Of a DNA stretch of 64,000 nt, positions 1 through 64,000 are shown piece by piece. Position numbers and translations under genes: made by a program. The notes beneath the pieces were generated by a model. The model was given only the letters and a program-made list of their open reading frames with translations. It ran no database searches and had not been told where the DNA came from. Position 1 is the first letter of the stretch; each line of letters opens with the position of its first letter. The stretch is from assembly GCA_030710605.1 (NCBI GenBank), contig CP092863.1, positions 138,974,994 to 139,038,993 of the forward strand, read 5' to 3'. Source of the DNA: Cordylochernes scorpioides. Its lineage: Eukaryota; Arthropoda; Arachnida; Pseudoscorpiones; Chernetidae.

Positions 1-80
1 AGTTGATGGGGAATATTAAAGGATGCTGGGAGCATGGCATTCAAAAGCATTGTGGGCAGCTGATGGGGGAATTAAAGGAT
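1..80. repeat. 57-bp minisatellite, end of preceding array
   Basis: The last one and a half units of the 57-bp repeat (ggatgctgggagcatggc and gggcagctgatggggg motifs), identical in type to the arrays ending at 17931, 37596 and 57287. This shows that at least one more macro-unit lies upstream of the window. Confidence 0.9.
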
Positions 81-1531
81 AGCCAAGTTTCTATATCCTT
101 TCCTCAATTTTCTTGAATATGAGATTCAATTGGAAGTTTCGTGATAGCGAACTTTACAGAATATCGTTAATTTTCATTTAATTTGAGCTTGAAATATTTA
201 TGATTATTAAACGAGTCTTTCAAAACGTTCCAAAAGGTTTTTAAAAAATCCATAATTTGGGGCTTTTCATAGTTAAAAAGAGTTTAATGGATTATGATCT
301 TCACAGTACATCTTTACAGATATAGGAGCAGCAAATTTCAAATATTGGGATAGGTAAGAATCTCTTCTTTAGAACATAAAAATATCAAATTAGGAATTTC
401 ACCTATTCAATTGAGATTTTAGCTTTTGTAAAGCCTTGAATATCTTCATGAGAGATCGTGTTGATTTTCACGAGACGCGTGAGTTTTTTTTTTTCTGGCA
501 ATTTTTGAGAAAGTCCGATATTTACATCGTTCAACTATTGAAATCCATAATTAAAGCTCTAATCGCTTAAGATGATATTTCTCCAATTTGAATTATTTAG
601 TATATGATAAAAGTGATATATTTGATGAAATTGAGTGATTCTTTGACATATTGAAGAAGGTGAAAATTCAACTACGTTATGAATTTCACACGTTAATTCC
701 ATTTTTGAAATGGTTTCAAAGAAATTATTGTGCAAATATCAAACCACACCACAATTTTGAGTTTACTCTGTGTCTTCCACGTAAACATTTTCTATATATT
801 CTGCAATAATATTTCTTTAGATAGAGAACATTTCATTTTTTGATGTCACGGACAAGCTTCTACTAGATTGCCTCAATTGATAGTATATTGAGTTTACAGG
901 GAAGCTATTGAGCCACGTTTTGTCATCATGATATCATTTCTGGATGATATTCACGTTGAGAGAAGAATACTCAAGTATTGAATATGGTGATCCAACATTT
1001 TTATTCTATTGATCAACAGAATATCGCTGGTTATCAACCAAGAATCCTTGGAGACATTTGAAAGATTCACCGTTGCACTGATCATCTTGAATGAGCAACT
1101 AGATGCAAACATATTCACTTGTGTGTTAAGACTCAAAGATGTGCAATATCTACTGACGAAATTTTCCAATCGAAGATTTAGAAATGATCATACTTGATGG
1201 CTTTGAAAGGTGCGGCAAATTTAATGTCCGCGCTCTTGATGAAAGAATACATCAAAATATAAAGATCATGATCTTCGATACATCATAAATGATCATTATA
1301 TTGTTTCTTGAAAGAACCAAACGATTCATTGCAATTCTCTAAAGATGTCTACAATGATTTGTACCATTGATTTGGTATATTAAAAGTCATTTGAGTTCAA
1401 TTTGTCATGGTATCTTGATGATGCTTCATTATGCAATACTCAGATTTTGATATCCGAAAAGATGTCTTTTTTCGCGATACTATTGTCTTGGCGTATAAAT
1501 AAAACGTCGGGATCAAGTAAGATGATCTTAC
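81..1531. other. AT-rich left part of unit, no gene recognised
   Basis: Non-repetitive AT-rich sequence present in all four units (17932-19304, 37597-38974, 57288-58702). A short plus-strand open frame at 1009-1197 in unit 1 is interrupted by a one-base deletion in unit 2 and by a stop in the others, so I do not call it a gene. Nothing else is supported here. Confidence 0.6.
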
Positions 1532-1761
1532 ATTTGGTAGGATGCTCGATAAGTGACGACTCAGTTCTTCAAGGCATCGCTGACGATGACGTCCCAATAC
1601 TCGTCAGTCTTGTCTCACAGTGCGATGCCAGTAGGATGGTGAGAGCCGCTGTCCAAACGACTCCAATTCTTCCTGAAATAACAAAATACATTGACTAACT
1701 ATATTTAGCATATATTCAGTCAGAAATACTCATGTAGAATGGCTTTGTTCGAGTTAATTTA

Positions 1762-1948
1762 TACAGTAGAACCTCCATGAGAGGGCACTACCCTCACGCT
1801 AAAGGACACCTCTTTCTATAAAGGACAGCTTTCATTCCCGAAATTATCATTTTTACTAATTAGCAACTCTAAGGTAAGAGGATACTTCTTTCTAAAGAAC
1901 AATTTAGCTCTGAAATTAGGGTATTGTTCTTTACTGAAAAGTTCTGCT
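1762..1948. mobile_element. Pogo/Tc1-like MITE A, degraded
   Basis: Starts tacagtagaacctcc and ends in a decayed inverted copy (aaaagttctgcta). The interior holds ggacacctctttctataaag, typical of this MITE family. Its left half is the site later hit by the solo LTR in units 2-4; here the site is empty (ctttcattcccg). The family name rests on the TIR and on the TA ends. Confidence 0.6.
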
Positions 1949-2432
1949 AAACAAAAACCCTCTCTCTCTATTCCTGAATGGGATTGTTTTTTACCTTAAA
2001 TTATATGATGAAAAGGATTATAATTATTCGAAAAATAATCCATTAAAAACATATGCTTATTATAAATACAATCCTTCAAGTCCAAGCTATGATCTTAGTC
2101 AAAAGGCTGAAAGGCAATTTTTATAAGACTAGAACTCTGTAATCTGATATTGGCTACAGTAATTATATGTAACATAGTATGGTTGATCAACTCAGTTCTA
2201 CTTACAGATAGAAATTTGCCCCGGCGTGTGCCATGCTACAGTTCCGCAAAGACATCGCCGACAAGGATGTCCCCCAATCTTAGCCGGTCTTGTCCCGTGG
2301 TGCTGTTGATGTTAGTGGATGGGTCGCCGCTGCCCAGACGACTCCTGTTGCATTACATAATCTATCTTAAATTTCTTGAGAATTGAATAATAAAATTCAG
2401 TTTTTTCTCAAATATCACAAAATCAATAAATG

Positions 2433-2541
2433 CTTCCATTGCAGTAAGGGCAGTGGAAATTGTTTAATTTCAAAAAGTATCTTACGCGTCTAAAATTGTT
2501 TCTAATTTTCATAACAGATTGCGCGCCAGTGCATCGTAATA
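2433..2541. mobile_element. Small insertion element (109 bp), 9-bp TSD
   Basis: Flanked by caataaatg at 2424-2432 and 2542-2550, and missing from the matching place in units 2-4. Its right end (cataacagattgcgcgcca, then catcgtaata) matches the right end of the 111-bp insertion at 63201-63311. The two are therefore independent insertions of one small family. The class is not known: 8-9 bp TSDs would fit hAT or a short retroelement. Confidence 0.65.
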
Positions 2542-2609
2542 CAATAAATGTTTATAAATAGGAATCAAAAGAGAGAGAGATTCACCTCTAACGTTGGGAA
2601 AAAAGCATT

Positions 2610-3900
2610 TTGGTTCATCACCCCAGCATAGGACGTTAAAGTTATGATTGAAAAATGTTCCACAACGTCAGTTTATGCAGATTAATCCCTAAGCCAGTCT
2701 GTAAACCAAGGTCTTACCTCATGGTGCGGTTGATGTCAGTATATGATGAGGAAGGTCGCTCCTCCCCAGACGACTCTTCCTGCATTACATAATATAACTT
2801 GAACTTCTTGAGATTTGAATTATAAAATTCAGTTTTCAAACATCACTAAATCAAGCAATATTTCTAAACATGTTCTAAACCGTTAAAAACAAATAAATTT
2901 GGTTCATCACTCCAGCATAAGATGCAAATTAAGACAAAAGCCAAGCTGTATACCAAGGTCTTACCTCATGGTGCGGTTGGTGTCAGTAGATAATGAGAAG
3001 GGTCGCTCCTCCCCAGACGACTCCTTCTGCATTACAGAAACTAACTTAAACTTCTTGAGATTTGAATTAGAAAATTCAGTTTTTCTCTCAAACTATTACT
3101 AATTCAATAAATACTTATATACATATACCAAAAAGCGTCACCTCTTCCGTTAAAAAAAAAGTAAAAACAATACATTTTGGTTCATCACTCCAGCGCAGGA
3201 CGTTAAGATAGTGATAAAAATATGTTGCAAAATAGCAGTTTATGCAAATTAAGCACAAAACTGTATACCATGGTTTTCGGTCTTACCTCATAGTGCGGTT
3301 GATGCCAGTAGAAAGGTCGCCGCTGCTCAGACAACTTCTTCCCCCTCCTGCATTACAAAATATAGCTTAGGCTTCTTCTGGTTTGAATTATAGAATTCAT
3401 TTTTCAAATATCATTAAATCAATAAATGTTTATAAATATTTACCAAAAGAGTCACCTCTTCCATTAAAAAACGAAATTAATATAAAAAAAGCTTTTTGGT
3501 TAATCACCCCAACATAAGACGTTAATGTAGTGATAAAAATGATCCAATATACTAATTTATGAAAATTAAGCCCTGAGACAATCTGTATACCAAGATCTTA
3601 CCTCAAGGTGCGGTTGGTGTCAATAAATGTGAGAAAAGTCGCTCCTCCCCAGACGTCTTCTCCTGCATTACAAAATATAACTTAAACTTCTTGAAATATA
3701 AATAAAGAACTACTTATAAACATATATATGGAAAATTGGTACTTATACACATTATCAAAAGAGTCACCTCTACCATTATAAAAAAATATATATTAAAAAC
3801 AAACAGTTACCTTTTGGTTCATCACCCAGGTACAGAATGTTAAAGTGGTGATGAAGAATAAACCACAACACCAGCTTATGCAAATTAAACCAAAAGATAA
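2610..3900. repeat. Tandem 280-320 bp exon-bearing repeats, unit 1
   Basis: Motif ttggttcatcac recurs at about 2610, 2892, 3177, 3499 and 3812. Each unit has the same order: this motif, a gcataggacgttaa-like stretch, ttatgcaaattaa, ctgtatacca, a short minus-strand exon-like block, then an AT-rich tail. Unit 1 holds four short exon-like blocks; units 2-4 hold three. Confidence 0.85.
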
Positions 3901-3906
3901 TCTATA

Positions 3907-4087
3907 GACAGTAGAACTTCTCTTTAGCGCACACCCCGCTAGAGGACACCTCTCCACAAAGGACAGTTTTAATTTGCAGAATTACTATTTTACTATTTAG
4001 CTACTCTCCGGTAAGAGGACACCTCTCCCTAAGGGAGATTTTGGCTCTGCAATTAGATATCCCTTACAGAGAGGTAGTTCTACTGTA
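3907..4087. mobile_element. Pogo-like MITE B, unit 1
   Basis: Terminal inverted repeats gacagtagaac and gttctactgta bound inverted internal pieces (gaggacacctctcc, ctccggtaagaggacacc). It has no coding capacity. Confidence 0.7.
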
Positions 4088-5213
4088 CCATGGTTTAGAA
4101 CTATGACCCTTATCAGGTACAATGGAATTTTCGATTTCATAATATCCTATAAGAGAAATGCCTATTTTAGTACATAAATATCATATCCTACAGCAGGTTT
4201 ATGTTGTATTTTAAACATATAGAGTAATTTAAATATGGTGCTTTAATAAAAAAAACTAGTTATTTGTTCATTAAACGAAAAAACAAGAAATCTATAAATC
4301 ATATTAAAGTATTATCTTGAATTTAATATTTATTATCATTGGTAATATTTTAAAAGGAAACTTTTGGTAGATACCAAGATAGACTGGTACATAAAGTTTA
4401 GTATTCTCGGAGGAAACACCCAAAACATTACAATTCAAAAGTCTGTTTGCGTCATAATACTCATGAAAAAACTTAAGGAAGTAAAGATACTTTGTTGTAG
4501 CCGGTCGTTTGTTATTTGAAAGGAGACAGAGGTTGTTCACACTTGGTTATCTCGTGTTTCTCCAATAAAGGTCACTGTAATATCTTTCAGAGTTATCGTC
4601 TGAATCCCGATATACATGCTGAGAGGTACAACTTCCTTAAGTTTTTGTTCACACTTGGTTATCTCGTGTGTCTTCAATAAAGGTCACTGTAATATATTTC
4701 ATAGTCATTGTCTGAATCCCGATATACATGCTAAAAAGTACAACTTCCTTAAATTTTGTCCATGAATGTATTTAGGCATATACTGATGAAGGCCAAAGCC
4801 TGAAAGCAGTGTAAATAGTCCACATTTCCAAAACATTTAAAATATTAAAAAAGAAGGCTAAGCCTATTCTAATATGATGCTAGCAAACATTTAGTAAAGA
4901 AATGAAGCAATATAGGGAAAATCCATTCTTAAAGCTGCAATTATTTTATTATATTTGCAAATTGTAGGGGAAGACCAAATTTTCTATTTATGCTATTGAA
5001 TTTAGATTATATATAAGTTTCTAAGTATAGTCTTTCTGGTTTTAATACTATATTTCTCTATAATGACATTTTAATTCTTTTAAATTGGACTTATGACCTG
5101 TTTCCATGTTGTGTTGGCCTATAAAGGTTTCTTAGAGATCTTTGGTGTCTGACATCGGTCTAAATAATTGCTATGACAGAGATAACAAAGTGTCATTCAA
5201 CAATGTAGCTGTA
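4088..5213. other. AT-rich intergenic or intronic stretch, unit 1
   Basis: Between MITE B and the 157-nt exon candidate I see only AT-rich sequence and the local duplication at 4533-4757. Relative to units 2-4 about 0.7 kb is missing near 4915; the breakpoint lies in a gggaaaat microhomology. Confidence 0.6.
4533..4757. repeat. Private 112-bp tandem duplication
   Basis: Two copies (4533-4644 and 4645-4757) begin ttgttcacacttggttatct and end acaacttccttaa. Units 2-4 have a single copy, so the duplication belongs to unit 1 or was lost before the other units spread. Confidence 0.85.
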
Positions 5214-5218
5214 CTTAC

Positions 5219-5375
5219 ACATTGAAATATGCCTCGGCATGTGGGCTCACAAGTCCCGTCAGGTAGTGCAGACGAAGACCCCCCCAAATCTTCGTGTGCA
5301 GACTCCACGTTGTGGCGCCATTTGGATGGTAATAGGTTAGGTCGTTGCCCAGACGATACTCGCTCACATCCCCAG
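5219..5375 (-). CDS. Candidate internal exon 6 (157 nt), unit 1
   Basis: On the minus strand the block follows tgcag and is followed by GTAAGTAC, a strong donor. In the phase set by the exon at 5823-6281 (split codon G|CT) it is open, with motifs YRLGNDLTYYHPNG and TKIWGGLRLHYL, ending AEAYFNV. A second frame is also open in this copy, so the frame choice rests on splice phase and on unit 4, where only the first frame stays open to the donor. Base composition is clearly more GC-rich than its flanks. The protein family is not recognised. Confidence 0.5.
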
Positions 5376-5822
5376 CTGCATTACAAAATCTATCTTAAAC
5401 TTTGTTTTTCTGTGAATTTTTATTTGATTTAATATTATTTATTTACTTTTATACATTAAAACGTGACATTATCTTGTAAATTAGTACAAAATAAATTGTC
5501 TATTAAAAATAATCACATTATGGGTAACTATAACAGAATCTTTTTAAAAGTTTGTAATAATTTTAAAGAGTATTATTAAATTTAAATATGAACACTCTCA
5601 AATTTTCTATTATTTAAGAAACTAAAATAAATTTTTAAATATGAAAATAAGGAGAGATTCAGATTTAGTTCTTCTCTCAACAGAATACAAGATCTATCTT
5701 AATTATCGGTAAAATTTAAGGCCTATTCAGAAATCGTTCTTTTGATTGGTTCTTAATTGATTTGACAATTAAAATTATAATAAAATTATTGTTAAGAGAG
5801 AAAAATAAAGAAGATAGCTTAC

Positions 5823-6281
5823 CTGCCCAAAGGACGTGGTGGAGCTCCATGAAGACTAGGGTGTGTTGATGTGCGGGTAAGATGGAAGTCCCGCGCATGT
5901 TATGTGAGCGAATGTTGTACTGTGCTGTTGGACCTAACGCTGTGATAGTGAGGCCCTACAGAAGGGAAAGGACAGAGCCCGATGACCCAAACTCAACATC
6001 TCTGTTGAGCAAGGGCCAGCGGACTTCTGTCTCAACCCAGAAATGTTCTGACGTGTGCCTAGAAAATGTTGGACGGCGCATGTCAGGGTACAGGATGTTG
6101 TCAAGTGAGCCCCCCCCAAATGGGTTCTGGTATGTATACCCTACAATGGAGGAACCCCGGCTCGTCAAACTTAGTGTCGATGGCGTTAAAATATGGAAAT
6201 GGGGAGCCGGGGGTGAGGGGTGTGGGTGGAGGTGTGGCAGGTGGGGTGTGCATGCCCTGTTTGCGTCCTCTCCCCTTAGTC
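5823..6281 (-). pseudogene. Candidate exon 7 (459 nt), unit 1, frameshifted
   Basis: On the minus strand it runs from ggttacag to a GCAG|GTAAGC donor. The likely frame reads PYFNAIDTKFDEPGFLHC, later NILYPDMRRPTF and HFWVETEVRWPLLNRDV, then an in-frame TAG (5956-5958), then GPTITALGPTAQ and HTLVFMELHHVLWAG. An eight-C run at about 6110 (seven in units 2-4) shifts the frame, making this exon 459 instead of 458 nt. Of seven single-base differences from unit 2, three are silent in this frame and none in the rival open frame, which is weak support. The TAG follows a pyrimidine stretch (cttctgtag), so it may instead be an intron end. Function unknown. Confidence 0.5.
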
Positions 6282-6407
6282 CTGTAACCACAGGAAGAAA
6301 ACTGTCAGTCCAGTACTGTAATTTATCAATATATTCCTATCAGTATATTCCCCCCACTTTGGTAAACTTTAATAGAGCATTCACTCTCTTTCAATGTTTT
6401 CTGTTGG

Positions 6408-6585
6408 TAGAGTAGAACCTCTCAATAAAGGACATCTAATTGCAGATCCAAAGTGTCCTTTAGGGAGAGGTGTCCTCTTACTGTGAGTTGCTAAATTGTA
6501 AAAATTGTAATTTTGCAAATGAAAACTGTTCTTTGTAGAGAGGTGTCCGCTAGCGGGTTGTCCGCTAAAGGGAGGTTCTACTGTA
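6408..6585. mobile_element. Pogo-like MITE C, unit 1
   Basis: Begins tagagtagaacctctc and ends gggaggttctactgta, an inverted pair. The interior contains gtcctttagggagaggtgtc, the same sub-unit that is amplified in MITE E. Confidence 0.75.
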
Positions 6586-8513
6586 TTTTGTTATGGTGAT
6601 GTAGCAATATACTGCGTTACTGAAAATATTATCTCTGTAAGTATTTATTGATCATAAATGAAGGCGATGTGAAATGGACAATTGCAAAAATATAACTCAA
6701 TATTTTACACAAGTGAGTTTCAACCACTTTGTATATTTACACAATGTTGCAATTTTATTTTCATCCATGCCATTATATCATCTCCGCCTTGTTAATCTAC
6801 CATGTTTGCTATGTTAATAAAAATGAAATTGAAAAAGTGTTGAAAAGTGAAGTATGTATGTGTGTTTGTTTAGAGTAAATGTGTTTTCCTTTTATTGTGG
6901 ACACAGTTCCTATATATATAATTATTCTAGCCAAAATATGAAATTTTCTGTATATTTATTATTTTATAAACTTTAAATAAATATTATTGAATGTGTAGCC
7001 GCTTTGAATACAATTCTATAAGGGAACAGAAATTATAATACCCGTGTTTTTATTTATAATTAGCTTTTATTTTTTATTTTTCATTTGCAGACTCCATAGT
7101 AAAAATACATGTATAGGACTATACTCGTATGTCTTAATAATGGCTTCTGTGTGTGTTTTGTGTTAAATAATATTAAATAAATAAAATATATATTAGTGCT
7201 GAAATTTTTATGTCTGTTATACCCGGTGTGAATAGAAATAATATTTTTTAACTGGATATTATACTTGTTATGATTATATTTATGAATAATATTCGAGGCA
7301 GTAAAATACAATAATAACTATCCTATAACCAAATGTAAAAAATCATTCTAATGCAAAACATTTAATCGCGTTTCTATATTTTATTAATAATAATTTAGGA
7401 AATAATTAAAGAAGTAACGTGTGTACCATTCACATAAGAAGACATCCCAATGTAAATATAAATGCTAATTATGTTGAATTTATTTTGTTTTCTATAGTGT
7501 ATATATAAATTATGCATTTACTTTAATATATCGCTTGTAAATATATATTTTTGTTTATTTTTGTCGATAAAATTTTTTCAATATTTAAAAATTATTTCCT
7601 TAAATTTGTAAGGCAACGTATATATGTATGTAGAATTTTTATATGAAACTTTATTTTTACACACAATTTTATTATAATTTTTAATTAGTCATCACTAGTA
7701 TTAGAAGTGTAATCAATGCATTAATTTTTCAACTTTGAGTTCTTTCAAACATTATGGTTTAAATATAGAAAATATGGAATTGATCATCCTAAATAGTTAT
7801 TGTAAAATGTTTAAAAATTATGCCCCCAAATGATTATTATTTTTATATTTATTATATTTCTTTTAAGGTTTGCATCAATTTATAATAATTTTAGAATTGA
7901 ATATCTTTGAAAATAATTCTTGAAAAACAAACAAAAATGTGTGATTTTATATTGGAATCAGAATCATGTATAAATGTTGAATTTGTATTTTTTGAAATAT
8001 TTCTAAAAGTTTCTATGATTTTTCTATCTTCGTTGTTGAATTAAGTTTGCTCAAAGCTGAGAATAGGCAATGTTTCACTTACTTCTTCCGTCTAAATATC
8101 TTACAGAAGCTGAAACAGCCCATTTTGAATTCGCTTTTAATGTTCGCTTTGATCGTTAGTTTGCTTGCTCGCTTGGAAGATGCTTGCTCGCTCGCTTATT
8201 TGATTATTGTGATCTCCTGGTGACAATCAAGTCCTGACATAACTCTCTTTTTAGATGAAAACATCAGAATTCCACAAATAAATATCCTTTTATTCAAATT
8301 ATATTAAAAAGGAACTTATCCCTGGAAGCCTGATATATTTTAAACCATATTTGGGGAAGAACTTTGCTCGATGCATTACCTTGAAATTATATGTATGTAC
8401 TACTACAGACCTATAAGCTTATTACCACAGGTTCACTAAACAACCTTTAGCTGTCTTCTATATTAAATGTAGGGTATATCCCAAACCAACCCAATACAAT
8501 AGTAAAGCAGTCT
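6586..8513. other. AT-rich spacer, unit 1
   Basis: Mostly AT-rich sequence without a supported gene. Near 7040 it lacks about 1.2 kb that units 2 and 3 hold (a SINE among it), and at 7345-7360 it keeps the empty site of the 292-bp GC-rich insertion. A change from diverged to near-identical, relative to unit 2, occurs at about 8450. Confidence 0.6.
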
Positions 8514-8637
8514 AGAGCGCCATCTAGTGGAGCAAAAATAAACTAACGTTTATTTAACTTGCTCCGTGATATTTGGCCTCCCCCCCCCCCCCAACCCATA
8601 AACGTTAGATTATTTTTGCTCCACTAGATGGCGCTCT
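8514..8637. repeat. 39-bp inverted repeat with poly-C loop, unit 1
   Basis: Arms 8514-8552 and 8599-8637 are inverted copies with a single mismatch (core gcgccatctagtggagc). The 46-bp spacer holds a long C run. The arm motif gatggcgct also ends the small element at 63201. It may be a foldback or MITE-like element; no clear TSD was found. Confidence 0.8.
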
Positions 8638-8763
8638 GCCATCTAAAAAGCACATGTGCATGTGGTCAGGATATGCTTTCTTTATTTTTAATATCAACAC
8701 CTGACCCACTTATTTATTATTTTTTAAAATTGTTTTTCCATGTGTTAAGTGTATTTACGCAAA

Positions 8764-9627
8764 TTTGGCCTTAAATACCCATTTCTTGGTTTCTCAAGAG
8801 GCCTCTGGGATCAAAAATCTTTTTGGTCGCAGTGGTACAGCCTACTCCACGCTGACGAGCGCCAACAGCGCGGAGGCAGCCCGAGCCTCCCTGGAAATGC
8901 ATCGAAGAAATGGAGATCAACTGTTTTCATGTATTGTCACTGGAGATGAAAGCTGGGTGCATCATTCAACTCCAGAAACAAAACGACAAAGCATGGTGTG
9001 GAAGAAGCCTGAGGAAAGTACACCAAAAAAGGGGAAGGTCTCAATCTCTGCAGGCAAAGTTATGGCTATCGTCTTTTGGGACTGTAAGGGTGTTTTATTG
9101 GTTGACTATCTGCCCCCAAACACTACGGTTAACGCTGCGAGGTACTGCGAAGTCCTCACTAAACTCAGAGCTGCAATAAAACGTAAACGTCCTGGAATTT
9201 TGTCTCGGAAAGTGTTACTCGTCCTTGACAATGCTCGCCCTCACGCAGCTCGAACGACCCAAACGTTGGTGGAAAACTTCAAATGGGAAATTTTCACACA
9301 TCCACCTTATTCTCCAGATCTTTCTCCAAGCAACTTCCATCTTTTTCCAGCACTCAAGTTTCACCTTGGAGGGAAGCAATTTGCGAAGTGCATGATGAAG
9401 TGCAGGCGGAGGCGAACCACTGGCTACGAAGACAGGACACGGCTTGGTACAACAGTGGAATAAAAAAATTGCTACAACGGTACCAAAAATGTTTGGACAG
9501 AAATGGTGATTATGCAGAGAAGTAGTCTACGAGTTGTATAATGAAAATAAAATAACTGCATAATTGTAAATAATGTTGTTAATTTGTTAAAAAAATAGGG
9601 AAACTTATTTATTGGATGGCCCTCGTA
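8764..9627 (+). pseudogene. 5'-truncated mariner transposase relic, unit 1
   Basis: The C-terminal catalytic part of a Tc1/mariner transposase, recognisable from about 8848. VTGDESWVHH carries the first Asp (8945-8947) and LDNARPHAA the second (9227-9229). The third catalytic position, 34 residues later, is Asn (AAC 9332-9334, PYSPDLSPSNFHLF) instead of the Asp usual in DD34D mariners. The N-terminal DNA-binding domain and the 5' TIR are absent. A frameshift near 9393 puts the normal C-terminal end (WYNSGIKKLLQRYQKCLDR) in another frame. The 3' TIR (cttatttattggatggccct, then cgta) closes the element at 9627. Non-functional. Confidence 0.9.
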
Positions 9628-10015
9628 GGTAAAAATCGAAGACTATCCAAAACACCTGCAAGAAAAGCATCTGTCAACAATTAAGTGAACATTCAAAAAG
9701 GCCGAGCTTGTCGGCATAAGTGAGAGACATGAGTACCAACATAAAGCCACAAAAAGATCTAAATTCGAATATACGTAACCCGCGAAAATTCAAAATTCGC
9801 GATACTTTTTGAACACACCTCGTATATATTACTTGTTACCACAGAGTGTGTGTAAGCTCGCAGGTAAATAGGCGCTAACTGAAAGAAAAAAGTTCCTTTG
9901 TTCAATATTAGTTTCCCGTTTATATTTTGTTCTCTCTTTTGTAAATCAATAAATATAATGTTTAATTAATATTTTTTGGAATCAGTTTCATTGAAAATTC
10001 TAAGCAAAGTCAACA
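9628..10015. other. Spacer between mariner and truncated SINE, unit 1
   Basis: No gene. It contains a small inverted pair (cgcgaaaattcaaaattcgcg region at about 9781-9802) followed by acacctcgtata, which resembles another mariner-type end, and the phrase gtgtgtaagctcgcaggtaaat, repeated in near-identical form at about 10289. Confidence 0.4.
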
Positions 10016-10258
10016 GAATTCCGCATTGGGCACTTTTTTTGCTGAAAAAAAATTGCTCTACTGCCCCTCGATTTTTGTAATCTTTTTTATTCAATCCAAT
10101 TTTTATAATATATTTTTATTACCTAAAAATAGTATCAGTATAAGATCCAGTTGTAATACTGTGGTTATAATTCGCACTGTGCAAGACATATGCTGTTTTG
10201 ATATTCCAAGATTACAGACAACAACATGGTAATAATAAATTGTGCATGCTTTATTGTG
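10016..10258 (+). mobile_element. 5'-truncated SINE (body only), unit 1
   Basis: Matches the body of the full SINE at 25557-25860 in unit 2 (atagtatcagtataagatcc, ataataaattgtgcatgctt). The tRNA-like head is missing apart from its last bases (gcattgggcac). Confidence 0.65.
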
Positions 10259-10306
10259 TATAAAATGTATCTGTTGTTTTCACAGAATGTGTGTAAGCTC
10301 ACAGGT

Positions 10307-10432
10307 AAATGGTGATTATGTATAGAAGTAGTCTATGAGTTGTAAAATTGAAATATAATAACTGCATAATTGTAAATAATGTTGTTTATTTATTAAAAAA
10401 TAAGGAAACCTATTTATTGGACGCCCCTCGTA
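10307..10432 (+). mobile_element. Second mariner 3'-end fragment, unit 1
   Basis: About 125 bp equivalent to the last part of the mariner relic upstream (ggtgattatgtatagaagtag to tattggacgcccctcgta). The TIR here (gacgcccctcgta) is closer to the usual mariner form than that at 9627. Only the 3' terminal part is present. Confidence 0.75.
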
Positions 10433-10502
10433 TATATATGTGGTACAATTATATTGTTAAGTAGCTCTGCAACTCCGGTCACAAGAGGCCCCATGGGACA
10501 CC

Positions 10503-10700
10503 TGTCAATCATCCCTGAACTCCGGGGGTGGGGGCCACGGGTGTGAGGGGTTCTCGGAATCTGGTCGGCGGGGTGGCTGAGGTCGCCCATTAGGATTATC
10601 TAAACTTTGGGTAAGTTGTACTCTCTCTCTCCCTATAAATACCCCTTATAATAAATTAATGATTCCCAAACTTGCCCTTGCTTTATTTATCTCCGCGACA
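10503..10700 (+). repeat. 5' LTR of Ty3/Gypsy-like element, unit 1
   Basis: Starts tgtcaatcatccc and ends ctccgcgaca (TG...CA). It is matched by a second copy at 12960-13160. It holds a TATA-like ccctataaatacccc and aataaa. The true 5' edge may lie further left (about 10439, tgtggtacaatt) if the 3' copy lost its beginning. Just after it comes tattttggcggagacgctgg, the expected place of the primer binding site. Confidence 0.75.
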
Positions 10701-10801
10701 TATTTTGGCGGAGACGCTGGGTAACGTGACGGAAACTTCGAAGAAGTCGATGTCTACAGGGACGTGAACCAATTCTTGAACTTTTGCCACAACGTATAAA
10801 A

Positions 10802-11957
10802 ATGGAAGACGACCACAGACCTACTGTTAGTGGATCATACCTCCCTTGTCAGCGCCAACGAGATCCTTCTACCTTTTCTGGAGATGGAAATATAAACCCT
10901 GGACAGTGGTTAAAAGAGTACTAGAGAGTGTTGAAGTAGAACAGATGGGACGAGACCATGAAGCTTGCCAACGTCGTATTTTACTTGAAGGGAACTGCTG
11001 GAAGGTGGTTTGATAATAACGAAGTATCACTCAACTCGTGGAGAATCTTTGAAGACGCATTCCGCGGTGTGTTCGGACTGCAGAAGGATTCTGCTCGACT
11101 TGTCGAGGAAGTTCTGAAGTCAAGAGCACAGAAGGCCGAGGAATCCAGCGAGTCATACATCCAGGAGATTCTTAGTCTTTTTCACCAGGTGAACCCTCGC
11201 ATGGAAGAAGGTGAGATAGTTGCTCACATTATAAAGGGAATTTCGGAGGACACATACCAGGTATTAGTGGCGAAAGACATACAGAGGTTAGATGAGATCC
11301 TGAAGTTTTGCCGTCATCTAACAACCGTCAAGCACCGCAGGATCGGCCGTACGAAATTCGCCAGGTTGTCAAACGTAATGCCCATTTCATGTGTTGTCGA
11401 CTCAGATGATTTGGCCGCGTTAATTCGCCGCATCGTTAGAGAAGAGATACAAAAGGACTTCTCATCACCTGAAGTGATCAATCCTCTCCGAGAGGTGAAC
11501 GCCCTGGAACAGACTGTGAGGGAAGAGGTCAGCCGTGCTCTACAACCTACCAGACCACAAGTCAACGTGGTACAATAACAACCACGAACGCCCTATTATA
11601 ATATCGACCGACCAACCTAACGCAGGAAGACGGATCAATGGAGAACCTACGACGACAAACCAATCTGCTTCCACTGCGGACGACCCGGACAATTTCGTTT
11701 GTTATTGTAGAAAACGACGGCAGGTCTTCGCTGAAGCCAGGTCAAGGAATGGCGAAGAAGGAAGAAATAGTGGATTTTCGAGTCGACCCCCGAGATATGA
11801 TGCCGACAACGACTATGTAACGCCCCAAACTTCGATGTACTTCTACCGGAGCTCTTCCGCACATCCAAGTCGCGCAAGGTCGCCAGCCAGAAGACAATCC
11901 CAGTCGCCAGTTTGTCGTTTCAGCTTTTCTCCCAAGCCTCAGAATGTGAATAATTGA
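10802..11957 (+). pseudogene. Degenerate gag of Ty3/Gypsy-like LTR element, unit 1
   Basis: The start ATG at 10802 leads into a gag frame interrupted by two TAG codons (about 10919-10921 and 10934-10936). It continues through the retrotransposon gag domain (LKGTAGRWFDNNE, YIQEILSLFHQVNP, HIIKGISEDTYQVL) to 11578. A CCHC zinc knuckle begins CFHCGRPG at 11666 but its last part lies in a shifted frame. A basic, SR-rich tail (SRARSPARRQSQSP) follows. This would be the structural polyprotein; it is clearly non-functional. The gag type resembles elements common in ticks and spiders. Confidence 0.85.
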
Positions 11958-12042
11958 GTGGAGCGGCTTCTAACGGGGGTGAGGTCGCTATTGAGAAATA
12001 TCCTCCAGGGTATATCGCCGCTGAAATAAAGAAAATTTTGTT

Positions 12043-12657
12043 ATGGTCGAAATGAATGGACGCAAAATTAAAGCATTGCTGGATTCAGGAGCAGACTTTT
12101 CTGTTATTTCGCACAAATTTCGAGGCGAACTAAAGACAGCTCTCTTCAAAGAACCAGGTCCCATTCTTAAAGCCGCAAAAAAATTTAATAGAGACCCTTG
12201 AAAAATGTGTCTTGAACATAGAAGTCAACGGTCTGAAGATATCCTTTGAATTTGTTGTTATGGTAGAATGCAGCCATGACATCATATTCGGATGGAACTT
12301 CTTCAAGGCCACCGAGGCTGTCATTGATTGTGATAGAAATGAACTCCATATCAGGGAAACCTCCATCCTGGAATCTCGAGAGGAGGAAAACCAGAGATTG
12401 TTTGCTTCCGACGACTTTTGTCATCCCGCCTAAATCAATAAAGAAGATCAGTGTGATGAACGAAGAAATATGTGGTGTTAAAGATGTTTTAGCCTCAACT
12501 TCTAAGGACTTATTATTAAGAAAGGAAGTTCTTATACCAAACTCATTGGTTACATTTCAACACGGCCGAGGTAGCATTTGGGTGGCGAATGGAGCATCTT
12601 GGCCGCATTTGATTCCATTGGGAATGAATATGTGCACCATGGAGAGTTATGATAATT
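12043..12657 (+). pseudogene. Degenerate pol protease region, unit 1
   Basis: Aspartic protease signature LLDSGADFSVIS near 12079, then a region typical of Gypsy pol between protease and RT (VECSHDIIFGWNFF). A seven-A run at about 12178 breaks the frame and further breaks follow. Confidence 0.85.
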
Positions 12658-12749
12658 AAATTATCTGCAGTCTTATTGACTCCAGCGATAAGTTACAAGA
12701 AACGTAGCTAAAGTCACGTGAATGGTCACAAAAGATAAACCTTACTCTA

Positions 12750-12959
12750 GATACAGGGCTGTCTGAAATTCAAAGGTTACAGCTTTTTTCATGCTTTGAC
12801 GAGTTTATTGACATATTTGACTTAGGGGGACCTCCTATTAAGCCCACCAGTACTGTGAAACACAAGATAAACACAGGAGACCACTCTCTTATCAAACAGC
12901 GGCCCTATAGAGTAGCACCAAGTGAACGACGACTAATTCAAGATGAAGTGAACAAGATC
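12750..12959 (+). pseudogene. Reverse transcriptase start, truncated, unit 1
   Basis: Encodes the typical RT entry region (HKINTGDHSLIKQRPYRV, SERRLIQDEVNKI). It stops abruptly at aacaagatc, where the 3' LTR follows directly. The rest of RT, RNase H and integrase is missing, an internal deletion of several kb relative to intact elements. Confidence 0.85.
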
Positions 12960-13160
12960 TGTCAATCATCCCTGGATTCCGGGGGTGGGGGCCACGGGTG
13001 TGAGGGTTCTCGGAATCTAGTCTGCGAGGGTGGCTGACGTCGCTCATTAGGATTATCTTTAACTTGGAGTAAGTTGTACTTTCTCTCTCTCCCTATAAAT
13101 ACCCCTTATAATAAATTAATAATTCCTAAACTTGCTTTTGCTTTATTTATCTCCGCGACA
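12960..13160 (+). repeat. 3' LTR of Ty3/Gypsy-like element, unit 1
   Basis: Direct copy of the LTR at 10503-10700 with scattered substitutions, ending ctccgcgaca. It is fused to the RT remnant without a polypurine tract. No matching target-site duplication is seen. Confidence 0.8.
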
Positions 13161-13495
13161 TATTATATGTGTGCTATAAATCTGTTATATATTTTTAGTA
13201 ATTTATTTTGAATTGAGATTAAAGAAAAACAACACCTTATATATAAAATGTGTTTCAACTTTACCTCCTGTTGGATTTATCAGCAAAATAATTGTATTTT
13301 TTGAAGCAGATATAAATGACTGTATTTGTTGATGTTTAATAAATCTTAATGAAAATGTCTCATTTTTCAAATATTTTATTTCTCCTACAAAAAAATAACT
13401 CGGTAAATGCCTCATTTAGAACCCTTTTATGTGAAAATGGCATATATGGTGTTCTAAGGTATTTTTTATAGATTGATTTTTTTTACTTATTCCTA

Positions 13496-13781
13496 GTACA
13501 TGTGGTACAGGCCATGATAATATTGGTGGGTAGAAGTTGGCCATTGCTTTTACTCTAAGTGCACCACATGTCTACATATGTGAAAAGCAGTTCGACTTTT
13601 GCATACACAATTGTGCCAGAGCCCCATTTGGTTACTTGCACTCGTTGGTGGGGTTGGACTTTTGCAAGAATCAGAAACCATTAGAAAATTTTTTTAATCA
13701 TAAAAAGTGCCCAATGCAGGAATCGATCCCGGGTTGTAGCGGCTGAAAATCAATAGTTTAGACCATCCTTCCACCGACGAC
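13496..13781 (-). mobile_element. tRNA-derived SINE, type 1, unit 1
   Basis: On the minus strand a tRNA-like head (gtcgtcggtggaaggatgg ... ggatcgattcc, B-box-like, plus-strand 13719-13732) is followed by cattgggcactttttatg and a body (gtccaaccccaccaacgagtg ... ggcctgtaccacatgtac). It has no matching acceptor stem, so it is not a functional tRNA. The same body without the head recurs at 15537-15702. Confidence 0.6.
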
Positions 13782-14020
13782 CCCCCTCTAACCCTAATCC
13801 TTCCATCTAAAATGGCAGAGAATGTGTTCTAAGGTAATTTTTATAGATTGAATATTTTGGCTAATAGAGAATTCTAAATAAAATTTGATAAATCTTCCAA
13901 ATTGTATGATTTGATCTGTGAAATTTGCATAAGCTTGATATATCTGTTATTCAGCTATTATGCAGTCATTAATTTCTAAGATGTTGTTCATTTATACAGC
14001 CCAATAACGTACCATCTATA

Positions 14021-14202
14021 TACATTAGAACCTCCATGAGAGGACACTCCAGCTAGAGGACACCTCTCTATAAAGGACAGTTTTCATTGTCAGAATTACC
14101 ATTTTTACTATTTAGCAACTCTCTGGTAAGAGGACACCTCTTCATAAAGGACACTTTTGCTCTTCAATTAGGTGTTGTCCTTTACAGAGAGGAGGTATAC
14201 TA
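14021..14202. mobile_element. Pogo-like MITE D, unit 1
   Basis: Starts tacattagaacctccatgag and ends gagaggaggtata, with internal gaggacacctctctataaag and its inverted form. Confidence 0.65.
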
Positions 14203-14697
14203 AATGAAAACACAGAGTTTCTTTCGCAAACAAATCAAACCTCTACTGTCCTTACTGGGTTGAAAAAATACTGAAAGGGCCTGGCTCATCAATGGTGAAC
14301 TCTCCCAGAGGTTTCGCCAATTTAATCTACCAGAGAGCTTGTTTAGAGCTCTAATACTGTATTGGATCATTCTGATTATATATGCTACACTGAAGGGTGG
14401 AATCTTAGAAATGGTATTGTAGCAAACTATGGACATAAGCTTTTAGGACAGTAGAATTACATATCTATATTTGCATCGATTGCTATTTCACAAACAATAA
14501 GGACAAGGCCAGTTAGGTTGTTCATTTATTGAGGTTTCTCTGAGATGATCAAGGTTTTAAATGACATCTCTGCCTTTTTTTGAACATTTTGTACTTTGAA
14601 TATTATTACCCTAACATTTTGTGCGTAATTTTAGCATTAATCGCATTTAAAAATTGGATATATAGTACAAGTTAAAAGGCAATCCATTAAATATAAT

Positions 14698-15431
14698 TAC
14701 AGTAGAACTACCTCTCTGTAAAGGACAACACCTAGTTACAGGGCCAAAGTGTCCTTTAGGGAGAGGTGTTCTCTTATCAGAGAGTTGCTACAATAGAACT
14801 ACCGCTCTGTAAAGGACAACACATAGGTACAGAGCCAAAGTGTCCTTTAGAGAGAGATGTCCTCTTGCCAGAGGGTTGATACAGTAGAACTACCGCTCTG
14901 TAAAGGACAACACATAGGTACAGAGCCAAAGTGTCCTTTAGAGAGAGATGTCCTCTTGCCAGAGGGTTGATACAGTAGAACTACCTCTCTGTAAATGACA
15001 ACATCTAGTTACAGAGCCAAAGTGTCCTTTAGGGAGAGGTGTTCTCTTACCAGAGAGTTGCTACAGTAGATCTACCTCTCTAAAAAGGAGAACACCTAGT
15101 TACAGAGCCAAAGTGTCCTTTAGGGAGAGATGTCCTCTTACCAGAGAGTTGCTACAGTAGAACTACCTCTCTGTAAAAGACAACAACTAATTGCAAAGTC
15201 AAAATGTCTTTTAGGGAGAGATGTCCTCTTACCAGAGAGTTGCCAGAGTAGAACTACCTCTCTCTAAAGGACAATACCTAGTTGCAGAGTGAAAGTGTCC
15301 TTTAAAGAGAGGTGTCCTCTTACCAGAGAGTTAATGAATAGTAGAAATGGTAATTTTTCAAATGAAAATTGTACTTTATAGAGAGGTGTCTTCTAGAGTG
15401 AGTGTCCTCTCATAGAGTATGTTCTACTGTA
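14698..15431. mobile_element. Internally amplified pogo-like MITE E, seven 91-bp units
   Basis: The left TIR tacagtagaactacc begins seven tandem units of about 91 bp (about 14698, 14789, 14880, 14971, 15062, 15153, 15243), each with gtcctttagggagaggtg and cttaccagagagttgc. The single right arm ends gagtatgttctactgta. In MITE C this left part is single, so the array arose by tandem growth inside one MITE. Confidence 0.85.
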
Positions 15432-15536
15432 TACTGTTTTTAGGTTCTCTTTTTAATTGAACATCACAAGTTACAAAATGATTCCATAGCAATTCCCCCC
15501 TCATCTTTTACCTTTTGACTTACCCCAAGTTTTTAT

Positions 15537-15702
15537 ATGGTACAGACCATGATAATCATGGTGGGTAGATGTTGGCGACTTCTTTTAATGTAAGTGTACC
15601 ACATGTCTACATAGGTAGAAAGCATTTTTCACTTACAAATATGCTTGTTAGCCCTGTTTGGTTACTTGCACTCACTGTTGTGGTTGGACTTTTGCAAGAA
15701 GT
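15537..15702 (-). mobile_element. Headless SINE body, type 1, unit 1
   Basis: Diverged copy of the body of the SINE at 13496-13781 (shared phrases: accacatgtctacat, tttggttacttgcactc, ggttggacttttgcaaga), in the same orientation and without the tRNA-like part. Confidence 0.65.
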
Positions 15703-15718
15703 TAATAAGAGGTTATAT

Positions 15719-15753
15719 ACACAAGGTAATAAGACCAGATTATTACCTTGTGT
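15719..15753. repeat. Perfect hairpin, unit 1
   Basis: Arms acacaaggtaataa and ttattaccttgtgt (14 bp, perfect) around a 7-base loop. Function unknown. Confidence 0.8.
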
Positions 15754-16089
15754 TTAAAATCTATAATCCGAATTGTACCTTATCATTAATAAGAGGTTGT
15801 CTCTTGTGTAAGAGATGACAGCCAGAGATCTACAAGACTGGGTAGGTGAATATAAAAGAAAACGTGATGGTTTGTTAAAATAATTACAAAAGCATATATC
15901 CCCAAAATATTTTTTATTCTCATTTACAAAAAAATGAAGTTTTATTTACAAAGATGTTTTCTTGAATTCCTGTGGTATCCAGGAGAGGTGATGACAGGTT
16001 TTCCAGGATCATTCAAACAATCCTATACTGGAAATGGGGCAGTTCTAGTGGCTGTTTCTTGCCTGGAATATGTAGCAATCAATAGAGTT
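15754..16089. other. Spacer, unit 1
   Basis: AT-rich sequence between the hairpin and the minisatellite zone. I see no gene, SINE or MITE. Confidence 0.5.
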
Positions 16090-16453
16090 TATCCCAACTA
16101 ATAGAATGGATTGTTGGGATCACATAGGAATTAATAGCAATGTGAAGTAAGGAATACAGAGAGGATTGCATTCAATAGCAATTGTTGGGAATGGCCAGCT
16201 GATGGCAGGCATTGAATAATGCTGGGAATATGATATACATAGTAATGTGGGGATGGGTAACTGATGGGCACCATTGACGAAAGCTGGAAACATGGTATTC
16301 AATAGAAATTGTTGGGAATAGTCATATCATGGCAGGCATTGAAGAAGCTGGGAATATGGTATTGATAGCAATGTAGGAATTCTCACCATTGAAGAAGCTA
16401 GGAATATGATATTCAGAGTAATGTACGATAGGAAAATTACAATTGTGACAGTT
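16090..16453. repeat. Degenerate 57-bp-type repeats, unit 1
   Basis: Diverged units recognisable from gctgggaatatgatatacat, gctggaaacatggtattcaa and gctgggaatatggtattg, related to the array at 17249-17931 but with irregular spacing of about 50-65 bp. Confidence 0.65.
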
Positions 16454-17081
16454 GTTGATAGTTTGGTATGCGAACAGGCGTTACGATCGTTGATAGTTTG
16501 GTATGCGAGCAAGCGTTACAATCGTTGATAGTTTGGTATGGGAGCAAGCGTTACAATCGTTGATAGTTTGGTATGCGAGCAAGCGTTAAAATGGTTGATA
16601 GTTTGGTATGAGAGCAAGCGTTACAATCGTTGATAGTTTGGTATGCGAGCAAGCATTACAATCATTGATAGTTTGGTATGCGAGCAAGCGTTGCAATCGT
16701 TGATAGTTTGGTATGCGAGCAAGCGTTACAATCGTTGATAGTTTGGTATGCGAGCAAGCGTTACAATCGTTGATAGTCTGGTATGCGAACAAGCGTTACA
16801 AACGTTGATAGTTTGGTATGCGAGTAAGCGTTACAATCGTTGATAGTTTGGTATGCGAGCAAGCTTTACAATCGTTGATAGTTTGGTATGCGAACAAGCG
16901 TTACAATCGTTGATAGTTTGGTATGCGAGCAAGCGTTACAATCGTTGATAGTTGGTATGTGAGCAAGCGTTACAATCGTTGATAGTTTGGTATGCGAGCA
17001 AGCGTTACAATCGTTGATAGGTTGGTATGCGAACAAGCGTTACAATCGTTGATAGTTTGGTATGCGAGCAAGCGTTACAAA
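16454..17081. repeat. 35-bp minisatellite, about 18 units, unit 1
   Basis: Period 35 (gttgatagtttggtatgcga then gcaagcgttacaatc) with few substitutions and one shortened unit near 16946. It lies between the degenerate and the regular parts of the 57-bp minisatellite. Confidence 0.95.
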
Positions 17082-17248
17082 TCAAACTGATCAGAGAGTT
17101 TACTAAATATATGTGCAGAATTCCTCTTTATAGATCGGTCTTAATATGTGGTTATATATGAAGATTCGGTAAGTGATGGAAAATATAAAAAAATATATTT
17201 GAAACATAGCATTCATAGTAATGTGAGTATGGTTTACATTCAATTATT

Positions 17249-17931
17249 TTGGGAACATGGTATTCAATAGCATTGTGGGCAGATGATGGGGGGAATCAAA
17301 GGATGCTGGGAACATGGTATTCAATAGCATTGTGGGCAGTTGATGGGGTGAATCAAAGGATGCTGGGAACATGGTATTCAATAGCATTGTGGGCAGCTGA
17401 TGGGGGGAATCAAAGGATGCTGTGAAAATGGCTTTCAATAGTATTGTGGGCAGCTGATGGGGGGAATCAAATGATGCTGGGAACATGGCATTCAATAGCA
17501 TTGTAGGCAGCTGATGGGGAGAATCAAAGGATGCTGGGAGCATGGTATACAATAGTATTGTGGGCACTTGATGGGGAGAATCAAAGGATGCTGGGAACAT
17601 GGCATTCAATAGAAGTATGGGCAGTTGATGGGGGAAATCAAAGGATGCTGGGAACATGGTATTCAATAGCATTGTGGGCAGCTGATGAGGCGAATCAAAG
17701 GATGCTGGGAACATGGTATTCAATGGTATTGTGGGCAGCTGATGGGGAGAATCAAAGGATGCTGGGAACATGGTATTCAATAGTATTGTGAGCAACTGTT
17801 GGGGGGAATCAAAGGATGCTGAGAACATGGTATTCAATAGTATTGTGGACAGCTGATGGGGGGAATTAAAGGATGCTGGGAACATGGCATTTAATAGCAT
17901 TGTGGGCAGCTGATGGGGGGAATCAAAGGAT
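17249..17931. repeat. 57-bp minisatellite, 12 units, unit 1
   Basis: Period 57 (ggatgctgggaacatggtat ... gggcagctgatgggg). Because 57 is a multiple of three, both strands stay open: the minus strand as a 19-residue repeat containing TMFPASFDSPHQ, the plus strand as one containing MLGTWYSIVLWA. I take the openness as a by-product of the period, not as a gene. Confidence 0.9.
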
Positions 17932-19533
17932 AGCCAAGTTTCGAAATCCTTTACATAATCTTCTTGAATATGAAATTCAATTGGAAGTTTCGTGATAGCA
18001 AACTTCACAGAATATCCTGATATTTGCATTTATTTTGACGCTTGTAATAATTTCTGATTATCAAAAGAGTGTTTCAAACTGTGCCAAAAGGTTAAAAAAA
18101 ATCCATAAAGTGGGGCTATTCATAGTCAAAAAGAGTTTAATGGATTATGATCTATACAGTACATTTCCACAGATTAGGAGCTGCAAATTTCAAATATTGG
18201 GATAGTTTAATCTCATCTTTAGAACATAAAAATATCAAATTAGCAATTTTCTCCATTCAATTGAGATTTTAGCTTTTGAAAAGCCTTGAATATCTTCATG
18301 AGAGATCGTGTTGATTTTCATGAGACGTGTGAGTTTAATTTTTCTGGCAATTTTTGAGAAAGTCCAATATTTTACATCGTTCAACTATTGAAATACATAA
18401 TTAAAGCTCTAATCGCTTAAGATGGGATTTCTCCAATTTGAATTATTTAGTATTTGATAAAAGTCATATATTTGATTCAACTACGTTGTGAATTCATACG
18501 TTCATTCTTTTTTGAAATGGTTTCAAAGAAATTATTGTGCAAATATCAAACCACGCCAACATTTTGAGCTTCTCTGTGTCTTCCACGTTAAAATTTTCTA
18601 TATATTCTGCAATAATAATTCTACAGATAGAGACCATTTCATTCTTTGATGTCACTGACAAACTTCCACTAGAATGCTTCAATTGCTAGTATATTGAGTT
18701 TACAGGGAGCTATTGAGCCACGTTTTATAATCATAATATCGTTTCTGGATCATTTCTACATTAAAAGAAGAATACTCAAGTATTGAATATGGCTGATCCC
18801 ACATATTTATTCTATTGATCAACAGAATATCGCTGGTTCTCGACAAAGAATCCTTGGAACATTTGAAAGATTCACTGTTGTACTGATCATCTTGAATGAG
18901 CAACTAGATGCAAACACATTCACTTGTGTATTAAGACTCAAAGATGTGAAATATCTGCTGAAGACATTTTCCAATCAATGATTTAGCAACGATCATACTT
19001 GATGGCTTGAACGGTGCGACAAATTGAATACTCGCGGTCTTGAAGAATACATCAAAATATAAAGATCATTATATTGTTTCTTGAAAGAAGCAAACGATTC
19101 ATTTCCATTTTTTTTTCTAAAGACATCTACAATGCTTTATACGTTCCTTTGTCATATTAAAATTCATTTGAGTTCAATTTGTCATGATATTTTGAGAATG
19201 CTTCAATAAGCAATGTTCAGATTTTGATATCCGAAAAGATGTCTTCGCGATACTATTGTATCGACGTATAAACAGAACGTCTGGATCAAGTAAGATGATC
19301 TTATGTTGGTAAGATGCTCGATAAGTGACGATTCCGTTCTTCAAGGCATCGCTGACGAAGACGCTCCAATCTCCGCCAGTCTTGTCTCATAGTGAGATGC
19401 CAGTAGGATGGTGAGAGCCGCTGCACAAATGACTCCAACTCCTCCTGAAATAACATAATACATTGACTAACTATGTTTAACATATATTTAGTCAGAAATA
19501 CTCATGTAGAATAGCTTTCTTTGAGTTTATTTA

Positions 19534-19945
19534 TATAATAGAACCTTCATTGGAGGGCACTACCCTCACACTAGAAGACACCTCTTTCTATAAAGGACAG
19601 CTTTCATTTGTGGGGGCCGAGAGACTTCCTTCCAGCCTGCTGGGATGACAGACCACGCCGTCAACAAACATACAAGCGGGGCCATAAAATAGGAGATGAC
19701 CACCGCGGCGCGGCAGATCGGCGGAAGCCAACAGAACCAGAATAGACATTCTAGGGTGTTGTCCTCTTTGTCTTCCTCTGAAAATGTAGCTAATAAGTAA
19801 TACCAATAAAACACTAACTTTGAAATACTTTCTGAGCCATCGCTAGACTAATAAATCGACACACCACACATTCCCGAAATTACCATTTTTACTAATTAGC
19901 AACTCTTAGGTAATAGGATACTTCTATCTAAAGCACTATTTGCAC
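19534..19945. mobile_element. MITE A split by a solo LTR, unit 2
   Basis: Decayed left end (tataatagaaccttcattgg), then the LTR insertion, then the MITE's right half (attaccatttttactaattag). It represents the same MITE as 1762-1948. Confidence 0.55.
19609..19868. mobile_element. Solo LTR (260 bp) with 4-bp TSD, unit 2
   Basis: Starts tgtgggggccgagag, ends cgacacaccaca (TG...CA), and is flanked by CATT at 19605-19608 and 19869-19872. The empty site is seen in unit 1 (ctttcattcccg). The size, ends and 4-bp TSD fit a solo LTR of a Ty3/Gypsy or similar element. It is unrelated in sequence to the LTR at 10503. Confidence 0.85.
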
Positions 19946-20456
19946 CTATTCTCGGATGATTTTTTACCTCAAATTTTATGATTATAATTTTTCGAAAATG
20001 ATTCTATTTTAAAAACATGCTTAATATAAACGCTACCTTCAAGTCCAAGCTATACTTTGATCTTAATCAAAAGGCAGAAAATCAATTTTTAAAAGACTAG
20101 AACTCTGGTATCTGATATTGGCCACAGTGATTATATGTAACATAGTATGGTTTTGATCAACTCAGTTCTACTTACAGATAGAAATTTGCCCCGGCGTGTG
20201 CCATGCTACAATTTCGCAAGGTCATTGCCGACAAGGATGTCCCCAAATCTTTTCCGGTCTTGTCCCGTGGTGCGGTTGATGTTAGTAGACGTGTCGCCGC
20301 TGCTCAGACGACTCCTCCTGCATTCCAAAATCTAACTTAAGTTTATTGAGATTTAAATTAGAAAATCCAGTTTTTCAAATATCACTAAATCAAACAATAT
20401 TTCTAAACATGTACCAAAATGACATATCTACCGTTGAAAAACATCAAAATAAAGCA

Positions 20457-21520
20457 TTTTGGTTCATCACTCCAGCATAGGACGTTAAGTTAGTGAGAAA
20501 AAATAATCCACAACACCAGTTTATGCAAATTAAAACAAACCTAAGACAAGCTGTATACCAAGGTCTTACCTCAAGGTGCGGTTGGTATCAGTATATGATG
20601 AGAAGGGTCGCTCCTCCCCAGACGACTCCTTCTGCATTACATAATATAACTTAAACTTCTTAAGATTCGAATTAGAAAATTCAGTTTCTCAAACTATTAC
20701 TAATTCAATAAATACTTATAAACATATACCAAAAGAGGCACCTCTTACTTAAAAAAAATATATATATCAAAACAATGCATTTTGGTTTATCACTCTAGCA
20801 CAGGACGTTAAGATAGTGATAAAATTGTTCCAAAATATACACGTTTATGCAAATTAAGCCAAAAGCTGTATACGATGGTTTTCGGTCTTACCTCATTGTG
20901 CGGTTGGTGTCAGTAGATGTATAGAAAGGTCGCCGCTGCCCAGACGACTCCTTGCCCCTCCTGCATTACAAAATATAGCTTAGGCTTCTTCTGGTTTGAA
21001 TTATAAAATTCAGTTTTCAAATATCACTGATTCAATCAATGTTTATAAACATGTACCAAAAGAGTCACCTCTTCCATTAAAAAACAAAATTAATATTAAA
21101 AAAAAAAAAACATTTCGGTTCATCATCCCAGCATAAGACGTTAATATTGAGATGAAAATGATCCAAAATACCAATTTATGCTAATTAAGCTCTAATACAA
21201 TCTGTATACCACGGTCTTACCTCAAGGTGCGGTTGGTGTCAGTAAATGTGAGAAAAGTCGCTCCTCCCCAGGCGATTTCTCCTGCATTACAAAATCTAAC
21301 ATAAGCTTCTTTAAATATAAATAAAGAACTATTTATAAACATATATATGGAAAATTGGTACTTATAAACATGCACGAAAAAGTCACCTATACCGTTTAAA
21401 AAAAAACCATTAAAAACAAAGTCTTTTGGTTCATCATCCAGGTACAGAACGTTAAGGAAGTGAAAAAGAATAAACCACAACACCAGCTTATGCAAATTAA
21501 ACCAAAAGATAATCTATATA
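20457..21520. repeat. Tandem 300-340 bp exon-bearing repeats, unit 2
   Basis: Same repeat as in unit 1, three exon-bearing units plus a terminal piece (ttggttcatcac motifs at about 20459, 20781, 21117 and 21427). Confidence 0.85.
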
Positions 21521-21700
21521 CAGTAAAACTTTACTTTAGCAGACCCCTGCTAGAAGACACCTCTCCACAAAGGACAGTTTTTATTTGCAATATTACTATT
21601 TTTTACTATTTAGCAACTCTCCAGTAAGAGGACACCTCTCCCTAAAGGACACTTTGGCTCTGCAATTAGATGTCCTTTACAGAGAGGTAGTTCTACTGTA
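21519..21700. mobile_element. Pogo-like MITE B, unit 2
   Basis: tacagtaaaac at the left and gttctactgta at the right, with the internal aaaggacactttggctctgc. Confidence 0.7.
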
Positions 21701-22547
21701 CTAGGGTTTCGAACTATGACCCTCATCAGTACAATGGAAGTTTCGATTCATTGACATCCTACGAGAGGATGTTTTTAACAGGAGAGAAATGCCTCTTTTA
21801 GTACATAAATACCATATCCTACAGCAGGTTTATGTTGTATTTTAAACATATAGAGTAATTTAAACATGGTGCTTTAATAAAAAAAACTAGTTAATAGTCC
21901 ATTAAGCTAACGAACAAGAGAGAGAAATATATAAATCATTTTTAAATTTTATTAAAATTTTATCTTGATAATAATTTTTATTATCATTGGTAATATTTTA
22001 AACGGAAACTTTTGATATCTAGACTGGTACATAAAGTTTAGTATTTTCGGAGGAAACATCTAAAACATTACAATTTAAAACTCTGTTTGCGTCATAATAC
22101 TCATGAGAAAACTTAAGGAAGTGGAGAGACTTTGTTGTCGCCGGTCGTTTGTTATTTGGAAGTAGACAGAGGTTGTTCACACTTGGTTACTCGTATGTCT
22201 TCAATAAAGGTCACTGTAATATCTTTCAGAGTTATTGTCTGAATCCCGATATACATCCCGATATCCATGAGTATATATATGCATATATATTGATGAAGGC
22301 CAAAGTTTGAAACCACTGTGAATAGTTCACATTTCTAAAACATTTAGAATATTAAATATGGGGGCTAAGCACATTTTAAGACAAAAAACGCTAGCAAACA
22401 TTTAATAAAGAAATGAAGCAATATAAAAAAATGCGATAACAAAATAGTGAGAGAAATAACTATTTATGAATTTTCTCGAATTTAGACTTTTTATCTTTAT
22501 AAAATATTACATTAGTTTCTCCATAGTTTCGTTATTACATTACAAAA

Positions 22548-23105
22548 TACAACAATAGCAAGATTTTGAGTCTAGCTGAGATTTGTCTAGTACTTTTTAC
22601 ATTTAATAATCAACCGATATTGAAATATTTGCGCCTATTACAGAGGAAACAAACAAAACAACAAACAAAATTGAAACTTAGAAATTTGTGTAGTACTTCG
22701 ATGGAGCAAAAATCTCTTAAATTTTCTAATTGCCTTTGAATAAAATAAATAAAATAAACCAAATCCTTTGAGTATTGAGAATTCCTCTATGGTCATATTT
22801 AAAGGAAAAATAGTTTAAAGAGAAAGATAGCTAGATATTAGACTAGACCCATGATAAAATCATTGCAAGACTAGTGAAAATACAACAATAGCAAGATTTG
22901 GAGTCTAGATGAGATTTGTATAGTACTTTGGTGGAGCACAAATCTCTTAAATTTTCTAATTGCTTTCAAATAAAATAAATAAAGCCTTTGGATATTCATA
23001 GAACATTCCTCTACGTTCCTATTTAAAGAAAAATTAATGTAGAAGAGAGATAGCTAAAAACTAGACTAGACCCGTGATACAATCATTGCAAGGCTAGGGA
23101 AAATA
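22548..23105. repeat. Two diverged tandem repeats, unit 2
   Basis: Copies at 22548-22880 and 22881-23105 both start tacaacaatagcaagatt and end in tagactagaccc...atcattgcaag. Unit 1 lacks both, as part of its 0.7-kb deletion. Confidence 0.8.
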
Positions 23106-23399
23106 TAGTCTTGAAACAGCTAGCATTTTATTATATTTAAAAATTGTAGGGGAAGGTCAAATTTTCTATTTATACTATTGAATTTAGATGATATATAAGT
23201 TTCTAAGTATGGCCTTTCTAGTTTTGATACTATATTTCTCTATAATAACATTTTAATTCTTCTAAATTGGACTTATGACCTGTTTCCATGTTGTGTTGGC
23301 CTATGAAGGTTTCTTAGAGATATTTGGTGTCTGACATCGGTCTAAATAATTGCTATGACAGAGAAACAAAGTGTCATTCAACAATGTAGATGTACTTAC

Positions 23400-23554
23400 A
23401 CATTGAAATATGTCTCCGCGTGTGGCTCACAAGTCCCGTCAGGTAGTGCAGACGAAGACCCCCCAAATCTTCGTCTGCCGACCCACGGTTGTGGCGCCAC
23501 TTGGATGGTAATAGGTTAGGTCGTTGCCCAGACGACACTCGCTCACTCCCCCAG
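23400..23554 (-). pseudogene. Exon 6 candidate, unit 2, frameshifted
   Basis: Splice signals tgcag and GTAAGTAC are intact, but the block is 155 nt instead of 157 and an extra base near 23486 (cacggttgtgg versus cacgttgtgg) breaks the frame after YYHPSGATT. Confidence 0.5.
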
Positions 23555-24003
23555 CTGCATTACAAAATCCATCTTAACACTAACTTTTCTGTGAATTTAT
23601 CTTTAAATTAATATTATTTATTTACTTTTTAGAAATTTAAAATATAACATTATCTTGTAAAATAGTGCAAATTAAACTGTCTATTAAAAATAATCACATT
23701 ATGGGTAACTATAACAGAATATTTTTAAAAATTTCTAATAATTTTTAAAGAGTAATATTAAATTTAAATATGAATACTCTCAAATTTTCTATTATTTAAG
23801 AAACTAAAATAATTTTGAATATCAAAATAAGGAGAGATTGGATTTAGCTCTTCTCTTAACAGAATAAAGTCCTATAATAAATATTGGTTAAATTTAGGGC
23901 CTATTCAGAAATCGTTCTTTTAATTGGTTCTTAATTGATTATACAATCATAATTATAGTAAATATTATTATTAAAAGAGAGAAAAATAAAGAAGATAGCT
24001 TAC

Positions 24004-24461
24004 CTGCCCAAAGGACGTGGTGGAGCTCCATGAAGACTAGGGTGTGTTGATGTGCGGGTAAGATGGAAGTCCCGCGCATGTTATGTGAGCGAATGTTGTA
24101 CTGTGCTGTTGGACCTAACGCTGTGATAGTGGGGCCCTACAGAAGGGAAGGGACAGAGCCCGATGACCCAAACTCAACATCTCTGTTGAGCAAGGGCCAG
24201 CGGACTTCTGTCTCAACCCAGAAATGTTCTGACGTGTGCCTAGAAAATGTTGGACGGCGCATGTCAGGGTACAGGATGTTGTCATGTGAGCCCCCCCAAA
24301 TGGGTTCTGGGATGTATACCCTACAATGGAGGAACCCCGGCTCATCAAACTTAGTGTCGATGGCGTTAAAATAAGGAAATGGGGAGCCGGGGGTGAGGGG
24401 TGTGGGTGGAGGTGTGGCAGGTGGGGTGTGTATGCCCTGTTTGCGTCCTCTCCCCTTAGTC
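24004..24461 (-). pseudogene. Exon 7 candidate (458 nt), unit 2
   Basis: Same limits as 5823-6281. The C run has seven bases, so one frame runs from the acceptor through PYFNAIDTKFDEPGFLHC, PEPIWGGSHDNILYPDMRR and EVRWPLLNRDVEFG to the shared in-frame TAG, and continues open after it to the donor. Apart from that TAG it is the least damaged form in the window, together with unit 3. Confidence 0.5.
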
Positions 24462-24587
24462 CTGTAACCACAGGAAGAATACTGTCAGTCCAGTACTGTA
24501 AATTATCAATATATTCCTATCAGTATATTCCCCCCATTTAGGTAAACTTTAATAGAGCATTCACTCTTTTTCAATGTTTTCTGTTGG

Positions 24588-24765
24588 TAGAGTTGAACCT
24601 CCTTGTAAAGGACATCTAATTGCGGATCCAAAGCGTCCTTTAGAGAGAGGTGTCCTCTTACCATGAGTTGCTAAATTGTAAAAATGGTAATTTTGCAAAT
24701 GAAAACTGTTCTTTGTAGAGAGGTGTCCGCTAGAGGGGTGTCCGCTAAAGAGAGGTTCAACTGTA
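24588..24765. mobile_element. Pogo-like MITE C, unit 2
   Basis: tagagttgaacctcc at the left, agaggttcaactgta at the right. The two arms carry matching G/C changes (gttgaac and gttcaac), so the TIR stays paired. Confidence 0.75.
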
Positions 24766-25556
24766 TCTTGTTATGGTGATGTAGCAATATACTGTGTTAT
24801 TGAAAATATTATATCTGTAGTATTTATTGAATATAATGTAGGTTATGTAAAAATGGACAATTGCAAAAATCTAACTCAGTATTTTACACAAGTGAGGTTC
24901 AACCACTTTGTATATTTACACAATGTTGTAATTTTCTTGTCATCCATGTTATTATAATCATCTCCGCCATATTAATCTACCATGTTTGCCATGTTAATAA
25001 AAAAATGAAATTAAAACAGTGTTGAAAAGTGAAGTGTGTATGAGTGTTTAGAGTAAATGTGTTTCCCTTTTATTTGTGGATACAGTTCCTATATATATAA
25101 TTATTCTAGCCAAAATATGAAATTTTCTGTATTTATTCTTTTATAAACTTTAGATAAATATTATTGAATGTGTGGCCGCTTTGAATACAATTCTATAAGG
25201 GAACAGAAATTATAGAATAAATGTGAGTGTAGCATAATATAAATGCATCTTTAATTGTAACCTCTATGATTTTTTATTTAAATTGTTATATATGTTTGGG
25301 ATATCAATAAAACTTGAATGTTCGTTTGTTATTTATGTCATTTTATAATAGTAAACAAATAAAAATCATATTTTGAGATAAAGAATAAAAATCTGAGAGA
25401 GAGAGATGTTTGTAGCAGAATGCTGATGTCTTAATGTCTATAACCATTGTTCACCTGTTTGAATTGGATCTTTTTATACTTCAAATTTTACATTCTCATT
25501 TTAAAATGTGGTATCTCAACTTTATTAATTGATAAAATAAGATAATTGTTATAAAA

Positions 25557-25860
25557 GCTGTTGGTGGAAGAGTGGTATAAATCGTTGAAGATTTTCGACC
25601 AGTCATGATCAGAGATTGAATTTCGCATATAGGCACTTCATTTTTGCTGAATAAAAAATTGCTCCACTGCCTCTCGATATTTGCAATATTTTTTATTTAA
25701 TCCAATATTTGTCTTTTTATTACCTAAAAATAGTATCAGTATAAGATCCAGTTGTAATACTGTGGTTATAATTCGTATTGTGCAAGACATCTTGCTGCTT
25801 GAATATTCTAAGATTACAGACATCAAGAAGGTAATAATAAATTGTGCATGCTTTATTGTG
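25557..25860 (+). mobile_element. tRNA-derived SINE, type 2, unit 2
   Basis: The head gctgttggtggaagagtgg ... gagattgaatttcgcat is alignable with the head of the minus-strand SINE at 13496-13781. Its body (ctccactgcctctcgata ... aattgtgcatgctttattgt) is the one found headless at 10016-10258. It lies in the segment absent from unit 1. Confidence 0.55.
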
Positions 25861-26776
25861 AATAAAATATATAAATTTAATATATGTTTAAATTAGTTTA
25901 TGATTTTTCTTTAATACCTTTCTAATATTTAGAAAATTTAGAGGTACGTGTGTATATATTTCGACAACCAATATTCCAATAGGTGATATCGCCTTCTGTG
26001 TTAAATATCGATATTCCATCTGCAGAGAATCTGTAAATCCATGTATAATACATTTTTTCCTCCAATTTACCCACTAATCTATTTATTAGCTTATTGTCTT
26101 TATATAATTTTCTTGTATATTAATTACATATTACCATTAAGGTACTATACTTTTTTCCTAGCATGTATCCTAATTTCTGCTTGGAATCTGTATAAGACTA
26201 AAAGGTCTTAAAAAAGCCTTTTTGTTTTTGTAAATCGATTTTCAAAGAGTAGTTAGCAAAATAATAAAGCTATACCTAACATGATTTTAAAAATATATAT
26301 TTCTCCTTTACATGCCTTTATTTTCTTTTGTATTTCTCTTCAATGTAAATACAGTAAACAAGTTCAAATTTTTATAACCTCTTTTCAGCTGAGAATTTTT
26401 GCATAAAATAAAATATCTCAATAAAGGCGTATGTATGCATGTATCATATGTAAAAATGCCTGTCTTTTTATTTATGATTAGCTTTTACTTTTTTATTCTT
26501 TTCATTTTCAGACCCCAAAGTAAAAATACATGTATAGGACTATATGTTTTAATAATGGCTTCTGTGTGTTTTGTGTTAAATAATATTAAATAAATAAAAT
26601 ATATATTAGAGTTGAAATTTTAATGTCTGTTATACCCTGTGTGAATAGAAATAATATTTTTTTAAACTGGATATTAAACTTGTTATGATTATATTTATGA
26701 ATAATATTCGAGGCAGTAAAAGACAATAATAACTATACCTATAACCAAATATAAATAATTATTCTAATGTAAAACA

Positions 26777-27068
26777 AAGGATAAAAGCCAGACGATAAAA
26801 GCCAGACCTCTTGAGCTCTGGGTCTTGATCTTCGGTCTCGATCCCTGAAATGATCTCTTGACTATTTTTGAAGCCTGCGGCGCAGTAGTTGTGCTTGGCG
26901 CTGCCTTGGTTCCCTCAAATCGGCGTGCACTAGCCCTCCTCTCCCCCGGGGCCCACGGCCTCGCCGTCGCCTCTCCAGCCCTCTCTGCGGCGGGTTGCTC
27001 GGAGACACCTAACTTTGAGTTTTGCCTTAAAATGCTTACCGAAGCATGTAGAAGGCACAATAATAGTA
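26777..27068 (-). mobile_element. GC-rich retroinsertion (292 bp), 17-bp TSD, unit 2
   Basis: Flanked by tattctaatgtaaaaca (26760-26776) and tattctaatgcaaaaca (27069-27085). The empty site is in unit 1 at about 7345. It is strikingly GC-rich (cccccggggcccacggcctc). Its left end carries two copies of gataaaagccagac, which on the minus strand would be a short 3' tail repeat. TSD length and tail suggest LINE-mediated retroposition of a SINE, a truncated LINE or a processed transcript. The source is not recognised. A minus-strand frame is open across it but has no recognisable domain. Confidence 0.65.
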
Positions 27069-28234
27069 TATTCTAATGCAAAACATTAATCGCGTTTCTA
27101 TATTTTCTTAATAATAATTTAGGAAATAATTAAAGAAGTAACGTGTGTACCATTCACATAAGAAGACATCCCAATGTAAATATAAGTGATAATTATGTTG
27201 AATTTATTTTGTTTTCTATAGTGTATTTATAAATTATCCATTTAATTAATCGTTTGTCAATTTGAATTTTGTTTATTTTTGTCAATAAAGGTTTTGTAAT
27301 ATTTTAAAAATTATTTCTTCAAATTTGTAGGGTAACGTATATATGTATAATTTTTATATGAAACTTTATTTTTATAACTTTTTGTAATTTTTATCAGTCA
27401 TCACTAATATTAAAAATGTAATCAATGCATTAATTTTTCAACTTTGAGTTCTTTCAAACATTATGGTTTAGATATAAAAATATAGAATAAATCATCCTAA
27501 ATAGTTGGTGAAAAATTATAAAAAATATTTGCGTATGCCCCAAAGGATTATTATTTTCTTATTTTTTTTTTATTATATTTCTTTTAGGGTGTGAATCAAT
27601 TTGTAATAATTTTAGAAACAAATATCGTGGAAAATAATTATTGAAAAACAAACAAAAACCTGTGATTTTATATTCGAATCAGAATCATGTATAATGTTGA
27701 ATTTGTATTTTTGATTTTTTGAAATATTTATAAAAATTTATTTGAATTTTTCTATCTTCGTTTTTGGATTAAGTTTGCTCAAAGCTGAGAATAGGCAATG
27801 TTTCACTTACTTCTTCTTCGTCTAAATATCTTACAGAAGCTGAAACAGCCCATTTTGAATTCGCTTTAATGTTCGCTTTGATCGTTAGTTTGCTTGCTCG
27901 CTTGGAAGATGCTTGCTCGCTCGCTTATTCGATTATTGTGATCTCCTGGTGACAATCAAGTCCTGACATAACTCTCTTTTTAGATGAAAACATCAGAATT
28001 CCACAAATAAGTATCCTTATAAATTAAAAAAAGGAACTTATCCTGGAAGCCTGATATATTTTAAACCATATTTGGGGAAGAACTTTGCTCGATGCATTAC
28101 CTTGAAATTATATGTATGTACTACTACAGATCTATAAGCATATGTCCTTAGGTTCACTTAACACCCTTAAGCTGTCTTCCATAGTAAATGTAGGGTATAT
28201 CCCAAACCAACCCAATACAATAGTAAAGCAGTCT

Positions 28235-28345
28235 AGAGCGCCATCTAGTGGAGCAAAAATAAACTAACGTTTATTTAACTTGCTCCGTGATATTTGGCCA
28301 AACCCATAAACGTTAGATTATTTTTGCTCCACTAGATGGCGCTCT
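28235..28345. repeat. 39-bp inverted repeat, unit 2 (no C run)
   Basis: Arms 28235-28273 and 28307-28345. The spacer has shrunk to 33 bp because the poly-C run is missing. Confidence 0.8.
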
Positions 28346-28455
28346 GCCATCTAAAAAGCACATGTGCTTGTGGTCAGGATATGCTTTCTTTATTTTTAAT
28401 ATCAACACCTGACCCACTTATTTATTATTTTTAAAATTGTTTTTCCATGTGTTAA

Positions 28456-29333
28456 GTGTATTTACGCAAATTTGGCCTTAAATACCCATTTCTTGGTTTC
28501 TCAAGAGGCCTCTGGGATCAAAAATCTTTTGGTCGCAGTGGTACAGCCTACTCCACGCTGACGAGCGCCAACAGCGCGGAGGCAGCCCGAGCCTCCCTGG
28601 AAATGCATCGAAGAAATGGAGATCAACTGTTTTCCCGTATTGTCACTGGAGATGAAAGCTGGGTGCATCATTCAACTCCAGAAACAAAACGACAAAGCAT
28701 GGTGTGGAAGAAGCCTGAGGAAAGTACACCAAAAAAGGGTAAGGTCTCAATCTCTGCAGGCAAAGTTATGGCTATCGTCTTTTGGGACTGTAAGGGTGTT
28801 TTATTGGTTGACTATCTGCCCCCAAACACTACGGTTAACGCTGCGAGGTACTGCGAAGTCCTCACTAAACTCAGAGCTGCAATAAAACGTAAACGTCCTG
28901 GAATTTTGTCTCGGAAAGTGTTACTCGTCCTTGACAATGCTCGCCCTCACGCAGCTCGAACGAACCAAACGTTGGTGGAAAACTTCAAATGGGAAATTTT
29001 CACACATCCACCTTATTCTCCAGATCTTTCTCCAAGCAACTTCCATCTTTTTCCAGCACTCAAGTTTCACCTTGGAGGGAAGCAATTTGCGAAGTGCATG
29101 ATGAAGTGCAGGCGGAGGCGAACCACTGGCTACGAAGACAGGACACGGCTTGGTACAACAGTGGAATAAAAAAATTGCTACAACGGTACCAAAAATGTTT
29201 TGACAGAAATGGTGATTATGCAGAGAAGTAGTCTACGAGTTGTATAATGAAAATAAAATAACTGCATAATTGTAAATAATGTTGTTAATTTGTTAAAAAA
29301 ATAGGGAAACTTATTTATTGGATGGCCCTCGTA
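28456..29333 (+). pseudogene. 5'-truncated mariner transposase relic, unit 2
   Basis: Same relic as in unit 1: Asp at 28651 and 28933, Asn at 29038-29040 in place of the third Asp, and the same C-terminal frameshift. A T-run one base shorter at about 28527 fuses the catalytic part to a different, non-transposase start frame (MYLRKFGLK), so the 237-codon open frame is accidental at its N-terminus. Confidence 0.9.
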
Positions 29334-29722
29334 GGTAAAAATCGAAGACTATCCAAAACACCTGCAAGAAAAGCATATGTCAACAATTAAGTGAACATTC
29401 AAAAAGGCCGAGCTTGTCGGCATAAGTGAGAGACATGAGTACCAACATAAAGCCACAAAAAGATCTAAATTCGAATATACGTAACCCGCGAAAATTCAAA
29501 ATTCGCGATACTTTTTGAACACACCTCGTATATATTACTTGTTACCACAGAGTGTGTGTAAGCTCGCAGGTAAATAGGCGCTAACTGAAAGAAAAAAAGT
29601 TCCTTTGTTCAATATTAGTTTCCCGTTTATATTTTGTTCTCTCTTTTGTAAATCAATAAATATAATGTTTAATTAATATTTTTTGGAATCAGTTTCATTG
29701 AAAATTCTAAGCAAAGTCAACA

Positions 29723-29965
29723 GAATTCCGCATTGGGCACTTTTTTTGCTGAAAAAAAATTGCTCTACTGCCCCTCGATTTTTGTAATCTTTTTTATTCA
29801 ATCCAATTTTTATAATGTATTTTTATTACCTAAAAATAGTATCAGTATAAGATCCAGTTGTAATACTGTGGTTATAATTCGCACTGTGCAAGACATATGC
29901 TGTTTTGATATTCCAAGATTACAGACAACAACATGGTAATAATAAATTGTGCATGCTTTATTGTG
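29723..29965 (+). mobile_element. 5'-truncated SINE body, unit 2
   Basis: Equivalent of 10016-10258, nearly identical. Confidence 0.65.
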
Positions 29966-30013
29966 TATAAAATGTATCTGTTGTTTTCACAGAATGTGTG
30001 TAAGCTCACAGGT

Positions 30014-30139
30014 AAATGGTGATTATGTATAGAAGTAGTCTATGAGTTGTAAAATTGAAATATAATAACTGCATAATTGTAAATAATGTTGTTTATTTAT
30101 TAAAAAATAAGGAAACCTATTTATTGGACGCCCCTCGTA
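30014..30139 (+). mobile_element. Second mariner 3'-end fragment, unit 2
   Basis: Equivalent of 10307-10432, ending gacgcccctcgta. Confidence 0.75.
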
Positions 30140-30207
30140 TATATGTGGTACAATTATATTGTTAAGTAGCTCTGCAACTCCGGTCACAAGAGGCCCCATG
30201 GGACACC

Positions 30208-30405
30208 TGTCAATCATCCCTGAACTCCGGGGGTGGGGGCCACGGGTGTGAGGGGTTCTCGGAATCTGGTCGGCGGGGTGGCTGAGGTCGCCCATTAGGA
30301 TTATCTAAACTTTGGGTAAGTTGTACTCTCTCTCTCCCTATAAATACCCCTTATAATAAATTAATGATTCCCAAACTTGCCCTTGCTTTATTTATCTCCG
30401 CGACA
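30208..30405 (+). repeat. 5' LTR of Ty3/Gypsy-like element, unit 2
   Basis: Equivalent of 10503-10700, TG...CA ends, paired with 32661-32858. Confidence 0.75.
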
Positions 30406-30506
30406 TATTTTGGCGGAGACGCTGGGTAACGTGACGGAAACTTCGAAGAAGTCGATGTCTACAGGGACGTGAACCAATTCTTGAACTTTTGCCACAACGT
30501 ATAAAA

Positions 30507-31660
30507 ATGGAAGACGACCACAGACCTACTGTTAGCGGATCATACCTCCCTTGTCAGCGCCAACGAGATCCTTCTACCTTTTCTGGAGATGGAAATATAA
30601 ACCCTGGACAGTGGTTAAAAGAGTACTAGAGAGTGTTGAAGTAGAACAGATGGGACGAGACCATGAAGCTTGCCAACGTCGTATTTTACTTGAAGGGAAC
30701 TGCTGGAAGGTGGTTTGATAATAACGAAATCACTCAACTCGTGGAGAATCTTTGAAGACGCATTCCGCGGTGTGTTCGGACTGCAGAAGGATTCTGCTCG
30801 ACTTGTCGAGGAAGTTCTGAAGTCAAGAGCACAGAAGGCCGAGGAATCCAGCGAGTCATACATCCAGGAGATTCTTAGTCTTTTTCACCAGGTGAACCCT
30901 CGCATGGAAGAAGGTGAGATAGTTGCTCACATTATAAAGGGAATTTCGGAGGACACATACCAGGTATTAGTGGCGAAAGACATACAGAGGTTAGATGAGA
31001 TCCTGAAGTTTTGCCGTCATCTAACAACCGTCAAGCACCGCAGGATCGGCCGTACGAAATTCGCCAGGTTGTCAAACGTAATGCCCATTTCATGTGTTGT
31101 CGACTCAGATGATTTGGCCGCGTTAATTCGCCGCATCGTTAGAGAAGAGATACAAAAGGACTTCTCAGCACCTGAAGTGATCAATCCTCTCCGAGAGGTG
31201 AACGCCCTGGAACAGACTGTGAGGGAAGAGGTCAGCCGTGCTCTACAACCTACCAGACCACAAGTCAACGTGGTACAATAACAACCACGAACGCCCTATT
31301 ATAATATCGACCGACCAACCTAACGCAGGAAGACGGATCAATGGAGAACCTACGACGACAAACCAATCTGCTTCCACTGCGGACGACCCGGACAATTTCG
31401 TTTGTTATTGTAGAAAACGACGGCAGGTCTTCGCTGAAGCCAGGTCAAGGAATGGCGAAGAAGGAAGAAATAGTGGATTTTCGAGTCGACCCCCGAGATA
31501 TGATGCCGACAACGACTATGTAACGCCCCAAACCTCGATGTACTTCTACCGGAGCTCTTCCGAACATCCAAGTCGCGCAAGGTCGCCAGCCAGAAGACAA
31601 TCCCAGTCGCCAGTTTGTCGTTTCAGCTTTTCTCCCAAGCCTCAGAATGTGAATAATTAA
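30507..31660 (+). pseudogene. Degenerate gag, unit 2
   Basis: As in unit 1, including the two early stops and the shifted zinc knuckle. A private 2-base loss at about 30728 (aacgaaatcac) adds another frameshift just after GRWFDNNE. Confidence 0.85.
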
Positions 31661-31745
31661 GTGGAGCGGCTTCTAACGGGGGTGAGGTCGCTATTGAGAA
31701 ATATCCTCCAGGGTATATCGCCGCTGAAATAAAGAAAATTTTGTT

Positions 31746-32361
31746 ATGGTCGAAATGAATGGACGCAAAATTAAAGCATTGCTGGATTCAGGAGCAGACT
31801 TTTCTGTTATTTCGCACAAATTTCGAGGCGAACTAAAGACAGCTCTCTTCAAAGAACCAGGTCCCATTCTTAAAGCCGCAAAAAATTTAATAGAGACCCT
31901 TGAAAAATGTGTCTTGAACATAGAAGTCAATGGTCTGAAGATATCCTTTGAATTTGTTGTTATGGTAGAATGCAGCCATGACATCATATTCGGATGGAAC
32001 TTCTTCAAGGCCACCGAGGCGTCATTGATTGTGATAGAAATGAACTCCATATCAGGGAAACCTCCATCCTGGAATCTCGAGAGGAGGAAAACCAGAGATT
32101 GTTTGCTTCCGACGATTTGTCATCCCGCCTAAATCAATAAAGAAGATCAGTGTGATGAACGAAGAAATATGTGGTGTTAAATGTTTTAGATTTTCCTCAA
32201 CTTCTAAGGACTTATTATTAAGAAAGGAAGTTCTTATACCAAACTCATTGGTTACATTTCAACACGGCCGAGGTAGCATTTGGGTGGCGAATGGAGCATC
32301 TTGGCCGCATTTGATTCCATTGGGAATGAATATGTGCACCATGGAGAGTTATGATAATTAA
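31746..32361 (+). pseudogene. Degenerate pol protease region, unit 2
   Basis: The protease motif LLDSGADFSVIS is in frame and, with six instead of seven A at about 31880, the frame continues to IIFGWNFFKATEA. There a missing base (gaggcgtcatt) breaks it. Confidence 0.85.
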
Positions 32362-32455
32362 ATATCTGCAGTCTTATTGACTCCAGCGATAAGTTACAAG
32401 AAACGCAGCTAAAGTCACGTGAATGGTCACAAAAGATAAACCTTACTCTAGATAC

Positions 32456-32660
32456 AGGGCTGTCTGAAATTCAAAGGTTACAGCTTTTTTCATGCTTTGA
32501 CGAGTTTATTGACATATTTGACTTAGGGGGACCTCCTATTAAGCCCACCAGTACTGTGAAACACAAGATAAACACAGGAGACCACTCTCTTATCAAACAG
32601 CGGCCCTATAGAGTAGCACCAAGTGAACGACGACTAATTCAAGATGAAGTGAACAAGATC
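32456..32660 (+). pseudogene. Reverse transcriptase start, truncated, unit 2
   Basis: Same truncated RT entry region (INTGDHSLIKQRPYRVAPSE) ending at the LTR junction. Confidence 0.85.
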
Positions 32661-32858
32661 TGTCAATCATCCCTGGATTCCGGGGGTGGGGGCCACGGGT
32701 GTGAGGGTTCTCGGAATCTAGTCTGCGAGGGTGGCTGACGTCGCTCATTAGGATTATCTTTAACTTGGAGTAAGTTGTACTTTCTCTCTCCCTATAAATA
32801 CCCCTTATAATAAATTAATATTCCTAAACTTGCTTTTGCTTTATTTATCTCCGCGACA
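32661..32858 (+). repeat. 3' LTR of Ty3/Gypsy-like element, unit 2
   Basis: Directly follows aacaagatc of the RT remnant and ends ctccgcgaca. Confidence 0.8.
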
Positions 32859-33190
32859 TATTATATGTGTGCTATAAATCTGTTATATATTTTTAGTAAT
32901 TTATTTTGAATTGAGATTAAAGAAAAACAACACCTTATATATAAAATGTGTTTCAACTTTACCTCCTGTTGGATTTATCAGCAAAATAATTGTATTTTTT
33001 GAACCAGATATAAATGACTGTATTTGTTGATGTTTAATAAATCTTAATGAAAATGTCTCATTTTTCAATATTTTATTTCTCCTACAAAAAAATAACTCGG
33101 TAAATGCCTCATTTAGAACCCTTTATGTGAAAATGGCATATATGGTGTTCTAAGGTATTTTTTATAGATTGATTTTTTTTACTTATTCCT

Positions 33191-33477
33191 AGTACATGTG
33201 GTACAGGCCATGATAATATTGGTGGGTAGAAGTTGGCCATTGCTTTTACTCTAAGTGCACCACATGTCTACATATGTGAAAAGCAGTTCGACTTTTGCAT
33301 ACACAAGTGTGCCAGAGCCCCATTTGGTTACTTGCACTCGTTGGTGGGGTTGGACTTTTGCAAGAATCAGAAACCATTAGAAAATTTTTTTAATCATAAA
33401 AAGTGCCCAATGCGGGAATCGATCCCGGGTTGTAGCGGCTGAAAATCAACAGTTTAGACCATCCTTCCACCGACGAC
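33191..33477 (-). mobile_element. tRNA-derived SINE, type 1, unit 2
   Basis: Same SINE as 13496-13781. Here the T-arm-like stem is better preserved (cggg atcgatt cccg). Confidence 0.6.
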
Positions 33478-33716
33478 CCCCCTCTAACCCTAATCCTTCC
33501 ATCTAAAATGGCAGAGAATGTGTTCTAAGGTAATTTTTATAGATTGAATATTTTGGCTAATAGAGAATTCTAAATAAAATTTGATAAATCTTCCAAATTG
33601 TATGATTTGATCTGTGAAATTTGCATAAGCTTGATATATCTGTTATTCAGCTATTATGCAGTCATTAATTTCTAAGATGTTGTTCATTTATACAGCCCAA
33701 TAACGTACCATCTATA

Positions 33717-33894
33717 TACATTAGAACCTCCATGAGAGGACACTCCAGCTAGAGGACACCTCTCTATAAAGGACAGTTTTCATTGTCAGAATTACCATTT
33801 TTACTATTTAGCAACTCTCTGGTAAGAGGACACCTCTTCATAAAGGACACTTTTGCTCTTCAATTAGGTGTTGTCCTTTACAGAGGGAGGTATA
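33717..33894. mobile_element. Pogo-like MITE D, unit 2
   Basis: Equivalent of 14021-14202, with two small deletions near its right end. Confidence 0.65.
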
Positions 33895-34391
33895 CAAATG
33901 AAAACACAGAGTTTCTTTCGCAAACAAATCAAACCTCTACTGTCCTTACTGGGTTGAAAAAATACTGAAAGGGCCTGGCTCATCAATGGTGAACTCTCCC
34001 AGAGGTTTCGCCAATTTAATCTACCAGAGAGCTTGTTTAGAGCTCTAATACTGTATTGGATCATTCTGATTATATATGCTACACTGAAGGGTGGAATCTT
34101 AGAAATGGTATTGTAGCAAACTATGGACATAAGCTTTTAGGACAGTAGAATTACATATCTATATTTGCATCGATTGCTATTTCACAAACAATAAGGACAA
34201 GGCCAGTTAGGTTGTTCATTTATTGAGGTTTCTCTGAGATGATCAAGGTTTTAAATGACATCTCTGCCTTTTTTTGAACATTTTGTACTTTGAATATTAT
34301 TACCCTAACATTTTGTGAGTAATTTTAGCATTAATCGCATTTAAAAATTGGATATATAGTACAAGTTAAAAGGCAATCCATTAAATATAAT

Positions 34392-35120
34392 TACAGTAGA
34401 ACTACCTCTCTGTAAAGGACAACACCTAGTTACAGGGCCAAAGTGTCCTTTAGGAGAGGTGTTCTCTTACAGAGAGTTGCTACAATAGAACTACCGCTCT
34501 GTAAAGGACAACACATAGGTACAGAGCCAAAGTGTCCTTTAGAGAGAGATGTCCTCTTGCCAGAGGGTTGATACAGTAGAACTACCGCTCTGTAAAGGAC
34601 AACACATAGGTACAGAGCCAAAGTGTCCTTTAGAGAGAGTGTCCTCTTGCCAGGGTTGATACAGTAGAACTACCTCTCTGTAAATGACAACATCTAGTTA
34701 CAGAGCCAAAGTGTCCTTTAGGGAGAGGTGTTCTCTTACCAGAGAGTTGCTACAGTAGATCTACCTCTCTAAAAAGGAGAACACCTAGTTACAGAGCCAA
34801 AGTGTCCTTTAGGGAGAGATGTCCTCTTACCAGAGAGTTGCTACAGTAGAACTACCTCTCTGTAAAAGACAACAACTAATTGCAAAGTCAAAATGTCTTT
34901 TAGGGAGAGATGTCCTCTTACCAGAGAGTTGCCAGAGTAGAACTACCTCTCTCTAAAGGACAATACCTAGTTGCAGAGTGAAAGTGTCCTTTAAAGAGAG
35001 GTGTCCTCTTACCAGAGAGTTAATGAATAGTAGAAATGGTAATTTTTCAAATGAAAATTGTACTTTATAGAGAGGTGTCTTCTAGAGTGAGTGTCCTCTC
35101 ATAGAGTATGTTCTACTGTA
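34392..35120. mobile_element. Internally amplified MITE E, seven units, unit 2
   Basis: Same order of seven 91-bp units as unit 1, with several one- to three-base deletions (for example cttacagagagttgc and cttgccagggttg). Confidence 0.85.
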
Positions 35121-35224
35121 TACTGTTTTTAGGTTCTCTTTTTAATTGAACATCACAAGTTACAAAATGATTCCATAGCAATTCCCCCCTCATCTTTTAC
35201 CTTTTGACTTACCCCAAGTTTTTA

Positions 35225-35390
35225 TATGGTACAGACCATGATAATCATGGTGGGTAGATGTTGGGCGACTTCTTTTAATGTAAGTGTACCACATGTCTAC
35301 ATAGGTAGAAAGCATTTTTCACTTACAAATATGCTTGTTAGCCCTGTTTGGTTACTTGCACTCACTGTTGTGGTTGGACTTTTGCAAGAA
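35225..35390 (-). mobile_element. Headless SINE body, type 1, unit 2
   Basis: Equivalent of 15537-15702. Confidence 0.65.
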
Positions 35391-35408
35391 GTTAATAAGA
35401 GGTTATAT

Positions 35409-35443
35409 ACACAAGGTAATAAGACCAGATTATTACCTTGTGT
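35409..35443. repeat. Perfect hairpin, unit 2
   Basis: Same 14-bp arms and 7-base loop as at 15719-15753. Confidence 0.8.
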
Positions 35444-35779
35444 TTAAAATCTATAATCCGAATTGTACCTTATCATTAATAAGAGGTTGTCTCTTGTGTA
35501 AGAGATGACAGCCAGAGATCTACAAGACTGGGTAGGTGAATATAAAAGAAAACGTGATGGTTTGTTAAAATAATTACAAAAGCATATATCCCCAAAATAT
35601 TTTTTATTCTCATTTACAAAAAAATGAAGTTTTATTTACAAAGATGTTTTCTTGAATTCCTGTGGTATCCAGGAGAGGTGATGACAGGTTTTCCAGGATC
35701 ATTCAAACAATCCTATACTGGAAATGGGGCAGTTCTAGTGGCTGTTTCTTGCCTGGAATATGTAGCAATCAATAGAGTT

Positions 35780-36141
35780 TATCCCAACTAATAGAATGGA
35801 TTGTTGGGATCACATAGGAATTAATAGCAATGTGAAGTAAGGAATACAGAGAGGATTGCATTCAATAGCAATTGTTGGGAATGGCCAGCTGATGGCAGGC
35901 ATTGAATAATGCTGGGAATATGATATACATAGTAATGTGGGGATGGGTAACTGATGGGCACCATTGACGAAGCTGGAAACATGGTATTCAATAGAAATTG
36001 TTGGGAATAGTCATATCATGGCAGGCATTGAAGAAGCTGGAATATGGTATTGATAGCAATGTAGGAATTCTCACCATTGAAGAAGCTAGGAATATGATAT
36101 TCAGAGTAATGTACGATAGGAAAATTACAATTGTGACAGTT
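35780..36141. repeat. Degenerate 57-bp-type repeats, unit 2
   Basis: Equivalent of 16090-16453. Confidence 0.6.
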
Positions 36142-36767
36142 GTTGATAGTTTGGTATGCGAACAGGCGTTACGATCGTTGATAGTTTGGTATGCGAGCAA
36201 GCGTTACAATCGTTGATAGTTTGGTATGGGAGCAAGCGTTACAATCGTTGATAGTTTGGTATGCGAGCAAGCGTTAAAATGGTTGATAGTTTGGTATGAG
36301 AGCAAGCGTTACAATCGTTGATAGTTTGGTATGCGAGCAAGCATTACAATCATTGATAGTTTGGTATGCGAGCAAGCGTTGCAATCGTTGATAGTTTGGT
36401 ATGCGAGCAAGCGTTACAATCGTTGATAGTTTGGTATGCGAGCAAGCGTTACAATCGTTGATAGTCTGGTATGCGAACAAGCGTTACAAACGTTGATAGT
36501 TTGGTATGCGAGTAAGCGTTACAATCGTTGATAGTTTGGTATGCGAGCAAGCTTTACAATCGTTGATAGTTTGGTATGCGAACAAGCGTTACAATCGTTG
36601 ATAGTTTGGTATGCGAGCAAGCGTTACAATCGTTGATAGTTGGTATGTGAGCAAGCGTACAATCGTTGATAGTTTGGTATGCGAGCAAGCGTTACAATCG
36701 TTGATAGGTTGGTATGCGAACAAGCGTTACAATCGTTGATAGTTTGGTATGCGAGCAAGCGTTACAA
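36142..36767. repeat. 35-bp minisatellite, about 18 units, unit 2
   Basis: Same unit order as unit 1, with single-base losses. Confidence 0.95.
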
Positions 36768-36932
36768 ATCAAACTGATCAGAGAGTTTACTAAATATATG
36801 TGCAGAATTCCTCTTTATAGATCGGTCTAATATGTGGTTATATATGAGATTCGTAAGTGATGGAAAATATAAAAAAATAATTTGAAACATAGCATTCATA
36901 GTAATGTGAGTATGGTTTACATTCAATTATTT

Positions 36933-37596
36933 TGGGAACATGGTATTCAATAGCATTGTGGGCAGATGATGGGGGGAATCAAAGGATGCTGGAACATGGT
37001 ATTCAATAGCATTGTGGGCAGTTGATGGGGTGAATCAAAGTGCTGGGAACATGGTATTCAATAGCATTGTGGGCAGCTGATGGGGGGAATCAAAGGATGC
37101 TGTGAAAATGGCTTTCAGTATTGTGGGCAGCTGATGGGGGGAATCAATGATGCTGGGAACATGGCATTCAATAGCATTGTAGGCAGCTGATGGGGAGAAT
37201 CAGGATGCTGGAGCATGGTATACAATAGTATTGTGGCACTTGATGGGGAGAATCAAAGGATGCTGGAACATGGCATTCAATAGAAGTATGGGCAGTTGAT
37301 GGGGGAAATCAAAGGATGCTGGGAACATGGTATTCAATAGCATTGTGGGCAGCTGATGAGGCGAATCAAAGGATGCTGGGAACATGGTATTCAATGGTAT
37401 TGTGGGCAGCTGATGGGAGAATCAAAGGATGCTGGGAACATGGTATTCAATATATTGTGAGCAACTGTTGGGGGGAATCAAAGGATGCTGAGAACATGGT
37501 ATTCAATAGTATTGTGGACAGCTGATGGGGGGCAATTAAGGATGCTGGGACATGGCATTTAAGCATTGTGGGCAGCTGATGGGGGAATCAAAGGAT
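36933..37596. repeat. 57-bp minisatellite, indel-rich, unit 2
   Basis: Same 12 units in the same order as at 17249-17931, but with about a dozen deletions of one to a few bases (for example atcaaagtgctggg, tttcagtattg, aatcaatgatg). They break the repeat period and all open frames. Confidence 0.9.
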
Positions 37597-39203
37597 AGCC
37601 AAGTTTCGAAATCCTTTATTCATATCTTCTTGAATATGAAATTCAATTGGAAGTTTCGTGATAGCAAACTTCACAGAATATCCTGATATTTGCATTTATT
37701 TTGACGCTTGTAATAATTTCTGATTATCAAAAGAGTGTTTCAAACTGTGCCAAAAGGTTAAAAAAATCCATAAAGTGGGGCTTTCATAGTCAAAAAGAGT
37801 TTAATGGATTATGATCTATACAGTACATTTCCACAGATTAGGAGCTGCAAATTTCAAATATTGGGATAGTTTAATCTCATCTTTAGAACATAAAAATATC
37901 AAATTAGCAATTTTCTCCATTCAATTGAGATTTTAGCTTTTGAAAAGCCTTGAATATCTTCATGAGAGATCGTGTTGATTTTCATGAGACGTGTGAGTTT
38001 AATTTTTCTGGCAATTTTTGAGAAAGTCCAATATTTTACATCGTTCAACTATTGAAATACATAATTAAAGCTCTAATCGCTTAAGATGGGATTTCTCCAA
38101 TTTGAATTATTTAGTATTTGATAAAGATAAATCATATATTTGATTCAACTACGTTGTGAATTCATACGTTCATTCTTTTTTGAAATGGTTTCAAAGAAAT
38201 TATTGTGCAAAATCAAAACCACGCCAACATTTTGAGCTTCTCTGTGTCTTCCACGTTAAAATTTTCTATATATTCTGCAATACTAATTCTACAGATAGAG
38301 GACCATTTCATTCTTTGATGTCACTGACAAACTTCCACTAGAATGCTTCAATTGCTAGTATATTGAGTTTACAGGGAAGCTATTGAGCCACGTTTTATAA
38401 TCATAATATCGTTTCTGATCATTTCTACATTAAAAGAAGAATACTCAAGTATGAATATGGCTGATCCCACATATTTATTCTATTGATCAACAGAATATCG
38501 CTGGTTCTCGACAAAGAATCCTTGGAACATTTGAAAGATTCACTGTTGTACTGATCATCTTGAAATGAGCAACTAGATGCAAACACATTCACTTGTGTAT
38601 TAAGACTCAAAGATGTGAAATATCTGCTGAAGACATTTTCCAATCAATGATTTAGCAACGATCATACTTGATGGCTTGAACGGTGCGACAAATTGAATAC
38701 TCGCGGTCTTGAAGAATACATCAAAATTTAAAGATCATTATATTGTTTCTTGAAAGAAGCAAACGATTCATTTCCATATTTTTTTTCTAAAGACATCTAC
38801 AATGCTTTATACGTTCCTTTGTCATATTAAAATTCATTAGAGTTCAATTGGTCATGATATTTTGAGAATGCTTCAATAAGCAATGTTCAGATTTTGATAT
38901 CCGAAAAGATGTCTTCGCGATACTATTGTATCGACGTATAAACAGAACGTCTGGATCAAGTAAGATGATCTTATGTTGGTAAGATGCTCGATAAGTGACG
39001 ATTCCGTTCTTCAAGGCATCGCTGACGAAGACGCTCCAATCTCCGCCAGTCTTGTCTCATAGTGAGATGCCAGTAGGATGGTGAGAGCCGCTGCACAAAT
39101 GACTCCAACTCCTCCTGAAATAACATAATACATTGACTAACTATGTTTAACATATATTTAGTCAGAAATACTCATGTAGAATAGCTTTCTTTGAGTTTAT
39201 TTA

Positions 39204-39615
39204 TATAATAGAACCTTCATTGGAGGGCACTACCCTCACACTAGAAGACACCTCTTTCTATAAAGGACAGCTTTCATTTGTGGGGGCCGAGAGACTTCCT
39301 TCCAGCCTGCTGGGATGACAGACCACGCCGTCAACAAACATACAAGCGGGGCCATAAAATAGGAGATGACCACCGCGGCGCGGCAGATCGGCGGAAGCCA
39401 ACAGAACCAGAATAGACATTCTAGGGTGTTGTCCTCTTTGTCTTCCTCTGAAAATGTAGCTAATAAGTAATACCAATAAAACACTAACTTTGAAATACTT
39501 TCTGAGCCATCGCTAGACTAATAAATCGACACACCACACATTCCCGAAATTACCATTTTTACTAATTAGCAACTCTTAGGTAATAGGATACTTCTATCTA
39601 AAGCACTATTTGCAC
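39204..39615. mobile_element. MITE A split by a solo LTR, unit 3
   Basis: Same arrangement as 19534-19945. Confidence 0.55.
39279..39538. mobile_element. Solo LTR (260 bp), 4-bp TSD, unit 3
   Basis: Identical in extent and flanks (CATT) to the copy at 19609-19868. Confidence 0.85.
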
Positions 39616-40126
39616 CTATTCTCGGATGATTTTTTACCTCAAATTTTATGATTATAATTTTTCGAAAATGATTCTATTTTAAAAACATGCTTAATATAAA
39701 CGCTACCTTCAAGTCCAAGCTATACTTTGATCTTAATCAAAAGGCAGAAAATCAATTTTTAAAAGACTAGAACTCTGGTATCTGATATTGGCCACAGTGA
39801 TTATATGTAACATAGTATGGTTTTGATCAACTCAGTTCTACTACAGATAGAAATTTGCCCCGGCGTGTGCCATGCTACAATTTCGCAAGGTCATTGCCGA
39901 CAAGGATGTCCCCAAATCTTTTCCGGTCTTGTCCCGTGGTGCGGTTGATGTTAGTAGACGTGTCGCCGCTGCTCAGACGACTCCTCCTGCATTCCAAAAT
40001 CTAACTTAAGTTTATTGAGATTTAAATTAGAAAATCCAGTTTTTTCAAATATCACTAAATCAAACAATATTTCTAAACATGTACCAAAATGACATATCTA
40101 CCGTTGAAAAACATCAAAATAAAGCA

Positions 40127-41185
40127 TTTTGGTTCATCACTCCAGCATAGGACGTTAAGTTAGTGAGAAAAAATAATCCACAACACCAGTTTATGCAAAT
40201 TAAAACAAACCTAAGACAAGCTGTATACCAAGGTCTTACCTCAAGGTGCGGTTGGTATCAGTATATGATGAGAAGGGTCGCTCCTCCCAGACGACTCCTT
40301 CTGCATTACATAATATAACTTAAACTTCTTAAGATTCGAATTAGAAAATTCAGTTTCTCAAACTATTACTAATTCAATAAATACTTATAAACATATACCA
40401 AAAGAGGCACCTCTTACTTAAAAAAATATATATATCAAAACAATGCATTTTGGTTTATCACTCTAGCACAGGACGTTAAGATAGTGATAAAATTGTTCCA
40501 AAATATACACGTTTATGCAAATTAAGCCAAAAGCTGTATACGATGGTTTTCGGTCTTACCTCATTGTGCGGTTGGTGTCAGTAGATGTATAGAAAGGTCG
40601 CCGCTGCCCAGACGACTCCTTGCCCCTCCTGCATTACAAAATATAGCTTAGGCTTCTTCTGGTTTGAATTATAAAATTCAGTTTTCAAATATCACTGATT
40701 CAATCAATGTTTATAAACATGTACCAAAAGAGTCACCTCTTCCATTAAAAAAACAAAATTAATATTAAAAAAAAAAAAACATTTCGGTTCATCATCCCAG
40801 CATAAGACGTTAATATTGAGATGAAAATGATCCAAAATACCAATTTATGCTAATTAAGCTCTAATACAATCTGTATACCACGGTCTTACCTCAAGGTGCG
40901 GTTGGTGTCAGTAATGTGAGAAAAGTCGCTCCTCCCCAGGCGATTTCTCCTGCATTACAAAATCTAACATAAGCTTCTTTAAATATAAATAAAGAACTAT
41001 TTATAAACATATATATGGAAAATTGGTACTTATAAACATGCACGAAAAAGTCACCTATACCGTTTAAAAAAAACCATTAAAAACAAAGTCTTTTGGTTCA
41101 TCATCCAGGTACAGAACGTTAAGGAAGTGAAAAAGAATAAACCACAACACCAGCTTATGCAAATTAAACCAAAAGATAATCTATA
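40127..41185. repeat. Tandem 300-340 bp exon-bearing repeats, unit 3
   Basis: Same three exon-bearing units as in unit 2. Confidence 0.85.
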
Positions 41186-41367
41186 TACAGTAAAACTTTA
41201 CTTTAGCAGACCCCTGCTAGAAGACACCTCTCCACAAAGGACAGTTTTTATTTGCAATATTACTATTTTTTACTATTTAGCAACTCTCCAGTAAGAGGAC
41301 ACCTCTCCCTAAAGGACACTTTGGCTCTGCAATTAGATGTCCTTTACAGAGAGGTAGTTCTACTGTA
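41186..41367. mobile_element. Pogo-like MITE B, unit 3
   Basis: Same TIRs as 21519-21700. Confidence 0.7.
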
Positions 41368-42214
41368 CTAGGGTTTTCGAACTATGACCCTCATCAGTAC
41401 AATGGAAGTTTCGATTCATTGACATCCTACGAGAGGATGTTTTTAACAGGAGAGAAATGCCTCTTTTAGTACATAAATACCATATCCTACAGCAGGTTTA
41501 TGTTGTATTTTAAACATATAGAGTAATTTAAACATGGTGCTTTAATAAAAAAAACTAGTTAATAGTCCATTAAGCTAACGAACAAGAGAGAGAAATATAT
41601 AAATCATTTTTAAATTTTATTAAAATTTTATCTTGATAATAATTTTTATTATCATTGGTAATATTTTAAACGGAAACTTTTGATATCTAGACTGGTACAT
41701 AAAGTTTAGTATTTCGGAGGAAACATCTAAAACATTACAATTTAAAACTCTGTTTGCGTCATAATACTCATGAGAAAACTTAAGGAAGTGGAGAGACTTT
41801 GTTGTCGCCGGTCGTTTGTTATTTGGAAGTAGACAGAGGTTGTTCACACTTGGTTACTCGTATGTCTTCAATAAAGGTCACTGTAATATCTTTCAGAGTT
41901 ATTGTCTGAATCCCGATATACATCCCGATATCCATGAGTATATATATGCATATATATTGATGAAGGCCAAAGTTTGAAACCACTGTGAATAGTTCACATT
42001 TCTAAAACATTTAGAATATTAAATATGGGGGCTAAGCACATTTTAAGACAAAAAACGCTAGCAAACATTTAATAAAGAAATGAAGCAATATAAAAAAATG
42101 CGATAACAAAATAGTGAGAGAAATAACTATTTATGAATTTTCTCGAATTTAGACTTTTTATCTTTATAAAATATTACATTAGTTTCTCCATAGTTTCGTT
42201 ATTACATTACAAAA

Positions 42215-42770
42215 TACAACAATAGCAAGATTTTGAGTCTAGCTGAGATTTGTCTAGTACTTTTTACATTTAATAATCAACCGATATTGAAATATTTGCG
42301 CCTATTACAGAGGAAACAAACAAAACAACAAACAAATTGAAACTTAGAAATTTGTGTAGTACTTCGATGGAGCAAAAATCTCTTAAATTTTCTAATTGCC
42401 TTTGAATAAAATAAATAAAATAAACAAATCCTTTGAGTATTGAGAATTCCTCTATGGTCATATTTAAAGGAAAAATAGTTTAAAGAGAAAGATAGCTAGA
42501 TATTAGACTAGACCCATGATAAAATCATTGCAAGACTAGTGAAAATACAACAATAGCAAGATTTGGAGTCTAGATGAGATTTGTATAGTACTTTGGTGGA
42601 GCACAAATCTCTTAAATTTTCTAATTGCTTTCAAATAAAATAAATAAAGCCTTTGGATATTCATAGAACATTCCTCTACGTTCCTATTTAAAGAAAAATT
42701 AATGTAGAAGAGAGATAGCTAAAAACTAGACTAGACCCGTGATACAATCATTGCAAGGCTAGGGAAAATA
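42215..42770. repeat. Two diverged tandem repeats, unit 3
   Basis: Equivalent of 22548-23105; second copy starts at about 42546. Confidence 0.8.
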
Positions 42771-43062
42771 TAGTCTTGAAACAGCTAGCATTTTATTATA
42801 TTTTAAAAATTGTAGGGGAAGGTCAAATTTTCTATTTATACTATTGAATTTAGATGATATATAAGTTTCTAAGTATGGCCTTTCTAGTTTTGATACTATA
42901 TTCTCTATAATAACATTTTAATTCTTCTAAATTGGACTTATGACCTGTTTCCATGTTGTGTTGGCCTATGAAGGTTTCTTAGAGATATTGGTGTCTGACA
43001 TCGTCTAAATAATTGCTATGACAGAGAAACAAAGTGTCATTCAACAATGTAGATGTACTTAC

Positions 43063-43218
43063 ACATTGAAATATGTCTCCGCGTGTGGGCTCACAAGTCC
43101 CGTCAGGTAGTGCAGACGAAGACCCCCCAAATCTTCGTCTGCCGACCCCAGGTTGTGGCGCCACTTGGATGGTAATAGGTTAGGTCGTTGCCCAGACGAC
43201 ACTCGCTCACTCCCCCAG
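43063..43218 (-). pseudogene. Exon 6 candidate (156 nt), unit 3, frameshifted
   Basis: Intact tgcag and GTAAGTAC flanks. A one-base length difference from 157 nt breaks the phase-consistent frame in the GATT region. Confidence 0.5.
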
Positions 43219-43668
43219 CTGCATTACAAAATCCATCTTAACACTAACTTTTCTGTGAATTTATCTTTAAATTAATATTATTTATTTACTTTTTAGAAAT
43301 TTAAAATATAACATTATCTTGTAAAATAGTGCAAATTAAACTGTCTATTAAAAATAATCACATTATGGGTAACTATAACAGAATATTTTTAAAAATTTCT
43401 AATAATTTTTAAAGAGTAATATTAAATTTAAATATGAATACTCTCAAATTTTCTATTATTTAAGAAACTAAAATAATTTTGAATATCAAAATAAGGAGAG
43501 ATTGGATTTAGCTCTTCTCTTAACAGAATAAAAGTCCTATAATAAATATTGGTTAAATTTAGGGCCTATTCAGAAATCGTTCTTTTAATTGGTTCTTAAT
43601 TGATTATACAATCATAATTATAGTAAATATTATTATTAAAAGAGAGAAAAATAAAGAAGATAGCTTAC

Positions 43669-44126
43669 CTGCCCAAAGGACGTGGTGGAGCTCCATGAAG
43701 ACTAGGGTGTGTTGATGTGCGGGTAAGATGGAAGTCCCGCGCATGTTATGTGAGCGAATGTTGTACTGTGCTGTTGGACCTAACGCTGTGATAGTGGGGC
43801 CCTACAGAAGGGAAGGGACAGAGCCCGATGACCCAAACTCAACATCTCTGTTGAGCAAGGGCCAGCGGACTTCTGTCTCAACCCAGAAATGTTCTGACGT
43901 GTGCCTAGAAAATGTTGGACGGCGCATGTCAGGGTACAGGATGTTGTCATGTGAGCCCCCCCAAATGGGTTCTGGGATGTATACCCTACAATGGAGGAAC
44001 CCCGGCTCATCAAACTTAGTGTCGATGGCGTTAAAATATGGAAATGGGGAGCCGGGGGTGAGGGGTGTGGGTGGAGGTGTGGCAGGTGGGGTGTGTATGC
44101 CCTGTTTGCGTCCTCTCCCCTTAGTC
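43669..44126 (-). pseudogene. Exon 7 candidate (458 nt), unit 3
   Basis: Same as unit 2: a single frame with the one shared TAG. It differs from unit 2 by one silent change (PYFN codons). Confidence 0.5.
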
Positions 44127-44252
44127 CTGTAACCACAGGAAGAATACTGTCAGTCCAGTACTGTAAATTATCAATATATTCCTATCAGTATATTCCCCCC
44201 ATTTAGGTAAACTTTAATAGAGCATTCACTCTTTTTCAATGTTTTCTGTTGG

Positions 44253-44430
44253 TAGAGTTGAACCTCCTTGTAAAGGACATCTAATTGCGGATCCAAAGCG
44301 TCCTTTAGAGAGAGGTGTCCTCTTACCATGAGTTGCTAAATTGTAAAAATGGTAATTTTGCAAATGAAAACTGTTCTTTGTAGAGAGGTGTCCGCTAGAG
44401 GGGTGTCCGCTAAAGAGAGGTTCAACTGTA
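44253..44430. mobile_element. Pogo-like MITE C, unit 3
   Basis: Same as 24588-24765. Confidence 0.75.
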
Positions 44431-45222
44431 TCTTGTTATGGTGATGTAGCAATATACTGTGTTATTGAAAATATTATATCTGTAGTATTTATTGAATATA
44501 AATGTAGGTTATGTAAAAATGGACAATTGCAAAAATCTAACTCAGTATTTTACACAAGTGAGGTTCAACCACTTTGTATATTTACACAATGTTGTAATTT
44601 TCTTGTCATCCATGTTATTATATCATCTCCGCCATATTAATCTACCATGTTTGCCATGTTAATAAAAAAATGAAATTAAAACAGTGTTGAAAAGTGAAGT
44701 GTGTATGAGTGTTTAGAGTAAATGTGTTTCCCTTTTATTTGTGGATACAGTTCCTATATATATAATTATTCTAGCCAAAATATGAAATTTTCTGTATTTA
44801 TTCTTTATAAACTTTAGATAAATTTTATTGAATGTGTGGCCGCTTTGAATACAATTCTATAAGGGAACAGAAATTATAGAATAAATGTGAGTGTAGCATA
44901 ATATAAATGCATCTTTAATTGTAACCTCTATGATTTTTTATTTAAATTGTTATATATGTTTGGGATATCAATAAAAACTTGAATGTTCGTTTGTTATTTA
45001 TTCATTTTATAATAGTAAACAAATAAAAAAATCATATTTTGAGATAAAGAATAAAAATCTGAGAGAGAGAGATGTTTGTAGCAGAATGCTGATGTCTTAA
45101 TGTCTATAACCATTGTTCACCTGTTTGAATTGGATCTTTTTATACTTCAAATTTTACATTCTCATTTTAAAATGTGGTATCTCAACTTTATTAATTGATA
45201 AAATAAGATAATTGTTATAAAA

Positions 45223-45523
45223 GCTGTTGGTGGAAGAGTGGTATAAATCGTTGAAGATTTTCGACAGTCATGATCAGAGATTGAATTTCGCATTAGGCAC
45301 TTCTTTTTTTGCTGAATAAAAATTGCTCCACTGCCTCTCGATATTTGCAATATTTTTTATTTAATCCAATATTTGTCTTTTTATTACCTAAAAATAGTAT
45401 CAGTATAAGATCCAGTTGTAATACTGTGGTTATAATTCGTATTGTGCAAGACATCTGCTGCTTGAATATTCTAAGATTACAGACATCAAGAAGGTAATAA
45501 TAAATTGTGCATGCTTTATTGTG
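45223..45523 (+). mobile_element. tRNA-derived SINE, type 2, unit 3
   Basis: Equivalent of 25557-25860. Confidence 0.55.
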
Positions 45524-46461
45524 AATAAAATATATATAAATTTAATAATATGTTTAAATTAGTTATGATTTTTCTTTAATAACCCTTTCTAATATTTAGA
45601 AAATTTAGAGGTACGTGTGTATATATTTCGACACCAATATTCCAATAGGTGATATCGCCTTCTGTGTTAAATATCGATATTCCATCTGCAGAGAATCTGT
45701 GGTAAATCCATGTATAATACATTTATTTTCCTCCAATTTACCCAGACTAATCTATTTATTAGCTTTATTGTCTTTATATAATTTTTCTTGTATATTAATT
45801 TCATATTACCATTAAGGTACTATTACTTTTTTCCCAGCATGTATCCTACATTTCTGCTTGGAGAATCTGTATAAGACTAAAAGGTCTTAAAAAAGCCTTT
45901 TGTTTTTGTAAAATCGATTTTCAAAGAGTAGTTAGCAAAATAATAAAGCTATACCTAACATGATTTTAAAAATATATATTTCTCCTTTACATGCCTTTAT
46001 TTTCTTTTGTATTTCTCTTCCTTTCAATGTAAATACAGTAAACAAGTTCAAATTTTTATAACCTCTTTTTTCAGCTGAGAATTTTTGCATAAAATAAAAT
46101 ATCTCAATAAAGGCTTATGTATGCATGTATCATATGTAAAAATGCCTGTCTTTTTATTTATGATTAGCTTTTACTTTTTTATTCTTTTCATTTTGCAGAC
46201 CCCAAAGTAAAAATACATGTATAGGACTATATGTTTTAATAATGGCTTCTGTGTGTTTTGTGTTAAATAATATTAAATAAATAAAATATATATTAGAGTT
46301 GAAATTTTAATGTCTGTTATACCCTGTGTGAATAGAAATAATATTTTTTTAACTGGATATTAAACTTGTTATGATTATATTTATGAATAATATTCGAGGC
46401 AGTAAAAGACAATAATAACTATACTATAACCAAATGTAAATAATTATTCTAATGTAAAACA

Positions 46462-46755
46462 AAGGATAAAAGCCAGACGATAAAAGCCAGACCTCTTGAG
46501 CTCTGGGTCTTGATCTTCGGTCTCGATCCCTGAAATGATCTCTTGACTATTTTTGAAGCCTGCGGCGCAGTAGTTGTGCTTGGCGCTGCCTTGGTTCCCT
46601 CAAATCGGCGTGCACTAGCCCTCCTCTCCCCCGGGGTGCCCACGGCCTCGCCGTCGCCTCTCCAGCCCTCTCTGCGGCGGGTTGCTCGGAGACACCTAAC
46701 TTTGAGTTTTGCCTTAAAATGCTTACCGAAGCATGTAGAAGGCACAATAATAGTA
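46462..46755 (-). mobile_element. GC-rich retroinsertion (294 bp), unit 3
   Basis: Same insertion and same 17-bp TSD as 26777-27068, with two extra bases. Confidence 0.65.
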
Positions 46756-47930
46756 TATTCTAATGCAAAACAATTAATCGCGTTCTATATTTTCTTAATA
46801 ATAATTTAGGAAATAATTAAAGAAGTAACGTGTGTACCATTCACATAAGAAGACATCCCAATGTAAATATAAGTGATAATTATGTTGAATTTATTTTGTT
46901 TTCTATAGTGTATTTATAAATTATCCATTTAATTAATCGTTTGTCAATTTGAATTTTGTTTATTTTTGTCAATAAAGGTTTTGTAATATTTTAAAAATTA
47001 TTTCTTCAAATTTGTAGGGTAACGTATATATGTATAATTTTTATATGAAACTTTATTTTTATAACTTTTGTGTAATTTTTATCAGTCATCACTAATATTA
47101 AAAATGTAATCAATGCATTAATTTTTCAACTTTGAGTTCTTTCAAACATTATGGTTTAGATATAAAAATATAGAATAAATCATCCTAAATAGTTGGTGAA
47201 AAATTATAAAAAATATTTGCGTATGCCCCAAAAGGATTATTATTTTCTTATTTTTATTTTTATTATATTTCTTTTAGGGTGTGAATCAATTTGTAATAAT
47301 TTTAGAAACAAATATCGTGGAAAATAATTATTGAAAAACAAACAAAAACCTGTGATTTTATATTCGAATCAGAATCATGTATAATGTTGAATTTGTATTT
47401 TTGATTTTTTGAAATATTTATAAAAATTTATTTGAATTTTTCTATCTTCGTTTTTGCATTGAGTTTGCTCAAAGCTGAGAATAGGCAATGTTTCACTTAC
47501 TTCTTCCGTCTAAATATCTTACAGAAGCTGAAACAGCCCATTTTGAATTCGCTTTTAATGTTCGCTTTGATCGTTAGTTTGCTTGCTCGCTTGGAAGATG
47601 CTTGCTCGCTCGCTTATTCGATTATTGTGATCTCCTGGTGACAATCAAGTCCTGACATAACTCTCTTTTTAGATGAAAACATCAGAATTCCATAAATAAG
47701 TATCCTTATATTAAAAAGGAACTTATCCCTGGAAGCCTGATATATTTAAAACCATATTTGCGGAAGAGCTTTGCTCGATGCAATACCTTGAAATTATATG
47801 TATGTACTACTACAGATCTATAAGCATATGTCCTTAGGTTCACTTAACACCCTTAAGCTGTCTTCCATAGTAAATGTAGGGTATATCCCAAACCAACCCA
47901 ATACAATAGTAAAGCAGTCTAGAGCGCCAT

Positions 47931-48038
47931 CTAGTGGAGCAAAAATAAACTAACGTTTATTTAACTTGCTCCGTGATATTTGGCCCCCCCCCCAACCCAT
48001 AAACGTTAGATTATTTTTGCTCCACTAGATGGCGCTCT
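47931..48038. repeat. 39-bp inverted repeat, unit 3
   Basis: Arms 47931-47969 and 48000-48038, with a shorter C run in the loop than in unit 1. Confidence 0.8.
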
Positions 48039-48163
48039 GCCATCTAAAAAGCACATGTGCTTGTGGTCAGGATATGCTTTCTTTATTTTTAATATCAACA
48101 CCTGACCAACTTATTTATTATTTTTAAAATTGTTTTTCCATGTGTTAAGTGTATTTACGCAAA

Positions 48164-49027
48164 TTTGGCCTTAAATACCCATTTCTTGGTTTCTCAAGAG
48201 GCCTCTGGGATCAAAAATCTTTTTGGTCGCAGTGGTACAGCCTACTCCACGCTGACGAGCGCCAACAGCGCGGAGGCAGCCCGAGCCTCCCTGGAAATGC
48301 ATCGAAGAAATGGAGATCAACTGTTTTCCCGTATTGTCACTGGAGATGAAAGCTGGGTGCATCATTCAACTCCAGAAACAAAACGACAAAGCATGGTGTG
48401 GAAGAAGCCTGAGGAAAGTACACCAAAAAAGGGTAAGGTCTCAATCTCTGCAGGCAAAGTTATGGCTATCGTCTTTTGGGACTGTAAGGGTGTTTTATTG
48501 GTTGACTATCTGCCCCCAAACACTACGGTTAACGCTGCGAGGTACTGCGAAGTCCTCACTAAACTCAGAGCTGCAATAAAACGTAAACGTCCTGGAATTT
48601 TGTCTCGGAAAGTGTTACTCGTCCTTGACAATGCTCGCCCTCACGCAGCTCGAACGAACCAAACGTTGGTAGAAAACTTCGAATGGGAAATTTTCACACA
48701 TCCACCTTATTCTCCAGATCTTTCTCCAAGCAACCTCCATCTTTTTTCCAGCACTCAAGATTCACCTTGGAGGGAAGCAATTTGCGAAGTGCATGATGAA
48801 GTGCAGGCGGAGGCGAACCACTGGCTACGAAGACAGGACACGGCTTGGTACAACAGTGGAATAAAAAAATTGCTACAACGGTACCAAAAATGTTTGGACA
48901 GAAATGGTGATTATGCAGAGAAGTAGTATACGAGTTGTATAATGAAAATAAAATAACTGCATAATTGTAAATAATGTTGTTAATTTGTTAAAAAATAGGG
49001 AAACTTATTTATTGGATGGCCCTCGTA
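48164..49027 (+). pseudogene. 5'-truncated mariner transposase relic, unit 3
   Basis: Asp at 48345 and 48627, Asn at 48732-48734 instead of the third Asp. One additional T in the run at about 48744 shifts the frame and so compensates for the downstream frameshift shared by units 1 and 2. The open frame therefore runs 253 codons to the normal mariner C-terminus (RYQKCLDRNGDYAEK), with about 18 altered residues between the two shifts. It still lacks the N-terminal domain and the third Asp. Confidence 0.9.
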
Positions 49028-49415
49028 GGTAAAAATCGAAGACTATCCAAAACACCTGCAAGAAAAGCATCTGTCAACAATTAAGTGAACATTCAAAAAG
49101 GCCGAGCTTGTCGGCATAAGTGAGAGACATCAGTACCAACATAAAGCCACAAAAAGATCTAAATTCGAATATACGTAACCCGCGAAAATTCAAAATTCGC
49201 GATACTTTTTGAACACACCTCGTATATATTACTTGTTACCACAGAGTGTGTGTAAGCTCGCAGGTAAATAGGCGCTAACTGAAAGAAAAAAGTTCCTTTG
49301 TTCAATATTAGTTTCCCGTTTATATTTTGTTCTCTCTTTTGTAAATCAATAAATATAATGTTTAATTAATATTTTTTGGAATCAGTTTCATTGAAAATTC
49401 TAAGCAAAGTCAACA

Positions 49416-49658
49416 GAATTCCGCATTGGGAACTTTTTTTGCTGAAAAAAAATTGCTCTACTGCCCCTCGATTTTTGTAATCTTTTTTATTCAATCCAAT
49501 TTTTATAATGTATTTTTATTACCTAAAAATAGTATCAGTATAAGATCCAGTTGTAATACTGTGGTTATAATTCGCACTGTGCAAGACATATGCTGTTTTG
49601 ATATTCCAAGATTACAGACAACAACATGGTAATAATAAATTGTGCATGCTTTATTGTG
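49416..49658 (+). mobile_element. 5'-truncated SINE body, unit 3
   Basis: Equivalent of 10016-10258. Confidence 0.65.
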
Positions 49659-49706
49659 TATAAAATGTATCTGTTGTTTTCACAGAATGTGTGTAAGCTC
49701 ACAGGT

Positions 49707-49832
49707 AAATGGTGATTATGTATAGAAGTAGTCTATGAGTTGTAAAATTGAAATATAATAACTGCATAATTGTAAATAATGTTGTTTATTTATTAAAAAA
49801 TAAGGAAACCTATTTATTGGACGCCCCTCGTA
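49707..49832 (+). mobile_element. Second mariner 3'-end fragment, unit 3
   Basis: Equivalent of 10307-10432. Confidence 0.75.
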
Positions 49833-49902
49833 TATATATGTGGTACAATTATATTGTTAAGTAGCTCTGCAACTCCGGTCACAAGAGGCCCCATGGGACA
49901 CC

Positions 49903-50100
49903 TGTCAATCATCCCTGAACTCCGGGGGTGGGGGCCACGGGTGTGAGGGGTTCTCGGAATCTGGTCGGCGGGGTGGCTGAGGTCGCCCATTAGGATTATC
50001 TAAACTTTGGGTAAGTTGTACTCTCTCTCTCCCTATAAATACCCCTTATAATAAATTAATGATTCCCAAACTTGCCCTTGCTTTATTTATCTCCGCGACA
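49903..50100 (+). repeat. 5' LTR of Ty3/Gypsy-like element, unit 3
   Basis: Equivalent of 10503-10700, paired with 52359-52560. Confidence 0.75.
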
Positions 50101-50201
50101 TATTTTGGCGGAGACGCTGGGTAACGTGACGGAAACTTCGAAGAAGTCGATATCTACAGGGACGTGAACCAATTCTTGAACTTTTGCCACAACGTATAAA
50201 A

Positions 50202-51358
50202 ATGGAAGACGACCACAGACCTACTGTTAGCGGATCATACCTCCCTTGTCAGCGCCAACGAGATCCTTCTACCTTTTCTGGAGATGGAAATATAAACCCT
50301 GGACAGTGGTTAAAAGAGTACTAGAGAGTGTTGAAGTAGAACAGATGGGACGAGACCATGAAGCTTGCCAACGTCGTATTTTACTTGAAGGGAACTGCTG
50401 GAAGGTGGTTTGATAATAACGAAGAATCACTCAACTCGTGGAGAATCTTTGAAGACGCATTCCGCGGTGTGTTCGGACTGCAGAAGGATTCTGCTCGACT
50501 TGTCGAGGAAGTTCTGAAGTCAAGAGCACAGAAGGCCGAGGAATCCAGCGAGTCATACATCCAGGAGATTCTTAGTCTTTTTCACCAGGTGAACCCTCGC
50601 ATGGAAGAAGGTGAGATAGTTGCTCACATTATAAAGGGAATTTCGGAGGACACATACCAGGTATTAGTGGCGAAAGACATACAGAGGTTAGATGAGATCC
50701 TGAAGTTTTTGCCGTCATCTAACAACCGTCAAGCACCGCAGGATCGGCCGTACGAAATTCGCCAGGTTGTCAAACGTAATGCCCATTTCATGTGTTGTCG
50801 ACTCAGATGATTTGGCCGCGTTAATTCGCCGCATCGTTAGAGAAGAGATACAAAAGGACTTCTCAGCACCTGAAGTGATCAATCCTCTCCGAGAGGTGAA
50901 CGCCCTGGAACAGACTGTGAGGGAAGAGGTCAGCCGTGCTCTAATACCTACCAGACCACAAGTCAACGTGGTACAATAACAACCACGAACGCCCTATTAT
51001 ATATCGACCGACCAACCTAACGCAGGAAGACGGATCAATGGAGAACCTACGACGACAAACCAATCTGCTTCCACTGCGGACGACCCGGACAATTTCGTCT
51101 GTTATTGTAGAAAACGACGGCAGATCTTCGCTGAAGCCAGGTCAAGGAATGGCGAAGAAGGAAGAAATAGTGGATTTTCGAGTCGACCCCCGAAATATGA
51201 TGCCGACAAACGACTATGTAACGCCCCAAACCTCGATGTACTTCTACCGGAGCTCTTCCGCACATCCAAGTCGCGCAAGGTCGCCAGCCAGAAGACAATC
51301 CCAGTCGCCAGTTTGTCGTTTCAGCTTTTCTCCCAAGCCTCAGAATGTGAATAATTAA
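50202..51358 (+). pseudogene. Degenerate gag, unit 3
   Basis: Frame open through GRWFDNNEESLNSWRIF, as expected for the family. An added T at about 50709 (gaagtttttgcc) shifts the frame after the gag core. The early stops and the zinc-knuckle shift are shared with units 1 and 2. Confidence 0.85.
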
Positions 51359-51442
51359 GTGGAGCGGCTTCTAACGGGGGTGAGGTCGCTATTGAGAAAT
51401 ATCCTCCAGGGTATATCGCCGCTGAAATAAAGAAAATTTTGT

Positions 51443-52058
51443 TATGGTCGAAATGATGGACGCAAAATTAAAGCATTGCTGGATTCAGGAGCAGACTTTT
51501 CTGTTATTTCGCACAAATTTCGAGGCGAACTAAAGACAGCTCTCTTCAAAGAACCAGGTCCTATTCTTAAAGCCGCAAAAAAATTTAATAGAGACCCTTG
51601 AAAAATGTGTCTTGAACATAGAAGTCAATGGTCTGAAGATATCCTTTGAATTTGTTGTTATGGTAGAATGCAGCCATGACATCATATTCGGATGGAACTT
51701 CTTCAAGGCCACCGAGGCCGTCATTGATTGTGATAGAAATGAACTCCATATCAGGGAAACCTCCATCCTGGAATCTCGAGAGGAGGAAAACCAGAGATTG
51801 TTTGCTTCCGACGACTTTGTCATCCCGCCTAAATCAATAAAGAAGATCAGTGTGATGAACGAAGAAATATGTGGTGTTAAAGATGTTTTAGCCTCAACTT
51901 CTAAGGACTTATTATTAAGAAAGGAAGTTCTTATACCAAACTCATTGGTTACATTTCAACACGGCCGAGGTAGCATTTGGGTGGCGAATGGAGCATCTTG
52001 GCCGCATTTGATTCCATTGGGAATGAATATGTGCACCATGGAGAGTTATGAGAATTAA
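51443..52058 (+). pseudogene. Degenerate pol protease region, unit 3
   Basis: DSGAD motif present; one base is missing right after the first codons, and the seven-A frameshift is shared with unit 1. Beyond it the frame is open for 148 codons to 52058. Confidence 0.85.
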
Positions 52059-52147
52059 AATATCTGCAGTCTTATTGACTCCAGCGATAAGTTACAAGAA
52101 ACGCAGCTAAAGTCACGTGAATGGTCACAAAAGATAAACCTTACTCT

Positions 52148-52358
52148 AGATACAGGGCTGTCTGAAATTCAAAGGTTACAGCTTTTTTCATGCTTTGACG
52201 AGTTTATTGACATATTTGACTTAGGGGGACCTCCTATTAAGCCCACCAGTACTGTGAAACACAAGATAAACACAGGAGACCACTCTCTTATCAAACAGCG
52301 GCCCTATAGAGTAGCACCAAGTGAACGACGACTAATTCAAGATGAAGTGAACAAGATC
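52148..52358 (+). pseudogene. Reverse transcriptase start, truncated, unit 3
   Basis: Same truncated RT region and the same junction with the LTR as in units 1 and 2, so the deletion predates the duplications. Confidence 0.85.
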
Positions 52359-52560
52359 TGTCAATCATCCCTGGATTCCGGGGGTGGGGGCCACGGGTGT
52401 GAGGGGTTCTCGGAATCTAGTCTGCGAGGGTGGCTGACGTCGCTCATTAGGATTATCTTTAACTTGGAGTAAGTTGTACTTTCTCTCTCTCCCTATAAAT
52501 ACCCCTTATAATAAATTAATTATTCCTAAACTTGCTTTTGCTTTATTTATCTCCGCGACA
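52359..52560 (+). repeat. 3' LTR of Ty3/Gypsy-like element, unit 3
   Basis: Equivalent of 12960-13160. The sequence after it (about 52650) differs from units 1 and 2. Confidence 0.8.
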
Positions 52561-52901
52561 TATTATATGTGTGCTATAAATCTGTTATATATTTTTAGTA
52601 ATTTATTTTGAATTGAGATTAAAGAAAAACAACACCTTATATATAAAATGTGTGTAATGTTCAAATTTCACCTCCTGTTGGATATATCAGCAAAATAATT
52701 GTATTTTTTGAACCAGATATAAATGACTATATTTGTTGATGTTTAATAAATCTTAATGAAAATGTCTCATTTTTCAAATATTTTATTTCTCCTACAAAAA
52801 AATAACTCGGTAAATACCTCATTTAGAACCCTTCTATGTGAAAATGGCATATATGGTGTTCTAAGGTATTTTTTATAGATTGATTTTTTTTACTTATTCC
52901 T

Positions 52902-53188
52902 AGTACATGTGGTACAGGCCATGATAATATTGGTGGGTAGAAGTTGGCCATTGCTTTTACTCTAAGTGCACCACATGTCTACATATGTGAAAAGCAGTTC
53001 GACTTTTGCATACACAAGTGTGCCAGAGCCCCATTTGGTTACTTGCACTCGTTGGTGGGGTTGGACTTTTGCAAGAATCAGAAACCATTAGAAAATTTTT
53101 TTAATCATAAAAAGTGCCCAATGCGGGAATCGATCCCGGGTTGTAGCGGCTGAAAATCAACAGTTTAGACCATCCTTCCACCGACGAC
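52902..53188 (-). mobile_element. tRNA-derived SINE, type 1, unit 3
   Basis: Equivalent of 33191-33477. Confidence 0.6.
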
Positions 53189-53427
53189 CCCCCTCTAACC
53201 CTAATCCTTCCATCTAAAATGGCAGAGAATGTGTTCTAAGGTAATTTTTATAGATTGAATATTTTGGCTAATAGAGAATTCTAAATAAAATTTGATAAAT
53301 CTTCCAAATTGTATGATTTGATCTGTGAAATTTGCATAAGCTTGATATATCTGTTATTCAGCTATTATGCAGTCATTAATTTCTAAGATGTTGTTCATTT
53401 ATACAGCCCAATAACGTACCATCTATA

Positions 53428-53607
53428 TACATTAGAACCTCCATGAGAAGACACTCCAGCTAGAGGACACCTCTCTATAAAGGACAGTTTTCATTGTCAG
53501 AATTACCATTTTTACTATTTAGCAACTCTCTGGTAAGAGGACACCTCTTCATAAAGGACACTTTTGCTCTTCAATTAGGTGTTGTCCTTTACAGGGAGGA
53601 GGTATAC
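53428..53607. mobile_element. Pogo-like MITE D, unit 3
   Basis: Equivalent of 14021-14202. Confidence 0.65.
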
Positions 53608-54106
53608 CAAATGAAAACACAGAGTTTCTTTCACAAACAAATCAAACCTCTACTGTCCTTACTGGGTTGAAAAAATACTGAAAGGGCCTGGCTCATCAAT
53701 GGTGAACTCTCCCAGAGGTTTCGCCAATTTAATCTACCAGACAGCTTGTTTAGAGCTCTAATACTGTATTGGATCATTCTGATTATATATGCTACACTGA
53801 AGGGTGGAATCTTAGAAATGGTATTGTAGCAAACTATGGACATAAGCTTTTAGGACAGTAGAATTACATATCTATATTTGCATCGATTGCTATTTCACAA
53901 ACAATAAGGACAAGGCCAGTTAGGTTGTTCATTTATTAAGGTTTCTCTGAGATGATCAAGGTTTTAAATGACATCTCTGCCTTTTTTTTTGAACATTTTG
54001 TACTTTGAATATTATTACCCTAACATTTTGTGAGTATTTTTAGCATTAATCGCATTTAAAAATTGGATATATAGTACGAGTTAAAAGGCAATCCATTAAA
54101 TATAAT

Positions 54107-54748
54107 TACAGTAGAACTACCTCTCTGTAAAGGACAACACCTAGTTACAGGGCCAAAGTGTCCTTTAGGGAGAGGTGTTCTCTTACCAGAGAGTTGCTAT
54201 AATAGAACTACCGCTCTGTAAAGGACAACACATAGGTACAGAGCCAAAGTGTCCTTTAGAGAGAGATGTCCTCTTGCCAGAGGGTTGATACAGTAGAACT
54301 ACCTCTCTGTAAAGGACAACACCTAGTTACAGAGCCAAAGTGTCCTTTAGGGAGAGATGTCCTCTTACCAGAGAGCAGCTACAATAGAACTACCTCTCTG
54401 TAAAGGACAACACCTAGTTACAGAGCCAAAGTGTCCTTTAGGAAGAGGTGTCCTCTTACCAGAGAGTTGCTACAGTAGATCTACCTCTCTAAAAAGGAGA
54501 ACACCTAGTTACAGAGCCAAAGTGTCCTTTAGGGAGAGATGTCCTCTTACCAGAGAGTTGCTAGAGTAGAACTACCTCTCTCTAAAAGACAATACCTAGT
54601 TGCAGAGTGAAAGTGTCCTTTAAAGAGAGGTGTCCTCTTACCAGAGAGTTAATGAATAGTAGAAATGGTAATTTTTCAAATGAAACTGTACTTTATAGAG
54701 AGGTGTCCTCTAGAGTGAGTGTCCTCTCATGGAGTATGTTCTACTGTA
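54107..54748. mobile_element. Internally amplified MITE E, six units, unit 3
   Basis: Six 91-bp units (about 54107, 54198, 54289, 54380, 54471, 54562) instead of seven, with a different mix of unit variants. Confidence 0.85.
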
Positions 54749-54855
54749 TACTGTTTTTAGGTTCTCTCTTTAATTGAACATCACAAGTTACAAAATGATT
54801 CCTTAGTAATTCCCCCCTCATCTTTTACCTTTTGACTTACCCCAAGTTTTTATAT

Positions 54856-55018
54856 GGTACAGACCATGATAATCATGGTGGGTAGATGTTGGCGACTGCT
54901 TTTAATGTAAGTGTACCACATGTCTACATAGGTAGAAAGCATTTTTCACTTACAAATATGCTTGTTAGCCCTGTTTGGTTACTTGCACTCACTGTTGTGG
55001 TTGGACTTTTGCAAGAAG
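54856..55018 (-). mobile_element. Headless SINE body, type 1, unit 3
   Basis: Equivalent of 15537-15702. Confidence 0.65.
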
Positions 55019-55035
55019 TTAATAAGAGGTTATAA

Positions 55036-55070
55036 ACACAAGGTAATAAGACCAGATTATTACCTTGTGT
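55036..55070. repeat. Perfect hairpin, unit 3
   Basis: Same arms as 15719-15753, although a base next to the hairpin differs. Confidence 0.8.
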
Positions 55071-55409
55071 TTAAAATCTATAATCCAAATTGTACCTTAT
55101 CATTAATAAGAGGTTGTCTCTTGTGTAAGAGATGACAGCCAGAGATCTACAAGACTGGGTAGGTGAATATAAAAGAAAACGTGATGGTTTGTTAAAATAA
55201 TTACAAAAGCATATATCCCCAAAATATTTTTTATTCTCATTTACAAAAAAATGAAGTTTTATTTACAAAGATGTTTTCTTGAATTCCTGTGGTATCCAGG
55301 AGAGGTGATGACAGGTGTTCCAGGATCATTCAAACAATCCTATACTGGAAATGGGGCAGTTCTAGTGGCTGTTTCTTGCCTGGAATATGTAGCAATCAAT
55401 AGAGTTTAT

Positions 55410-55770
55410 CCCAACTAATAGAATGGATTTTTGGGATCACATAAGAATTAATAGCAATGTGAAGTAAGGAATACAGAGAGGATTGCATTCAATAGCAATT
55501 GTTGGGAATGGCCAGCTGATGGCAGGCATTGAATAATGATGGGAATATGATATACATAGTAATGTGGGGATGGGTAACTGATGGGCACCATTGACGAAAG
55601 CTGGAAACATGGTATTCAATAGAAATTGTTGGGAATAGTCATATCATGGCAGGCATTGAAGAAGCTGGGAATATGGTATTGATAGCAATGTAGGAATTCT
55701 CACCATTGAAGAAGCTAGGAATATGATATTCAGAGTAATGTACGATAGGAAAATTACAATTGTGACAGTT
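55410..55770. repeat. Degenerate 57-bp-type repeats, unit 3
   Basis: Equivalent of 16090-16453. Confidence 0.6.
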
Positions 55771-56432
55771 GTTGATAGTTTGGTATGCGAACAGGCGTTA
55801 CGATCGTTGATAGTTTGGTATGCGAGCAAACGTTACAATCGTTGATAGTTTGGTATGCGAGCAAGCGTTACAATCGTTGATAGTTTGGCATGCGAGCAAG
55901 CGTTAAAATGGTTGATAGTTTGGTATGAGAGCAAGCGTTACAATCGTTGATAGTTTGGTATGCGAGCAAGCATTACAATCATTGATAGTTTGGTATGCGA
56001 GCAAGCGTTGCAATCGTTGATAGTTTGGTATGCGAGCAAGCGTTACAATCGTTGATAGTTTGGTATGCGAGCAAGCGTTACAATCGTTGATAGTCTGGTA
56101 TGCGAACAAGCGTTACAATCGTTGATAGTTTGGTATGCGAGTAAGCGTTACAATCGTTGATAGTTTGGTATGCGAGCAAGCTTTACAATCGTTGATAGTT
56201 TGGTGTGAGAACAAGCGTTACAATCGTTGATAGTTTGGTTTTCATTAGTGCTGTAAAGACCAGGATATCCTAAAGGATATTTGGTCATCAGTTGGTGATA
56301 TCTGTCGATCAAAAGATCTAGCCCGAGGGCGCAAGTAGTTTGGTATGCGAGCAAGCGTTACAATCGTTGATAGTTTGGTATGTGAGCAAGCGTTACAATC
56401 GTTGATAGTTTGGTATGCGAGCAAGCGTTACA
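55771..56432. repeat. 35-bp minisatellite with 96-bp interruption, unit 3
   Basis: About 16 units of the 35-bp repeat, interrupted at 56240-56335 by unrelated sequence. The interrupted unit resumes at agtttggtatgcg. Confidence 0.9.
56240..56335. other. 96-bp foreign segment inside minisatellite
   Basis: Not similar to the 35-bp unit. It includes an imperfect inverted pair (gaccaggatatcct and aggatatttggtc). It is absent from units 1 and 2, and about two repeat units are missing around it. Confidence 0.7.
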
Positions 56433-56602
56433 AATCAAACTGATCAGTGAGTTTACTAAATATATGTGCAGAATTCCTCTTTATAGATCGGTCTTAATAT
56501 GTGGTTATATATGAAGATTCGGTAAGTGATGGAAAATATTTAAAAAAAAATATTTGAAACATAGCATTCATAGTAATGTGAGTATGGTTTACATTCAATT
56601 AT

Positions 56603-57287
56603 TTTGGGAACATGGTATTCAATAGCATTGTGGGCAGATGATGGGGGGAATCAAAGGATGCTGGGAACATGGTATTCAATAGCATTGTGGGCAGTTGATG
56701 GGGTGAATCAAAGGATGCTGGGAACATGGGGTATTCAATAGCATTGTGGGCAGCTGATGGGGGGAATCAAAGGATGCTGTGAAAATGGCTTTCAATAGTA
56801 TTGTGGGCAGCTGATGGGGGGAATCAAATGATGCTGGGAACATGGCATTCAATAGCATTGTAGGCAGCTGATGGGGAGAATCAAAGGATGCTGGGAACAT
56901 GGTATACAATAGTATTGTGGGCAGCTGATGGGGCGAATCAAAGGATGCTGGGAACATGGCATTCAATAGAAGTATGGGCAGTTGATGGGGGAAATCAAAG
57001 GATGCTGGGAACATGGTATTCAATAGCATTGTGGGCAGCTGATGGGGCGAATCAAAGGATGCTGGGAACATGGTATTCAATGGTATTGTGGGCAGCTGAT
57101 GGGGAGAATCAAAGGATGCTGGGAACATGGTATTCAATAGTATTGTGAGCAACTGTTGGGGGGAATCAAAGGATGCTGAGAACATGGTATTCAATAGTAT
57201 TGTGGGCAGCTGATGGGGGGAATTAAAGGATGCTGGAAAATGGCATTCAATAGCATTGTGGGCAGCTGATGGGGGGAATCAAAGGAT
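56603..57287. repeat. 57-bp minisatellite, unit 3
   Basis: Twelve units as in unit 1, mostly without the indels of unit 2. A 2-base gain (acatggggtattc) is at about 56727. Confidence 0.9.
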
Positions 57288-58932
57288 AGCCAAGTTTCGA
57301 AATCCTTTATTCAATCTTCTTGAATATGAAATTCAATTGGAAGTTTCGTGATAGCAAACTTCACAGAATATCATGATATTTGCATTTATTTTGACGCTTG
57401 TAATAATTTCTGATTATCAAAAGAGTGTTTCAAACTGTGCCAAAAGGTTAAAAAAATCCATAAAGTGGGGCTTTTCATAGTCAAAAAGAGTTTAATGGAT
57501 TATGATCTATACAGTACATTTCCACAGATTAGGAGCTGCAAATTTCAAATATTGGGATAGTTTAATCTCATCTTTAGAACATAAAAAATATCAAATTAGC
57601 AATTTTCTCCATTCAATTGAGATTTTAGCTTTTGAAAAGCCTTCAATATCTTCATGAGAGATCGTGTTGATTTTCACGAGACGCGTGAGTTTAATTTTTC
57701 TGGCAATTTTTGAGAAAATCCAATATTTTACATCGTTCAACTATTGAAATACATAATTAAAGCTTTAATCGCTTAAGATGGGATTTCTCCAATTTGAATT
57801 ATTCAGTATTTGATAAAAAAAAGTCTTATATTTGATGAAATTGAGTGATTCTTTGACATAAAAGGAGGCGAAAATTCAATTATGTTGTGAATTCATACGT
57901 TCATTCTTTTTTGAAATGGTTTCAAAGAAATTATTGTGCAAATATCAAACCACGCCAACATTTTGAGCTTCTCCGTGTCTTACACGTTAAAATTTTCTAT
58001 ATATTCTGCAATAATATTTCTACAGATAGAGAACATTTCATTCTTTGATGTCACTGACAAACTTCCACTAGAATGCTTCAATTGTTAGTATATTGAGTTT
58101 ACAGGGAAGCTTTTGAGCCACGTTTTATAACCATGATATCATTTCTGGATCATTTCCACATTGAAAGAAGAATACTCAAGTATTGAATATGGCTGATCCC
58201 ACATATTTATTCTATTGATCAACAGAATATTGCTGGTTCTCGACAAAGAATCCTTGGAAAATTTGAAAGATTCACTGTTGTACTGATCATCTTGAGTGAG
58301 CAACTAGATACAAACACATTCACTTGTGTATTAAGACTCACAGATGTGCAATATCTGCTGAAGACAATTTCCAATCAATGATTTAGCAACGATCATACTT
58401 GATGGCTTGAAAGGTGCGGCAAATTGAATACTCGCGGTCTTGAAGAATACATCAAAATATAAAGATCATTATATTGTTTCTTGAAAGAAGCAAACGATTC
58501 ATTTCCATTTTTTTTTCTGAAGACATCTACAATGCTCAATACGTTGCTTTGTCATATTACAATTCATTTGAGTTCAAATCGTCATGATATCTTGATAATG
58601 CTTCAATAAGCAATGTTCATATTTTGATATCCGAAAAGATGTCTTCGCGATACTATTGTTCGACGTATAAACAGAACGTCTGGATCAAGTAAGATGATCT
58701 TATGTTGGTAAGATGCTCGATAAGTGACGATTCCGTTCTTCAAGGCATCGCTGACGAAGACGCTCCAATCTCCGCCAGTCTTGTCTCACAGTGAGATGCC
58801 AGTAGGATGGTGAGAGCCGCTGCCCAAATGACTCCAACTCCTCCTGAAATAACAAAATACATTGGCTAACTATGTTTAACATATATTTAGTCAGAAATAC
58901 TCATGTAGAATAGCTTTCTTTGAGTTTATTTA

Positions 58933-59345
58933 TATAATAGAACCTTCATTGGAGGGCACTACCCTCACGCTAGAAGACACCTCTTTCTATAAAGGACAGC
59001 TTTCATTTGTGGGGGCCGAGAGACTTCCTTCCAGCCTGCTGGGATGACAGACCACGCCGTCAACAAACATACAAGCGGGGCCATAAAATAGGAGATGACC
59101 ACCGCGGCGCGGCAGATCGGCGGAAGCCAACAGAACCAGAATAGACATTCTAGGGTGTTGTCCTCTTTGTCTTCCTCTGAAAATGTAGCTAATAAGTAAT
59201 ACCAATAAAACACTAACTTTGAAATACTTTCTGAGCCATCGCTAGACTAATAAATCGACACACCACACATTCCCGAAATTACCATTTTTACTAATTAGCA
59301 ACTCTTAGGTAATAGGATACTTCTATCTAAAGCACTATTTGCACC
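58933..59345. mobile_element. MITE A split by a solo LTR, unit 4
   Basis: Same arrangement as 19534-19945. Confidence 0.55.
59008..59267. mobile_element. Solo LTR (260 bp), 4-bp TSD, unit 4
   Basis: Same insertion and CATT flanks as at 19609-19868. Confidence 0.85.
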
Positions 59346-59855
59346 TATTCTCGGATGATTTTTTACCTCAAATTTTATGATTATAATTTTTCGAAAATGA
59401 TTCTATTTTAAAAACATGCTTAATATAAAGGCTACCTTCAAGTCCAAGCTATACTTTGATCTTAATCAAAAGGCAGAAAATCAATTTTTAAAAGACTAGA
59501 ACTCTGGTATCTGATATTGGCCACAGTGATTATATGTAACATAGTATGGTTTTGATCAACTCAGTTCTACTTACAGATAGAAATTTGCCCCGGCGTGTGC
59601 CATGCTACAATTTCGCAAGGTCATTGCCGACAAGGATGTCCCCAAATCTTTTCCGGTCTTGTCCCGTGGTGCGGTTGATGTTAGTAGACGTGTCGCCGCT
59701 GCTCAGACGACTCCTCCTGCATTACAAAATCTAACTTAAGTTTATTGAGATTTAAATTAGAAAATCCAGTTTTTCAAATATCACTAAATCAAACAATATT
59801 TCTAAACATGTACCAAAATGGCATATCTACCGTTGAAAAACATTAAAATAAAGCA

Positions 59856-60918
59856 TTTTGGTTCATCACTCCAGCATAGGACGTTAAGTTAGTGAAAAAA
59901 AATAATCCACAACACCCGTTTATGCAAATTAAAACAAACCTAAGACAAGCTGTATACCAAGGTCTTACCTCATGGTACGGTTGGTATCAGTATATGATGA
60001 GAAGGGTCGCTCCTCCCCAGACGACTCCTTCTGCATTACATAATATAACTTAAACTTCTTAAGATTTGAATTAGAAAATTCAGTTTCTCAAACTATTACT
60101 AATTCAATAAATACTTATAAACATATACCAAAAAGTGGCACCTCTTACTTAAAAATATATATATATCAAAACAATGCATTTTGGTTTATCACTCTAGCAC
60201 AGGACGTTAAGATAGTGATAAAATTGTTCCAAAATATACACGTTTATGCAAATTAAGCCAAAAGCTGTATACGATGGTTTTCGGTCTTACCTCATTGTGC
60301 GGTTGGTGTCAGTAGATGTATAGAAAGGTCGCCGCTGCCCAGACGACTCCTTGCCCCTCCTGCATTACAAAATATAGCTTAGGCTTCTTCTGGTTTGAAT
60401 TATAAAATTCAGTTTTCAAATATCACTGATTCAATCAATGTTTATAAACATGTACCAAAAGAGTCACCTCTTCCATTAAAAAACAAAATTAATATTTAAA
60501 AAAAAAAAAACATTTCGGTTCATCATCCCAGCATAAGACGTTAATATTGAGTTGAAAATGATCCAAAATACCAATTTATGCTAATTAAGCTCTAATACAA
60601 TCTGTATACCACGGTCTTACCTCAAGGTGCGGTTGGTGTCAGTAAATGTGAGAAAAGTCGCTCCTCCCCAGGCGATTTCTTCCTGCATTACAAAATCTAA
60701 CATAAGCTTCTTTAAATATAAATAAAGAACTATTCATAAACATATATATGGAAAATTGGTACTTATAAACATGCACGAAAAAGTCACCTATACCGTTTAA
60801 AAAAAAACATTAAAAACAAAGTCTTTTGGTTCATCATCCAGGTACAGAACGTTAAGGAAGTGAAAAAGAATAAACCACAACACCAGTTTATGCAAATTAA
60901 ACCAAAAGATAATCTATA
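59856..60918. repeat. Tandem 300-340 bp exon-bearing repeats, unit 4
   Basis: Three exon-bearing units as in units 2 and 3. Confidence 0.85.
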
Positions 60919-61102
60919 TACAGTAAAACTTTACTTTAGCAGACCCCTGCTAGAAGACACCTCTCCACAAAGGACAGTTTTTAGTTACAAAATTATTATT
61001 TTTACTATTTAGCAACTCTCCAGTAAGAGGACACCTCTCCCTAAAGGACACTTTGGCTCTGCAATTAGGTGTTGTCCTTTACAGAGAGGTAGTTCTACTG
61101 TA
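60919..61102. mobile_element. Pogo-like MITE B, unit 4
   Basis: Same TIRs as 21519-21700; the internal part (ggtgttgtcctttacag) is a different variant. Confidence 0.7.
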
Positions 61103-61984
61103 CCATGGTTTCGAACTATGACCCTCATCAAGTACAATGGAAGTTTTGATTTTATAACATCCTACGAGAGGATGTTTTTAACAGGAGAGAAATGCCTCTT
61201 TTAGTACATAAATACCATATCCTACAGCGGGTTTATGTTGTATTTTAAACATATAGAGTAATTTAAAACATGGTGCTTTAATTTAAAAAAAAAACTAGTT
61301 AATAGTCCATTAAGCTAATGAACAAGAGAGAGAGAAATCTATAAATCATTTTTAAATTTTATTAAAATTTTATCTTGATAATAATTTTTATTATCATTGG
61401 TAATATTTTAAACAGAAACTTTTGATATCTAGACTGGTACATAAAGTTTAGTATTTTCGGAGGAAACATCTAAAACATTACAATTTAAAACTCTGTTTGC
61501 GTCATAATACTCATGAAAAAACTTAAGGAAGTGGAGAGACTTTGTTGTCGCCGGTCGTTTGTTATTTGGAAGTAGACAGAGGTTGTTTACACTTGGTTAC
61601 TCGTATGTCTTCAATAAAGGTCACTGTAATATCTTTCAGAGTTATTGTCTGAATCCCGATATACATGCTAAAAGGTACAACTTCCTAAAGTTTTATCCAT
61701 GAGTATATATATGCATATATACTGATGAAGGCCAAAGCTTGAAACTACTGTCAATAGTTCACCTTTCCAAAACTTTTAAAATATTACATATGGGGGCTAA
61801 GCACATTCTAAGACAACGTTAGCAAACATTTAGTAAAGAAATGAATCGTTTTATAGGGAAAATGAAATAACAAAATATTGAAAGAAATAACTGTATTTAT
61901 GATTTTTTTTTAAATTTATGGACGTTTTATCTTAATAAAATATTACATTACTCTGCAATAAGGTATCTTTATCACATTACAATA

Positions 61985-62530
61985 TACAACAATAACAAGA
62001 TTTTGAGTCCAGATGAGATTTGTCAAGTACTTTTTTAAATTTATTAATCAACCGATATTGAAATATTTGCGCTTTATTACAGAGGAAACAAACAAAACTA
62101 CAAATTAAAACTTAAAAATATTGTAGTACTTCGATGGAACACAAATATCTTAAATTTTTAATTGCCTTTGAGTAAAATAAACAAATTCTTTGAGTATTGA
62201 GAATTCCTCTAAGGTCATATTTAAAGAAAAAATAATGTAAGGAAAGAGATAGCTATAAATTAGACTAGACCCGTGATAAAATCATTGCAAGACTAGTGAA
62301 AATACAACAATAGCAAGATTTTGAGTCTAGATGAGTTTAGTGTAGAACTTCGGTGGAACACAATTATCTTAAATTTATTAATTGCCTTTGAATAAAATAA
62401 ATAAAGCCTTTGGATATTTAGAGAACGCTCCTCTACGTTCCTATTTAAATAAAAAATAATTTAAGGAGAGAGATATCTAAAACCTAGACTAGACTCGTGA
62501 TACAATCATTGCAGGGCTAGGTAAAATCCA
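61985..62530. repeat. Two diverged tandem repeats, unit 4
   Basis: Equivalent of 22548-23105, more diverged; second copy from about 62303. Confidence 0.75.
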
Positions 62531-62825
62531 TTCTTAAAACTGATATTATTTTATTATATTAACAAATCATAGGGGAAGATCAATTTTTTTCTATTTATAT
62601 TATTAAATTTAGATCATATAAAAGTTTCTAAGTATAGCCTTTCTGGTTTTGATACTATATTTCTCTATAATGTCACTTTAATTCTTTTAAATTAGACTTA
62701 TGACCTGTTTCCATGTTGTGTTGGCCTATGAAGGTTTCTTAGAGATCTTTGGTGTCTGATATTGATCTAAATTATTGCTATGACAGAGATAACAAAGTAT
62801 CATTCAACAATGTAGATGTACTTAC

Positions 62826-62982
62826 ACATTGAAATATGCCTCAGCAAGTGGGCTCACAAGTCCCGTCAGGTAGTGCAGACAAAGAGCCCCCCAAATCTTC
62901 GTCTGCAGAACCCACGTTGTGGCGCCACTTGGATGGTAATAGGTTAGGTCGTGGCCCAGACGACACTCGCTCACTCCCCCAG
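62826..62982 (-). CDS. Candidate internal exon 6 (157 nt), unit 4
   Basis: Same length as in unit 1, with a strong donor (GTAAGTAC) and acceptor (cgcag). In the phase set by exon 7 it is open throughout (YYHPSGATTW, TKIWGALCLHYL, AEAYFNV), while the rival frame meets a stop near the end. This is the best evidence for the frame choice. Product unrecognised. Confidence 0.5.
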
Positions 62983-63200
62983 CTGCGTTACAAAATCTAT
63001 CTTAACACTAGTTTTTCTCTCTGTGAATTTTTATTTATATTAGTATCATTTATTTATACTTTTTTGATACATTTAAAACGTAACATTATCTTGTAAAATA
63101 GTACAAATTAAACTGTTCATTAAAAATAATCACATTATGAGTAAATATACCAGAATATTTTTTAAGTTTCTGATAGTTTTCAAAGAGTAATATTAAATTT

Positions 63201-63311
63201 ATAAAACTATTTTAGAGGCGTAATATTCTTTTTAAAATTTTAAAAAGAATATTACGCCTCTAAAATAGTTTTATAATTTGATAACAGATGGCGCTCTAGT
63301 ACATCGTAATA
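63201..63311. mobile_element. Small insertion element (111 bp), 8-bp TSD, with perfect palindrome
   Basis: Flanked by ttaaattt (63193-63200 and 63312-63319); units 1-3 have the empty site. A 78-bp perfect palindrome (63199-63276, centre between 63237 and 63238) makes up most of it. It ends gataacagatggcgctctag then tacatcgtaata, homologous to the end of the 109-bp insertion at 2433-2541. Confidence 0.7.
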
Positions 63312-63559
63312 TTAAATTTAAATATGAATACACTCAAATTTTCTATTATCTAAGAGAAACTAAAATAAATTTTAATATCAAAATAAGGAGAGATCCAGAT
63401 TTAGCTCTTCTCTCAACAGAATACAAATTCTATCATAGATATCAGTAAAATTTAGGGCCTATTCAGAAATCGTTCTTTTAATTGGTTCTTAATTGATTAT
63501 ACAATTAATATTATAATAAAGATTATTATTAAGAGAGAAAAATAAAGGATATAGCTTAC

Positions 63560-64000
63560 CTGCCCAAAGGACGTGGTGGTGCTCCATGAAGACTAGGGTG
63601 TGTTGATGTGCGGGTAAGATGGAAGTCCCGCGCATGTTATGTGAGCGAATGTTGTACTGTGCTGTTGGACCTAACGCTGTGATAGTGGGGCCCTACAGAA
63701 GGGAAGGGACAGAGCCCGATGACCCAAACTCAACATCTCTGTTGAGCAAGGGCCAGCGGACTTCTGTCTCAACCCAGAAATGTTCTGACGTGTGCCTAGA
63801 AAATGTTGGACGGCGCATGTCAGTGTGCAGGGTGTTGTCAAGTGAGCCCCCCCAAATGGGTTCTGGGATGTATACCCTACAATGGAGGAACCCCGGCTCA
63901 TCAAACTTAGTGTCGATGGCGTTTAAAGTATGGAAATGGGGAGCCAGGGGTGAGGTGTGTGGGTGGAGGTGTGGCAGGTGGGGTGTGTATGCCCTGTTTG
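63560..64000 (-). pseudogene. Exon 7 candidate, unit 4, partial and frameshifted
   Basis: Donor at 63555-63559 and the frame with the shared TAG as in other units, with seven C in the run. An extra T at about 63923 (gcgtttaaag) breaks the frame at the PYFN position. The acceptor lies beyond the window. Confidence 0.5.

Follow-up and report, generated by a model that had tools for sequence, protein, structure and literature searches.

The 64,000-nucleotide stretch of Cordylochernes scorpioides DNA analysed here in its entirety (the window) raises the question of whether a repeat with units of nearly 20 kb is an array of genes, a satellite or a product of a retroelement and, if it contains genes, how their exons are arranged.

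Organization of the array

Self-comparison of the window confirmed the head-to-tail array, with the unit size and orientation given in the preliminary description: positions 7345-34930 match 27070-54650 with 98.4% identity over 27,718 aligned columns (shift 19,725), and because of the length and identity of the match the array is not a chance feature. The window was also correctly described as starting inside the end of another copy, as positions 1-626 correspond to 17851-18476, position 81 is thus equivalent to 17931, and the first 80 bases are the tail of the unit preceding unit A. The units, to which no strand is assigned, were delimited by self-BLAST (for unit A together with satellite ends) as A (81-17931, 17.85 kb), B (17932-37596, 19,665 bp), C (37597-57287, 19,691 bp) and D (57288-64000, truncated where the window ends). 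Unit A has a mosaic makeup: its positions 1-7037 are about 85-92% identical to the other units, the remainder about 97-98%. The window is the right-hand end of a much longer array, which spans C1:138.42-139.04 Mb of the 2.62-Gb genome and comprises at least 30 coding-exon loci, with 16.0-31.8 kb between neighbors (minus strand). The variation of unit length within this one assembly makes copy-number change plausible.

Three satellites, likewise without strand, recur in the units: one of 57 bp (12 copies, 36933-37596; also 17250-17931 and 56605-57287), whose end directly precedes the unit borders at 17932, 37597 and 57288, one of 91 bp (6-7 copies, 34392-35021; also 14698-15332 and 54107-54650) and one of 35 bp (about 18 copies, 36142-36767; also 16454-17080 and 55771-56433), the last within a putative long intron (see below). 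A pair of LTRs (30207-30409 and 32660-32862) is an insertion present in some units only, and self-comparison together with the satellite data revealed no LTRs flanking the unit with gag/pol inside, the structure of an LTR retroelement. Pfam searches with 20 frames of unit B identified transposon domains and nothing else credible; searching the window against Rfam and for tRNAs gave no match.

The coding exon

Every unit contains one minus-strand coding exon with splice sites at both edges. In unit B (24004-24461, minus strand, 458 nt; acceptor TTACAG/GA, donor CAG/GTAAGC) it comprises a frame of 107 codons (24460-24140), a conserved TAG stop (24139-24137) and 133 nt of conserved non-coding exon. 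The frame is open in unit C (43669-44126, minus strand) and broken in units A (5826-6281, minus strand, low end approximate) and D (63558-64000, minus strand, low end approximate, truncated by the end of the window). The exon boundaries are preserved in 23 aligned loci, with the intron beyond them diverging. The frame has no methionine near its own start, and the exon is probably not the last one, since a conserved donor is found 133 nt after the stop.

Codon statistics identify this exon as protein-coding and under purifying selection. The normalized N/S ratio is 0.39 before the stop versus 0.79 after it in the same frame, and the differences at the three codon positions number 226/232/346 before the stop versus 104/108/110 after it. 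Among 15 main-array copies, codon positions 1 and 2 differ by 0.43% and position 3 by 2.57%, with 6.6 and 9.9% in the flanks. By these statistics each unit possesses a conserved coding exon, which a gene-free satellite or macrosatellite would lack, and the locus has the makings of a tandem multicopy gene array, i.e. alike gene units head to tail in one place, with coding sequence under purifying selection. The minus-strand exons proposed earlier are thus substantiated as conserved, splice-bounded blocks, one of them protein-coding. The "rapid gene evolution" proposed alongside them is at odds with the data: no other conserved block in the unit is as long as this exon (24012-24531), which shows 1.4% divergence versus a mean of 9% and is under purifying selection.

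Variants in the exon are mostly singletons (31/39), variants in the flanks are mostly shared (49/76), and exon and flank distances are not correlated (Spearman -0.03). We propose that units are gained and lost through unequal exchange and that the coding exon is additionally held alike by purifying selection and gene conversion, the latter being suggested as homogenizer by the sequence comparisons. The many copies are probably needed for dosage, which we infer to be the reason for their number.

Leader exons and a proposed gene model

A cluster of leader exons, all on the minus strand, sits between successive coding exons, so that the two kinds of exon alternate along the array. In the proposed order it starts with an exon termed E2, followed by about three exons of 60-69 nt and, in some units, one of 139-142 nt. 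E2 is located at 23400-23554 in unit B (minus strand, 155 nt; acceptor GTAATGCAG, donor GTAAGT, with a motif resembling a primer-binding site) and at 43063-43218 in unit C (minus strand). It has no in-frame ATG; a first count that made it appear codon-like was not upheld, the codon test being negative. An AATAAA signal near 23621 precedes E2 in 16 of 16 copies, within an AT-rich stretch, and no clear promoter island was found in the 450 bp before E2.

The short leaders of unit B are found at 21221-21281 (ending TTGAG/GTAAGA), 20892-20960 (ending ATGAG/GTAAGA, with the ATG in frame with the coding exon) and 20570-20631 (TTGAG), and those of unit C at 40890-40949 (TTGAG), 40560-40628 (ATG in frame; predicted partner of the unit B coding exon) and 40240-40300 (TTGAG). 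The three of unit D (59969-60682: 60621-60682 with TTG, 60291-60359 and 59969-60030 with ATG) are predicted partners of the unit C coding exon and are followed by a long leader of 142 nt with two in-frame ATGs (59575-59716); unit A has the short leaders 3602-3662 (TTG), 2965-3026 (ATG) and 2718-2779 (ATG), together 2718-3662, and a 142-nt leader, again with two in-frame ATGs (2206-2347). Weaker leader-like blocks are also seen at about 18.7-19.5 kb in unit B.

In the units examined, 21 of 35 short leaders end with ATGAG, all 21 with the ATG in the frame of the coding exon, the other 14 end with TTGAG and have no ATG, the short class has no ATG out of phase, and two in-frame ATGs occur in all six long leaders (one of which also has an out-of-phase ATG); the leaders are related by duplication, so this agreement of phase does not amount to 27 independent events. 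Conservation of the last 20 nt of the leader with the donor is 0.91-0.97, versus 0.54-0.66 deeper in the intron. The 23-base leader end has 128 matches in the genome at up to 2 mismatches (reversed control: 0), and its 73 exact occurrences all fall into C1:138.4-139.04, C1:142.29, C3:85, C12:50 and C12:75 Mb. Leader matches lie upstream of 28 of the 30 main-array coding exons, before the next coding exon. The two exceptions are the two ends of the array, both broken, with 22 of the other 28 open (Fisher p 0.064), an association of leader loss with broken frames at the array edges that involves two cases only. The left edge was assessed by direct comparison, the right edge from the best 40 of 312 candidates and the exact leader-end occurrences; no leaders were found upstream of the unit D coding exon among the matches listed.

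We interpret the locus, with a probability of roughly two in three, as a tandem gene array with one minus-strand gene per unit, in which leaders are predicted to be spliced to the coding exon of the next unit downstream. The genes would therefore cross unit borders, with leaders in one unit, the coding exon 12-26 kb downstream and a long intron in between that harbors the satellites and transposon insertions. The leader would supply the start codon (ATG AG/G ACT AAG .., i.e. M-R-T-K-..) and the coding exon 107 codons and the stop, and translation would yield a protein of about 109 residues, for which alternative leaders would provide alternative N-termini.

Alternative interpretations

It is unlikely that the coding exon is genuine and the leaders belong elsewhere, either as exons of the preceding gene's 3' untranslated region or as part of a distinct non-coding RNA, with the true start exon missed. 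The donor of the coding exon would suit such an arrangement, as would an E2-like motif about 450-610 bp after the coding exon in 5 of 23 loci including the window (several stretches were short) and the alignment between C1 and C6 of the DNA separating the two; however, in-frame ATGs at a conserved place in 21/35 short and 6/6 long leaders, with no out-of-phase ATG in the short class, argue for leaders that serve the coding exon, and no other upstream coding exon common to the arrays was found. Quite unlikely is chain splicing, in which the whole array would be one transcription unit and the donor of each coding exon would be joined to the leaders 450 bp further on, which would in turn be spliced to the coding exon that follows. 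Each gene's tail would then be the next gene's head, a new way to arrange genes in an array, with multiplied leaders offering a choice of N-termini and, here too, exon-sized gene conversion keeping the copies of each array alike. That the array is non-coding or made of pseudogenes, its conserved block being kept for RNA or DNA reasons and its open frame incidental, we consider highly improbable: it is true that divergence at third positions and beyond the stop is about 2.5-5 times lower than in the flanks, that the frame is interrupted in 8 of 30 main-array copies and that one antisense frame scores 0.47 in the codon test, but the codon-position pattern is confined to the part before the stop, gaps among three families are multiples of three there and not all so after it, and RNA structure prediction after the stop gave 4 pairs with no covariation.

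Very unlikely, too, is a retroelement-derived cassette, in which the leader of an LTR element, with a primer-binding site followed by a splice donor, gave rise to the leader exons, which would drive a captured gene. A TGGCGCCACAACGTGGGG-like motif is present in the E2 exon of each of the four units in the window (4 matches versus 0.01 expected) and also at C6, C8 and C12 loci; it presumably matches tRNA-Lys and bears an extra base. A check of six loci revealed no tRNA. The 17-mer TGGCGCCCAACGTGGGG occurs 739 times in the genome (reversed control: 0), and 6 of 6 sampled sites resemble one dispersed repeat family. Nonetheless, to judge by eye the flanks of this repeat are unlike the leader exons, the unit proper has neither an LTR pair nor a pol gene of its own, and matches to leader DNA are almost confined to these arrays (best 40 of 312 candidates). 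As to the assembly, the array switches strand to the left of the window exactly at a 100-N gap (C1:138512837), a switch that may be a scaffolding error, and one could suppose that haplotypes, or a single unit, were falsely repeated. The window itself contains no N, and false joining of haplotypes within it is unlikely because its units diverge by about 2-15%, not all of the units compared carry the LTR insertion, and a unit on another chromosome (C6) has the same block order; an artefact of this kind is extremely improbable.

Comparison with known arrays

The gene array that we favor resembles D4Z4/DUX4-type macrosatellites in having long tandem units with a gene inside, but its units differ in length and include introns as well as satellites and transposons, while D4Z4 units measure about 3.3 kb. 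With the tandem arrays of trypanosomes it shares many alike genes in one direction, there transcribed polycistronically; in contrast, a cis-spliced structure is predicted here from the sequence. TSPY is a testis-expressed family known to Pfam, to which the protein of this array is unrelated by Pfam search (0/12 members, E<=1); further differences are the clusters on several chromosomes, the location of leaders and coding exon in neighboring units and the multiplication of the leader exons themselves. The human TSPY array on the Y chromosome is described as 20.4-kb tandem units in about 35 copies, with pseudogenes annotated alongside, purifying selection and a coding region that diverges less than the introns (PMC3924835). 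To that extent unit size, copy number, broken copies, purifying selection and lower divergence of exon than intron are common to both arrays.

Relatives in the genome and in databases

Genome searches with the coding exon (best 150 of 428 candidates scored; 150 of 422 with a C16-type query) identified related clusters on C1, C6, C11 and C16. The array is an extensive and clear-cut example of gene amplification. The family would be a large one, its clusters ranging from tens to about a hundred copies, with one exon apparently homogenized while its own introns drift; this would permit a test of gene conversion versus selection within a single genome, and it raises the question of why so many gene copies are needed for a small protein.

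None of 12 family members matched any Pfam family at E<=1, the best PDB match of a single frame had E 0.69, profile A1 had no PDB match up to E 10, and of 75 and 72 pattern matches in viral and prokaryote collections none was confirmed. These searches suggest that the protein belongs to no named family. Modelled on its own, the window protein reached a mean pLDDT of 49, too poor for a fold search. A weak match to Herpes_PAP (E 0.0026, under the curated cut-off) concerned one stop-lost C16 copy outside the 12 aligned members; it was absent from these and was rejected.

The C6 unit carries a satellite related to the 35-bp one. As regards its leaders, one has an in-frame ATG, another forms an ATG across the junction (by eye), one has an out-of-phase ATG only, and another has two out-of-phase and two in-phase ATGs.

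Structure and extent of the array

Self-comparison of the window bears out the preliminary description of a head-to-tail array: segments 7345-34930 and 27070-54650 agree at 98.4% over 27,718 columns, and the unit borders proposed at 81, 17932, 37597 and 57288 each lie directly after the end of a 57-bp satellite. The window contains 0 N bases; its successive units A, B and C are 17.85, 19.67 and 19.69 kb long, and the last one, D, is incomplete. Unit A is a mosaic, with ~85-92% identity to the other units in its first 7 kb and ~97-98% in the remainder; the identity step relative to B and C (1-7037 vs 7345-17931) falls near 7.0-7.3 kb and is likely an exchange point between unit types. A 91-bp satellite occupies 14698-15332, 34392-35021 and 54107-54650; single or incomplete repeats resembling it are dispersed through the unit, including positions near 24600 and 33900. 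The unit also carries two insertions, an LTR pair and a mariner fragment. The LTR element remnant (10502-13164, 30207-32862 and 49902-52564; 203-bp LTRs, 91-92% alike) retains gag and protease frames according to Pfam, with the gag frame below the cut-off. It occupies the corresponding position in A, B, C and one unit near 138.47 Mb and is absent from the other units compared, and thus marks a recently amplified subset. The mariner transposase fragment lies on the plus strand at 28456-29166 (PF01359, E 4e-23), and DNA matching it was found in several other units.

Searches of the genome (2,619,359,433 bases, 24 contigs) with pieces of the unit revealed copies across C1:138.42-139.04 Mb, the main array, C1 being the contig of the window. 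Further unit copies were found at C1:142.28, C3:85, C12:50 and C12:75 Mb, and less closely related copies of the coding exon in other parts of the genome; all copy counts are lower bounds, with the best 40 of 176, 150 of 428, 40 of 3929 and 40 of 312 candidates scored. The array sequence was compared over the window and 200 kb of the left part, and via search tables and short loci for the remainder. Array copies left of 138.5128 Mb lie on the opposite strand; the switch falls exactly at a 100-N gap (C1:138512837-138512936) and should not be read as biology.

The coding exon and its selection

Between unit B and diverged copies the mean substitutions are 9.2% and indels 2.3% per site, with only 1.4% and 0.2% in 24012-24531; five further conserved stretches of 60-80 bp each emerged from the same comparison. 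On the minus strand the edges of the conserved block read TTACAG/GA and CAG/GTAAGC, and the minus frame 24140-24484 has a normalised N/S of 0.30 within the array. In an alignment of 23 loci, made up of the window, 20 picked from the match table of the window protein and 2 others, the acceptor and donor of this exon are kept, with divergence beyond both. For 13 chosen pairs, the frame ending at the conserved stop has a normalised N/S of 0.39 and codon-position differences of 226, 232 and 346, compared with 1.21 and 1.54 for the other two frames on the coding strand and 0.47 (the frame sharing silent positions), 1.63 and 1.70 for the antisense frames. Past the stop the six frames range from 0.71 to 1.09 (0.79 for the continuation of the coding frame) and the codon pattern is absent. 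The frame is shifted in 3 of the 23 loci (L041, L047, L049) and the stop is lost in one (L029, at C16:40154989, where the frame continues to 212 codons).

Among 15 main-array copies, codon positions 1 and 2 differ by 0.43% and position 3 by 2.57% (not a pure silent rate, as third positions include non-silent sites too), the 132 sites past the stop by 1.98%, and the flanking sequences by 9.9% on one side and 6.6% on the other. Purifying selection therefore acts on the protein; the silent sites of the exon are also low. No correlation is seen between exon distances and flank distances (Spearman -0.03, 105 dependent pairs from these copies), and 31/39 exon variants are singletons, while 49/76 flank variants are shared. 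Constraint on the RNA might also keep the exon copies alike; against this, no RNA structure was found past the stop. Judging from these sequence comparisons, the simplest reading of the contrast between exon and flanks would be gene conversion limited to about the exon.

Leader exons and the predicted gene model

On the minus strand each coding exon is followed by exon E2 (155-159 nt; no in-phase ATG, codon test negative), then by leader exons of 60-69 nt, which make up the ~320-bp repeats that the repeat finder reported; some units additionally have an exon of 139-142 nt. The leaders, searched for with GTAATGCAG and near variants, share the acceptor GTAATGCAG and the donor GTAAG. Across 35 short leaders from the units whose sequence was compared, conservation reaches 91-97% in the final 20 exon bases and the donor and drops to 54-66% farther into the intron; 21 end in ATGAG and 14 in TTGAG, and all 21 ATGs share the reading phase of the coding exon. 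All six long leaders have two in-phase ATGs, and one of them contains a further, out-of-phase ATG. There is no Met near the start of the coding exon itself. The 23-base leader end occurs at 128 places in the whole genome at up to 2 mismatches (reversed control: 0). Exact matches number 73: the main array accounts for 65 (36 ATG, 29 TTG; hand count), and the other 8 are at C1:142.29, C3:85, C12:50 and C12:75 Mb. Separately, the 17-mer TGGCGCCCAACGTGGGG has 739 genome occurrences (reversed control: 0); all six sites sampled (L053-L058) resemble one dispersed repeat, with CTCGAA following the motif in five.

Coding exons and leader clusters alternate in the minus direction throughout the main array, which would place each gene across a unit border. 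For 28 of the 30 coding exons, leader matches intervene upstream before another coding exon is reached, and the closest match lies 11.8-26.2 kb away; the array's first and last coding exons lack such matches and are both broken, compared with 22 open and 6 broken among the 28 (p 0.064; a copy open from residue 3 was scored as open, one with TAA as broken). Direct comparison found no leader or coding sequence in the 25 kb beyond the left edge; at the right edge there was no leader among the best 40 of 312 candidates and no exact leader-end place past 139.0357 Mb. In the gene model predicted from these sequences, a leader would be spliced to the coding exon of the neighboring unit, such that the leaders of unit C and the coding exon of unit B would form one gene, and those of D and C another. 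The long intron would hold satellites and transposons, and the predicted protein would consist of M-R followed by 107 residues.

Relatives in the genome

The window protein, with the best 150 of 428 candidates scored, matches many loci whose frame stays open over 113-115 codons. Taking as open an unbroken match over at least 113 of 115 residues, a recount gave at least 30 loci (22 open) at C1:138.4-139.04 Mb, at least 14 (9 open) at C1:152 Mb, at least 28 (25 open) at C6:29.7-30.3 Mb and at least 16 (10 open) at C11:28.1-28.6 Mb. A C16-type query (best 150 of 422 candidates scored) gave 114 rows on contig C16, and in 112 of these the matched stretch is free of stops (hand count). Among the matches listed, the best copies are 97-100% identical to the window protein in its own array, ~90% at C1:152, 85% on C6, 83% on C11 and 49% on C16. 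None of 12 members matched a Pfam family at E ≤ 1, and no relative of the protein was found in the PDB or among viral and prokaryote contigs, a result that does not extend to other arthropods.

The C6 unit (~12.3 kb) has the same block order as the window at a DNA identity of about 59-75%: after the coding exon come E2 and the leader-like blocks, then a satellite akin to the 35-bp one, and then blocks that match the window at 35.8-36.0, 27.7-28.0 and 26.4-26.5 kb, before the next coding exon. As exceptions, the block matching 23.0-23.2 kb sits elsewhere in C6, and the repeat at 22.1 kb is inverted and multiplied there. A long leader of this unit contains four ATGs, two in phase and two out of phase; another contains a single ATG, out of phase; and a third would form an ATG spanning the splice junction (judged by eye).

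Comparison with described arrays

The tandem gene array is a known kind, and the nearest described case that we found is TSPY, for which PMC3924835 gives 20.4-kb units, about 35 copies and purifying selection. We take to be new the gene family, the predicted distribution of each gene across two adjacent units, the multiplication of start-codon exons and a homogenisation restricted to the exon, the literature having been compared by kind of array and the family being nameless. In the same genome, a search for PF00379 (chitin-binding, cuticle-type; best 150 of 333 candidates scored, 0 of 14 control genomes), matches in such abundance being characteristic of arthropods, revealed genes in long clusters at C10:97.4-99.1, C12:63.0-64.6, C13:8.1-8.4 and C23:7.1-7.5 Mb.
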